Assembly (NCBI GenBank): GCA_001972305.1
Contig: BDDD01002041.1
Span: 186,001 to 250,000 of the forward strand
Source of the DNA: Cephalotus follicularis
Taxonomy: Eukaryota > Streptophyta > Magnoliopsida > Oxalidales > Cephalotaceae
Direction of reading: 5' to 3'
DNA length: 64,000 nt
Shown: positions 1 through 64,000 of the stretch, piece by piece
Layout: each line of letters starts with the position of its first letter
Numbering within the stretch: the stretch's first letter is position 1
Position numbers and translations under genes: made by a program
The notes under the pieces: model-generated
What the model was told of the DNA's origin: nothing
The model's input: the letters and a program-made list of their open reading frames with translations, nothing else
Database searches by the model: none

Positions 1-1522
1 GAAGCTTAAGGGAAAATCGTCGACACCTTGACTGGTTATGCGAGGACTGAACGTCTAGTTTTGATAAACCGTTGACGCTTAAAGGAAAAGCATTAACGCT
101 TTAGTCTGTTATGCATGATAAACGACAGTGGAAACATTGACACCTGAGGTTCCTACCTCGATGCCTCGATGCCAAGGTTGAAGCGCTGACGCTTAAGTGT
201 CCATGCCTTGAGCGTCGATTCCAAAGAGACATGGCATTGAGGCGTAGACCTTCTGTACTAAGCATTGACACAAAGTGTTAAAGCGCCGATGGTTAGAGGA
301 CAAAAGCGTCGATGCCAAGAGATAAACGGTGACGCTTAAGTGACTGGATTGAACATTGACGCCTATTCGGTACACGTTGACGCGAATTGAGCCTGTTTTG
401 CATTTGAGCCTATGTTTGCATTGCATATTGCTATGGATTGAATTGTAATTGGATTGTTGAATGATTCAAAAATGTTTTATCATTTTGGAAAGTGCATACA
501 TGATTTATTTATAAAAACCATTAGTTTATATGAAAATGTATATTTTTGAAGGATTGAAAAGTTGTTTCAAAAGATTGAAATTTCATTTTCAAAGGATTGT
601 TACACATTTGAATAAATGTATTGTTTCAAGTATTTCATAACTTATAACCTACTTGGAAATGGATTGATTTTGGATTGTGATTGGATTGATGCTGCGCTAG
701 CTGCGTGGCAGAGTTGTCATCGATGGCTGGGGGCGGGATGTACGCCTAGGGGCCAGGAGATGGCCAGGGACTCCCACACACTTTTTGATTACTAAACACA
801 TAGTGCAAGTAACCTGGTTGTTGAACACAGCGTGCGAGCAACCTTGGATTGATTGACTGAACCTTCTTCGAGTCATCCAAAGACGGGGCTGAAGTAGGTG
901 CACGACGTCGAGGCCATGAGATGGAAGCTCGCTTCGTGCGGGATTGGATTGATTGGTCCTTTGGGCATGATTGATGGATTTTATGGTTGTAGCCACTTTG
1001 CATGGTTGCTTACCTATTGGAACACATATACATATATGTATATATATGTACTGTGATATATTGTGTATTGCATCATAATGCATTCATTACATGGCTTTTG
1101 TTGTCGTTGACCCCAAAGTGTATTTATATTTTTGCTACTTAGCCAGTGGATTCGGCTAACCCTATCAATTTCATATTGATGCAGTGGATCGATATCACTT
1201 ATGCTTGGGGAAAACGAAGAGGAGTTCAAGTTGTATTATTTTTGAGTAATGGATTTTTGTAGTAATGGATTAATGTATTGACTGATTTGGTTCATGCTCC
1301 GTTTTGTGGGCAATTGACTATGGTTTGTGTCGATGTTCAACATCTGGTAATATGTAGTATGGGATGCTTATTGCGTTATTTAATTCGACTTATGTTTTAA
1401 ATTCTTCCGCAATGATTATATATGAATTAGAAAGTTTTAAATTTTTTCGTATTTTCGAGTAATCTAAAAATATGTTTATTGCCACTACCTCCGAGTCGAT
1501 ATTGTGAGAACGGGATGTGACA
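1..1522 (+). repeat. G1 5' LTR (3' part only)
   Basis: It aligns along its whole length with about 7214-8755. It ends in CA just before the primer site. Bases 1-350 hold degenerate copies of the TCGA-centred palindrome (GTCGACGC and decayed forms). The pair differs by scattered substitutions, mostly C/T and G/A by eye. Confidence 0.9.
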
Positions 1523-1526
1523 ATAG

Positions 1527-1538
1527 TGGTATCGGAGC
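1527..1538 (+). other. G1 primer binding site (tRNA-Met)
   Basis: TGGTATCGGAGC lies four bases after the LTR end. It matches the usual plant initiator tRNA-Met primer site TGGTATCAGAGC with one A-to-G difference. Confidence 0.85.
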
Positions 1539-1631
1539 ATATATTCATTTTATGCTAGCCTGATAAGTTCCTTGGCAATTAAAAATTGTTTCCTTAAGAT
1601 GACTAATCACATTTTCCTTATAGGAAACAAA

Positions 1632-2573
1632 ATGGACGGAAGAAGGAGACGTGGAAGGGCTCGAGCTGCTGAGGAGAATGTTCCTCCAGAAGCAAATAAT
1701 TCGAGAGACCCGATTGATCGTATAGCTGATTATTTTCAACAACATATGGCTACTAATGGAGCCAACATGGAGGAGATGCGGTGATTGTACGCTCAAGCTC
1801 AGCCACATCATATGGTTCTTGACCATGGTGCACGACATGACGGGGATCAGTTTGGGAGGAATCTTGAAAGGTTTATGAGGCAAAACCCTCATACTTTTAA
1901 GGGTGAACTTGATGCTACTATTACTGAGAGATGGTTACAAGATCTATAGATGATCTTTGAAGTGATGGATTGCACTGATGATCAAAAACTAAAGTTTGCT
2001 GTCTATCGCTTCTAGGGTGAGGGCAATCATTGGTGGGAGATGGTCAAAGCAAAACGGGAGTCTAATGGACTTGATAGTACTTGGGAGAGGTTTCAAGAAG
2101 AGTTCCTTGAAACTTATGTGCCATAGATTGAACGCGAACGAATGGAGACGGAACACTTGGAGCTACGTCAGGGTGAGATGACCGTGGCTGAATATCAAGC
2201 CAAGTTTATGGAGTTAGCCAGACACTCAACCTATCTGGTGGTAGATGAAGAACAGAAGATTCAGAGGTTTTTGAAGGGCCTGCTACCGGATCTTCGGGGA
2301 AGGATTAGGGCCATGGAGTTGGGGACTTTTGTGCAAGTTGCACAAAAGGCGAGATTGTTAGAAAGTATTCCAAATGAAAACCGTGGTGAGAGGGCTCATA
2401 TACAGCAGAGTAAGCAAACCTCTCCAAAGACTAGACCAGCTTCATCGAAGTGGAAAGATAGTGGTTCTCCAACAAAGTCGTCAAAGAATAGATCTCAACA
2501 GACTTCCACTCAGGGTACTCCTAGTCAGGGGAGTAATGCGAGATCTGGAGTTTTTTTCATTGTGGTCGTTTAG
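1632..2573 (+). pseudogene. G1 gag (capsid) pseudogene
   Basis: Gag would form the virus-like particle. The start at 1632 opens an Arg-rich N-terminus (MDGRRRRGRARAA), matching the gag start of G2 at 60364 on the other strand. The frame then carries stops at 1782, 1947, 2013 and 2124 while similarity to G2 gag continues (WERFQ, YQAKFMELARHS, RFLKGLLPDLR). Stop 2013 replaces an expected Trp (TGG to TAG) and 2124 a Gln (CAG to TAG). A frameshift near 2555 separates this frame from the zinc knuckles. Not translatable as one protein. Confidence 0.9.
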
Positions 2574-3184
2574 GCCATCGACAGGCGGACTGTTGGAAGA
2601 AGAATGGTTTGTCCTTGAGATGCAGGGCATCTGGTCATTTAGCGAAGGATTGTCCAAAGGGTCAAGTGACAGTGCCTACTGGAAATGCTGGTAGCGGTGT
2701 TGCAGCTGGCCCTTCGCAGTGGAGAGATATTGGCAAAAGCATCATGAAAGGTAGAGTCTTTACTCTTGCTTAGACAGAAGTTTTGGAATCTACTTCTGTT
2801 ATTGGAGGTACACATTATGTTTATGGTTTTGCTGCTAGAGTATTGTTGGATCCTGGAGCATCACATTCATTTATTGCTTCATGGTTTGCATCTTGTTTGA
2901 ATGTAACACCCGATTGTATGCCATATGTTCTTGATGTTAGTACAACTACTGGAGATTCCATGTGTACTGATATTGTATAAAAGTGTTGTGAGATTTCTAT
3001 GGTGGGTATTCCATTATATGCAGATCTTATTGTGTTGCCCATTCGAGACTTCGATGTCATCTTGGGTATGGATTGGCTGTCAGCTCATCGTGCTTGCATG
3101 GACTGTTACAGCAAGATAGTGGATTTTTTCCTACCCGGTGGTACTCATTCCAATTTGAGGGAGAGAAAGGATTTTCTACACTGA
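2553..3184 (+). pseudogene. G1 zinc knuckles and aspartic protease pseudogene
   Basis: Two CCHC-type knuckles are readable: FHCGRLGHRQADC, whose first Cys is replaced by Phe, and LRCRASGHLAKDC. The retropepsin core follows; its active-site triplet reads Asp-Pro-Gly-Ala at 2849-2860 instead of Asp-Ser/Thr-Gly-Ala. The second protease half (LIVLPIRDFDVILGMDWL) is in the same frame after a TAA at 2978. A TAG occurs near 2773. The homologous G2 copy keeps Asp-Ser-Gly-Ala. The changed Cys, changed active site and stops all argue for loss of function. Confidence 0.88.
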
Positions 3185-3339
3185 TTATATCCTTCACTCG
3201 TGCAGTGAGGTATCTTGAGAAAGGATGCGAAGGATATCTAGTTTATGTGATTGATAGTAGAAAAGGGAAAGGATTGAGCCTTGAGGAAATTCCTGTTGTA
3301 AATAAGTTTCCTGATGTGTTTCCTGTAGATTTCGTATCG

Positions 3340-4577
3340 TTGTCGCCAAAGAGGAATATGGAGTTTGTCATTGATCTTGCACTGTAGAATTGAGAGAACT
3401 GAAGATTCAGTTACAAGATTTAATTGACAAAGTTTTCATTCGGCCTAGTGTTTCCTCATAGGGTGCACCAGTGTTGTTTGTGAGGAAGCAAGATGGGTCG
3501 ACGAGACTTTGTATTGATTAACGGATGCTGAATAATGCGGCAGTTAAGAACAAGTATCCTCTTCCTCACATTGAGGAATTGTTCGATCAGTTACAAGGAT
3601 TGAGGGTATTCTCTAAACTCGACCTGAGATCGGGTTGTCATTAGTTGAGAGTACGGGAAGGAGATATCGAAAAGACTGCTTTTTGAACTTTGTATGGTCA
3701 CTACGAGTTCCTTGTAATGCCGTTTGCTGTTACCAATGCACCGAAAACGTTCATTTCATTGATGAAATATGTGTTCCAACCACATCTGGATCAGTTTGTG
3801 GTAGTGTTCATTGATGATATATCGATATATTCGAAGAGTGAGGAGGAACATGCATACCATCTGAGAGTAAATTTACAGATTCTCAGAGAACAGCGCTTAT
3901 ATGCCAAATTCAGCAAGTGTGAGTTTTGGCTTGATCATGTGATCTTTCTTGGTCACATAGTTTCTGGAGAAGGATTGGTGGTGGATCCGTCGAAGACCGA
4001 GGTTGTCCTAGACTAGCCACAACCGAAGAATGTCACTGAGGTACGCAGTTTCATGGGATTTGCGAGTTATTATCGGAGGTTCATGCATAATTTTTTGAGA
4101 ATTTCTGCGTCGTTGACATAGCTAACCCAGAGGAAGACTTTGTTTATCTACGACGACGATTGTGAAGCTAGTTTTCAAGATTTGAAGGATCTGTTGATTT
4201 CTGCTCCTATCTTGGCATTGCTCGATGGTAATCAAGATTCTGCTGTATATAAAAACGCTTTGAGTAAAGGTTTGGGTTACGTATTGATGCAACATGGTAG
4301 GGTGATTGCTTATGCTTCGAGGAAGCTGAAACGTTATAAAGAGAATTACCCGACACATGATCTCGAATTGGCTGCTATTGTTTTTGCTCTTCAAAAGTGG
4401 AGGCACTATTTGTATGGGGCACAGTTTGAGATATTCGCCGATCATAAGAGTTTGAAGTATATGTTCTACCAAGATGAATTAAATATGAGGCAGAGTATAT
4501 GGGTTGAATTTTCAATGACTATGACTGTAGTATCCAGTACCATCCTGGGAAAGCAAATGTTGTTGTTGATGCTTTAA
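3340..4577 (+). pseudogene. G1 reverse transcriptase and RNase H pseudogene
   Basis: Gypsy RT blocks appear in order: [48 protein letters not shown], the catalytic FIDD at 3807-3818 (a normal gypsy variant of YVDD), and [10 protein letters not shown]. RNase H follows with [23 protein letters not shown]. Stops interrupt at 3459, 3519, 3642, 3684, 4014 and 4119; five of these fit C-to-T or G-to-A change of Trp, Gln or Arg codons. A short deletion near 3385 removes the segment between the protease linker and RT, and a frameshift near 4508 breaks the RNase H C-terminus. Confidence 0.92.
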
Positions 4578-6112
4578 GTCGTAAAGCTATGATAGCTAGT
4601 ACGATGGTGTCCCAATGGAGGCTGTTAGATGATTTTCAAAAAATGGACTCCATTTGCACGATCCCCTGGGATCCTTGTTTCTAGCCTTCAAGCTCAGCCA
4701 TCGTTGCTTGATGAGATTAAGAATGCTTAGGTGTATAATCCTGAATTCCAGAAAATCTAAGAGGATTTGGAGTCGAGGCCTGATTTTTAGATTCATTCTG
4801 ATGGTATACTGAGATTTCGGGGATGACTGTGTCTTCCGAATGATGATGGATTGAAGAGTGACCTACTTTATGAGGCTCATAAATCTCAATACAGTATTCA
4901 TCCTGGTAGTACAAAGATGTATCAAGATATGAAGCAAAATTATTGGTGGCCCGGTATGAAGCGTGAGATCTCTAAATATGTTGCTAGGTGTTTGACTTGT
5001 CAGAGGGTCAAAGCCGAACACCAAAGGCCTGCAGGATTGTTGCAATCATTGCCAGTAGCGGAGTGGAAATGGGACACGTGACTATGGATTTTATTTCTGG
5101 TTTTCCATTGACTCAAAATCGTCATAATGCAGTGTGGGTTATCATTGATAGACTCACGAAGTCCGCTCACTTTCTGCCTACACATGTTACTGATTCAGCG
5201 AGCAAGTTGGCTTGGCTATACATAAAGGAGATTGTGAGATTGCACGATGTTCCAGTGAGTATTGTGTGCATTCAAGATTCGATTTTCACTTCCAACTTAT
5301 CGAAGAGATTACAGACGAATATTGGGACGAGATTGAATCTCAGGACAGCATTTCATACACAGATAGATGGACAGTCAAAGCGTACATCCAGACTTTGGAG
5401 GATATGCTTCGAGCTTGTGTTATTGATTTCAATGGTACTTGGGAGGATCATATTCCCTTGATACAGTTTTCGTACAACAATAGCTATCATTCGAGCATTG
5501 GTATGGCTCCGTACGAAGCTCTTTATGGATGAAATTTGTTGGCATGTGGTCAGAGAGCGACAAATACTTGGGTCAGATCTTGTTGAGGAGACAACAAAGA
5601 AAGTCAAGGTGATTAAAGAAAGGTTGCTTGCAGCACAAAGTCAATGAAAGAGCTATGTCAATAATGTGAAAAAGGAGACCTTTGACTTTTGATGTCGGAG
5701 ATCATGTATTTCTGAAATTTTCTCCTCAGAAGGGTGTTAAGAGGTTTGGGAAAAAGGGCAAGCTAGCTCCACACTATATTGGTCCTTTTGAGATTCTTGA
5801 GAGAGTTGGGGAGGTGGCATATCAGCTCGCTTTGCCTCCCACATTGTCAATTGTGCATGACGTCTTCCATGTTTCTATGTTGCGAGGCTCTACATCTGAG
5901 ATCTATCTCATATATTGTATTATGACTCGGTATCGGTGCAGGATGATCTTTCTTGCGAGGAATTGCCTGTGAGGATACTGGATTGGAAGACTCAAGTGTT
6001 GAGGAAGCGAACCATTCCTATAGTGAAGGTTCAATGGCAGTTCCATCATCTTGATGAAGGAACGTGGGAATGTGAAGATGATTTTTGGAAGCGTTACCCT
6101 TATTTGTTTTAG
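4578..6112 (+). pseudogene. G1 integrase with GPY/F motif and chromodomain, pseudogene
   Basis: The integrase zinc domain (HHCC) lies at about 4860-5010, ending [16 protein letters not shown]. The core follows with MDFISGFPLTQN and RLTKSAHFLPTH; the second acidic region reads IQD instead of the usual DRD. TFHTQ-like and [32 protein letters not shown] segments lie in shifted frames. The GPY/F motif (HYIGPFEILERVGEVAYQLALPP) is at about 5782-5850. The chromodomain (VRILDWKTQVLRKRTIPIVK to the end at 6112) would direct insertion to marked chromatin. At least three frameshifts are needed to read it through. Confidence 0.9.
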
Positions 6113-6138
6113 AAATGTTAAAATTGGAGGACGAATTT

Positions 6139-6156
6139 CTTCGAAGGAAGGGTGGA
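6139..6156 (+). other. G1 polypurine tract
   Basis: A purine-rich tract (GAAGGAAGGGTGGA) abuts the 3' LTR. It would prime plus-strand DNA synthesis. G2 has the equivalent GAAGGAGGGGTGGA. Confidence 0.8.
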
Positions 6157-6313
6157 TGTAGCACCCGAAATTTCCATTTGATGTTTTATTGTAATTCTTA
6201 ATGTAATTTATCATGAATTAATGAGAAATGATGGATTTTTCCAAATTATTATGTTTAATTTTGAGTAAAGAATGCTAAGAGTGTTGTATTGGCTTGAAAT
6301 GTTGAAAATTGGC

Positions 6314-6460
6314 CTTAAGCGTCGATGCCCAAGAATAAAGCATCGACACCGAGAACAACAGGCGCACATAAGTTTTCTCCCCACAAAGCATCGACGCCAA
6401 GTGATAGCGTCGACGCCAATGAGCAGACAGAGTTAACGTCACGCTAAGAAGAAAGCGTCA
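6314..6460 (+). repeat. TCGA-centred motif array, block 1 of G1 LTR
   Basis: Degenerate copies of AAGCGTCGACGCC, such as those near 6317, 6340, 6384 and 6404, precede a TATA-like sequence at about 6463. Spacing is irregular, so this is a motif cluster and not a strict tandem repeat. Confidence 0.8.
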
Positions 6461-7206
6461 CCACTTATAAACAAACAACGGACAGATTTAAACATTGTTA
6501 GAAAAATGTGCGAGGAGCAGGTTTTGACCATTGTTCGAATGCTTTGCCACGCCAAGTGGTAGCGTGTTAGACTTGTCCAAGACCTGCAATGACAGTTTTG
6601 TGTCATGCGACAGGTGAGAAATGAGAGAGAGGGAGCAGGTGGCGCCATGCATGCGCAAGAGAAAGAGTGAGTGTGAGACCTAGCAGATGCATGTGTCCGG
6701 AAGGAAAAAGAGAGAGAAAAACGTGCATAAAATGCACACTCTCCATCTTCTTCAATTGGACCTGAAAAGAGAAACAAATAAAGAGAAACGGTGAGAAAAT
6801 AGGAAAAGAGAGGAGAGAAAGAGAGAGATCATTTCTCCATTGGTGGACCCAAAGCTTGAAGGCTTGGAGTTGGACCTGGTTGCAACTACGGGACCAAACT
6901 TGGAGCTGCTGGGGAGCTCAAAAATGCCACTATTCCTTGAGCTTGAAGAGGTGGACTTCGATTCCTAACTTTCAATCTAAGGTAGGGATTATATACATGC
7001 AATTTGGAGTTCAAATATAGGAAATGATCATTGATGATTTGCATGACTATTGCAGATTATGGACTGAATAATTGATGACATGGTTACTGTGAGTAGTTAA
7101 CCTGCCATGCATGATGTGTTTGGTAGTGAATATGGATTGTATTGCATGCATTTGCATGTTGTTTTTACGGGCGTTGAGATGCGTTGAAGAAGACAATGTT
7201 CTGGTC

Positions 7207-7560
7207 TTCTTTAACCGTCGACGCTTAAAGGAAATGCGTCGACGCCTTGATTGGTTATGCGAGGATTGAACGCCTGGCTTCGCTAAACCGTTGACGCTTA
7301 AAGGAAAAGCATTGATGCTTTAGTCTGTTATGCATGATAAACGAGAGTGGAAGCGTTGACGCCTGAGGTTCCTACCTCAAGGCATCGACGCCAAGGTTGA
7401 AGCGTTGACGCTTAAGGGCCATGCCTTGAGCATCGACGCCAAAGAGACATGGCATTGATGCGTAGAGCTTTTGTACTAAGCGCTAACGCTAAGTGTTAAA
7501 GCGTCATCGCTTAGAGGGCATAAGTGTCGACGCCTAGAGATAAACGGTGACGCTTAAGTG
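7207..7560 (+). repeat. TCGA-centred motif array, block 2 of G1 LTR
   Basis: It contains CCGTCGACGCTTAAAGG, GCGTCGACGCC, AGCGTTGACGCTTAAG and decayed forms, spaced about 20-40 bases apart. The same block is at 1-350 in the 5' LTR and, on the other strand, at 34240-34450 and 41375-41510. It lies downstream of the conserved AAGGTAGG block. Confidence 0.85.
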
Positions 7561-8755
7561 ACTGGATTGAACATTGACACTTATTCGGTACACATTGACG
7601 CGACTTGAGCCTGTTTTGCATTTGAGCATATGCTTGCATTGCATATTGCTATGGATTGAATTGTGATTGGATTGTTGAATGATTCTAAAATGTTTTATCA
7701 TTTTGGAAAGTGCATACATGATTTATTTATAAAAATCATTAGTTTATACAAAAATGTATATTTTCGAAGGAATGAAAAGTTGTTTCAAAACATTGAAATA
7801 TCATTTTCAAAGGATTGTTACACATTTTGAATAAATGTATTGTTTCAAGTATTTTATAACTTATAAACTACTTGGAAACGGATTGATTTTGAATTGTATC
7901 ATGGATTGCGATTGGATTCACGCTGCGTTAGCCGCGTGATAGAGTTGTCATCGATGGCAGGGGGCGGGATGTACGCCTAGGGGCCGAGAGATGGCTAGGG
8001 ACTCCCACACACTTTTTGGTTAATAAACACATAGTGCAAGTAACCTAGTTGCTGAACACAGAGTGCGAGCAGCTTTGGATTGACTGTCTGAACTTGCTTC
8101 GAGTCATCTGGAGACGGGGCTGAAGTAGGTGCACGATGTCAGGGCCAGGAGACGGCGGCGTGCTTCGTGCGGAATTGGATTGATTGGTCCTTTGGACATG
8201 ATTGATTTATTGTATGGTTGTATCCACTTGGCATGGTTGCTTACCTATTGGCACACATATACGTATATGTATATATATGTACTGTGATATATTATGTATT
8301 GCGTCATAATGCATTCATTACATGGAATTTATTATCATTGACCCCAAAGTGTATTTATATTTTTGCTACTTAGCCAGTGGATTTGGCTAACCCTATCAAT
8401 TTCAGATTGATGCAGCGGATCGACATCGCTTATGCGTGGGGAGAACGAAGAGGAGTTTAAGCTGTATTACTTTTGAGTAATGGATTTTTGTAATAATGGA
8501 TTAATGTATTGACTGATTTGGTTCATGCTCCGTTTTGTGGGCAATTAACAATGGTTTTTGTGTTGATGTTAAACATCTGGTAATATGTAGTATGGGATGC
8601 ATATTGCGTTATTTAATTTGGCTTTTGTTTTAAATGCTTCCACAATGATTATATATGAATCATAAAGTTTTCAATTTTTTCGTATTTTTCAATAAGCTGA
8701 ATATATGTTGATTGCCACGACCTCCGGGTCGATATTGTGAGAACGGGGTGTGAAA

Positions 8756-10217
8756 AATTTACCCTAGGCCAAAATTTCAATCCAAAACCCTAGAGTGAAG
8801 TTTGCAAAATTAGGTCATTTGGAATGTGACATTCTAAGTGATTTTCTCCAATTGTTAGAACTTGTGTAAATGACTAATTGTGTGGATTGTTTGATGATCC
8901 GAAGATTAATACATTGGGTGTTGATGATGCATGAGTTATTCTAACATCCTTATGTATGATTTAGAATTTCAAACATACCTTAAAACATGCATAATTTCTA
9001 TTCAGATTTTTCTGTACTATTTAGCAGATTATCTGACAGTTATCTTTACAGAAAGTTGCACTAGTTAGTAACAGTCTGAGTGCAGGATGTCTCTGCACAA
9101 ATTATGGCAGTTGCTACTAAGATTGTTGTAGATTCCACACACTTACTGACAGTTTCCAGCACAATTACTGTAAGTTACAGGTTTCCTGCAAGCTTCCGAT
9201 GAGCTTCCGACCAGCTTTTCTTTGCTGTTTCTGTGCAATCTTTTCAATGTCTCTGGCAGGAATACTGTATGGATTGGATAGGAATGTACCAGAGTGCTCG
9301 GACAGAGATTTATTCACTTATGCACATAGTTATTCCTAATAGTAATAATGAATATTGGTTTATTCTATTATAATTGCATTGTTTTCACTCAATTAAATTC
9401 ATCAGTGGCATTAATCTATAAATTTAGTGTTGAACCACAAATAGGGTAACTAGATTTTAATTTAACCAGTGGAAGTGAATTTTCATTTTGGCTGGTAAAT
9501 AAATCGACAAGCCATTAAATATTAAATTGTCTCATGTTTATTCATTAAATATATTGATTATTATAATTTTTGAATTTCTTATGCGTGGTGGTAGGCTTGG
9601 AACTAGACCTAGATGTTTTGGTTTCTTTTATGTATGTTATTTAAATTCTTTATTATGATGGTGTTCAGTTGGTTTGTAATAAGCATGTCTGCGTGCGCCA
9701 ATAATTTTTCTTATTCATTAAATTTTCTCTTCTCCCTTTAATTGTATTCCTTTTTTTTAATCCACAAGCAATGTAATTTTTTAAATGGGGATGCAATGAA
9801 GATTGAAGAGAGGATCAAGAAGAATACAAGACCATTAGAACGCCATGTATGCATGGTACAAAAATTGTAATAAAGTAGTTATTAAATAATATCACATAGG
9901 AGACTCGGTGATCACGTTTGGCTCACGTGATCACCATAATACTTAAAGTCCCAAATCAGGCCATTTTCTAGGATGCATGAGATGGATGAATTTTACATTT
10001 TTTCAAACACGTCCAAGCATGATAAGCCGTCCAAATGGGATTGGAAGATAATTAAAATATCTAATTTACGGCTTTGGTAAAACCCTAAAATGATGAGACC
10101 TAAATTCCTCCAAATGTAAAATAATAAGTCCATAAATGGTGGCGCCCACGTTGTAACACACGTGTTATATTAAGAAGTGTAACTATTTAAGAATGTATTT
10201 TAAGTGTGCATGTTAGG
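8756..10217 (+). mobile_element. Copia leader fragment, copy Z
   Basis: This non-coding stretch aligns in pieces with the leaders of copia C (51651-51913 and 54367-55636) and B (42640-43860), and in reverse with D (26590-28678). Shared landmarks are the GAACTTGTGTAA block, the CTGCACA/CAGTTTCC block near 9090-9190, the TAGGCTTGG block at 9590 and the short ORF at 9796. Its own LTR and primer site would lie left of G1. The last 70 bases resemble none of the other copies. Confidence 0.75.
9796..9870 (+). other. Conserved short leader ORF (24 codons), copy Z
   Basis: It reads MKIEERIKKNTRPLERHVCM then VQKL and stop. The equivalent in C (55247-55321) is the same length with the same stop position; B (43058-43144) matches the first 21 codons. 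Conservation could reflect a peptide, or an RNA signal such as packaging; the sequence alone cannot separate them. Confidence 0.45.
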
Positions 10218-11089
10218 TGTAATACCTGGAAATTTTTGTAAATAAAATATATGGGTATAAATGTACAGCTTTGAGGAATAGTAATTCGGCCCGAAAATGT
10301 ATTATTATTGGACTTGAAATTGAACTAATGACTGTTGGGCCTTAATGGAATTTTTGGACATGGAAATGTTAATGGCCCAATTAGAACTAAATTAAATGAA
10401 GAATGGAGATTGGACTCTAAGTTGTATTATTGTATTGGGCCAAACGAAATTAATGGAAGAGGAAGTTGTATTGGGCTGTCCTCTGCAGCCCATAGTAAAA
10501 TGAGAGAAAGAAATTGCTAGAGTTATGTAGAGGGATCTAGAATTTTCTGCTGGCAATTATAAAAAGGGAGGAATGACGGTGGGGACGGCTGATGAAAAAA
10601 TGAGAGAAAGAGACAATGAGAGGGAGAACTCTGGAGAGTTCTTGTTTCCCTATCCCTCCTTCCTTTAAATCCGACCTTCTCAACCTTAGAAAGACATGCA
10701 TGAAGCATTCTGAAAGCAAAGGGAAATTGTAGTTGTTGAGCTGAGTAAAAGGAGGAGCAGTGAAATCGGAGGAGCAATCGAAGGAATTGCGCTGAGTAAA
10801 GGAAGGCACTGCAATCTTCGTCAAGTTGAGGTAGGATCTCATACCAGCACTCCCTAATAATTTTAATTAGGATAGTGGCATCACTGCTAGTGTAGTATGA
10901 ATGTTTTAGAATGTAAGCATAGGAGGTGTTTCCTCACTCTGGGATACGGAGTACCCGAGATGCATATACACTGTGAAATGAAGGAAAGATGTTTTATTTG
11001 AACTGTATGTTATACGCCAAGCATTGCACTTCGTCGTTCTCGTGCAAGCATGCGCCTGGGCATACAAGGCTTGCATTCTGGAGAGCCAG

Positions 11090-11800
11090 CGAGATGCCTG
11101 GCTTCCTCTCTCCATGCATGCCGAGGATGCCCAAACGAAACACCCAATCCTGCTAGCGCCAGTGGTGCGCCATGACCACTATACATGTGGGTAGCTTGGG
11201 GAACCAGGTGCAGAGGTGAAAATGCCTGAGGTGCGCTATGCATGCATGGGATATGCTGAGGAAGGGGACGCACAAATGCTAGAACGCTGAGGACCCAAAC
11301 GCCTGAGGTGAAACACCGAGCTAAAACACCAGAGGAGTTAAAGTGCCCGAGGTGCGCTATGCATACCTTGGACGTACCGAGGTGTCATCACCCGAGGACG
11401 CCAGCTACAGAGGATGCCATTGTCATGTGCCATGCGTCCCACTTGTAAAGACGCCAAGGTGCAAATACCCGAGGACACCATGAGCAGAGGACATCATCGT
11501 CCTCCTCCATGCATCCTGTTCTCTGCCATAGCACTGGAGACGTGCCAGTGCCGTTACCGAGAACACTGCCGAGGAGGCACCAGTCTCCTGCGACTAAGGA
11601 AGTCATGCCATGCCTCCCAAGCATGGCATAGCGCCGGAGCTCTTCCCTTTAGTGTCCTCAAACTCTCCTCTGTCCTACACCGAGAATGCGCCAGAACAGA
11701 GAACCATAGCCATCCTGTATCCATGGCGCTCGTCCTCTGCCAACAGCGCTAAACGCCCGAGGTCCAAGTGTGGGAGACACCGTCGTCCTTTGCCATACGC
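11090..11800 (+). repeat. Degenerate CCGAGG/GCGCTATGCAT motif cluster
   Basis: Units such as CCGAGGTGCGCTATGCAT (with a near copy about 120 bases upstream), CCCGAGGACGCC and CCGAGAACACTGCCGAGG recur every 20-40 bases. The stretch is GC-rich compared with its surroundings. By position it parallels the TCGA arrays of other LTRs but has a different core. Confidence 0.6.
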
Positions 11801-12204
11801 CCCAAGCAAGCCACTTCTTACGCCATGCGTCTGGGATATGCAAGTACAGGGGTGAACCTAACGCCAAATATGCAAATGTGCTGAGCATGCATGAAGAGGT
11901 AGGATTGCACACGAACGGTGCGTTTCGTGCGACTGTTAGGCGCCAAGTAGCCACTTTGATAATGCTGGACCTTGCAAATGCTGGGTTCCCACTCAAGCGC
12001 CTGGACTCCAACTCAAGTGTCGACTTGGGCCTAGGAATTGGGCAATGCACACTACAGTATGGATTAGTAAATGGAAACCAACAGTAGGATTTATAATAAT
12101 AAAATATATAAGGACTTAGACGAGTAATGAAGGCATACCCTAGGGTAAAATATTAATGAAATATTAATGTGCCAAAAATGTTAGTGTAATGTAATGGACT
12201 GGAT

Positions 12205-12410
12205 CACCACTGAGATGAGCCCTACGGGGAACACCGTCCGAGATGAGCCACTAAGGCTATTTTCTGAGATGACCTAATAGGTCCCCAAATTGAGCTAAAC
12301 CAGGTGGGTCACCAAAATAGCCCAATGGATGACCGACCGAGATGAGCTAGTGGATCACCGATTGAGATGAGCCAATGGATGACCGACCGAGATGAGCCAT
12401 ACTAACTGAA
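12205..12410 (+). repeat. Short tandem block with GAGATGAGCC
   Basis: The phrase GACCGACCGAGATGAGCC and variants recur at least five times with units of about 25-30 bases, separated by ATGGATGA or GTGGATCA. Imperfect tandem repeat; no coding role seen. Confidence 0.7.
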
Positions 12411-12815
12411 TGATTAATGAATGTTTATTCATCTCCTCTGCCTATAATGCCTAGAGAGCATATATTGATCTTCCTACAGCCGAGGACTTGAGGAACTGGT
12501 CTACCTCAATTGAAATGTTATTCCTCCCAGCTTCTCTGCCTTCAACGTCTGGAGTGCTTGACCGCTCCTCCTCACGTGGGGATGTCGAGGAAGAAATTTT
12601 ATAATGACTGTTAATGATAGAACGGATAATGGACTATTAATGATTGACTGCTAAATGACTGGTAATGTTTGTGATTAAATAAATAAATGTACTGTACTGT
12701 TCATTACTGCATCTCTCGTTGCATACATATTTATATCCGCTGCATTGCACTCCACACATGCATGGGTAGGGGTTCCTACACAACCAGTGGTTACTGACCC
12801 ATTGCATTTTAATGT

Positions 12816-13022
12816 AATGGGTCAGGTACAGGTGGAGCTTCGCAGCAAACCGAAGACTGAACCTGGGTAAGTCTCCTCTTCCAGTTGCAGTTCGACGACC
12901 TTGGAGTTTTATGATAAAATGCAATGGGTCAGGTACAGGAGGAGCTTCGCAGCAAACCAAAGACTTAACCGGGGTAAGTCTCCTCTTCCAGTTGCAGTTC
13001 AATGACCGGGGAGTTTTATGAT
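12816..13022 (+). repeat. 107-base tandem duplication
   Basis: AATGGGTCAGGTACAG starts at 12816 and again at 12923, followed both times by GGAGCTTCGCAGCAAACC and AAGTCTCCTCTTCCAGTTG. The copies differ by a few substitutions. The left copy is preceded by the inverse sequence TGACCCATTGCATT (12795), giving a hairpin with AATGTAATGGGTCA. Confidence 0.88.
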
Positions 13023-13241
13023 GGGAGTGTATTATGACCTGCCGGTCTGTGGCAGAGTAATCATTTAAATATTATTGTACGAACTGGGTTCTATCCACGA
13101 GATTTATTATTATTATTTTTACTTTTTTCGCATGGACTATTATATTGATTTAATGTTTTTAATTCGTAGCAATTTTATTGAATGACACTGTCAATAGAGC
13201 GTCAAACCTTGGGGATTTCCATTAGGGTTTGGGGCGTTACA

Positions 13242-15110
13242 CGGTATAATATTTTATGGACCTTTGGTGATTTATTTAAGGCATGCACTAGCTTATTTTG
13301 AAAACCGAGTTATTAAATTTTTTGTAATGGATTAATCCTTGGATGATTAAATGGGATAAGTTGATTGAGTTTAAAATATTGGGCTAAACTAGTATAATTC
13401 TAAAATGGGCTAATGTATTAGTTGGTTTATATGTTAAACCATAAGGAACTAAGCCCAGAACTCTAATCTTTTTATTATGGTAAGAATTGCATGTTAAATG
13501 GCCCAAAACATTTGAAATTTTAAGTCAAAATTATGCCCAAATTACTAATTACATGCAAGGCCCTATTTTTGGTGTTTAGGCCCGAAAATTTCTTTTATTA
13601 AGGCCCAATCAACACAAGTTTTCTTCCTTTTCATATGCAGCGGAAATTTTTAGATGATTAAGTCCCAAAATCTTGTACAAGCCGGCAAAGACAAGAAGAA
13701 CCTCTGAGGTCCTAGAAGCTTCTTTGATGTACATGATTTTAAGGCTTGCAACGGAAGACACAAATGGCATTTTCCTCAGTATTTCTACCCGACACCTTCC
13801 TCCCTTGCAAAACCTTCACTATCTTCTCCATTTCTTCAAGAAATTGAGTTGGTAATCAGGAGATCTTCTATTCATCTAGTATATTAAGGTAAGCACTACT
13901 CAACTCCTTGCTAAGATTAGTTTAGATGCTGCATCCTAGCTTTCCAAAAATTTTAGATTCAGGAAGGGTAATTGAGTGATTGAATTATGCTTGTAAAATG
14001 GTTAGTAACTAGACTAGAATAGAGATTTTATGACATGAATTGGTTCCTCTTTTATTTCTCTAAAAATTCGGATTTGAAGGGTGGATGGGAGAATTGATTT
14101 TCTATGGATTATATTAGCTTAATAAGTTGGTAGTTGAAGAATTAAAGTGTGAATGTGTTGATAATTCAAGTATATTATCATAGTTTAGACTCCCATTTTT
14201 CTTAAACTTTGGGTTCTTTAAGGAGTAAGGAAGGGCTGATTTTTTGGGTTTAAAGATGGATATATGTGTTAGTAAATTGAAGGTATTATGGATAATTAGA
14301 ATTACTGAGGTGTTTAATGAAGTGAAGATGATATATTTTCTCTATGATTCTAATGGAAAAAAAATATAAGATATTAGTAAGTGGATGGATTAAGGAATTG
14401 AGTTCTAATTGTGTTAGATGATAGATGGGTATATGAGATTAATAATGTTAGAAAATGAGTGGGATACTATGAGACATGAAAATATTGATGAATTTAATAG
14501 TTGAAGTTAATCTAACTATGTTCTTATGTATAGAACATTTGAACTAGAAGGTATAATTTATTGGTGTAATTGGTAATAAGCTTTTGATTATAGAGATACA
14601 TATAAATGATGAAGTGATTATAGGGAGATATTGATATGTAAGTGCTAAAATTGTTTAGCAGTGGAAATGGTGAAAGCGGAGAATATAGCCATCGTATAGC
14701 CTATATGTGCATTTCATGCATTTAATATTGTATAAGCATGGAAAGTGTGCTTATGGATGTATTCATATAATAATGCTGTAGACTTGGATCCTGTATTCGA
14801 TCCGGAGCCATCAAGGAGTTAATCGTTGGTTGTTACTTTCTGTAAATCTGTGAGTGGGACATTCCCTTCATCTCTTTCATTATTTGAGAGTCCTGATGTT
14901 TTCATATGTGCCCTGTTTTCTTATGATATGTGATATTGGTCGGGATTTGTATCTCGTTTGTTTTCTGTTAATGTATTCATTATTTGTGATATGATTATGA
15001 GCTGGTGTGTGCTCAATGCTCTGGGTAGGCTCATCTCTGTAGTCCGTGATACTCTCCGATCACAAGTCCATCAGACTATCAATCATAAATAGTACAATAC
15101 GGTTATTACA
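13242..15110. repeat. LTR-like sequence, incomplete
   Basis: No ORF of note. The left part (AATATTTTATGGACC and several TGGGCTAA/GGCCCAA phrases) resembles the beginnings of the LTRs at 10218 and, reversed, 47402. A splice-donor-like AAGGTAAGCAC lies at 13887. The right end reads ACGGTTATTACA. I read it as a chromovirus LTR fragment but could not define a start, a partner or a target duplication. Confidence 0.4.
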
Positions 15111-16007
15111 TATATAATGTAATATAACATTAATTCTCGTTGAAAAATAAAAAGTAAAATAGTTCAGTATATAACAGTAACAATAATTCTCATTTTAAGA
15201 AACAACACAGTACAGTGGGGTTCTGTTTAGAGATAATAGTGTAGTAGAAAACCTTTAATTGTGCATATAGCACTAAGTCCTTGAAAACCTTCAAACAATA
15301 GTATTTATGTGAAATGCTTTGATAGATATAGTATATGTATAACTGTAAGCAATAAGCAATGCCGAACAGTACATTCATTAGCAGCTCAAGGATCAAACAG
15401 TAAATAACCTGTATACTCGATATCAATTTATAAGAATCAAACAATGGATGCATAAGTTGTTCAATTCCTATAATCTGATTACACATAGCCAGGATTGATA
15501 GTTGGAATCATTCTATATGGAAGCTAGAGTAATCAGGAGAATTGAACATGAAATAGGCAGTTAAGCATCGACGGTTTCTACTAAAGTGCGCCAGTTTTAT
15601 TCTAGCGGTTGACTGTTTCCCTTGCATAGTCGATTGTTTCTCTTGAATAGTCGACTGTTTCTATTGAGTAGTCGACTGTGTCTTAAAAAATATCGATTCA
15701 CAATAATAGAGTATGCATTTCACAATTTAATTCACTCCAATATCAACATTCAATCATATATAAACCATCTCAACACAATAGACATGCTATATCTTCAAAA
15801 ACATGTCATAAATCCTACCTCAATTCGCTATCCCAGAATCAATTGATTGATTCTTCTCTTTACTCTCCCATACACCTTCAACTCACTAAATCATCAATAA
15901 TCCAGAATTCAATCCAGGTTTGCATATTAACAAAAGATATAGAACAAAATTCAGTATGTATATAGTAATTGAATAACTATAACAATAATCGAATTCAAAA
16001 ACAGAAG
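15111..16007 (-). repeat. LTR fragment, left part, with CAGTCGACTG-class motifs
   Basis: No convincing ORF. Motifs such as TAGTCGACTGTTTC cluster at 15605-15690. It continues at 17276 after the SIRE-type solo LTR, as shown by the AGAAG duplication. The minus orientation is inferred from the right end at 17994, which reads TATAATAACCGT in reverse and resembles an LTR start. Confidence 0.45.
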
Positions 16008-16125
16008 TGTTGACGATTCAGTCCCAATCCTTGTTTTGATGATAACATATTTGCATTTGACAAGTTTACTTGATGTGCAAGAAATTACAAAGTTCAATAC
16101 CAAAGCAAAACTCATCTGCAGAAGA

Positions 16126-16671
16126 AGACATCGACCTTCAAGAAATGACATCGACGTCCGTACAGAAAGACATTGATCCCTTTCAAGAAGACATCGACGT
16201 CTTTAGTACCAGATGTTACAAGATCAAATTACAATGAAGACATCGTCCTTCCAGTAATGACATCGACGTCCGTACCGAAAGACATCGATCCCTTTCAAGA
16301 AGACATCGACGTCTTTAGTGCCAGAAGTTACAGGTTAATTTTCAATGAAGACATCGATCCCTACATGCAAAGACATCGACATCTGTATAAAAGACATCGA
16401 CGCCTTTCCATAGACATCGATGCCTTTCTAGAGCTACCTGCATTTCCCAGAAAATACATCGACCCCTACAGAAGAAGTCGATGTGATGCTCAAAGATTCA
16501 AATGCTGGAGATTTCCCAGAAATGACATCGACGCCTTTAAAAAGACATCGACGTCTTTTTAAATGGTTTGACTCGGGAAACATGGAACGGCTAGTGTGCG
16601 CACTTCCAACGGCTATCAACGATCAAAGACATCGACGCCTTTACAAAGACATCGACCTCTTTATATCAGCA
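16126..16671 (+). repeat. GACATCGACGTC motif array in SIRE-like solo LTR
   Basis: More than a dozen copies of AAGACATCGACGTCTTT and variants (GACATCGATCCC, GACATCGACGCC) occur over about 550 bases. The array ends about 85 bases upstream of the TATA box, so it occupies the U3 promoter region. The same motif class is in gypsy element G2. Confidence 0.9.
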
Positions 16672-16754
16672 GAAGACAAAATTCAAAGATTGCAACTACA
16701 CTTTTTTAAATCAAAGCTTCCATGAATTATGCAACGACTACAAATCTTTTATGG

Positions 16755-16762
16755 CTATAAAA
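16755..16762 (+). promoter_or_regulatory. TATA box of SIRE-like LTR
   Basis: CTATAAAAGG lies in the expected U3/R position of this LTR, downstream of the motif array. Element S has CTATAAATGG at the equivalent place. Confidence 0.65.
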
Positions 16763-17275
16763 GGAAGATTGAAACCTCAGAAGAAAAAAACAACAATTCA
16801 GAATTATTCAACAAGAATTACACAACATCAAGAGAGATATCAAATTCAAGCATTCTAGTGTGTAAAATCTCAAAGTGCTCAATAGTGTTCTAAAAAGCTT
16901 CTAAGCTTTATCCTTTGAGATTTTCTGAGTGTTTCACATTGTGAGCTGTATCATTCATATCAACCTATTTGAGAGGTTATCTTGTAAACACTTTCAATTA
17001 CTTGTAAAAGAGGAGAATCCTCTAAGGTCTTGTGATTGAGGTCAATCACGAAATTGTAAGGTATAACGAATTGCTGCCTTAATCAATTCGAGATAGTGGA
17101 AACTCAAGGAGCTCCCTTGGGAAAAGTGGACGTAGGCAAGAGTTAGCCAAACCACTCTAAATTCGGAGAAGTTTTTTTTCCTTGACTCTTTACATTTAAG
17201 GTTTTTAAATTTTTGATATTTACTTCAATATTCAATTCACCCCCCTCTTGTATATTGCAAGAGTGTTTTATTTCA

Positions 17276-17994
17276 AGAAGCTTACAAATCAATCCCAGCT
17301 TCTATTTCCAACTTTAAAACTCCCTTATAGCATGCACACAGTATAATAGTTGGATTCTCTCTTTCTTAGCAAAATTCTAACACTCCAATTCACTCACAAC
17401 TGATATAAAGAATCCATTCAGAGTTACATTTGATCAGCTAACTCAAATTTCTAACGTTTTCTCTTCTCTCACAAACTCATTACTATCTCTGTTTTTCTTC
17501 TTTCAATTTTGCAGGTGACAAAGGTACAATACCCGAATCTCCTCAGCATATAGCAGTTGTCACCTTGTGGCATCTGGTTATCAAGTATCCTGCCACGTTT
17601 CCTTGTCATCTTTGACTAGTAACACCTATCCTAAGTGATTCACGCCACTGTTCTGTTTTAATCAACAAGTAACACACATCCGTCTGAGCTCTCCCAGTAG
17701 ACTGTTTTCTCTAACAGTCGACTGATCCTTCACAAGTCACCCAGTTGTATATTTTCTATAACAGTCGATTGTTTCCTCTTGTCATTGATAGTTAAGCACC
17801 AATTTTTTGTTTTCTTAAACTTTATTCAACTAACTTTCAATTTAGTTCAATTTAGTCCAAATGCCATGCAATTAAACCTTGAATAACAACTATTAGCTTA
17901 ATCCAATGGACAGTTACACATTAATTTCAAATCAATGTATAATTTATTCAGAATTTATACAATAGACATTAAATTTGAAATTACGGTTATTATA
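17276..17994 (-). repeat. LTR fragment, right part, with CAGTCGACTG-class motifs
   Basis: It continues the fragment at 15111-16007. AACAGTCGACTGATCC and AACAGTCGATTGTTTCC lie at 17715-17775. It ends with ACGGTTATTATA, where copia A leader sequence begins. Confidence 0.45.
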
Positions 17995-18845
17995 GTTTAA
18001 CTCCCAAGTCAGACCATTTTTAGGTTGCATGAGATGGACGTTTTCTTTTTCCAAACACGACTAAGCATGCTCAGCCATTACAAATGGGATTTGGAAGGTA
18101 AAAACTATCTTAATAATGGCTTGGTAAATTTAAAATTTGTTGAGACCTAAAATTCCTCCAAGCACAATAATAAGTCCATAAGCAGCCCATCGTTGGCCTT
18201 CCACGATTCTTGTTGAATGGTGTAGGCATATTGGGGATAGCACAGCCTGCGCTGAGGTCCTTCGTATGACATTTCTATTCAATTCCAATGTGAGGGCACT
18301 TGAAGGAAATAACCATATTTTGGCACTCTGACACGCTCCCGTTTGGGTGTCAAAATGGGTTTATTTCTTTGAGGATTGTGGGTCTTGACTTATATAGACT
18401 CTTATGCTTTGTCATGCCCAACGCATAAGACCATATTGAGTCTAGAGGCCGAATGTATGATCGGATCTTACATTTCAAGGGTGGGACCCTAATGTAAATT
18501 GACGTATATGTCTAACTATCTTTCTATTGTGGTTTGCATGCTCAACGCTAAGGCCATGATATGTGAGATAGATTTCGATCCACACTAGGAGGCGGGTGCT
18601 TGCCGAATTCCACATGGAGGTGTGAGATACGATTTGAATAGTGTGAGGAGCCATAACACTAAAGACCAAGTGTTATGGTAATAACATAAAATGGATTGAT
18701 CTGCTAATAATTTCTCTCTTTGTTTCCTCTTAAAGGTTGATAAGACATACTCTGTAAATACTCAATGGTAGTCAGCACCTCCCTAGCCCATGCTTTATTT
18801 AATAATGAGCTTAAGGGTCCAAATTTCATCGACTAGCAGCACAAT

Positions 18846-19418
18846 TTGCACATGCTACTCACGAGCATGAGAATGGCTCATGTTATGACAGAATACCCAC
18901 CGACCGTAAATGCCAACCCGTCAGAAGATGACGAGGCCAAGTTGGTCAACTGGTGGAGTGAAAATGAGCGAGCTCCTTGCTTAGCACTCGATATCATGAT
19001 GCCATCATTGCGACGACAACATAAGCACTTAAAAACCTTAAGGGCCATTCTAATATAGCTCGAGGAGTTGCATGGCACTGAGGAGGCAGAGTTTTTCCTT
19101 GGTAGGCCAAAGTCAGTCATGCTCGCCCTTCCATCTTCTTCTGGGATAGCCCCTGAGAGGGGTCGATCCAAGGGATCTTGTTCCAAAGGAAACGCCTTAA
19201 AGTGAAGGAAAGGGACAAAGGGAAAGGTGCTAGGAGCGCATGGGATAGCCATCGAGAATAGGATCAAGAGGCTTAAAAAGGAAAATTCCTGCTTCTTTTG
19301 TGGGAAGCGAGGGCATTGGAATAGAGGCTGTAGTGAGTTCCTTAAAGCTGGAGGTGCCTCAGGGTCATGTACCTTCATGATTGATTCATTCCTAGCTTAT
19401 AATGTTAGTTCAATTTAG
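18846..19418 (+). pseudogene. Copia A gag remnant with zinc knuckle
   Basis: Residues HVMTEYPPTVNANPSEDDEAKLVNWW and LRRQHKHLKTLRAILI match D gag (YVMNETAPALRINPTAEHKAKVAKWL). After LEELHG the sequence jumps to FFLGRPKSVMLALPSSSG, where D has over 100 intervening residues, so an internal deletion is present. The knuckle CFFCGKRGHWNRGC (19280-19340) is intact as a motif but in another frame. Confidence 0.85.
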
Positions 19419-20697
19419 GCATTGGACTTAGGGTATGGGACTAACATTTGTAACTCTGTGCAGGGGTAAGAGAAGGTAGGCAGGTGGGAACTGATCAAGC
19501 TATGGACTTGCACCTTGGTGATGGATCGAGAATTCATACTAGTTTTGTAGGCGTTTATTAATTGTATTTTGCTAATGAAAATGTACTTAGGCAGGATCCT
19601 TGTTTTTATGTAAAGAACATTGTAAGAGACATAATTTCTGTTTTGTATTTGTAGAAGATGGGTTGGGAGCTCGAAATTTGTTCAAATTCTTGTAGTCTTA
19701 TAGATAACAATATTCTAGTTAGTGCGGGGGCCTGCGGATAATGGAATCCATGTCTTAGACAATAGCCATAATATTGCATTAACAATTCAACAAGGAACCA
19801 CTAGTAAAAGACAAAGAGAGATAAATAATGTAAATCTTGCATGCAATTGGCATTGTAGATTAGGTCATCCTAGCGAGGCTAGGTTAACATGTTTTGTTAA
19901 GGATGGACTTTTGGACATCAAGGACGTGGAGTCCTTTCCAACGTGTGAACCATGTTTGATGGTTAAGATGACCAAATCTACCTTCTCCAATCATGGAGAA
20001 AGGGCAGTGGACATATCAGGTCTTCTCCACACCGACGTTTGTGGTCGAATATCGATCAATGCACATGGAGGTTTTTCCCTACTTCATTACCTTCACCGAT
20101 GATTTATCTCGGTTTGGGTATGTGTTTCAAATGAAACACAAATCTGAATCCTTTGAGAGATTCATGGAATTCAGACATGAAGTTTAGAAGCAAACGGTTA
20201 AGCCCATTAAAAAACTTATGTCGGACCAAGGGGGTGAATACCTGTATCCAGAATTCCAAGGTTATCTGAGAGATAATGGAATTCTCTCTCAATGGACACC
20301 TCCAGGAACACCACAACACAATGGTGTATCTGAATGGAGGAATCGAACCCTGATGAATATGGTCCGGTCCATTATGTCTTTTACCAATCTTCCTACCTCT
20401 TTATGGGGTTATGCACTGCAGGTGGCAGCGCACATCCATAGCTAGATTCCTTCGAAATCCATTCCCTCCTCACCTTACGAGGAATTTAAAGGGATGAAAC
20501 CGGAAATAAAACATATGAGGGTTTGGGGCTATCCGGGATATGTTAGAAGGCAGGTTTTTGGGGTATCCTAAGGAGAGCTTAGGATACTATTTCTACCATC
20601 CCAGCGAGAAAAAGATATTTGTTCGCTTGCTGCTAAATTCCTAGCGAGGCAATTCCTACTTGAAGGAAGCTGAGGGAGTAAGGTGGAACCAAGGGAG
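19419..20697 (+). pseudogene. Copia A protease and integrase remnant
   Basis: A worn protease (GYGTNICNSVQG) is followed by the GAG-pre-integrase segment (WHCRLGHPSEARL, CEPCLMVKMTKS) and the integrase core ([38 protein letters not shown]). A frameshift near 20070 and stops at 20185 and 20443 interrupt it. The frame breaks at 20698-20702, the TTACC target of element D, and continues at 30648. Confidence 0.9.
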
Positions 20698-20702
20698 TTA
20701 CC

Positions 20703-22643
20703 TGTTGGAAGCAAGAATAGGTTGAAGGCACATTTTAGGGTTTAGGTTACTAAAACGACTAAAATTTTTATGTCAAAGCTTTCCAACCCTTGGGAATAAG
20801 TCACATGACTTAAACTCATAACCATGTATCAACCTCCAAGGATCTCTAATCAAAGCACCAACTAAACAATAGCATGACAAGCATGTAAGGGTTTAGGCAA
20901 AGAAAGAAAGAGGGGAGAATCATCAACTTGGAATGAAGACTCCTTCCTTCAAGTTCCCTCTACACTTTGTCAAAGTTGAATCAACAAGATAATCCTCCTT
21001 GAATCCGTGAGCTCCTTTCTTCAAATGCTCAATTCACTCCCGCTCAAAACACTCTAATCTAAACTAAGATCAAAATAGGAAGTGGTAACCTTCAAGATAA
21101 AGACTATCACCACCTATATTGATTAAGAGAAAGGAGGAGATTAGAGATGATCTCTCACAAAAGTTCTAAACTTTTCTCTCCTGATTTTTCTTTTCACCCA
21201 TTGGTTTCTCCAAGAAGACCAAGACTTGTTATATCTTACCAAGCCTTTAGATGAATTGAAGAATAAAGTTTTATGTGTGTGTGATCATGTGTGAGCATGT
21301 CAAATTTTGGATCCCACCTCCCCAAGGTGTCCCCAAAACATTCCATGTGCTAAGCCATCATTATTCACACAAAATATCTCATTAAATCTTTGTTTAATCA
21401 CTTCCTTCATATGCATTGCAAGTGTTACTATAAGAACTTGCCAAGTGTCATACAAAGAAGTATGAAACAAAGTAGCTTCTCCAAGAAGCTTTCCTCCATC
21501 AAGTGACACATGCCCTGCATATGTTACTTGTCCGAAAATCAAGCGGGACCCGATTGCGCGGATTGGAATATGGTAAAGATGATAAGTATCCGGAATTTTC
21601 TTAGGATTCCATATACTCGTTTCAATCAGTCACCCGACCAACAAAATGAACCTAGATCAACATCTCACACTATTCTAGGTATGGAATTGACTTCCACGTA
21701 TTACGTCCATTTACCAACAATCCAGAACAATGTCCTGACTACAGTAGATGTTCCCTCATCATTATCTTGGCTCCGATTATGACTTAGGTTAAGGACAAGT
21801 GTCAAACCTAGTAATGTCATAATTCAAATTAATCCATAATCCCAACACAACTATCGGTAGACCTTACCGGAAACCTTGTTTTCAGTCCACCTATATCTGG
21901 CTAGGTATTTACAAGCTCATAATGGATACAGATACTTTAGAGCCTATCACCCTCGCATTGGGTGTGATGATTCCATGTTGCGTACTCTCCTACATCCATA
22001 TAGATACTAAAGACACAAAGACCACCGTTTTGCAAGCACCCCGAAAGAACTGAGTAAGGTGGAGATCAAAGTGAGGAGGTCTCTACACAATGCAGAGCAG
22101 CCGCGCAGGTCCAAGGAAATACGCAGATCCTATCAGGTTTTGCAAGTCATTCAAGGCTGTACTCTACTATAACAGATAGGATTTACTACTGACACTAGAT
22201 ATGCGACTATCCAAGTAGTGTTCATATAATGGGTCATGTTCAGTGTACATGCTCCAAGCATGCACCCCATATTAGCTCTAGGGATTTCACCCAGGTGATA
22301 ATGAGATCATCCACCCCCACTCGAGCGAGCATAATATAGCAAGTCTATCTGGTTTACTAATGCCTAAGAAGTGAACCTATGACTTGGAACAATTTAGTCA
22401 TAGGGGATAAAAGAGCCAATCTCATAGCCCTCGGCTTCACATCCAACCCTTTATGACAAGGCTCCATATATGTAAGCAGTTTAATAAAAGAACTTCATAA
22501 ATACAATAAAACATATATAGGCTGGCTTTATCAATAAATTTTTCAAATAGTAACATAAAAGAATATGATTGTTTACATCAAAAGTAGAGTTTACATGAAC
22601 AATCAGTCACCTAGTGGCTTGACTGGTCACTCACCCTCTAACA
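20703..22643 (-). repeat. D 3' LTR (1941 bp)
   Basis: It pairs with 28693-30642. In element orientation it starts TGTTAGAGGGTGAG and ends CTTCCAACA. Small indels and substitutions between the two copies indicate that insertion was not very recent. Confidence 0.93.
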
Positions 22644-25577
22644 ATCTCCCACTTGGCCTTCAAGCCACGAAGACCAATAGATTAAGCCCATCGTACTACG
22701 ATGACGCTCATGTACAATGTTTGAAAGGGCCTTGGTCAGTGGGTCTACTATATTTGCCTCTGAGGCAACTCTCTCTAATATAATATCTCCTCTATCAATG
22801 ATCTCTCTGATCAGATGATAACGCCGCTGAATATGCTTTGTTCATTGATGAGACCTCGGTTCCTTGGCTTGTGCAACATCCCTATCACTGTCGTAGTGTA
22901 GCACCCCTGGACAACTAATGGTAGGAACAACACCTAGTTCAGAGATGAGCTTACGAATCCAAACACCCTCCTTTGCAGCATCTGAGGCTGCAATGTACTC
23001 AGCTTCTGTCATGGAGTCTGTAGTAGTCTCCTGCTTATGACTCCTCAAGCTAATTGCACCACCATTCAGGATATAGACATACCCTGAAACAGATTTGTGA
23101 TCATCCAGATCACTGTTGAAACTGGAGTCTGTGAAGCCTTCCACTCTTAACTCACTGTCTCCTTCGTAGATCAAGAATAAATCCTGAGTCCTTCTAAGGT
23201 ACTTCAAGATTGTCTTGACTACTTCCCAGTGTTTCTCACCGGGATCATACTGAAATCGACTTACCTGTCCTAAGGAAAATGCGATATCAGGTCGGGTACA
23301 TAGCATGGCATACATGATCGATCACACAGCTGAAGCATAAGGAATCCAAGTCATGACATGCCTCTCCTCAGATGTCTGTGGCGACATCTTCTTGGAGGGA
23401 TGAATTCCATGACCAATTGGAAGTAGGCCACGTTTGGAATTCTCCATACTATATCAGTTTAGTATTTTGTTGATATACCGGCTTTAGCAAAGATCAAGCA
23501 TCCTTTTAGATTTGTCCCTAAAGATCTTAATACCCAGTATATAGGACGCTTCTCCCAAATCTTTCATGGAGAAATTCTTGGCAAGCCATACTTTCACGGA
23601 TTGCAACATCCCTACATCATTCCCAATGAGTAGGATGTCATCCACATATAGCACCAAGAAAGTGATACAGGGTTCATCCTGTTTCCGATAAACACATGGA
23701 TCATCTACGTTCTTAATGAAGCCAAACGTTTTTATAGCTTCATCAAAACGGATGTTCCAGCTACGAGACATTTGCTTAAGAACATAGATCGATCTTTGGA
23801 GCTTACACACTACGTGTGAAGTTCCTTTGGATGTAAACCCCTTCGGTTGGGACATGTAAAGGTCCTCTGCAAGACTACCATTTAGAAATGTTGTCTTAAC
23901 ATCCATTTGCCATATCTCATAATCATAATGAGCAGCAATAGCAAGCAAAATCCGAATGGATGTGAGCATAGCAACTGGTGAGAAAGTTTCGGTATAGCCG
24001 ACTCCATGTCTTTGTCTATACCCTTTCACAAACAACCTTGCTTTGTATGTCTCTATCTTTCCATCAGTGCCAATCTTCTTCTTGAAGATCCATTTGCAAC
24101 CAATAGGCACTATGCCATATGGAGCTTCGACCAAGTTTGAAACCTTGTTGGCGTGCATGGAATCCATTTCGGATTTGATGGCTTCAAGCCATGCCTCAGA
24201 ATCAGTGCCTTGTACTGCTTCCTGATGGCTGACAGGCTCATCATCCTCGATGATGTTAGGTTCATCAGTGCCATCAACGAGGAAACTATATCTCTTAGGT
24301 ACTGTAGAAACCCTGTCTGATCTCCTTAATTGAGGAGTGCCAGAATGAGATCCAATCTTATTATGGGATCTTACCCCAGTTGTGTCTATAGAGGTTCCAA
24401 CCTTTAATTCCTCATCATCCTGTGGTGTTTCTCCAGATGGAAACTCCTTGAGTTCCACTTTACTCCCACTGCTTCCGCTGAGAATGTATTCCTTCTCTAA
24501 GAACACAGCTTTGAGAGCTACAATGAATTTGTGCTCACTAGGGTGGCAGAAAATGTATCCCATTGTTTCATTGGGATACCCCACAAACCAGCAATGATCT
24601 GATCATGCCTCCAGCTTAGAAGGTTCCATGCTTCTCATGTAACCTGGACAACCCCAAACCTTTAAGTGGTTTAGGATGGGTTTCCTTCCTGTATACGCTT
24701 CGTAAGGTGTGGAAGGCACGGATTTTGATGGAATTCGGTTCAGGATGTACGCCACTGTCTTAAGTGCATAACCCCAAAAAGAGATAGGAAGATCCGTAAA
24801 AGACATCATGGATTGGACCATGTTCATCAAAGTCCTATTCCTCAGTTCGGACACACCATTGTGCTGTGGTGTTCCAGGAGGCGTCCACTGAGAGAGAATT
24901 CCATCATCTCTTAGATAATTTCAGAATTCGTTTGACAGGTATTCCCCACCACGGTCCGACCTAAGTGTTTTGATGGGTTTCCCTTTTTGTGTCTCTACCT
25001 CTAGTTTGAATTCCATGAATATTTCAAAAGAGTCAGACTTGTGTTTCATGAGAAACACGTGCCCATACCAAGATAAATCGTCAGTAAAAGTAATGAAGTA
25101 AAGATATCCTCCTTGTGTACTGACTGATATCGGTCCGCAGACGTCAGTGTGGACAAGACCCAGTATGTCCACTGCCCTTTCTCCTTTACTAGAGAAGGGA
25201 GACTTGGTCATTTTTCCAAGTAGACAAGCTTCACATGTTGGAAAGGATTCCAAATCCTGCATGTCTAATAGACCATCCTTAACCAATTGTGACAACCTGG
25301 CTTCACTAGGATGACCTAATCTATAGTTCCAAGCAAAGGATTTATTAACATCATTTCCCTCTCTTTGTCTTTTAGTACCACTACCTTGATGAATTCACAA
25401 TGCTAGTGATTGATTAGTATTTAAAACATATAGACCATTGTCTATGTATCCAGCACAAAGCAAAACTTTTTCATATGACAATAGTGAACAACCATTAGTA
25501 TTAAAAACGAGCTCTAAGCCCATATTACACAACTGCGGTGATGATCCTCGATCCATCTCCCAACCGTAGATCCACAA
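22638..25577 (-). pseudogene. D pol: integrase, reverse transcriptase, RNase H
   Basis: GAG-pre-integrase (YRLGHPSEARL, CEACLLGKMTKSPF), integrase core ([36 protein letters not shown]), RT (WIFKKKIGTDGKIETYKARL, DVKTTFLNG, catalytic YVDD in LYVDDILLIGND) and RNase H (DSSFNSDLDDHKSVSGYV, TEAEYIAASDAAKE) share one frame. It is broken by stops near 25395, 24921, 24603, 23484, 23320 and 22840. The longest open part is 366 codons (23484-24584). The stop at 22840 replaces an expected Arg (CGA to TGA). Confidence 0.93.
22644..22655 (-). other. D polypurine tract
   Basis: In element orientation AAGTGGGAGATT immediately precedes the LTR, a typical copia tract. The pol frame reads through it and stops on the TAG within the first bases of the LTR (22638-22640). 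Confidence 0.85.
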
Positions 25578-26580
25578 CTTCTTCAGCTCTTAGCTGCCTA
25601 GCGTTTCTTAGACCCTGCAAAGAATTACAAATGTTGGTACCACAACCGGTGTCTAACACCCAAGTAGAACTAACTTTGCACGCTAGATTAAGTTCAACCA
25701 TGAACATACCTGACCCAGAGGTTGAAGCAATGAAAGCAAGGTAAGTACGACAATCCCTCTTCCAATGACCTGGTTTCCCATAGTGGAAACAGGCTTTCTC
25801 TTCGGCAAGCTTCTGGAGCTCCTCTTTCTTGAATTTATTGGCATCCTTAGTCACTCCTAGTGACTTTGGCTTTTTCACTTTCTTCTTCTTCTCTTTGGCC
25901 TTGCCAACACCATGGGATGCACCCCTCTTAGGGGCTGTCCCTGAAGAAGAAGGAAGTAGCATCACAGTCGATTTTGCCTTCCCATGGTCAAAATCAGACT
26001 CGGCAGTACGGAGCATCTCTAAGAGCTCTGGTAACGAACAATCCACTTTGTTCATGTGAAAATTTGAAATGAACTACGCGAATGTCCGTGGAAGGGAAGA
26101 GAGAATGAGATCTATGTAGTAATCATTATCCATGACTAGATCTAACTTAGTTAGCTGCTCAATCAAATCTATCATCTTCAGTCCATGTTCTTGGACCGAA
26201 GTTCCCTCCGACATCTTCCACCAGAAGAGTCCACGTGATAAGCTGAATCTCGCAGTCCTCGACTATGCACCATACAACTCCTGCAGATGGAGATGTATAG
26301 CACTAAGAGACTCCATAAGTTCATGCTGCCTTTGCATCTCTGGCACCATGCCAGCGATCGCAAGACAGAGAGCTTGCTCATCATCATCGAGCCACTTAGC
26401 CACTTTGGCTTTATGTTCCGCTGTCGGATTGATGCGTAAAGCCGGGGCGGTCTCATTCATCACGTATGATAGCTTCATATTGGTGAGAACCAAGTGCAAG
26501 TTGTGCTGCAAATCAGGAGAGTTTCGCCCCGTTAGCTTATTTGTTTCAAAAATATGGCCAATTGTAGCGCTTACGGCCAT
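25525..26580 (-). pseudogene. D gag and protease
   Basis: It starts MAVSATIGHIFETNKLTGRN and has a UBN2-like copia gag body, a Lys-rich linker (KEKKKKVKKPKS), the zinc knuckle CFHYGKPGHWKRDC (second Cys changed to Tyr) and a protease start with WVLDTGCGTNICNSLQG. The same frame holds a stop at 26263 and another near 26070. A deletion near 25530 removes about 40 residues between DGSRI and the next block and shifts the frame into pol. The Asp-Thr-Gly protease triplet is intact. Confidence 0.9.
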
Positions 26581-26589
26581 GGTGACAGA

Positions 26590-28678
26590 TAGATTACAAC
26601 CTAAAGAGAAGATAAGAAGGTAAATAAACAGATATTCTTATATTTATGTTACTTCCAAAATACTAGGTCTTTAGTATTTATGGTTCGTACTCCCACTATT
26701 TTAATCGTATCCCACACCTATATCTGGAATTCGAGAGATCTCACTCCTAGTGGGGATTAGAATCTATTTTAGCATACTACGACCTCAGCTTTAGCATGCA
26801 ATCAATAATATCCAAAATAGGTAGGCACTCTTGCCAATTTACATTGCATAGGATCTCACCCTTGTTATGTAAGATCTAATCATTAGATTTGGCCTACCAG
26901 CTCAATATAGCCTTGGCTGATGCTCAGTAAACTATTACAGTCAGTATAAGTCACTACCCATTATCCTCAAAGAAATTAGCCCGTTTTGAAACACCCGCAC
27001 CTTTAGGTGTCCCAAATGCCAAAACAAGAGTTATTTCCTTTCAACGCCTCGCACTGAGGTTGACATAGCTATGGGCATAATGTAATTCCTCAGCTTTGGC
27101 ATACAGCCTATAGTATACCCACGCCATTCAACGAGAAGTATGGAAGGCCCACGTTGGGTCACTATCTTGTGTACTTGGCGTTAAGACTTATTATTTTCAT
27201 ATTTGAGGTATTTGTGGTCTCAGGTTGTATATTACGATGCCATCAATTAATCGATTGGTTACAATTAGCCAATTCAAATTAATTACGGCTTAGCAAGCTT
27301 ATCGTGTTTTGGACCATCCATCTCATGCTCCTGATGTCCAACATTAAAGAAAAATGGCTAGGCTATGGACTTAAACTATGGGTGAATCACATGAGCGAAT
27401 GTTATCACCCGGTCTCCTAGGTTAGCTATTTAATTCTACTTTATTACAAAATGCTTCTAGCATACAGAGTCCTCACTTGTCTTGTAACTTCTTCTATGTC
27501 CCTCATGAACATACTTTGTCATGCCTCTTTCCATTACATACAATAATTAAAAGAAAAGAATACAAAGAGATGGAGAATAGAATTATATTCTAGAATTTAT
27601 AAAGATAATGAATTCTAGTGCACGCAGGCGACCATATTACAGATCAAATGAAGTGCAAGATAATAAAATAAATTAAACATCCACGAGAGAAACCGAAAGC
27701 TAGGTCAAGTCCCAACGCCTACCATCATGCATAAGACATTTAAAATAATACATCTAATATATTAAATTAAATGAACACAAAGAATATTAATATTCGGTCT
27801 CTTATGTAATTAAATCAATTAGTGGCCAATAACCATGTAAAACTCCCACTAAATTAATTAAAATCTAGTGTCCATAAACTTTTAGTGCTCCACTTTTAAT
27901 AATTGGTCTCACCAAAAATCAAATTCAAAGTTTTTTTTGTACGCGTTGGAAAAAATATTCAAGATAAAATAATACTATTATTTTTATATGACGTGTACTT
28001 TAGAAATGAACTACGTGAGTAGATGCTACAAATTTCTGCCTAGAACGAATAGTGTATACTCGTCCCATCCATACGTAGTAACTGCCAGAAAATTGTCAAA
28101 AATTTGCCAGAAAACTCAGCAGGAAGCTCGCAGGAAACTTGCAGGAGTTTTTACGGAAAAATAATAATATTGAGCAGCATAACTGACTGAAAATTGTACA
28201 GTAAACTGCCAGTAATCAATCAGTAATATTAGCACCAAATTTATAGTTAACTATCTAAATTCACTACATATATAACTATGAAGATAGTCTGTACAAACTA
28301 AATTGTACAAAGAATGTACAAAGAAATAATTGCACACACTTATATTTTCAGCAGAAATATATAATATCTAAAACCTCCTTTATTGATTTCTTGAGGTACT
28401 TTCTATAATCCTAAACTGTACCAGACATTATTTGAATGCATGAAGCAACTCAATCAATCACAGTACAACGTCTTTGGATTACAAACATTCCTCCATTCAA
28501 TCACTTACACAAGTCAAATTCAAAGTCTCACCTAATAAAAGCTTCACAATCTAATTGTAACAATTTTATTTCAACATATTTAAATATTGGAGTTCTACAC
28601 AATTTCGGCCACCATCAACAATCACATTAACAAGGCACCAAAAATTAACATTCAAGTTCAATTGGGCTTAATTAGTAC
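26590..28678 (-). other. D untranslated leader (about 2.1 kb)
   Basis: No gene is seen. Sequence blocks match the leaders of Z, A, B and C in order, including the GCAGGAAACTTGCAGG region (28130), the short-ORF-like block (27450-27530, reading frame not kept) and the CATGAGATGG block near 27325. Such a long leader is unusual for a copia element and is shared by the whole family. Confidence 0.8.
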
Positions 28679-28690
28679 GCTCTGATACCA
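28679..28690 (-). other. D primer binding site (tRNA-Met)
   Basis: In reverse, TGGTATCAGAGC starts two bases after the 5' LTR end. It matches the plant initiator tRNA-Met primer site exactly. Confidence 0.93.
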
Positions 28691-28692
28691 CT

Positions 28693-30642
28693 TGTTGGAA
28701 GCAAGAATAGGTTGAAGGCACATTTTAGGGTTTAGGTTACTAAAATGACTACTTTGATTTTTATGTCAAAGCTTTCCAACCCTTGGGAATAAGTCACATG
28801 ACTTAAACTCATAAACATGTATCAACCTCCAAGGATCTCTAATTAAAGCACCAACTAAACAATAGCATGACAAGCATGTAAGGGTTTAGGCAAAGAAAGA
28901 AAAAGGAGAGAATCATCACCTTGGAATGAAGACTCCTTCCTTCAAGATCCCTCTACACTTTGTCAAAGTTGAATCAACAAGATAATCCTCCTTGAATCCA
29001 TGAGCTCCTTTCCTCAAATGCTCAATTCACTCCCACTCAAAACACTCTAATCTAAACTAAGATCAAAATAGGAAGTGGTAACCTTCAAGATAAAGACTAT
29101 CACCACCTTTATTGATTAAGAGAAAGGAGGAGATTAGAGAAGATCTCTCACAAAAGTTCTAAACTTTTTTTCTCTTGATTTTTCTTCTCACCCATTGGTT
29201 TCTCCAAGAAGACCAAGACTTGTTACATCTTACCAAGCCTTTAGATGAATTGAATAATAGAGTAATGTGTATGAGTGATCATGTGTGAGCATGTAAAATT
29301 TCAGATCCCACCTCCGCAAGGTGTCCCTAAAACATTCCATGTGCTATGCCATCATTACTCACACAAAATATCTCATTAAAGCTTTGTTTAATCACTTCCT
29401 TCATATGCATTACAAGTGTTACCATAAGAACTTGCCAAGTGTCCTACAAAGAAGTATGAAACAAAGTAGCTTCTCCAAGAAGCTTTCCTCCATCAAGTGA
29501 CACATGCCCTGCATATGTTACTTGTCCGAAAATCAGGAGGCACCCGATTGCCCAAATTGAAATATGGTAAAGACGATAAGTGTCTGGAATTTTCTCCGAA
29601 TTCCGTATACGCATTTCAATTAGTCACCGACAATCAAAATGAACCTAGATAAACATCTCCCATTATTCTAGGTGTGGAATTGACTTCCACGTATCACGTC
29701 CATTTACCAACAATCCAGAACAATGTCCTGACTGCAGTAGATGTCACTATTTCCCTCATTATTATCTTGGCATCGATTATGACTTAGGTTAAGGATAAGT
29801 GTCAAACCTAGTAATGTCATTATTCTAATTAATCCATAATCCCAATACGACTATTGGTAGACCTTTTCGGAAACCTTGTTTCCAGTCCACATACACCTGG
29901 CCAGGTATTTACAAGCTCATATTGGATACAGATACTTTAGAGCCTATCACCCTCGCATTGGGTGTGATGATTCCATGTTGCGTACTCTCCTACATCTATA
30001 TAGATCCTCAAGACCCAAAGACCACTGTTTTCCCAGCTCCCCGAAAGAACTGGGTAGGTGGAGATGAAAGCCGGGAAGTCTCAACACAATGCAGAGCAGC
30101 CGCTCAGGTCTAAGGAAATACGCTGATCCTCTCAGGTTCTGCAAGTCATTCAAGGCTGTACTTTACTATAACAGATAGGATTTACTACTTACACTAGATA
30201 TGCGACTATCCAAGTAATGTTCCTATAATGGGTCATGTTCAGTGTACATGCTCCAAGCTTGCACCCCATATTAGCTCTAGGGATTTCACCCAGGTGGTAA
30301 TGAGATCATCCACCCCCACTCGAGCGAGCATAATATAGAAAGTCTATCTGGTTCACTAATGCCTAAGAAGTGAACCTATGACTTGGAGGAATTTAGTCAT
30401 AAGGGATAAGGGAGTCAATCTCATAGCCCTTGGCTTAACATCCAACCCTATATGACAAGGCTCCATATATGTAAGCAGTTTAATAAAACAACTTCATAAA
30501 TACAATAAAACATATGTAGACTGCCTTTATAAATAAAGTTTGCACATAGTAACATAAAAGAATATGATTGTTTACATCAAAAGTAGAGTTTACATGAACA
30601 ATCAGTGACCTGATGGCTTGACTGGTCACTCACCCTCTAACA
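28693..30642 (-). repeat. D 5' LTR (1950 bp)
   Basis: It aligns end to end with 20703-22643. Terminal TG/CA and the adjacent TTACC duplication define its outer edge. No TCGA palindrome array is seen in this LTR family. Confidence 0.93.
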
Positions 30643-32124
30643 TTACCATCGGGTGAAGACCCACAGGACAATGACGAAATAGAGGTGGGACCCTCTAGAG
30701 ACACAGTTGGGATGGGATCCCAACCTGAGATGGGATCTCAGTCAGGCACTCCTCGGGTGAGGAGATCAAGCAGGATTTTGACAACGCCTGAGAGATATTG
30801 TTTTCTCATTCAAGGCACTAACTAACCTAACAACATCGATGATGACGAGCCTATCAACTACCAGGAAGCAGTGAAGTGCACAGATTACAGAGTATGGCTA
30901 GAGGCCATGAAATTTGAAATGGACTCCATGTACGCCAACCAAGTGTGGAACTTGGTAGATGCACCCGAAGGTATCATCCCTATAGGGTGCAAGAGGATCT
31001 TCAAGAGGAAGATAGGCATTGATGGTAAGGTTGAAACCTATAAAGCATGATTGGTCATGAAACGGTATAGATAAAGACACGTGGTTGACTATAACAAAAC
31101 TTTCTCACCAGTCGCAATGCTTAAGTCCATTCGGATTTTTCTTGCTATTGCCGCTCATTATGATTACGAGTTTTGGAAAATGGATGTCAAGATTGCCTTC
31201 CTGAATGGCTATCTTGATAAAGACATTTACATGTCCCTACCCGAGGGGTTTACATCCAAGGAGCGTCCACACAGGTTGAGCAAGCTCCAAAGGTCTATTT
31301 ATGGACTTAAGCAAGCATCCCGTAGTTGGAACATCCATTTTGACGAGGCCATTAAAACTTTTGACTTCATCAAATCGTTGATGAGACATGTGTCTACCGG
31401 AAACAGGATGACCTAGGTATCACTTTCTTGGTAGTGTACGTGGATGACATACTACTCATTGGGAATGATGTAGGCATGTTACAGTCTGTTAAAGTATGTT
31501 TAGCCAAGAATTTCTCCATGAAGGATTTGGGGGAGGCTTCCTACGTATTGGGAATAAAGATCTACAGAGATAGATCTAGTAGGTTGCTTGGGCTTCCCCA
31601 AAGCCAGTACATCAGTAGGGTGTTGAAATGATATGGCATCGAGAATTCCATGTGCGGCCTACTGCCAATTGGCCAAGGAATTCACCTCTCCAAGTGGATG
31701 TCTCCAGAAAGGTTTGAGAAAATGATTCGCATGAATATCCAGACATATGCTTTGGCTGTAGGCTCCTTCATATATGCCATGCTTTGTACTAGGACAGATG
31801 TCGCATATGCCTTGGGTATGACAAGTTGATTTCAGTCCGATCCCGGCGAGAAGCACTGGGAAGTTGTCAAGGGGATTCTTAAATACCTGAGAAGGACTCA
31901 GGATACGTTCTTTACATATGGACGAGATACTAAGTTGAGACATGATGGTTATACCGACTCTAGTTTCAATAGTGATCCGGAAGATCACAACTCTGTTTCA
32001 GGATATGTGTTATCCTGCACGGAGGTACAGTGAGTTGGAGGAGCTCCAAGCAGGAGACTGTTGCGAACTCCACCACAGAAGCAGAGTATGTTATAGCAAT
32101 GATGGAAGGCAACAGCGAGATACG
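30643..32124 (+). mobile_element. Copia element A, 3' part (RT and RNase H)
   Basis: It resumes A after the D insertion; TTACC at 30643-30647 is the second target copy, and the joined sequence matches B at 48290-48320. It ends abruptly inside RNase H near 32124; no polypurine tract or LTR follows. Confidence 0.88.
30648..32124 (+). pseudogene. Copia A reverse transcriptase and RNase H remnant
   Basis: RT motifs are clear: YNKTFSPVAMLKSIRIFLAI, MDVKIAFLNGYLDKDIYMS, LQRSIYGLKQASRSWN and YVDD (VVYVDDILLIGND, 31431-31470). RNase H continues with GEKHWEVVKGILKYLRRTQD and DSSFNSDPEDHNSVSGYV. Stops near 31050 and 31068, a frameshift near 31375, and stops near 31630 and 31828 interrupt. After TTEAEYVIA the similarity ends. 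Confidence 0.9.
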
Positions 32125-33697
32125 TGATTGTGTCCGTGTTCTTTATCATTTGATATTTATTTTATTAGAGGGGTTTTAAGGTCTTTAATATTAGTCATCC
32201 CATTATTAGTCCGGTTGACAGATAGATGGCATAATATGGACAGATCGTTGGAAGCTCTAGCATTGCACATTTATACTAAGCATGCATCTCAAAAATCATA
32301 TCCTAATGGTAATCGTGGACTTTTGAACTAATGTTCTCATCCTAGGTAGTTTATTACAAAAATACTAATATCTCATACAAGCCATTGGTGTTAAAAATGT
32401 TGCAACTTTAAATTCTTCTATCTTATCCTTTCGTCTTCCACCACGACTCTTGCAAACTAAACAAACTACTTCTAATTATAAATAAAAAGAAACTTGATTT
32501 CAAATCGAGTGATTTACAAAAGGAAGAGAATGTTTAAACGGATTACATTGAGGGGAGAAGAGGATTGAAAGCCTTAATAAAAGAATATTTCAAACACCGA
32601 CCATTAAAGCAATAAAACTACCATACATTCAACACTAACCATCCATCTAGCATAATGTCCATGAACTACCATCATGCATTAATTTATTCAATCTCATTGA
32701 ATATATGTCGAAAAGACAAATGTATGAGTAATTATAATCACACTAAACAATAACCAACTCTTGGAAACATTAGAGTGAAGTCCTACAAGTCAGGATGTCG
32801 AGCTTGTATTTACTCTATCTTGTAAATAACTATTTATATTCAATAAGGATGTTTATTTTTATCAATGGCTATGAGTTCATTTAATTGCTTTAATGAATGT
32901 TTACTTTTAAGTATATATAAATGAATGTCTTGAAATAAGGTTTGAGAACCAAGTTCATGATGAGATCAATATGTAAGAAATGGCATTTCGCTAAACCTTA
33001 TTTTGAAACCTCCTAATCATAGGATTGACACTTAGGGCATGTTCAATCCGGATAGACTAGCACGTCATGTCGGATCGGTAAGCATAGGGAAACTGATCTC
33101 ACACTCACTCACATGGTCGATGCTATGGCAACTACGTGGGTGATCATTCATTAATTAAAGAGTTAATTAATTAATGAGATCTTTGAAGGTGACTCGTACA
33201 AAGAAAGTCTGTATGGAGTTTTACTTACTTGTCAGACAGACTTCTTTATGTACAGCATTGCAAGTGGTCCTTAGACATGAGCCATCACTGGTTATCTTGT
33301 GCATATGGTACTATGTTTTGATGATGCTTACATACATATTCAATCAAGTGCATACCTACATTAGTTCGATATGGTATGCTTATGCATGGAGACATGTGAT
33401 CATGCAAGAATGAATTCACAGCTCCCAGTAAAGGGAGATTATGCTCAGAGTGATTTTCGTTAGCAAGCAAGTGCCTAGCCAGGCTAACCACAGTGTCAAG
33501 TGTGTGAATCCTTTGTAGAATAGTAGAGGGGCACCTCTAATATTATTTAAGCTGACGATAGATGATCACGTAGCTAAAGATGAATTTATTGGGGTCTGAC
33601 ATATTCCATACCAGTGATTTAATCAGAGCATTGTTAATGGAGAGACTATGTTGCATGTACCTGTAAATGGTGGTTCACGGATATGGAATACGTCAAT
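32125..33697. other. Unassigned intergenic sequence (1.6 kb)
   Basis: AT-rich, with no ORF over 80 codons that resembles a known family. I could not align it with the LTRs or leaders elsewhere in the window. It sits between the broken end of A and a truncated gypsy LTR, so it may be the remains of the 5' LTR of copia B or of another element. Confidence 0.5.
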
Positions 33698-34487
33698 ACT
33701 CCTACTTCATCCCCGTCTCCCAGAAGACTCGAAGCAGGTCAATAAAAAATCCAAGTTTACTCGCACTCTGTGTTCAGCAACCAGGTTACTTGCACTCTGT
33801 GTTCAGTAACCATAGTGTTTGGGTGTCCCTATCCAACTCCTGGCCCATAGTCTACAACTCGCCCCTAGCCGTCAATGACATCTCGGTCACGCAGCTAGTG
33901 CAGCATCAATCCAATCACAATCCAAAATCAATCCGTTTCCAATTAGTTATAAGTTATAAAATACTTGAACAACACATTTCAAAATGTATAATAATCCTTC
34001 GAAACAGTGTTTCAATCTTTGAAATAACTTCAATCCTTCGAAAATATACATTTGTCAAAATATACATTTTCGTGTAAAATAATGATTTCATTTTTAAATC
34101 ATGAATGTAGTTCCAAAATGGTAAAACATTTTAGAAATCATATACAATCCAATCCTCAGTTCAATCCATAATAATTATGCAATGCAAACATATGCTCAAA
34201 TGCATCTAGACTCATTTTGAGGTGTACGTATCCCATCTAAGCTAAATCGTTCAAATAGCGGCTTAAGGGTCGACGATTAACCTTTGGCATCGATGCCTAT
34301 GTCCCTGAAGCGTCGACGCTTCCATCCATAGCCACAGCGCTTAACTCAGAAGCCTTACGCGTTAGTGCATGTCTTTGGCATCGATGCTCAAGGCATGGAC
34401 CCTTAGGCATTAGCGCCTTAATCCTTAGCGTCGACTCTTTGAGGTAGGAACCTCATGTGTCAACGATTACAATCATTTGTTCCTTCG
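33698..34487 (-). repeat. G1-family gypsy LTR, left part (truncated)
   Basis: In reverse it matches G1 LTR 7350-8120, including the CTACTTCATCCCCGTCTCC block and the SalI-core motifs at 34265-34450. About 650 bases of the LTR 3' end are missing. It is continuous with 41362-42567 across element S (CTTCG left, TTTCG right). Confidence 0.85.
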
Positions 34488-34609
34488 TGTTGACATTTAT
34501 GTCTCAATCCTAAGTTTTGATGATAACATATTTGTATTTGACAAAGTTTCTTAATGTGCAAGAAAGCAATAAAGTGAGCAAAACAGCAGGAATTATGCAG
34601 AACACAGCC

Positions 34610-34980
34610 CAGACCGCCGACGCTCAAGATTAAAGCGTCAGTGCTTTACCAGACAGTCAAGACAAGAACAAAGCGTCTACTGGTGAAGCACTTGGAGAAG
34701 TGGAAGAAACACTTAAACCGTCGACGCTCAAAATACAAGCGTCTGCGCTTTGAGGTACAAAGCGCCTGCTCTTAGTGCAAAGCGTCGTCCGATTAAACCA
34801 GTGGACTCAACTTCTATTAAAAGGGGCCTAAGCGTCGACGCCCGAGTCTAAGCGTCAGCGCTTTGAGGTGACGGTCGAATCCAACTTTGAACGCCTGCAC
34901 TTTGAGCTGAATATTCAAATTTGAGATCCCCAACGGTCACATGACCGTCGACGCTTTAAGCGCGACAGTCGACGCTTTAG
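34610..34980 (+). repeat. CGTCGACGC motif array in S 5' LTR
   Basis: GTCGAC cores are at about 34719, 34833, 34947 and 34968, with related AAGCGTCAGCGCTTT copies between them. The array ends about 90 bases upstream of the TATA box. The 3' LTR repeats it at 40365-40735. Confidence 0.88.
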
Positions 34981-35071
34981 TAGGCTGGAACAGTTTCTGA
35001 CAGATTTCAGTGGACATTCCATTATGGAATTAATCCTAAACTAATCCCAATGGATCTATGAGGCAAGAAGC

Positions 35072-35078
35072 TATAAAT
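35072..35078 (+). promoter_or_regulatory. TATA box of S 5' LTR
   Basis: CTATAAATGG in the expected U3/R position, repeated in the 3' LTR near 40830. A purine-rich AGAATAAGAAAGAGAAC leader follows. Confidence 0.65.
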
Positions 35079-35412
35079 GGACGAATGTTTTGAAGAATAA
35101 GAAAGAGAACAACACAAGCAAAACATATACACAAACATCATTCAAAGCAAACATTCAAAGAGGATTCAAATCCAAAGCTCATCCAAATAGTTTACATTTT
35201 ACATTTTGAGCTATTTCTTGTTCTCACTATTTTGAGCACTTATATCTTGTAAAATCCAACCTTGTGAGAGGTTTAGATCAAAACACCACTCTTTATACTT
35301 TGATTGTAATAGGGGAGTGAACCCTAGTGAATTTGGGGAGTGAACCCAAAGAGAATTGTAAGTGATTAAGGTCAATCACAAAGGTGTACCGAATAGCACC
35401 CGGAATTGTATT

Positions 35413-37188
35413 CGTATTCATAATGTGTTATTTGTTGATGGACTTAAGCACAATCTATTGAGCATAAGTCAATTATGTGACAAGGATTGTAGAGTCATTT
35501 TTGAAAAAGACCTATGCAAAGTCATAGATATAAATAATGGTCAAGTAAAGTTTATTGGACATAGACATGGAAATGTATATATTGTAGACATAGATGACTT
35601 AGTTAACATTAAATGCTTAGTTTTCATGTATGATGATAGTTGGCTATGGCATAGAAGACTAGGTCATGTAGGTATGACAACCATTTCAAAGCTTTTGAAA
35701 CATGAACTAGTTAAAGGACTTCCCAAGATTAGCTTTGAAAAGGATAGAGTTTGTGATGCATGCCAATATGGAAATCAAACTAGAGCCTCATTTCAAAGCA
35801 AAAACATTGTATCTACAACTAGGCCTTTACAACTCTTACATCTAGACTTATTTGGACCAATAGATCTTAGAAGCCTAGGAGGAAAATCATATGCCATGGT
35901 CATTGTAGAGGATTTCTCTAGATATACATGGACTATTTTCCTAGCCCACAAAAGTGATTCTTTTAAAGAATTTTCAAACTTTTGCAAAACCGTTCAAAAT
36001 GAAAAAGACACTTCAATTTCTAAAATTAGAAGTGATCATGGAAAGGAATTTGAAAATCATTTGTTTGAAGACTTTTATAACGAAAATGGTTTTATACATG
36101 AGTTCTCCACTCCTAGAACACCTCAACAAAATGGGGTTGTTGAAAGGAAAAATAGAACTCTACAAGAAATGTGTAGAACACTTTAAAATAAAAATAGTTT
36201 ACCAAAATACTTTTGGGCTGAAGCAATAAATACTTCATGTTATATCCTTAATCGTATATCAATTAGGTCTATTCTCAAAAAGACTCCATATGAGTTGTGG
36301 AGGGGGAGAAAGCCTAACATTAGCTATTTTCATACCTTCGGATGCAAGTGCTTTATCCACAATAATGGAAAAGAGCATCTTGGGAAATTTGACTCTAAAG
36401 TCGACGAAGGCATATTTCTTGGTTATTCTTCCACTAGTAGGGCTTATAGATGTTTTAACAAAAGAACCTTACTTGTTGAAGAATCCATGCATGTTGTTTT
36501 TGATGAATCTAACCCTAAACTTCCAAAAGAAGTTAATGTTGATGAATGTGTAGATTTCATTGAAAATGCTGTTAGCAAGATTAATCTAGATGAAGCAAAA
36601 AGGGAGGAGTCCACCGAAGGAGAGACCCCTCAAGAAGACTATCAAGAAGCTCTTCATGACCAAACCTTGAAGGTGGTAAGAGGACATCCTCATGAAGCTA
36701 TTATAGGTAACCCTGGATTAGGAGTTTCTACTAGAAGTAGCATTAATCATAATTATATTGCATTTCTATCTCAAATCGAGCCTAAAAATATAAATGAGGC
36801 CGAGAAAGATGAAAATTGGATCAATGCCATGCAAGAGGAATTGAATCAATTTGAGAGGAGTAAAGTATGTAACCTAGTACCTAGACCTAGTAACCAAAAC
36901 ATTATAGGTACAAAATGGGTTTATAGGAATAAGGTAGATGACCAAGGTATTGTTATTAGAAACAAAGCTAGGTTGGTTGCTAAGGGTTATTCCAAAGAAG
37001 AGGGAATTGACTTTGATGAGTCATATGCACCCGTAGAAAGATTAGAATCTATTCGTATGTTGCTTGCATATGCATCTTTTAAAGATTTTACTCTCTTTCC
37101 AATGGATGTCAAAAGTGCTTTCTTAAATGGGTTAATTAAGGAGGAAGTGTATGTGGAACAACCTCCCGGGTTTGAAAACCTTGTGTAG
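35413..37188 (+). pseudogene. S pol: integrase and N-terminal reverse transcriptase
   Basis: The frame opens in LTR sequence and reads VLFVDGLKHNLLSISQLC, the GAG-pre-integrase (WHRRLGHVGMTTISKL, CDACQYGNQTRASF), and the integrase core (HLDLFGPIDLRSLGGKSYAM, IRSDHGKEFEN, TPRTPQQNGVVERKNRTLQ). One stop at 36184 interrupts it; the same frame continues ([18 protein letters not shown]). RT begins ([34 protein letters not shown]) and ends at 37180, where a deletion of roughly 200 residues, including the catalytic YVDD region, joins out of frame to RNase H. Confidence 0.93.
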
Positions 37189-37772
37189 CTAGATTTGAAT
37201 CTTGTCCCAAAGAATCACATTTGCATGCCGTAAAACGCATTTTCAAATATTTAGCATATACACCGTCCTTAGGATTATGGTATCCTAGGAAATCATCATT
37301 TGACCTACACACTTACTCCGATGCCGATTTCGGAGGATATAAGGTGGATAGAAAGAGCACAAGTGGCACTTGTCAATTCTTAGGCAATATGCTCATTTCT
37401 TGGTTTAGCAAGAAACAAAATTCGGTAGCTCTTTCAACTACCGAAGCCGAATATATTGCCGCAGGCAGTTGTTGCGCACAAGTAATGTGGATGAAGCAAC
37501 AACTTCTTGATTATGGTTTTACCTTTGAAAAAGTGCCAATTAGGTGTGATAACACTAGTGCTATTTGCTTAGGGAAAAATCCCGTTCACCACTCTAGAAC
37601 TAAGCACATAGACATTAGATATCGCTTCATTAAAGACCACATTGAAAAAGGTCACATAGAATTAGTTTTAGTCCCGACCGAAGAACAAGTCGCGAACATT
37701 TTCACAAAACCTCTAGATGAACAATCCTTCTCAAAATTTAGATTAGAATTAGGTTTGTGTGAAATTGACTGA
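37182..37772 (+). pseudogene. S RNase H domain (intact frame, detached)
   Basis: It begins [21 protein letters not shown] and continues through HTYSDADFGGYKVDRKSTSG, LSTTEAEYIAAGSC and the C-terminal RTKHIDIRYRFIKDHIEKGH to a TGA at 37770. The catalytic pattern SDAD, E and later D residues looks intact. It lies in a different frame from the upstream RT because of the deletion, so it would not be made as part of pol. Confidence 0.92.
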
Positions 37773-37890
37773 TTAACATGTTTCTATGATTGTTGTGAAT
37801 ATGCATGCTTGCTCAAATTGCTTATTTGTACATGTTTGCATCATTTGCATACTTTATCGCGCATAAACGGCAAATCTGCAGAAAAATAGA

Positions 37891-38035
37891 GCAAAGCGCC
37901 GACCTTTGCTTTTAAAGCGTCAGCGCTTTAAAGCAAATTAGGGTTCGAAATTTGGGAAATTGGTCTAAGCGTCGACGCTTAAACCAATTCCGTCGACGCT
38001 TTAATCGGGTTTTAAGTTTCTAAGCGCCGTCTGCC
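37891..38035 (+). promoter_or_regulatory. Internal palindrome array upstream of the extra ORF
   Basis: Between pol and the extra ORF lie an inverted repeat TTTAAAGCG/CGCTTTAAA (37911-37932), a perfect 16-base palindrome TAAGCGTCGACGCTTA (37966-37981), CCGTCGACGCTTTAA (37990) and AAGCGCCGTC (38021). These are the same motifs as in the U3 region of this element's LTRs. A TATA-like TCTAAATAC is 30-40 bases further on. I infer an internal promoter for the extra ORF. Confidence 0.6.
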
Positions 38036-38068
38036 ACACAGTTTTACCGAGATTTCAAAACCCTAACT

Positions 38069-38077
38069 TCTAAATAC
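38069..38077 (+). promoter_or_regulatory. TATA-like sequence before the extra ORF
   Basis: TCTAAATAC lies about 75 bases upstream of the ATG at 38148, followed by a pyrimidine-rich stretch resembling a 5' untranslated region. Weak match to TATA; offered only because of the adjacent palindrome array. Confidence 0.35.
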
Positions 38078-38147
38078 ACTCTTCTCTGGCGATTTCCTGG
38101 CAATTTTCTCTCAAAAATCGAAGATTAACCTTCATACTACTTCAACC

Positions 38148-39395
38148 ATGACGAGAACCAAGGGTCTTGAGCAAGGGCAAAGCTCCAAGGTTAAGAAGAA
38201 GACGGCAGGGAAGAAGGGAAAGGGGGTTGCCACTGGTTCTGCAACTCCTGAGGTGATTGTTTCTAAGCCTAGGTATCCAGAGGCCTACTTCAATAGGAAA
38301 ATCCTTGTAGGTAAAGTTCTTGACTTTGATTTTTGTACTAGGGAAGGTTTTCCCATTGTTGAGTGGATTAGGACTCAAGGTTTAAAACCTTTTTTCACAA
38401 TAAATCTGCCTAGTTATCTCGAACTCATGAAAGAGTTCTATGTTCACATGCGTGGTAATTCATTGGATAGTGTAATCACAATGGTCAAAAACACAAGTAT
38501 TGATTTAGACCTAGATAATTTAAACACTATCCTAAGGGTTCCGAACCTTGGTGCTACGGGTTGGAACCAACGGTGTTGGGTAACTAGCGAAGACTTTGAT
38601 CAAGAAGACTGCGTGAGAGTGTTATTTAGGGAGAACGTTGATCCTATTCAGCGAATGTACACTAGGAACCTACCCTTAGACTATAGATTCCTACACCGTG
38701 TAGTATGCAAGCATATTCTCCCTAAGGCCGGTGGGTTCGATGAGGTGACCCACATGGAAGCCTATACGATGTACCATTTGATCACCGGGCGACAAATAAA
38801 TGTTCTATATCTGATGGTTTGTCATATGCACTCGATTCACGACCGCGAGAATTCTAGATTAGGTTATAGCAATATCATAACCAAGATTCTCCAATATTTC
38901 AAAGTCGACCTCTCTGGAGAAGTGCACCATGATCTCCAAAGTGCAGACAAGCTGGGAAAAGGAACCCTCGGAAGGATGGGGTTCAAAAAGCACAAGAGGA
39001 CCGGTGCTTGGATTCCGAGGGATGAGGATTCAAATAGAGTTATGGAAGAGGAGGGAGAAGCCGAGGTAGGGAAAAAAGCTGAGAATATACCCCTGCAGAT
39101 CGAACCTCAAGCTCAACCAATCCCGGATGTCCATCTTCCATGAAACAGGCTAGATGAGATATTCGATGCTATCAAAGGAATGCAGCAGGACATAGCGGAA
39201 ATGAAGACGAGTATGCAGTGCGTGAGGAGGCGACAGAAGAGGATAGCTAAAAAGTTTGCTACCACAGGCATTATAGAGTATGGTGGCCTCATATCTTCAT
39301 CTTCTAGCCATGACGACAATCCCCCGGACGATGCTGCAACCGATGATATGGAGGGAGAGGTTGGAGGTGATGAGAGCACTCACATGGAGGATTGA
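38148..39395 (+). pseudogene. S extra ORF (aORF), plant transposon-associated protein, one stop
   Basis: A 331-codon ORF ends at TGA 39141-39143; the same frame continues 84 codons to 39395, so the original protein was about 415 residues. The N-terminus is Lys-rich (KVKKKTAGKKGKG, residues about 13-26). The body (YFNRKILVGKVLDFDFCTRE, LPSYLELMKEFYVHMRGNS, LNTILRVPNLG, HRVVCKHILPKAGG) resembles the plant-specific domain called 'putative plant transposon protein' (Transposase_32). The C-terminus has a coiled-coil-like segment (MQQDIAEMKTSMQCVRRRQK) and an acidic, Ser-rich tail. SIRE elements commonly carry an extra ORF here, often called env-like; I see no signal peptide or membrane segment. 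Function unknown. Confidence 0.75.
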
Positions 39396-39935
39396 GCATT
39401 TGCATCACATGTCTCATTTTGCATTTTCAGTTGTTATGTTTTTGTAGCTTGTGTTATGTAGTTGTATTATTTTGGAAATGACATTTGTAACAAACTATCT
39501 TGTGTAATGGAAAATGACTTTCTTATATTCAATGAGTAAGACATTTGTTAAAAGTGGATTGTGTTAATGTGTTGGATTACTTTGTAATTTGCAGCTTGAT
39601 ATGTGATATGATTGTGTGTTGATGCCTTAGCTTTGAAAGAATTGTTTTAGTATGTCATTCAATTGATCTTAATATGCACAGGCTCAAATATTATGGAAGC
39701 ATGTTTTGCCATTTTGTGCATTCTTACATTTGCAATGTTTTTGCAGCATATTCATTTGCAGGATGTTTACAAAGTTGGATTTAAGATCCATATGTAAAAA
39801 GGTTTAAAAACTTGTTCAAATGGTAATGTTATTCATGGTGATAAGTTAATATTGGAGCATAAAATATATGCTCAAAATGATTTTTTTAAGACATAGATAC
39901 AGCCTTTTTAATCCCTTTTAAGATGATAACAAAAA

Positions 39936-39951
39936 GGGGGAGAATATTGTG
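39936..39951 (+). other. S additional polypurine-tract-like sequence
   Basis: AAAAAGGGGGAGAATA nearly repeats the true tract 295 bases downstream. Repeated tracts before the 3' LTR are known in SIRE-type elements. Confidence 0.65.
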
Positions 39952-40230
39952 TAAGTTTGTAAGTTTGGTTCTGGGGAGAAATGGTGAAATTGAGAGAGAT
40001 TGGGAGAGAGTATGAGAGAGAATTTGAGAGATAGCATATAAAAGCATCATGGGTTTAATGACAAAGTAAAATATTCCTTATATGACTAAGGGGGAGGCAA
40101 TAAACTCAGGGGGAGCTATTGTTTTGAGCACTTATCTAAGTTCTCATGTTTTGCATCATATATACTTTCTTGTTATTGTTTATAACTTAACAATTATTAT
40201 GCTTTAAATGTAACAAATTTTGTCATCATC

Positions 40231-40244
40231 AAAAAGGGGGAGAT
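40231..40244 (+). other. S polypurine tract
   Basis: AAAAAGGGGGAGAT lies directly before the 3' LTR start at 40245. Confidence 0.9.
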
Positions 40245-41361
40245 TGTTGACATTTATGTCTCAATCATAAGTTTTGATGATAACATATTTGTATTTGACA
40301 AAGTTTCTTAATGTGCAAGAAAGCAATAAAGTGAGCAAAACAGCAGGAATTATGCAGAACACAGCCCAGACCGCCGTCGCTCAAGATTAAAGCGTCAGCG
40401 CTTTACAAGACAGTCGAGACAAGAACAAAGCGTCTACCGGTGAAGCACTTGGAGAAGTGGAAGAAACACTTAAACCGTCGAAGCTCAAAATACAAGCGTC
40501 TGAACTTTGAGGTACAAAGCGCCTACTCTTAGTGCAAAGCGCCGTCCGATTAAACCAGTGGACTCAACTTCTATTAAAAGGGGCCTAAGCATCGACGCCC
40601 GAGTCTAAGCGTCAGCGCTTTGAGGTGACGGTCAACTCCAACTTTGAACGCCTGCGCTTTGAGCTGAATATTCAAATTTGAGATCCCAAACGGTCACATG
40701 ACCGTCGAAGCTTTAAGCGTGACAGTCGACGCTTTAGTCGACTGGAACAGTTTCTGACAGATTTCAGTGGACATTCCATTATGGAATTAATCCTAAACTA
40801 ATCCCAACGGATCTATGAGGCAAGAAGCTATAAATGGACGAATGTTTTGAAGAATAAGAAAGAGAACAACACAAGCAAAACATATATACAAACATCATTC
40901 AAAGCAAACATTCAAAGAGGATTCAAATCCAAAGCCCATCCAAATAGTTTACATTTTACATTTTGAGCTATTTCTTGTTCTCACTGTTTTGATCACTTAT
41001 ATCTTGTAAAATCCAACCTTGTGAGAGGTTTAGATCAAAACACCACTCTTTGTACTCTGATTGTAATAGGGGAGTGAACCCAAAGAGAATTGTAAGTGAT
41101 TGAGGTCAATCACAAAGGTGTACCGAATAGCACCCGGAATTGTATTCGGAGAATTAGTGGAAACTCAAGGAGATCCTTGGGAAAAGTGGACGCAGGCAAG
41201 AGTTTCGCCGAACCACTCTAAACTAGTGTTTGCAAACCTCTCTAACTCTATCTCTTTACATTATTGTTCATATTGCTATTGTTCATTATTTTTGTTCATT
41301 GCGAAAAGTTTAGATTATTTTTAGAAACTACAATTCACCCCCCCCCCTTGTAGTTTATTCA
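40245..41361 (+). repeat. S 3' LTR (1117 bp)
   Basis: It starts TGTTGACATTTATGTCTC and ends TTTATTCA after the C-rich stretch typical of SIRE LTR ends. It carries the CGTCGACGC array at 40365-40735 and TATA near 40830. Differences from the 5' LTR are few, mostly C/T or G/A within the motifs. Confidence 0.93.
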
Positions 41362-42567
41362 TTTCGTTCGAAGCCCAAGGCATCGACGCTTGTCGATTGA
41401 GTGTCGACGCTTTTCCATTGAGCGTTGACAGTTTCTGATGAAACCAGTATCTGTTTCCCACATAACAATCCATAGCGTCGACGCTTTCCTTTAAGCGTTG
41501 ACAGTTAAAGAAGACGACGAACATTGTCTTAATCATCACATCTCAACACCAAGAAATCAACATGCAAAATACATGCCATCCAGTCTATGTTCCACTCAGA
41601 ATAAAACACGCATGGCAGGTTTACAAATAACAGCAACCATGACAACAATCCAAAAATCCACTATCCATAAACTCATGCATTTCATCAATGAACAATCACT
41701 ATTTTTTAACTCAAATTTGCATGTATAAATCCCCTACCTTAGATTCCAAGTTAGGAATCGGAAGTCCACCTCTTTAAGTCTCGGAACAGTGGTGTTTGAG
41801 CTCCCCCAGTAGCTCCAAGCAAGCTCGTCTCCCTTCTTGGTTCGAGCTTTGAAGCTTGCACATGTCCAACAATGGAGAATGGTTCCCTTTTTCCCTTTCT
41901 TCTTTTCCTTTCCTCCCACTGTTTCTCTCTATTTCCTTTTGTGTGTTCTTTCTTTCCTTTTCTTTCTCTCCAGGTAATGTATGAAGGAGAAGAAGAAGAC
42001 ACGTTTTATGGTGTTGAGTGTTTCCTCTCCCTCTTCCTTTCACCTACCGCACATGCATGGCACCCACCGACCTTCTGCCCTCTCACCTGCGCATGGCACA
42101 TAGGTGTCCTCTCCTTTCTTTTCTCTTCGCTTCGCATGCCTGGTGACATGATAGCATGACTAACATGTTTCTATTGACATGTGAAGGCGCTTGGATACCC
42201 GCCCCTTAATACCTTTTATGTCAGTGACTTAAACATGTCCGATATTCGTCTTTAAGCGTCGACGCTTCCTTATAAGCATCAACCCCTATATCATCTTACA
42301 CATTGGCGTCAATGCTATCACTTGGCATCGATGCTTTGCATGCATGTTTACGCACACGCTTGTATTCCTTGGCGTCGACGTTTTGATCTTAGGCTCCGAC
42401 GCTTAAGGCTATTTCCAGCATTTTTATCCAATATATATTCTCCATAAAATTCCTTACTCAATTTTTGCAACATTATCAAATTGGAAATTCCATCATTCTC
42501 ATTAATTTATGACAAATTACATCAGAAATTACAACAATACATTGTATGGAAATTCCGGGCATTACAA
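41362..42567 (-). repeat. G1-family gypsy LTR, right part
   Basis: In element orientation it starts TGTAATGCCCGGAATTTCC (42567 downward). It carries TCGA motifs at 42255-42405 and 41375-41510, and the conserved GGTGGACTTCCGATTCC/AAGGTAGG block at 41735-41785. It continues to 33698-34487 beyond element S. No internal domain is attached. Confidence 0.88.
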
Positions 42568-42616
42568 AACCCTAAAGTCCGAATTGCATATTCCGCTTTG
42601 AGCCGTTCCCATCAAG

Positions 42617-42628
42617 TGGCATCAGAGC
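42617..42628 (+). other. Copia B primer binding site
   Basis: TGGCATCAGAGC follows LTR end CCCATCA by two bases; one mismatch from the tRNA-Met site used by C and D. Confidence 0.8.
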
Positions 42629-42639
42629 CACCTAATTGA

Positions 42640-43866
42640 CTATAATCAAACTTGAATTTGATGTTTAGAGGCTTGGAGAATGCATATGTGTCTTGGACGA
42701 TTTGTTGTAGCCCTCCTTTTAGTGGGAGTTACATCTTTGTTGGTCACACTAATGAAATTGATGAACCATTTAACGCAAATTGCGTCGTGTTAATTAATTT
42801 ATATATCGGTTATACTTTTCAATTTCTTATGCATGTTGGTAGGTTTGGGACTCGACCTAGCTTTGTGTTTTCTTTGGGTGGATGATTTAATTGCTTTATT
42901 ACATTTATGGAATTCAATCGGTCTGTAATAAGGCTGCTTGCGCGCGCCGTATTTTTTCTTGTTCTTTTTTTCTTAGAGTAGAACTCTCTTCTCCCTCGAT
43001 TGTATTTCTTTTTCTTTAATTATGTACATATGGTTGTAAGTTGAAGAAAGGAGGTCAATGGAGATTGAAAAGGAGATCAAGAAGATTACAAGACCAGTTG
43101 AAGGCCATGTATGCATGGTAGCAATTGTAATAGAGTTAAATTAAATTAGTACACCTAGGAGAATAAGTGCTCACGTTGGCTCACGTGATCACTAGTAGCT
43201 TAAGTCCCAAGTCAGACCACTCTTAGGGTGCATGAGATGGATAATTTTTCCTTTTACAAATAACCCAAACACGTCCACGCATGCTAAGCCGTCCAAATGG
43301 ATTGGAAGATTAAAATTAATCTAAAATGGATATGGTAATTTAATAAAACTGATGATACCAAATATCTCCAAATTGCAAATAATAAGTCTATAAGAGGTGG
43401 GGCATATGGCTGCACTATCATTGGCCTTCCACAAACATCGTTGAATGGTGTTGACATATTGGGGATAGCACAGTGACAGCTGAGGTCCCCGGTATGACCA
43501 TTTCTGTTCAATTTTAGTACGGGGGTTGTATTGGAAAGAAATGACCATGTTTTGGCATCAGGACACGGACACGTGTGGGTGTTTTCAAAAAAAGTTAATT
43601 TGTTTGATGATTATAGGTTTGACTTTTGCCGGGATCATATGGTTTGCACATCGATAGTTGGGACCATATTGTCAAGGAGGCCGAATATAGTATCGGATCT
43701 TACATCGAGGGTGAGAGGTCCTAATGTAAATTGGTATTCATACCTATCTATTCAGTTATTATGGTTTACACGACGATAGTCATGACCATAGTATTTTGGA
43801 TAGATTCTGATCCCCACTATCAAGTGAGAGGCTTCCCGAATTCCACATGGAGGTGTGGGATATGGG
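42640..43866 (+). other. Copia B leader
   Basis: Non-coding; aligns with the leaders of A, C and Z. It ends at GGTGTGGGATATG and jumps directly into the gag tail, so the last leader bases and most of gag have been deleted. It contains the short ORF at 43058. Confidence 0.8.
43058..43144 (+). other. Conserved short leader ORF, copy B
   Basis: It reads MEIEKEIKKITRPVEGHVCM then VAIVIELN and stop (28 codons). The first 21 codons match copies Z and C; the end differs. Confidence 0.45.
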
Positions 43867-44639
43867 AGGTCCAAGTTGAATGTGATGCTTGTTCGTTCTA
43901 CATCTTCCCAGACAGCTCCTAGTACGAGCGGATTGAGAGGATCGACTTCCAAGGGTAAGGAGCCCATGAAACCAAAAGGGAAGAAGAAGAAAGGCATAAA
44001 TGTAGATGTGTCGGTGGGGCCACCTGCTGGGGGATCCATCCTAGATACGATTTGACTACTACAGGATGATGAAGGTTGCTTTTATTATGGAAAGCATGGA
44101 CATTGGAGATCACAGTGCAGTGAGTTCCTTAAGTCAAAATCTAGAGGTGCCTTAGGGTCAAGTACTCTTATGATTTAGCTTTTTCTAGCTACTAATGTTA
44201 GTTCAACTTGGGTCATGTTGTGGAACTAATATTTCTAACTCTTTGCAGGGGCTACGAGGAGCTAGACAGCTAAGAGAGGCTAAAGCTTTGGACTTGCGCT
44301 TAGGTGATGGATCAAGGATTCACACCACGACAGTAGGCGCTTTTGAATTGTATTTTGATGATGGCCATGTACTTAAACTTGATCCTTGCTATTCAGTCAA
44401 GAACCTTGTAAGAAACATTATTTTTGTTTTCTATTTGTAGAAGATGGGCATGGAGCTCATTTTTTTTTTTGCAAATGGCTATAGACTTATGCATAACAAT
44501 GTTCCTATATGTGATGGACACATTGACAGTGGTATCTATGTTTTAAATACAAATGAACAAATGGCTTTAGTAATTCAAACTGAACTAGCACTAAAAGACA
44601 AAGAGAGATATGCGATATGTGATATAAACCCTTCATACA
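43867..44639 (+). pseudogene. Copia B gag tail, zinc knuckle and protease remnant
   Basis: The Lys-rich linker (GKEPMKPKGKKKKG) precedes a knuckle whose second Cys is Tyr (CFYYGKHGHWRSQC). The protease follows in another frame (CGTNISNSLQGLRGARQL, LDLRLGDGSRIHTTTVGAF), with the LDTG start lost. The pre-integrase segment (DGHIDSGIYVLNTNEQMAL) runs to the ATACA target of the solo LTR. Confidence 0.87.
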
Positions 44640-47402
44640 TGTAACACCCCCGGACGGCGGGAGTCGTCACAGGGTCATATCATACATAACATTACATATT
44701 AAATCATAAGTTTACTTTATTAGCCAATAACAGCCAAAAACGTGGAAGTCTTATCAAAACATTAAAAGTTAACCATTTAACATATTAAGTAGTTGCGGAA
44801 AACTCAAAACATAATTCAGTTCCAATTTAAAAACATAAAACATAATAATCCATGTTTCTGACCACTAAACATAACATAAGGATCACTCTCCTATGGATCC
44901 AACACATAGGGTGGTCATCACTCAATCACACTTTCCCCCGCTGCTCCTGGAAACCTGCTGCATGGAAAACAAAATGCGGTTGAGCAAACCTCAGTACGGA
45001 TAAGGGAAATAAAACAGTAAGTGGTAATTTAAAAACATTAGTAAATCAATAATAACGTAACAGAAATCTTTAGCAGATAAAACAGTTTAATCATATTCAA
45101 ACAACAATTGCATGTCTTTCGAAACAATTTCGGAACATTTCAAAACATTATAAATCATAGTTCATAAAAACATACTGAGCCATATACATATCACATATCA
45201 TAAATTTTGGCAAGGGAGGCGCTAATTGCACATGCCCACTAGAATTGAAGTGTACGACACTACACAAGTCAATTCTCACATACACATATCCGATCACACC
45301 TCGGACCATATATATGAATTCACCTCAGATCACATAAACTAGAATCGATTCATACGCCTCTATCATACATAGCGGATCCACAAATCCACCTCATGGGATT
45401 CGTTCATACACTCAGAGACACCGTAGTCTAATCACACCGCTACGGAAGTGTCACGTCCCCGTGCCAGGCCTACGACGTGCCTATGGATACGCCCCATAGG
45501 TGGGTACAATACTCAGTATTTATTTCAAAATATAATTGATTTAACAAAATCAATTCAAAATCACATAAAATATGTTTCCTCACAACATATTCAGAAAACC
45601 GCTCACAACGGTATCATAACATATTGTATCATAACATATCGTATCACAACATATCGTATCATTCATATCGCATGGATAAAGTCAGAATCATTTAGAATGT
45701 CAAACCAACTTTATATTCAAAATGTGTCAAAAACCATAAAACATCGTTGATTTTATAAACGAAGATGCTTAGCAAAACAATTTCAGTTCGAATGTCAGAT
45801 AGCCAAGGAACAGAAAATCCGTACCTTACGCGCTCACAAACTACTTACGAATGGGCGATTTTAAACGGAATCCACTTGAAACACAACAATCTAAAAAGGC
45901 ATTCAAAATCATACGTGTAAGAGTCTAAGACGCATCAGAAGCATTGAACTGACTCTTAATAGTGTTTGGAAAAGACTCAGATCGATTCGAGGATCAAACG
46001 AATTAAAACAGTTGAAAACAGTACATTTCTGGGCAAAACAGTCGACTAAAACAGGGCTCCAGTCGACTGGGGAAGCAAAACAGTCGACTATTCATAATGT
46101 CCAGTCGACTACTCAAACTAAAGTGCAGGCAGTCGACTGTGTTCATGCCTCCAGTCGACTACTCAACCTAAGGCAGTCGACTGCATTCATCTGGCAGTCG
46201 GCTACTCAACCATTCCAGCCGACTGTCCACAGAGACAGCCGACTGTTCTGGGCGACAGAACAGTTGGAACTTGAAAATTCAATGCAGAAAAGAGTTTAAA
46301 CAATTATAACATTGAACCAGACGTACGTGGTAATAAATATATGACATAATATGACTTATGGGTGACATAAAAACACATAATTGACAAGAAAACGACCTGA
46401 CAGTGGGTTAACTTACAAAAGGGAAAAGAAAGCATGCATACATGTGTGTCCAGATTCTATCTTTAATCGTTTACAGATGTTTGAAAACCAGTTTGTGACA
46501 AGTTATGGTGCACACAACATGCTGACAACTTACTAATACCATAACAGAACATATAATTATACAAGAGATCAAAACCAATGGACATGGGAACATAAAACTC
46601 AATTTACACATTGCCACAAAACCATAGTAGAAAGGAACGAATTAACTGACCTTTAGTGGTATTAAGAACACAAAAAAATAGCAGGAGGAACACTAGCACA
46701 TACACACAATCTGTTGTGACAAAACAGAGACCAAAAAGAAACCAAGGGAAACCAAAACAAAGAAAAGTTTAGCAAACCCAATGAATTCAACTTGAAGAAC
46801 AACTAAGGATCGAGATTACCTCTTCAGACTTGAGGAAATCGTTTACACAACAGCTTCATAGACACCACAAAGAGAATTCGGCAATGACATTTGCAGATAA
46901 GAGGAGGTAACATATTAATGGCAATGTCATTCTTTAAAGGGAAAGGACGAGACAAAATCTGCTATAAAGGGAAGAAAGGAGGATTTGTGGGGAATTAGAA
47001 TAGGAAAGAATGGATTGAAAACGAGTGGAATTGATGGTGGAGGGGGTGACTTCGGGTGAAGGAGGGAAAGGAATAGGAAATAAGAAGAAAAGGAAAGAAA
47101 GAAAAAGGAGGAAAAATAAGAAAATAAGGAAAAGGGGAAATAAGGAATTAATAATAAAAGGGATTTTAAAAAAATAAAAGATAATAACTTGTTTTTAATA
47201 AAGTAATTTTGATATAAGAAAATAATTTAAAGACCCAACCCAACATAGCATAACATACCCAAAACTGGACTGGTATCAGTCAACCCAAATCACATAAGCC
47301 CAATTCATAGGGAAACCGAACTTTAAAATTAATCACAATTAAAAAGCCTGAGAACACATATAAAATCCATAAAATATATTTACGAACGAGCAGGGTATTA
47401 CA
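44640..47402 (-). mobile_element. Gypsy-type solo LTR (2763 bp) in copia B
   Basis: Ends TGTAACACC and GGTATTACA are flanked by perfect ATACA duplications (44635-44639 and 47403-47407). No coding domain lies inside. Minus orientation is inferred because in reverse the end reads CCGGGGGTGTTACA, like G1, and the GAAGAGGTAATC block matches the conserved LTR block. An array of CAGTCGACTG palindromes lies at 46035-46260. The joined flanks restore the copia pre-integrase sequence. Confidence 0.93.
46035..46260 (-). repeat. CAGTCGACTG palindrome array
   Basis: Copies include a perfect 12-base CCAGTCGACTGG at 46059-46070 and GGCAGTCGACTGC-like sites; later ones decay to CAGCCGACTG. At least ten sites occur in about 225 bases with irregular spacing. 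Confidence 0.9.
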
Positions 47403-49350
47403 ATACATATGGCATTATAGATTAGGTCATCCTAGCGGGGGGAGACTAACATGTATGGTTAAGGATGGACTTTTGGAGATCCGGGAGGTGGATTCCTTTC
47501 CTATGTGTGTGACATGTTTAATTGGTAGGATGACCAAATCTCCCTTCTTTGGGGTAGGAGAAAGGGTAATGGACATAGCGGAACCTATCCACACTAATGT
47601 CTGTGGACCTATGTCGGTCACTGCTATTGGAGGTTTTCCCTACTTCATGACCTTCACCGATGAATTGTCATAGTATGGGTATGTGTTTGTGATGAAACAC
47701 AAGTCTGAATCCTTTGAGAGGTTCAAGGAATTCAGACTAGAAGTAGAAAAGCAAAAGGGTAAATCCATTAAGATTCTACGGTCGGATCGAGGTGGTGAAT
47801 ACCTATATGCTTAGTTCCAGGGTTATCTTAGGGATAACAAAATTCTCTCTCAATAGACACATCCTGGAACACCACAGCATAATGGTGTGTCCGAACGAAG
47901 GAATCGGGCCTTGATGAATATGGTCTGGTCCATGTGCCTTTCATGGATCTTCCTATATAATTCTAGGGTTGCGCACTACAGGTGGCAGTGCACATCCTAA
48001 ACCAAATTCATTCTAAATCCGTTCCCTCCACTACTTACGAGGTATTCAAAGGGAGGAAACGCAACCTAAACTATTTAAAGGTTTGGGGCTGTCCAGCTTA
48101 TGTTAGGAGGCAGGAGCCTTCTAAGCTGGAGGCATGAGCAAATTGTTGCAGGTTTATTGGATATCTTAAGGAGAGCTTAGGATATTACTTTTACCATCCC
48201 AGTAAACAAAAGACTTTTGTTTCTCAAATTGCTAAATTCCCAGAGAAGGAATACCTACATGTAGGAAGCAGTGGGAGCAAGGTGGAATTGAGAGAGTTAT
48301 CACCTGGTGAAAGCCGACAGGATGAGGAGGAATTAGAGGTTCAACCCTATACAGACACAGTTGGGGAAGGTTCCCAACCTGAAAGTGGATCTCAGTTAGG
48401 CACTCCTCAGGTGAGGAGATCATGCAGAGTTCCGAAAGCCCCCGAGAGATAAGGTTTTCGCATTGAGGGCACTGACAAACTCAATGACATCGATGATGAC
48501 GAGCCTGTAACCTATGAGGAAGCAGTGAAGAGCACCGAAACCTGGGCATGGCTAGAGGCCATGAAATCCGAGTTGGATTACATAGACACCAACCAAGTAT
48601 GTATCTTGGTCGATGCACCAGAGGGTATTAACCCTATTTGTTACAAATGGATCTTCAAGGGAAGATTGGCGCTGATGGTAAGATAAAGACTTACAACGTG
48701 AGATTGGTGGCGAAAGGGTATAGGCAAAGACATGGCGTCGACTATACTGAAACTTTCTCACCAGTCGCTATGCTTAAGTCCATCCGGATATTGCTTGCTA
48801 TTGCCTCTCATTATGATTATGAGATATCGAAAATGGATGTCAAGACAGCCTTCTTGAATGGTTTTCTTGAAGAGGACATTTACATGTCCCAACCCGAGGG
48901 GTTTACTTCCGAGGAGCATCCACAGAGAGTGTGTAGGCTCTAAAAGGACTATCTGGCCTCCAGCAAGCATCCCGTAGCTGGAACATCTTTATTGACGAGA
49001 CCGTTAAGACTTCCATTTTCATAAAAAACGTGGATGAGCCTTGTGTCTACAAGAAACAGGATGGCCCAAACATCACTTTCTTGGTACTATACATGGATGA
49101 CATACTAATCAGAGGGAATGATGTGGGTATGTTGCAATCCATTAAAGTATGGTTATCCAAGAACTTCTCCATGAAGGATTTGGTAGGGGCTTCCTATATA
49201 TTGGGTATAAAGATCTATAGAGATAGATCTAATAGGTTGTTGGGACTATACCAAAGGTAGTATATCAGCAAGGTGCTGAAACGGTATGGCCTTGGGAATT
49301 CCAACCGTGGCCTTCTTCCGATTGGCTAAGGAATTCAACTCTCAAAGAGG
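47403..49350 (+). pseudogene. Copia B integrase and reverse transcriptase remnant
   Basis: It resumes with WHYRLGHPSGGRL and CLIGRMTKSPF, then the integrase core ([39 protein letters not shown]). RT includes RQRHGVDYTETFSPVAMLKSI, MDVKTAFLNGFLEEDIYMSQ and a YMDD catalytic motif (LYMDDILIRGND, about 49089). Stops are frequent, for example near 47672, 47813, 47855, 48940 and 49258, and frames shift repeatedly. It ends at CTCAAAGAGG where copia C begins. Confidence 0.9.
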
Positions 49351-51636
49351 TGTTACATTAGGGTGTCTCTGAAAACCACAAGGTGGATGCAAGAATATGT
49401 TTAATATAGATGAAACACTATTAAATCATACATTCTTAATTCCATTCACGTTCAACGTGCATATATTAGTACAGATTGGTATCTTGCTATATGTATTATC
49501 CCAAACCAATGAATCGGATCAGTTGATCACCATGTCAACTAAATGCACATATAGTACAATGTCAATAAAGGGTTGGATCTCGTGCCTCGGAGGTTATGAG
49601 AATGAGATCCTTACCCCCTTCTAACAAGACGTTCCAAGTCATAGGTTCACTCTCATAGGGCAATTGAAGAACCGTAAATACTTGTCGTATTATGCTTACG
49701 CTCTTGTGTGTGAGGGATGGGTCATCTCATTTCCATTTGGGTTTACCCTAAAGCTGATGCGGGTGCATGCTGAGAGCATGACATGGAATTGACCCAACAG
49801 AGGAAACTTATTTGGATAGTCAATACCTTTGTCAATAGGATTCCTATTGTCTCGGTAGTGTTTAGTCAAAGGTGACTAGTGGGTAATTTAAGACTCACGT
49901 TGTATCCTTAGACTTGAGCGGCTGGCATGCGTTGTATGGAAACTGCTTGGTTTTGATTTCCACCTTCACCAGCACTAGACACGTGCTGCGAAAAGGGTTG
50001 TCTTTTGGCCTTGTGGAAGCTGCATTGAGATGTATGGGCAGGGTTGCAATAGTGGATCGTCCCACCTGTATTGACGGTGACCAGCTCTATAATATCTATG
50101 ATGATTGAGACTTGGGGTCCTGGCCAGGCACTGAGAGAGATTGAAATGAGGTTTCATTAGGAGTTTCCCAACAGTCTCAATATGTTCATGGATGTATACT
50201 TATCGTGGCTTTACCTAGAGTTGACAATGATCCAAAACCTAGGCCACGGTCGGAGCTAAGCATGATGAGGGATACACGACACATAAGCCAAAGACAATGA
50301 TAAAGTGCTACATGATCTAGCTAATGGATGATAGACGTGGTATACACTAATCCGGGGGTGACTGGAGGCCACACAGGGGCTATAGGATAGTCTAGGGCTA
50401 TCAGGATAGTCGTACCAGAATCATGGGATTTCCGGGAAGCATATCATCGTACCGAAACTCATCCAGACTTTCGGGTCCTGCCTAATTTTGGAACAGGTTG
50501 ACATGTGTGGTACACAATTCATTTAGTGAGAGATTAACATCTGAGAGGTGTAACTTTTCTAGTGAACTTTCTCTTTACTGATTATACATTAAGCATCACC
50601 ATAATGGAATTGATTCCGAGCAAAGGGTTATTTGTTCTAACTAGTAGGTGCTTTTGTGCAACTATTGGTGAAGAGAGTTTATGGACGTGTGGGCTTATTG
50701 GACTTGGGATTTCCTATCCCACATTGGGCCAAAATTGGGCCTTGTCTAAGGCTTGTGTATGGCCGGCCCAAAGAGTAAACAACAATGGTCCAATTGTAAA
50801 TACCATAGCCTACTAAACTTAAGACAAAGGCTAGCACATCCTACCTCATTCTATGCGTTTTCACCCGTGGTAAATAACAAGCTCTCTCTTCTCTTTTCTT
50901 CTCTTCTCTTCCTTTGCTAGGTGTGCTCTCCATTTTTGAACACACCAAGAGCTTGTGTGCACCACAAGAGAAGAAGAAAAAAATAACCTTCTCTTACCCT
51001 CCATAATCATAATAGGTGGAGATAGTTTTCTCATTGAATCTATCATTACATATTATGATCTTTTGATTAGGCTAAACACTTAAGCATCCATATATGTTCA
51101 TGCTAAAGGCTTGAACATCATCTTTTGTGAAGGAGCAAAGCTTGGATCAAAGTGCAGAGGGAGCACTAGAAGGAAAGAGTGAAAGACTTAGGTAATGAAT
51201 CTAAACTTTCTCTCTTTCTATAATTATTTTTGGGACATGATAGGTGCGGGTTTGGGCTAGGGTTTTTATACCCTAACTAACCCCATTTGTTCCATGAATG
51301 GAACCCTTGAAAACCCTCAGGCTTTGGGTGCTTTAGGTTCACGTTTGAGAGCTTTGGACTGAGGGTTTAGATGTGCAAATGTTAACCCTAAATTTCGATA
51401 ACCCGAAGCTAGGGTTAATGAATCCCTAGTATAACCCAAACTCTAATCTTTCTTGTAATGTATAATTGGTTCAATTTATAGTTACATTAGTGATCCTTGG
51501 CAGAATTGAAGCAATATTGGACATAGGGATTAGGTAGTCTCAATTTATGGAGACCTAGAGAAACAAAAATTTTAAAATGCAACCCTAAACCCTAATATGC
51601 CAAAATTGATTCAATGCCTTTAGAGCATTTCCAACA
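49351..51636 (+). repeat. Copia C 5' LTR (2286 bp)
   Basis: It starts TGTTACATTAGGGTG and ends ATTTCCAACA, matching the ends of the D LTR (TGTTAGAGGGTG, TTCCAACA). Shared inner blocks include GTTCCAAGTCATAGGTTCAC. The primer site follows directly. Confidence 0.88.
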
Positions 51637-51638
51637 AG

Positions 51639-51650
51639 TGGTATCAGAGC
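51639..51650 (+). other. Copia C primer binding site (tRNA-Met)
   Basis: TGGTATCAGAGC, two bases after the LTR end, exact match to the plant tRNA-Met site. Confidence 0.93.
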
Positions 51651-51913
51651 CTCTAATTAGATTCAATTTGACCTTAATTTAATGTCTAGTGGCTTGTCTT
51701 GGTGCCCCTTACCTATGGCCAAAATTATATGCCCTAACTCTAGAGTGAAACTGGCAAATTTAGATGATATAGAATATTGCATTTTAGGTCATTTTTGCCA
51801 ATGGTTAGAACTTGTGTAATTGACTAATTAATTGGATAGTTGATGATCCAAAGATTAATACATTGGGTATTCATGATGCATGGGGCATTATAACATCCGT
51901 ATGTATGATTTAG
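51651..51913 (+). other. Copia C leader, first part
   Basis: Non-coding. It aligns with 8760-8970 (GAACTTGTGTAA, GATTAATACATTGGGT, TATGTATGATTTAG) and continues at 54367. Confidence 0.82.
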
Positions 51914-53562
51914 TTATTGGAGTAGGGGTGTCCCTACATGCCACGAGGTGGCTCTGCATAAATATATATATATGTATGTATGACACGCACTCCTTGTCTG
52001 GAGATATATATATATATGACACGCACTCCTTGTCTGGAGATGTCTCTTTAAGCCAAGAGGCGGCTGCATGTATGTATATTTCACTCTCTATTTATATAAT
52101 TTGAATTCCTTTTCGTGTTTTATAGTGCATATTCAATCAACAATGGCAACCCGCTATATGTATATCCCAACCCATCTCAATGGATCAGTTGATCACCATG
52201 TCAACTGAGTACACATATAGTGCCCTATTGTTCAAGGGGTTGGATCTCATGCCTGAGAGGTTATGAAAATGAGATCCTTACTCCCTTTTGATAGAACGTT
52301 CCAAGTCGTAGGTTCACTTTCTTAGGGAAATAGATGAACCGTAAAGACTTGCCGTATTATGCTTGCACCCGAGGAATGCAGAGGATGGACTATCTCAATA
52401 CCATTTAGATTTATCCTCAAGCATAATGCGAGGTTCGTGCTATGGAGCATGAGACTGAACAGATCCACCATAGGAAACCTATTTGGAAAGTCATACCTAT
52501 GTTAATAGGATTCCTATAGTCTCGGTAGTGTATAGTCTATGGTGACTACTAGACCATTCATCGAGCTACATTGTATCGTTAGACCTGAGTGGCTGGCATG
52601 CATTTTGTTGTAACTGCTTGGCTTTGATTTCCGCATTCCCCAGCACTAGCCACGTGCTAGTAAAGGGATGTCTTTCGGCCTTGTGGGAGCGTCATTGAGA
52701 TGTATGGGTGAGTGCGGAATAAGGAATCATCACACCCGTATGCAGGGTGATCGGCTTTATATTATTTATGTCCATTGAGACTCATAAAACCCTAATAAGG
52801 CATTGGCAGACTGGACACGGGGTTTCCGGGGAAGTCTGCTGAAAGTCTTGATGCGTAAATGAATTTATAGTTATCGCACCTTTACCTAGGGGTGACATTA
52901 TTCTGAACCCTAGATCTCAGTGGGAGCCAAGAATGGTGTAGGATACATGACACATATGCCGATGACTGGATAAAGTACTGGTTTACCAGATGTTGACTTA
53001 TCGACGTTGTTTATTGTACGGNTATTGGGATAGTCATACCAGAACTCCTGGGATGTTCTGGGAAATTTATAAGGGTACCAGATTAAAACCGGGCTTTCAG
53101 GTCCTGCCTGATTATTAGAAAAGCGATGCATGCTACACACATGCTAGCTTGGCGGAAAATCTAGTTTTAACTAGTATATCTTAATTTGGCATTGGTGGTT
53201 TATTTATTCATTTAAATTTACCATTGTATTGTCATATTAATATATTAAAAGAAACCACAGTGAGAGTATGTTTAACATACGTTGTGCGGGGTGCACATAA
53301 TTAAAACATAGAGAGACTTTTATATTAATAAAAAGAGAAAACAAAAGACTGATGGCTAATTTGACATTTTGACTTTTGTTTTTTGGTGTCCCGAGTACGC
53401 CAATAGTGCGCTTGGTAGCGCTAAATGGGCGAGAGAAGTGCTCTGCGTTCGGCGACTAGCTTCCGGCCGAAGAAGACGACTGGCTGGGCTTCGGTGGCTG
53501 GGGATGGAGGTGTGCTCTCATCCATGGTACTCCTCTCTCTCTCTCCCTGTTTCTCTCTCTCC

Positions 53563-53623
<61 letters not shown>

Positions 53624-54366
53624 TGGACTGACGCTTTTAGCACTCCCACCGTCGGGCATCTCTTCTGCCACCGATGGTCTCTGTAGGTGGTCCCAACATT
53701 TGGCTCTGCCTATCACGACCCTAGATTAGGTGTTGCCGTGCGTTGTTTGGCCGGTTTTTCGTTGGAGAGTCGACTCTGCCAAGTGGACTGGCTGTGGGCC
53801 ATGGCTTCACGTTCCCCGCTGAGTCACGGCGAGTCTTGGTTCCCAATGTCAAGATCATGGTGTTGGCATCCATATATGTTGCGCCCGGTTAATGACGCGT
53901 TGATCCAAACTACTGAGTCCAAACTCAGTTAGTCACTGCCGCTGTTCAGCGTTTTCTGGGGTGCTTCCAGGCGCGTCTCCTCCAGAAATAGGTAGACCGT
54001 TTTTTTGGAGTTCGTTGGTGTCTTGGTTGAATTTTTCGTGGATTGGCCGGAAACCGGCAGTGGTGCCAGTGACGGGCATTTGCTTCGGCAAGCTTGTAGC
54101 GGAAAGTTGTAGAGCCACCAACGTTGGTATGGTTCCTAGTCATTTATATTTATTGTTTACCGAATTGGTTTCGGTTAAGTGGATGTATGCTTGATGATTT
54201 TGTTTTGTTCGATTGAATATTAAACGGAGATCCTAGGCAGATTGATTATGGTAGAAAGATGTAAGTGTGAACCTTGACTTAGTGTCTCGGTGATTTTGAA
54301 AAATTACAATTATACACACCTGCATCCTAGACCCAAAATCGACCGGGACCCCCCAGGGTTCCAACA
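51914..54366 (+). mobile_element. Copia solo LTR in leader of C (about 2.45 kb)
   Basis: It starts TTATTGGAGTAGGGGTG, resembling a decayed copia LTR start, and ends GGTTCCAACA. The inner part 52140-52750 aligns with C LTR 49500-50100. Flanks TTTAG and TTAG(G) suggest a decayed target duplication. The leader sequence is continuous across it. It holds one undetermined base (53022) and a CT microsatellite. Confidence 0.72.
53531..53618 (+). repeat. CT dinucleotide microsatellite
   Basis: Long runs of (CT)n with minor interruptions inside the solo LTR. It generates artificial Leu/Ser-rich and Arg/Glu-rich reading frames on the two strands. Confidence 0.95.
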
Positions 54367-55636
54367 TTAGGATCTCGAACGGACCTTAAAAAGTCATTAT
54401 ACAAATGTTTAAAAGTGTCGTAAAATTCTATTTGAGAAATGGTTTTGTAAATAAGTTTCTATTCATATTTTCTACACTATTGAGTGCTGATTTTTTGGCA
54501 GTTAACTAATACAGAAAGTTAGACTGGTCAGTGACAGTCTAAGTGCAGGAAGTGTCTGCACAGTTTCTGGTAGTTTCTGCACACTTACTGACAATTTCCA
54601 GCACAATTAATGTTAGTTACCGGCAGGTTTCCTGCAAGCTTCTGGCGAGCTTTTCTTTGCAGTTTCTCTGCATTCTTCACACAACCACTGGCAAGAACAC
54701 TGTATGGATTGGTCAGGTACATACTAGGGTGTTTGGACAGAGATTTAATTCTCGTATGCACAAAGTTCTTTCTTATAATGCAATTTTATTCAAAGTGGAA
54801 TATTAATATTAGTGTTGGCTAATATTTAATTGCATAGTTTTCACTCAAATAAATCCATGTGAAGGATTAATCAATGAATGTAGTATGGAACTATAATAAG
54901 GTGACTAGATTTTAATATGTCTAGTTGGAGTAGTTTTTCGTCTTGGCTGGTAAATATATCGATGAGTCATTAAATATTAAATTGTAACGTATTTATTCAT
55001 TAAAATATATATAATAAATATATTTTTTGGATTTCTTGTGCATGCTGGTAGACTTGGGACTCGACCTAGATTTTTGGTTTCTTACGTGAATGTTATTTAA
55101 TTTTCTTTATTACCATGGAATTCATTTTGTTTGTAATAAGGCTGCCTGCGCACGCCATTGTTTTTCTTATCCATTATTTTTATTATTTCTCTTCTCCCTC
55201 AATATATTGTATTCTTATTACAAGTGTAATTTTAAGAATATTTGCGATGGAGCTTGAAAAGCGGATTAAGAAGAATACAAGACCAAGTGAAGACCATGTA
55301 TGCATGGTGAAAATTATGTAACAAAGTAGTTATTAAATAAAGAACACCTAGGAGACCGAGTGATCATGTTTGGCTCATGTGATCACTATAATAGTTAAAG
55401 TCGCAAGTCAGGCCATATTTTCTTTTAGGATGCATGAGATGGATGAATTAATTTTAATATTTCCAAACACGTCCAAGCATGCTAAGCTGTTTCCAAATGG
55501 ATTGGAAGATAAAATGGAATTTTATTAATGGCTATCCTTAAAAACTAAAATTCATAAAAGTGTATGAGACCAAATTCCTCCAAAATGAAATAATAAGTCT
55601 ATAAGCGGTAGGACATAAGGTTGTCCCGTCGTTAGC
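54367..55636 (+). other. Copia C leader, second part
   Basis: Non-coding. It aligns with 8975-10140 of copy Z and with the B and A leaders: GTGCAGGA/CTGCACA blocks, AAGGCTGCCTGCGC and GATGCATGAGATGGATG. It is cut at 55636 by a gypsy LTR. Confidence 0.82.
55247..55321 (+). other. Conserved short leader ORF, copy C
   Basis: It reads MELEKRIKKNTRPSEDHVCM then VKIM and stop, 24 codons, the same length as copy Z. Substitutions between copies include changed amino acids at four or more positions. Confidence 0.45.
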
Positions 55637-56012
55637 TGTAACGCCCGGGATTTTCATAAAGTGTAAGGTGGTTTTTACAATGTAATTTATGCATTGAATT
55701 AATGAGAATTATAACTTTTCCCTTTTTGTAATGTTAAACATGGGCAAAAGTCGAAGTGTGGGTGCTGAAACAGGGCGGGCAGCCGACTGCCAGGGAGAGG
55801 CAGTTGACTGGACCCTGTGGGAAGGGACCAGCTGCCTGTTGCGAGAGGCAGCCGGCTGGATAGTGTCGGCAGGGATAGCCGACTGCCAGGTCTAGGCAGT
55901 CGACTGTCAATAGGTCTGGCAGCATAACGTGCGTGCCAGACTGTTGGTGGAAAAAGAGAGAGTGTTTTGTTTTAATGTGGCCAGAGAGAGGAGAAGAGAG
56001 AGAGGGTTGTAT
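55637..56012 (+). repeat. Outer gypsy-type LTR, left part
   Basis: It starts TGTAACGCCCGGGATTTTC, inserted in the copia C leader. CAGTCGACTG and CAGCCGACTG motifs cluster at 55780-55915. It is interrupted by G2, with TGTAT at 56008-56012 as the duplicated target, and resumes at 63244. Confidence 0.85.
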
Positions 56013-56767
56013 TGTCACACCCCGTCTTTCCACAACATAGACAACATATAGGTGGTAAAGCAATCAACATAAGGTAATCCAGCTCATACAAAATTACCAA
56101 CAATTAAAATCCTTCGATAGCGGAAGCAACAACATAAATGAGCCGAAAATAAAAACACATCACGCATCCCATACTACGTGATGCCCGATAATCCAAACAT
56201 AACTATTGATCGCCCAAAACGGAGCGTGAAATAATACATCAGCACGAGATAACAAAATATCATTTGTTACAGAATCCAAATCAATGTTCAATAACCAAAA
56301 GTACATAAACAAGAAGATAACAAGCCTTCTCTTTAAATCTCCGTGCATGCTCCATGTCAAGACTACTCCATCAATCTGTTACAGTAGGGGTTAGCCTTTG
56401 TCCTCACTCGGCTAAGTGAATAAACCCATAAAATACAGTTCGAGTCATAAGATAAAGAGTATCATGAATGAATGCATAATGATGAGCAATGACATGTAAT
56501 TTTTACAGTAAAAATACATCTGTATGTACATATAAAAATATATGCATGCTCACAATACAAGTATAACTCATAAGTTATATCAACACAAGCAGTAAATATG
56601 TTCCCAAAAAGGAACCAGACAAGCCAATCGTCATGACCGTGTCCACCTTCTGGCCCCAACGTCATGCACTCTTACTCCATCCCGAACCGTTTTGGAGCAA
56701 GTCCTCAGTAAGTTGTTTAGCACGACGGCTAAACCAACAGCAAGTTACCAGCACGGTGGCCAGGTAA

Positions 56768-56860
56768 TCAACAAGTTATTAGCACGGTGGCTAATAATCA
56801 ACAAGTTATTAGCACGATGGCTAATAATCAACAAGTTATTAGCACGATGGCTAATAATCA
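56768..56860 (-). repeat. 30-base tandem repeat, three units
   Basis: The unit includes CAACAAGTTATTAGCACG and ends GGCTAATAAT; three copies here. The 5' LTR has only two (61285-61350). Confidence 0.92.
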
Positions 56861-57354
56861 ACAAGCACAAGCATTTCACAGTACAAGTCAAGCAGTTACA
56901 TATAATTACTTGATCAAATATATTTGTTTAAAATATACTTTTTTGTTCACAAGTTGTAATAAGTCATAAACTTAAAACAATACATTCCTCTTGTCTTTGG
57001 AAATACTTCCCCAATCATTTCGAAAATATATACATTCATAATTTACACATTTTCGCAAATTACATTTGGCTTCATAATCAAACCTTTAAAACATTTCTCT
57101 GTCATTAGAAATACTTCCCTAAACCTTTCGAAAATATATGAATCCATATGTTTACAAATATACATTTTCGTACCCAAATGATCATAATAATCATGCAAGC
57201 TTTTCAAAATGGTTAACACTTTTAGAAAGCAACCATAATGCAAATCACAGTAAAAATGCAAACATATGCTCAGAATGCATCTAGGTTCATTCCTAGAGTC
57301 GTTTCGGGTCTAACGGGTCCCATTCAAGCGAAATCCTACTGAACAGGGGAAAAG

Positions 57355-57700
57355 GCATCGATGCCATACTTAAGGCATCGACGTCTTTATCATACCAGAG
57401 AGTATCAGTATGCATGTCTTGGTTTGGGAGGGTGAAATCCGACCTATAAATCCCTCATGTAATCGAATATCACTCTCTAAACGTGTGCGGAATGCTTCTG
57501 GTTAACAACAACATATCCAGAACATCAAATTGAAATCAAACAGGTGATCCCAAGTGGCTTAAATGACCATCTGAAATGAACATTAGGGTTCAATGATTTT
57601 CCCAGAAAAGGCGTCGATGTCAATCAAAAGACATCGATGTCTTTCACATATTCACATGAAGGCATCGACGTCTTTACATAGGCGTCGATGTCTTCACAAC
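57355..57700 (-). repeat. TCGA palindrome array, inner block, G2 3' LTR
   Basis: It includes a perfect 18-base palindrome AAAGACATCGATGTCTTT at 57627-57644, plus GGCATCGATGCC and GGCATCGACGTCTTT. The 5' LTR repeats the block at 61840-62185. Confidence 0.92.
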
Positions 57701-58439
57701 CCAGAACATCATTTCCACAATTTTAACATACCAAGTCATTAACAAATCCATCCTTTACACAACCAGATTCACGTATTCATGTAATAGTACATGCATGATC
57801 AACTCAGTGTATCACAGTAACACTACAACGAGTCCAGAATCTCAATTCAATCATTAACATGCAATTCACCATGCTATTCATTAACTTAGAACTCAAAATG
57901 CATATATAAATCCATCACTTTCCCCTACCTTATTGTTCCAAGTTAGGAACTAGAAAGTCCACCTCTTTAAGTTTCCAAGTTCTGGCTACCAGCAGCTCCA
58001 AGATTCCTTAGCAACTGCTACCCACGAGCTCAAACCTCAAGCTCCAAGAAAACTCAACAATGGTGACTCTCACACTCACTGTTTTCTTTCCTTTCTTTCT
58101 TCTGGTGTTTTAAAACGAAAGAGATAAGTTGGGAGGGATATTCTTATGTAGATGGCTCTCCCCCAACATTCTTTCTCTTACATATAACTGGCCACCCCCG
58201 AGATCTCTCCCACTTTCCAGGTTTCTGCATTTTCTTTTTGTTTTCTATTCTTCCTTTTTGCAGGTTGCATGTTAGGCTGTATATTCCTTGCATGTTCCAT
58301 GTGAGGGTAGGTTTTAGCATTCCTGGCAATACACTGACATGTCCAACACGTCATAATGCACTTGTAAAGGCATCAGGTAAGGTCCCCAAACAAATCCCCC
58401 TGCATGTTACTCTGCCAGCGAAAAAGCTCGATAGACGTT

Positions 58440-58590
58440 CCTACAAAGGCGTCGACGTCTTTCCTTAGATGTCGATGCCTTTTCCATTTTGTAAGAAGGT
58501 GTCGATGCCTTCCCTCAAGGTCGACGTGCATTCACGTGTACCTCACTCCCCAAAGGCGTCGACGTCTTTCCAAAGACGTCGATGTCTTTG
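58440..58590 (-). repeat. TCGA palindrome array, outer block, G2 3' LTR
   Basis: AAAGGCGTCGACGTCTTT, AGATGTCGATGCC, AAAGACGTCGATGTCTTT and related copies. In element orientation this block is near the LTR start, in U3. Repeated at 62930-63075 in the 5' LTR. Confidence 0.9.
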
Positions 58591-58758
58591 TCCTAAAACA
58601 GTGTCGTTTCAAGCTTTTGACATACTCTTTCCATTCCAAAACCATAACTAGGGTTTGTAAGCATCCTTTGAGTTCAAGACTCAACATTCTCATAAAATCA
58701 AGTTTAAGGTTACATCATAAATCGAAATATTACATTCAGGAAAATACCGGGCGTTACA

Positions 58759-58775
58759 TCCACCCCTCCTTCAAG
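58759..58775 (-). other. G2 polypurine tract
   Basis: In reverse, CTTGAAGGAGGGGTGGA abuts the 3' LTR; equivalent to the tract of G1. Confidence 0.88.
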
Positions 58776-58790
58776 AAATTTCGTACTCGA

Positions 58791-58932
58791 AATTTACACG
58801 GTACTAGAACAAGTGCGGGTAGCGTTCTCGGATGTCCTCCTCACGCTCCCAAGTTGCCTCATCAGGTTTGTGAAACTGCCATTGAACCTTGACCATGGAA
58901 ATGGTTCGGTTCCTCAAAGTCTGCGTCTTCCA
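58791..58932 (-). pseudogene. G2 chromodomain C-terminal remnant
   Basis: In reverse the frame reads TLRNRTISMVKVQWQF, then DEATWEREEDIRERYPHLF and stop, matching the last 46 residues or so of the G1 chromodomain. The sequence upstream is protease, joined at 58931-58935 by a deletion. The protease frame and this frame are not in phase. Confidence 0.92.
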
Positions 58933-59672
58933 TCGAAGTCACAGATAGGCAGTACAATCAGATCTGCATATAGAGGAATGCCTGCCATAGACATCTCACA
59001 ACTCCTATATACCGAGTCAGTATACATAGAAGTCCCGGTCGGTGTACTCACATCAAGTGTATAAGACAATCAGCCAGGGGTGACATCTAAGCAAGATGCA
59101 AAATATGCAGATATAAATGAATGCGATGCACCTGAATCCATTAGTACTATAGCAGAATAACCATATATATACAGAGTACCTCCAACAACAGAAGTCGACT
59201 CTGGAACCACAGTCCGAGCAAGTACAAAACCTCTACCTTTTGCGATGCCCTTGCCGGTGTCCCTTCGCTGTGAAGGCCCCGCCGCGGCCCCGCTGCTGCT
59301 AGCTGGTCCGGTAGGTGCTGTAACCTGGTTTTTCGGGCAATCCTTCATTGAATGGCCAGATGCTCCATACCTCAAACATAGCCCGTTCATCCTCCAACAA
59401 TCCTTCTGCAAGTGGCCCTTCTGACCACAGTGATAACAGGCCCCGGTCCCCGCATTACTCCCCTGACTAGGAGTCCTCAGTGTGGTAGTCTGCCCAAATC
59501 TGTTCTTTGATGACTTACTCGGAGAACCACTGTTTTGCCATCTCGAAGAAGCTGGTCTTGTCGGGTTCTGTTTAATTTGTTGCACTCGAGCCCTCTCTGC
59601 TCGATCCTCACCAGATATGCTCTCTAGCAGCCTCGCCTTCTGTTCGACCTCTGAAAAGGTACCCAGCTCCAT
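58933..59672 (-). pseudogene. G2 gag C-terminus, zinc knuckles and partial protease
   Basis: From MELGTFSEVEQKARLLES it runs through a Ser/Thr-rich linker to CYHCGQKGHLQKDC and CLRYGASGHSMKDC (second knuckle with Tyr for Cys), then the protease with Asp-Ser-Gly-Ala at 59128-59139. A TGA at 59070 interrupts; the same frame continues to LIVLPICDFD, where the deletion junction lies. The missing part begins where G1 reads VILGMDWL. Confidence 0.92.
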
Positions 59673-60397
59673 AGCCTAATCATCGACCGAAGGTCCGGTC
59701 GCAAACCCTTCAAAAACCTCCTTATCTTTTTCACATCATCAGCTACCTGATATGGTGAATGTTTGGATAGCTCTATAAACCTGGCCTGGTACTCGGCCAC
59801 AGACATCTCCCTTTACCGTAACTCCAGAAGCTCTCTCTCTCTCCATTCTTGCTCCATTCGAGGTACATAGGAATTGAGGAACTCTGTCTGGAACCTTTCC
59901 CATGTAGCGTCAAGTCCAGCTGACTCCCACTTTGCTTTGACCATCTCCCACCAGCGAGTGGCCTCTCCCCATAGGTGGTACACGGCAAATTTCAGCTTCT
60001 GAGCATCGGTACAGTCCATTACTGTAAAAATCTTCTCCAAATCTTGAAGCCATCTTTCAGCAATTGTGGCATCAAGTTCACCCCAGAAACTAGGTGGATT
60101 CTGTCTCAAGAATCTCTCGATGTCCCTTCCAAATTGACTACCATCCTCTCCCGGGCAGTGATCGGGAGCTCTGTGTTGTGGTCGAGCTTGCGCGTAGTAT
60201 TGGCGCATCTCCTTCGCATTGGCCATATTAAAGGCCATCTGTTGTTGGAAGTAGTCAGCAATCCGGGTCATTGGGTCTCTATTATCTTGAGGCACATTCA
60301 CTCCTTCAGGGGCATTGGCTCCAGCGGCACTAGCCCTGCCACGCGTTCTTCTTCGGTCCATTTGTTCATATATGGAAAAGATGTCATTAGCAATCAT
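59624..60397 (-). pseudogene. G2 gag N-terminus and core
   Basis: The likely start is the Met of MDRRRTRGRASAAGA at 60364; a Met 11 codons upstream (60397) is in frame. The capsid core reads PPSFWGELDATIAERWLQDL, VMDCTDAQKLKFAVYHL, RWWEMVKAKWES and NSYVPRMEQEWRERE. One TAA at 59813 replaces an expected Gln (CAA to TAA), and a single lost base near 59677 shifts the frame into the zinc-knuckle part. With only these two lesions this is the best preserved gag in the window. Confidence 0.92.
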
Positions 60398-60513
60398 CTC
60401 AAGGAAACAATTCGTTATTTGCCAAGGAACTTATTAGCTTGGATAAATTCCTTCATCCAACTATTCAGTTGCCGAGGATAGTATCCCAGCGATAGCTTAT
60501 ATAAGGAATATAA

Positions 60514-60525
60514 GCTCTGATACCA
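60514..60525 (-). other. G2 primer binding site (tRNA-Met)
   Basis: In reverse TGGTATCAGAGC, four bases after the 5' LTR end; exact match. Confidence 0.93.
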
Positions 60526-60529
60526 CTGT

Positions 60530-63243
60530 TGTCACACCCCGTCTTTCCACAACATAGACAACATATAAGTGGTAAAGCAATCAACATAAGGTAATCCAGC
60601 TCATAAAAAATTACCAACAATTAAAATCCTTCGATAGCGGAAGCAACAACATAAATGAGCCGAAAATAAAAACACGTCGGGCATCCCATACTACGTGATG
60701 CCCGATAATCCAAACATAACTGTTGATCGCCCAAAATGGAGCGTGAAATAATACATCAGCACGAGATAACAAAATATCATTTGTTACAGAATCCAAATCG
60801 ATGTTCAATAACCAAAAGTACATAAACAAGAAGATAACAAGCCTTCTCTTTAAATCTCCGTGCATGCTCCATGTCAAGACTACTCCATCAATCTGTTACA
60901 GTAGGGGTTAGCCTTTGTCCTCACTCGGCTAAGTGAATAAACCCATAAAATACAGTTCGAGTCATAAGATAAAGAGTATCATGAATGAATGCATAATGAT
61001 GATCCATCACATGTAATTTTTACAGTAAAAATACCTCTGTATGTACATATAAAAATATATGCATGCTCACAATACAAGTATAACTCATAAGTTATATCAA
61101 CACCAGCAGTAAATATGTTCCCAAAAAGGAACCAGACAAGCCAATCGTCATGACCGTCGCCACCTCCTGGCCCCAACGTCATGCACTCTTACTCCATCCC
61201 GAACGGTTTTGGAGCAAGTCCTCAGTAAGTTGTTTAGCACGACGGCTAAACCAACAGCAAGTTACCAGCACAGTGGCCAGGTAATCAACAAGTTATTAGC
61301 ATGGTGGCTAATAATCAACAAGTTACTAGCACGATGGCTAATAATCAACAAGCACAAGCATTTCACAGTACAAGTCAAGCAATTACATATAATTACTTGA
61401 TCAAATATATTTGTTTAAAATATACTTTTCCGTTCACAAGTTGTAATAAGTCATAAACTTAAAACAATACATTCCTCTTGTCTTTGGAAATACTTCCCCA
61501 ATCATTTCGAAAATATATACATTCATAATTTACACATTTTCGCAAATTACATTTGGCTTCATAATCAAACCTTTAAAACATTTCTCTGTCATTCGAAATA
61601 CTTCCCCAAACCTTTCGAAAATATATGAATCCATATGTTTAAAAATATACATTTTCGTACCCAAATGATCATAATAATCATCAAGCTTTTCAAAATGGTT
61701 AACACTTTTAGAAAGCAACCATAATGCAAATCACAGTAAAAATGCAAACATATGCTCAGAATGCATCTAGGTTCATTCCTAGAGTTGTTTCGGGTCTAAC
61801 GGGTCCCATTCAAGCGAAATCCTACTGAACAGGGGAAAAGGCGTCGATGTCATCCTTAAGGCGTCGACGTCTTTATCATACCAGAGAGTATCAGTACGCA
61901 AGTCTTGGTTCGGGAGGGTGAAATCTGACCTATAAATCCCTCATGTAATCGAATATCACTCTCTAAACGTGTGAGGAATGCTACTGGTTAACAGCAACAT
62001 ATCCAGAACATCAAATCGAAATCAAACAGGTGATCCCAAGTGGCGTAAATGACGATCTGAAATGAACATTACGGTTCAACGATTTTCCCAGAAAAGGCAT
62101 CGATGTCAATCAAAAGACATCGATGTCTTTCACATATTCACACGAAGGCATCGACGTCTTTACATAGGCTTCGATGTCTTCACAACCCAGAACGTCATTT
62201 CCACAATTTTAACATACCAAGTCATTAACAAATCCATCCTTTACACAACCAGATTCACGTATTCATGTAATAGTACATGCATGATCCACTCAGTGTATCA
62301 CAGTAACACTACAACGAGTCCAGAATCTCAATTCAATCATTAACATGCAATTCACCATGCTATTCATTAACTTAGAACTCAAAATGCATATATAAATCCA
62401 TCACTTTCCCCTACCTTATTGTTCCAAGTTAGGAACTAGAAAGTCCACCTCTTTAAGTTCCCAAGTTCTGGCTACCAGTAGCTCCAAGATTCCTTAGCAA
62501 CTGCTACCCACGAGCTCAAACCTCAAGCTCCAAGCAAACTCAACAATGGTGACTCTCACACTCACTATTTTCTTTCCTTTCTTTGTTCTGGTGTTTTAAA
62601 ACGATAGAGATAAGTGGGGAGGGATATTCTTATGCAGATGGCTCTCCCCCAACATTCTTTCTCTTACATATAACAGGCCACCCCCGAGATCTCTCCCACT
62701 TTCCAGGTTTCTGCATTTTCTTTTTGTTTTCTATTCTTCCTTTTTGCAGGTTGCATGTTAGGCTGTATATTCCTTGCATGTTCCATGTGAGGGTAGGTTT
62801 TAGCATTCCTGGCAATACACCGACATGTCCAACACGTCATAATTCACTTGTAAAGGCATCAGGTAAAGTCCCCAAACAAATCCCCCTGCATGTTACTCTG
62901 CCAGCAAAAAAGCTCGACAGACGTTCCTACAAAGGCGTCGACGTCTTTCCTTAGACGTTGATGTCCTTTCCATTTTGTAAGAAGGTGTCGATGCCTTCTC
63001 TCAAGGTCGACGTACATTCACGTGTACCTCACTCCCAAAGGCGTCGATGTCTTTCCAAAGACGTCGATGTCTTTATCCCAAAACAGTGTCGTTTCAAGCT
63101 TTTGACATACTCTTTCCATTCCAAAACCATAACTAGGGTTTGTAAGCATCCTTTGAGTTCAAAACTCAACATTCTCATAATATCAAGGTTAAGGTTACAT
63201 CATAAATCAAAATATTACATCCAGAAAAATAGCTTGCGTTACA
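60530..63243 (-). repeat. G2 5' LTR (2714 bp)
   Basis: It pairs with 56013-58758; the length difference of 32 is mainly one 30-base unit. It has the same inner (61840-62185) and outer (62930-63075) palindrome blocks. Confidence 0.95.
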
Positions 63244-64000
63244 TGTATTCTCCATAAAAATGTGTTTTCTCTCCTTCAATCTCCACCGTTTTCGATGAAA
63301 GGGGAAGAGAATTCAAAAAGTGTGAAAGATAAGGGAGAGGAAGTGAGTGTGTTTGTGATCCAAGAGCCTTGTGTGGGCTGTGTTTTTGGGATGCTTGGAC
63401 CACTGACCGGAGAATCCGGATCCGTTGGAGTTGCTGGACGAATTCGGAGGCTTGGAAACTTGGATTGGAACTTAAAGAGGTGGATTGCAATTCCTAACTT
63501 GGAATTCTAAGGTAGGAGAAATCTCATAATTGTAGTTTAAGTTTTGTTATAATGGACGTTAATGGGTGAAATGCATGCTACGGACTGTGTTATGAGCATA
63601 GATGTGTGTTGTTGCTGTTGAATGCTCGTATTTGGTTGGATTAAAGTGTGGATGATGTGCATTTTAACTGCTATTTTTTCCTACTGGTGTAAATCCAGTC
63701 GACTGCCAAGGCGGGCAGCCGACTGGCGGGCTTGGGTAGCGGGCTATTCGGTGCTAACAGCCGATTGCTCAATGAGGAACAGCCGACTGGATGTAAGAAC
63801 CAGTTGATTGTCCATACGTTTGATAGAACATGTCTGCATAAGGTTGTGTAGTGGACTGCCAACAGAGGGCAGCCGACTGGGTGAGGAAGGCAGTCGACTG
63901 CCAGCAGAAGGCAGCCGGCTGGATAAGGAGAACAACCGACTGTCAAGAGGAGACAGCCGACTGTTGTAGGAGGTAGCCGACTGCCAGAGCTGGGACAGCC
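63244..64000 (+). repeat. Outer gypsy-type LTR, right part
   Basis: It continues the LTR begun at 55637. The conserved AAGAGGTGGATTGCAATTCC/AAGGTAGG block is at 63475-63517. From 63695 to the window edge there is a dense CAGTCGACTG/CAGCCGACTG array, with about fifteen sites. Short ORFs here are by-products of the array. Confidence 0.85.
63695..64000 (+). repeat. CAGYCGACTG array in outer LTR
   Basis: Examples are CCAGTCGACTGCC at 63697, GGCAGTCGACTGCC near 63890 and many GCAGCCGACTGG copies. C/T variation at the fourth base breaks the palindrome in many copies. Confidence 0.9.

Follow-up and report, generated by a model that had tools for sequence, protein, structure and literature searches.

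The window, a 64,000-nt stretch of the 1.58-Gb Cephalotus follicularis genome, holds gypsy and copia LTR retrotransposons, some nested in others, whose LTRs carry arrays of TCGA-centred palindromes. The arrays were confirmed both in the window and across the genome, and fall into three classes, named in our model by the palindromes AAAGCGTCGACGCTTT, AAAGRCRTCGAYGYCTTT and RGGCAGYCGACTGCC. The elements and arrays are as follows.

6157-8753 (end approximate), forward strand: 3' LTR of the gypsy element G1, class 1 (self-BLAST, unit list and unit scan; gypsy domains upstream)
6316-6467 and 7212-7536, forward strand: arrays 1 and 2 of the G1 LTR (unit list)
15603-15681, forward strand: weak array of class 3 within an LTR-like, unclassified insert (period-21 tandem repeat), with more units at about 17711-17774; interrupted by the SIRE-type solo LTR
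16008-17275, forward strand: SIRE-type solo LTR, class 2, array 16144-16662, TATA at about 16754 (74% and 70% identity to the S LTR ends)
33701-34487, reverse strand: G1' LTR continued on the other side of the nested S, class 1, units 34264-34440 (75% identity to the G1 LTR)
34488-41361, forward strand: element S, SIRE lineage of copia, nested in G1' (gag_pre-integrs, rve and RVT_2 in copia order)
34611-34978, forward strand: class 1 array of the S 5' LTR, 5' of a TATA at about 35070, last dyad 100 bp from the TATA
37893-38002, forward strand: second (pre-ENV) class 1 array in S, after the RNase H region and ahead of the env-like ORF (unit scan)
38067-39140, forward strand: env-like ORF of S (Pfam Transposase_32, E 1.7e-21)
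40245-41361, forward strand: 3' LTR of S, array as in the 5' LTR (94.5% identity to the latter over 927 columns)
41362-42566, reverse strand: 5' part of G1', a G1-type gypsy LTR split by S, class 1, units 42253-42384 and 41377-41487 (66.8% identity to the G1 LTR)
44640-47402, reverse strand: G4, gypsy-type solo LTR, class 3, array about 46035-46260 (superfamily assigned from its ends only)
55637-56012, forward strand: first piece of the gypsy-type LTR G3, class 3, array 1 at 55777-55909 (start 74% identical to G1'; interrupted by G2)
56013-58757, reverse strand: gypsy LTR of G2, class 2, array 1 at 58445-58589, array 2 at 57607-57695 plus 57371-57388 (gag and RVP_2 domains; unit scan)
60530-63243, reverse strand: second G2 LTR, arrays as in the first (95.9% identity)
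63249-64000, forward strand: continuation of the G3 LTR, class 3, with array 2 running from 63693 to roughly the end of the window (resembles the G1 and G2 LTRs)

The coding order of G1 (RT, RNase H, INT) is that of gypsy, and a frame-limited fragment at 5900-6109 gave no Pfam Chromo match; its LTR start was taken as 6158 in computations and reads TGTAGCACCC. Close variants of the U3 terminus TGTAACACCC were seen by eye at the ends of G1', G2, G3 and G4. Del (Tekay) gypsy elements similarly have long LTRs that start with TGTAACACCC or the like and contain a CpG-rich, variable stretch close to the 5' end, although the cluster holding all eudicot copies is predominantly without CpG islands, and the main text of that study does not contain the string 'palindrom' (Cruz et al. 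2014, PMC4029996). S has INT before RT, as in copia, and apparently lacks a gag region; its PPT/att sequence, GGGGGAGATTGTTG, consists of a PPT octamer followed by the AT/TG attachment site, and the PPT is present in more than one copy.

The original prediction stands in substance, with sharing between superfamilies wider than claimed and with some strings and places amended. It had put AAGCGTCGACGCTT in the LTRs of G1 and S: class 1 arrays do lie there, but the exact string is absent from either element's own LTRs, which hold shorter or degenerate units such as GCGTCGACGC (34832, 6407 and 7236). The three exact window copies of AAGCGTCGACGCTT (34308, 37967 and 42254) comprise two in G1' and one inside S, 5' of the env-like ORF. 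Likewise, the class 2 string AAAGACATCGATGTCTTT occurs exactly in the two G2 LTRs only (57627 and 62113), its proposed variant AAAGACGTCGACGTCTTT has no exact match anywhere in the window, and the SIRE solo LTR holds near matches only. The class 3 string CAGTCGACTG was found as predicted in G4 (46060, 46130 and 46174) and in G3, the LTR that starts at 55637 and resumes at 63249-64000 (55897, 63696 and 63891); in the insert at 15111 it is exact only at 17715, in a weak array. Imperfect units are frequent, those of the S LTR pairing in 4-5 of 8 columns. Genome-wide, AAGCGTCGACGCTT occurs at 18,108 places against 15 for its reversed control, and the class 3 string GGCAGTCGACTGCC at 8,918 against 21.

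As predicted, the units far exceed shuffled sequence in the sampled pieces. Allowing up to 4 mismatches (5 for class 2), and taking as reference the mean over 200 dinucleotide-shuffled versions of each piece, we counted class 1 units in the S LTR (8 versus 0.06), the S pre-ENV region (4 versus 0.03), G1 (11 versus 0.07) and the two G1' pieces (5 versus 0.05 and 3 versus 0.03), class 2 units in the SIRE solo LTR (16 versus 0.42) and G2 (11 versus 0.77), and class 3 units in G3 (5 and 7, each versus 0.03) and G4 (5 versus 0.08). The first piece of the 15111 insert gave one class 1 and one class 3 match and the second none; six control stretches held 0 or 1 unit per class, and the LTR of B, the sole other copia element tested, held none. 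At this tolerance classes 1 and 2 cross-match, class 1 matches numbering 3 in the SIRE solo LTR and 5 in G2, and class 2 matches 6 in G1, 6 and 1 in G1' and 2 in G4. Of two made-up palindromes with class 1 flanks, the first matched 4 times in the S LTR and once in its pre-ENV region, the second once each in that region and in G1. An unsupervised motif search free of any symmetry constraint (5 shuffles per run) separately recovered the class 1 palindrome in the S LTR (copia), G1 and one G1' piece (gypsy), and a partial motif in the SIRE solo LTR; it did not recover the palindrome in the S pre-ENV region, the other G1' piece, G2, G3, G4 or the 15111 insert. A class-free palindrome count was in excess in some pieces only, and was also high in a control, the internal region of B (8 versus 2.8).

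CpG content might seem sufficient to account for the arrays if, without need of a specific binder, they served to maintain CpG density and so to attract methylation or resist it. The arrays of classes 1 and 2 are indeed CpG-rich (observed/expected 1.25-1.79, the remainder of these stretches giving 0.14-0.97), but class 3 arrays are not (0.61 and 0.70, against 0.65 and 0.80) and yet keep the same spacing. Since density requires neither symmetry nor class concordance, we consider this explanation very improbable.

Classes do not segregate by superfamily in our sample. Two had been predicted to be common to gypsy and copia; all three proved to be, occurring in gypsy LTRs and in SIRE copia elements, with class 3 in copia resting on one locus (L023). 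Matrices built from the window copia arrays (classes 1 and 2) pick out gypsy arrays at other loci, and the matrix from a window gypsy array (class 3) picks out a copia array elsewhere. The class 2 SIRE at L010 carries RT, RNase H and ENV, and the class 3 SIRE at L023 RT and RNase H, with ENV not matched there; copies of the pre-ENV array were found in S, L010, L027 and L031 and, less surely, L023. The class 3 array at L032 was not counted for SIRE, since the locus showed neither a PPT/att nor an LTR start of the S type. The best tree, built for 17 gypsy sequences, requires 5 class changes. Sharing of this kind suggests that one family of proteins reads the palindromes of both superfamilies.

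The original prediction offered convergent capture of sites as one origin of the sharing. Alternatively, recombination or template switching could have carried array-bearing pieces of U3 from one superfamily to the other, in which case sharing reflects descent of the arrays. With units held fixed, spacers are more similar than chance between the SIRE solo LTR and G2 array 2 (0 of 300 shuffles as high) and between the S LTR and G1 array 2 (4 of 300), and class 2 units show the same left-right asymmetry in both superfamilies. However, the other three copia-gypsy comparisons are not clearly above chance (19, 35 and 103 of 300), the similarity matches among the pieces compared are short or of low identity and almost all confined to the arrays, and several events would be needed to produce the concordance of separate arrays described below. 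Exchange is unlikely in our estimate; it concerns origin only and is compatible with protein binding.

Spacing and concordance bear on the candidate dimeric sites. Within the window, 30 of 66 adjacent dyads lie 20-21 bp apart, where 3.0 are expected and 20,000 random placements reached at most 11. At 34 loci elsewhere in the genome the same distance, two helical turns, separates 236 of 429 neighbouring dyads (266 at 19-22 bp, 3 at 12-18 and 13 at 23-27), counts that are not independent, spacing and class being partly inherited through kinship within each superfamily and through a 112-bp duplication in the SIRE solo array. The rule is seen in gypsy (80 of 149) and in copia (71 of 142, a count that takes in three arrays of the window), applies to units of 16 and of 18 bp alike, and gives a modal spacing of 20 or 21 in 22 of 24 arrays.

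Such periodicity might also arise were the arrays minisatellite-like, i.e., neutral tandem duplications of a unit of about 21 bp that is palindromic by accident. Several arrays show periods of 20 and 21 bp in Tandem Repeats Finder, which also picks up the 112-bp duplication, and class 2 spacers are more similar within an element than between elements (0.44 versus 0.02). Spacers of classes 1 and 3, in contrast, are no more alike within elements than between them (0.30 versus 0.31 and 0.36 versus 0.34, with one G1' spacer taken two bases off), and neutral duplication gives no account of sites common to unrelated superfamilies, of array concordance or of a fixed distance to the TATA; we give it very little credence.

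Class is concordant across whole elements. The two arrays of gypsy LTRs have a common majority class in all 16 LTRs scored (0 of 20,000 shuffles as high), a count that excludes the 7 of 20 fetched gypsy loci without two clean arrays of their own. L014 was left out because a class 3 cluster found 1.8 kb inside its LTR was attributed to a second, reversed element; were it the LTR's own, it would be one discordant case. Pre-ENV and LTR arrays of SIRE elements agree in 4 of 4, which 1,635 of 20,000 shuffles match and which is not significant alone. Of 16 SIRE stretches tested, 11 have a TATA near the sites, and in 9 of these the last dyad lies 100-101 bp 5' of it, a distance found in one class 1 and one class 2 SIRE family; the class 3 SIRE at L023 gave no TATA match. 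Between G1 and G1', units are not conserved above the rest (79 versus 79% and 75 versus 83%), nor do they show extra conservation after a CpG split.

A role in RNA has been proposed for maize Sireviruses, whose LTRs likewise have a palindrome-rich cis-region with strong predicted folding but a different sequence, CACCGGACNNNGTCCGGTG (Bousios 2016, as related in parts of PMC5311732 and PMC10760457); here, hairpins formed by the arrays would enter small-RNA pathways, or the arrays would function in some other way as structured RNA. On the sense strand all 13 arrays tested fold better than 60 shuffles (z -2.5 to -8.0). Palindromy alone already yields such folding, however, and 2 of 5 control stretches of the same LTRs fold better too (z -2.6 to -4.4 over both strands). 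Moreover, the antisense strand folds better in 10 of 13 arrays: sense RNA pairs worse because mirrored mismatches are more often A-C (308) than G-T (175). The two-turn spacing rule would be unexpected of RNA, and we regard this role as distinctly improbable.

We favor, with a probability of roughly 0.55, the reading that the palindromes are sites for cooperative dimeric DNA-binding proteins serving both superfamilies. Enrichment, place, spacing, concordance and sharing are the observed part of this model. From them we infer protein binding, the identity of the binder, and activation rather than repression. The binders would form a homodimeric family, most likely host transcription or chromatin factors, whose members occupy one DNA face as cooperative pairs separated by two helical turns, each palindrome class being read by a different member. 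The arrays may drive the LTR promoter and, in SIRE, a second promoter before the env-like gene. Gypsy and SIRE copia would then depend, in this genome, on the same few factors, and a change of factor in an element would entail a change of all its arrays together. The original idea of homodimer sites gains from the two-turn spacing, the within-element concordance and the TATA distance fixed in two SIRE families, all read from sequence. An element-encoded binder was set aside: the S ENV matched only the SIRE stretches L010, L027 and L031 among the loci, and G1 fragments were without such a domain. The analysis found no binder, and none of the papers listed on plant factors for GTCGAC palindromes contains GTCGAC.

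In Tnt1, a plant LTR retrotransposon family of copia, the U3 contains an activator box, box I, that is not known to be shared with gypsy. That box is named as symmetric in PMC2829016. The same source holds a close precedent, one that the original prediction missed: palindromic arrays in Sirevirus LTRs and 5' of ENV, the RM boxes, were described there in 2010 (Bousios et al., PMC2829016). Like these, the dyads described here are palindromic, have many copies per LTR and vary in motif by family, and in SIRE elements they lie 5' of the TATA and again before ENV. RM boxes form CpG-rich clusters, as do the arrays of classes 1 and 2 here but not those of class 3. Two RM motifs in Table 3 of that paper are TCGA-centred (Vitis CGGTCGACCG and Tnd-1 ACAATCGATTGT), and all but Tnd-1 have a CGG-CCG core; our unit matrices, unlike these, have TCGA centers without that core, and the same classes fill gypsy LTRs. 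RM boxes were termed Sirevirus-specific because they are absent from other Ty1/copia elements, gypsy lying outside a comparison whose data set was Ty1/copia. The available text mentions no spacing rule and no sharing beyond Sireviruses and names no common RM binder, nor does the later literature searched. Among the matches listed, mostly outside subscription papers, there is no earlier report of palindrome arrays in gypsy LTRs. What is new here is the two-turn dyad spacing, the within-element class concordance, the 5 class changes on the gypsy tree and the fixed TATA distance of SIRE. Elsewhere, the copia palindrome is also the top motif in structured regions of Helitrons (PMC10760457, in part), and palindromic motifs adjoin a beet minisatellite, a separate case (PMC2820488, in part). 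Pattern and protein-guided scans gave no match in viral contigs, from which the source genome or near genomes may be absent.

Cross-superfamily sharing, strict two-turn spacing and whole-element concordance provide sequence evidence for a specific trans-acting reader and for the form of its site, and the three palindromes could serve as baits for that reader. If the model is true, two large groups of repeats in the genome come under the action of a single protein set, and class switching could be traced as an evolutionary contest. It is possible, at somewhat less than even odds, that a dimeric-protein family with differing specificities, binding as cooperative two-turn pairs, provides transcriptional or anti-silencing partners to both superfamilies, that partners are switched by concerted array replacement, and that the classes record repeated switches of allegiance in a contest between element and host.

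A pattern search placed the polyC-rich integrase signal near the LTR end in S, the SIRE solo LTR and L026, and did not find it in the remaining SIRE stretches. Both solo LTRs of the window are flanked by 5-bp target-site duplications read by eye, ATACA at G4 and AGAAG at the SIRE solo LTR, and the ends of the latter are 88% identical to the LTR of the coding SIRE at L010.

The sharing of three classes of TCGA-centred palindrome (classes 1, 2 and 3) between gypsy and copia LTRs, their two-turn spacing, their concordance across whole elements and their repeated change of class point to putative specific dimeric readers, a step that we infer from sequence patterns. As far as the literature searched goes, gypsy use of the same classes, two-turn spacing, whole-element concordance and repeated class change are new. 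For 13 Sireviruses, passages of Bousios et al. 2010 (PMC2829016) report palindromic repeated motifs that precede TATA in the LTR and also precede ENV, with one palindrome listed per family; no single factor whose binding site they all share was found there. The same passages term the repeated motif Sirevirus-specific relative to other Ty1/copia elements, and the specificity claim, as worded there, is confined to Ty1/copia. The SIRE arrays described here are of this known kind but consist of other palindromes. Elsewhere, passages of PMC10760457 describe structure concentrated in LTRs for maize copia, with Ty3 generally lacking an obvious peak, passages of PMC4029996 report CpG islands in Del gypsy LTRs, with predominantly none in the cluster holding all eudicot copies, and a passage of PMC5311732 names palindromes as small-RNA hotspots. 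The passages of PMC3414828, PMC2820488, PMC11656987 and PMC6911290 contain nothing matching these shared arrays.

Nested plant LTR retrotransposons make up most of the 64-kb window:

1 to ~8753: G1, gypsy element with Retrotrans_gag, RVT_1, RT_RNaseH, Integrase_H2C2 and SH3_Tf2-1
16008-17275: SIRE solo LTR, 5-bp target-site duplication AGAAG (by-eye reading)
~20700-30642: B, further copia element
34488-41361: S, copia element whose gag_pre-integrs, rve and RVT_2 domains follow copia order, with an env-like ORF after them
44640-47402: G4, gypsy-type solo LTR, 5-bp target-site duplication ATACA (by-eye reading)
55637-56012 and 63249-64000: G3, LTR of a third gypsy-type element, split by G2
56013-63243: G2, short gypsy element within the G3 LTR, gag and protease domains detected

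S bears Sirevirus hallmarks (a PPT with an AT/TG att site and a polyC signal), and its env-like ORF matches Transposase_32; this Pfam family, described as a "putative plant transposon protein", here corresponds to an env-like ORF in a SIRE copia element (38067-39140). S is hosted by a G1-type LTR (G1'), and its insertion at 34488 directly adjoins units of class 1, its own class. The insertions at 34488, 16008 and 56013 place three nested elements each within an array-bearing LTR. The G2 LTRs (~2.7 kb, 95.9% identical) flank just 1.8 kb (58758-60529) with gag and protease domains, and G2 is presumably a short non-autonomous element.

The original prediction of palindrome arrays in these LTRs was borne out at counts far above shuffles, but exact long palindromes are few, several positions had been misplaced, and imperfect units form the bulk of every array. 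Against 200 dinucleotide shuffles, class 1 units numbered 8 in the S LTR (vs 0.06), 4 in the S array preceding the env-like ORF (pre-ENV; vs 0.03) and 11 in G1 (vs 0.07); class 2 units 16 in the SIRE solo LTR (vs 0.42) and 11 in G2 (vs 0.77); and class 3 units 5 and 7 in the G3 pieces (vs 0.03 each) and 5 in G4 (vs 0.08). The same scan found no units of any class in the B LTR and 0 or 1 unit per class in six control stretches. A motif-free count of near-perfect palindromes (7/8 pairs) exceeded shuffles in the SIRE solo LTR (6 vs 0.5) and G2 (9 vs 1.2), lay within the shuffle range in G1 (5 vs 1.2) and G1' (2 vs 0.4 and 2 vs 0.5), and was not above shuffles in the S LTR, the left G3 piece, G4 or the 15111 insert, an unclassified LTR-like insert cut by the SIRE solo LTR; an internal B control was also elevated (8 vs 2.8). 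TCGA is the centre of 14 of the 24 such palindromes in the SIRE solo LTR, G2, G1 and G1'.

Genome-wide (1,577,397,061 assembled bases), the class 1 pattern AAGCGTCGACGCTT occurs at 18,108 places and the class 3 pattern GGCAGTCGACTGCC at 8,918, their reversed patterns at 15 and 21, respectively. We sampled 20 hand-picked gypsy loci from G1 RNase H matches (150 scored of 62,104 candidates) and 11 copia stretches from S RT matches (121 scored of 42,765). The scanning matrices came solely from window arrays: the class 1 matrix from S, the class 2 matrix from SIRE solo and the class 3 matrix from G3. The scanned set of 34 loci (204,208 bases; L003 excluded for its overlap with L002, L005 less 3,619 letters) yielded 220 class 1, 81 class 2 and 233 class 3 sites, against 15, 9 and 47 when the sequence was reversed; the class 3 matrix is therefore the least specific of the three.

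Neighbouring dyads (single palindromic sites) lie 20 or 21 bp apart in 30 of 66 cases in the window, against a mean of 3.0 and a maximum of 11 when equal site numbers were placed randomly in the same spans (20,000 trials). Motif-free dyad distances fell at 20-21 bp in 8/33 cases vs 0.14 in shuffles. Across the 34 loci, 236 of 429 spacings are of 20-21 bp, 266 of 19-22, 3 of 12-18 and 13 of 23-27. The 20-21 bp peak persisted at four thresholds (264/446, 236/384, 192/320 and 148/239 spacings ≤60 bp). The 20-21 bp spacing accounts for 80/149 in gypsy (13 loci) and 71/142 in copia (13 stretches including three window arrays, without L032, L034 and L035), and is modal in 22 of 24 arrays, the exceptions being L015 and L016. 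Because copies are related, none of these spacing counts is independent of the others. Lesser peaks appear near 28-29, 41-45 and 48-50 bp in the fetched loci with classes pooled.

Sharing between superfamilies, predicted for two classes, extends to all three, since gypsy loci carry every class and SIRE stretches carry class 1, class 2 (L010, besides the SIRE solo LTR) and class 3 (the single locus L023). A class 1 LTR array is present in 8 of the 11 S-family stretches; L031, whose LTR lies outside the stretch, shows just the pre-ENV array, no LTR junction could be recognised in L032, and the 45 bp of LTR included in L035 contain no site. The L010 SIRE has RT (67% identity to S), RNase H, a distant ENV match (29%) and PPT/att. 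Its class 2 arrays occupy two places, one ahead of ENV and one in the LTR, and the ends of this LTR match those of the SIRE solo LTR at 88% identity. L023 (RT 71% and RNase H 69% identical, PPT/att) has class 3 arrays at both expected places; searches for ENV and S-type LTR ends there gave no match. Unit matrices of gypsy and copia agree class by class, an agreement partly built in because sites were chosen with common matrices; independent support comes from an unsupervised motif search, which recovered class 1 both in S and in G1. Class 2 units of both superfamilies share one asymmetry, the left half tending to CA and the right half keeping CG (16144-16662 and 57371-58589 in the window; L006, L010 and L017), a bias that would not be expected of a pure homodimer site.

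Array DNA may also have been exchanged between copia and gypsy, a possibility raised by spacer similarity above chance in 2 of 5 comparisons. Against specific readers, a comparison of G1 with G1' shows the units no more conserved than the sequence around them. All 13 arrays also fold well as RNA, which is unavoidable for palindromes. Mirrored mismatches in the sense strand favour A-C over G-T (308 vs 175), and antisense folds better than sense in 10 of the 13, both of which argue against selection for sense RNA structure.

The case for dimeric readers draws further on class changes within a conserved layout. The SIRE solo (class 2) and S (class 1) LTRs are similar at both ends and dissimilar in their arrays. 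Likewise, the G1, G2 and G3 LTRs resemble one another in parts that lie outside the arrays, carry class 1, class 2 and class 3, respectively, and place their arrays similarly, ~140-310 bp from the LTR start (array 1) and from ~820-1060 bp onward (array 2), as the G1-G2 alignment supports. Within each superfamily, then, class has changed but array position has not. On the gypsy RNase H tree (17 of 21 sequences, without L010, L013, L022 and L024; class labels assigned by hand), the classes need 5 changes, the minimum possible being 2; their distribution is clustered (mean of shuffles 7.8; 1/200 equally low) without being bound to clades. Good support is confined to 2 of 14 inner branches, which by themselves require fewer changes: 2 for class 1, 1 for class 2 and 2 for class 3, each class taken separately.

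Arrays 1 and 2 share a majority class in 16/16 gypsy LTRs, with 0/20,000 shuffles as high. This set comprises 13 of the 20 fetched loci plus G1, G2 and G3, with array ranges hand-set from matrix-scan sites; L009, L010, L012, L013, L014, L022 and L024 have no two clean arrays of their own and were omitted, and L014 might conceal one discordant case. Pre-ENV and LTR arrays are concordant in 4/4 SIREs, which alone is not significant (1,635/20,000 shuffles as high). A TATA-like box with sites ≤220 bp upstream was found in 11 of 16 SIRE stretches and not in L023, L027, L030, L031 or L035. In 9 of the 11 (S twice, SIRE solo, L010, L025, L026, L028, L033 and L034), which come from two families, a class 1 and a class 2 family, the last dyad lies at -100 or -101 from TATA; L029 has it at -122 and L032 at -114.

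Between arrays 1 and 2, a short block reading CCTAACTTGGAA...TCTAAGGTAGGG in element orientation is common to the G1', G2 and G3 LTRs and, by eye, G1 (~6945-7000, 41730-41779, 57919-57981, 62405-62461 and 63457-63521). It resembles an exon end bearing a splice donor, in which case array 2 would fall within a leader intron.
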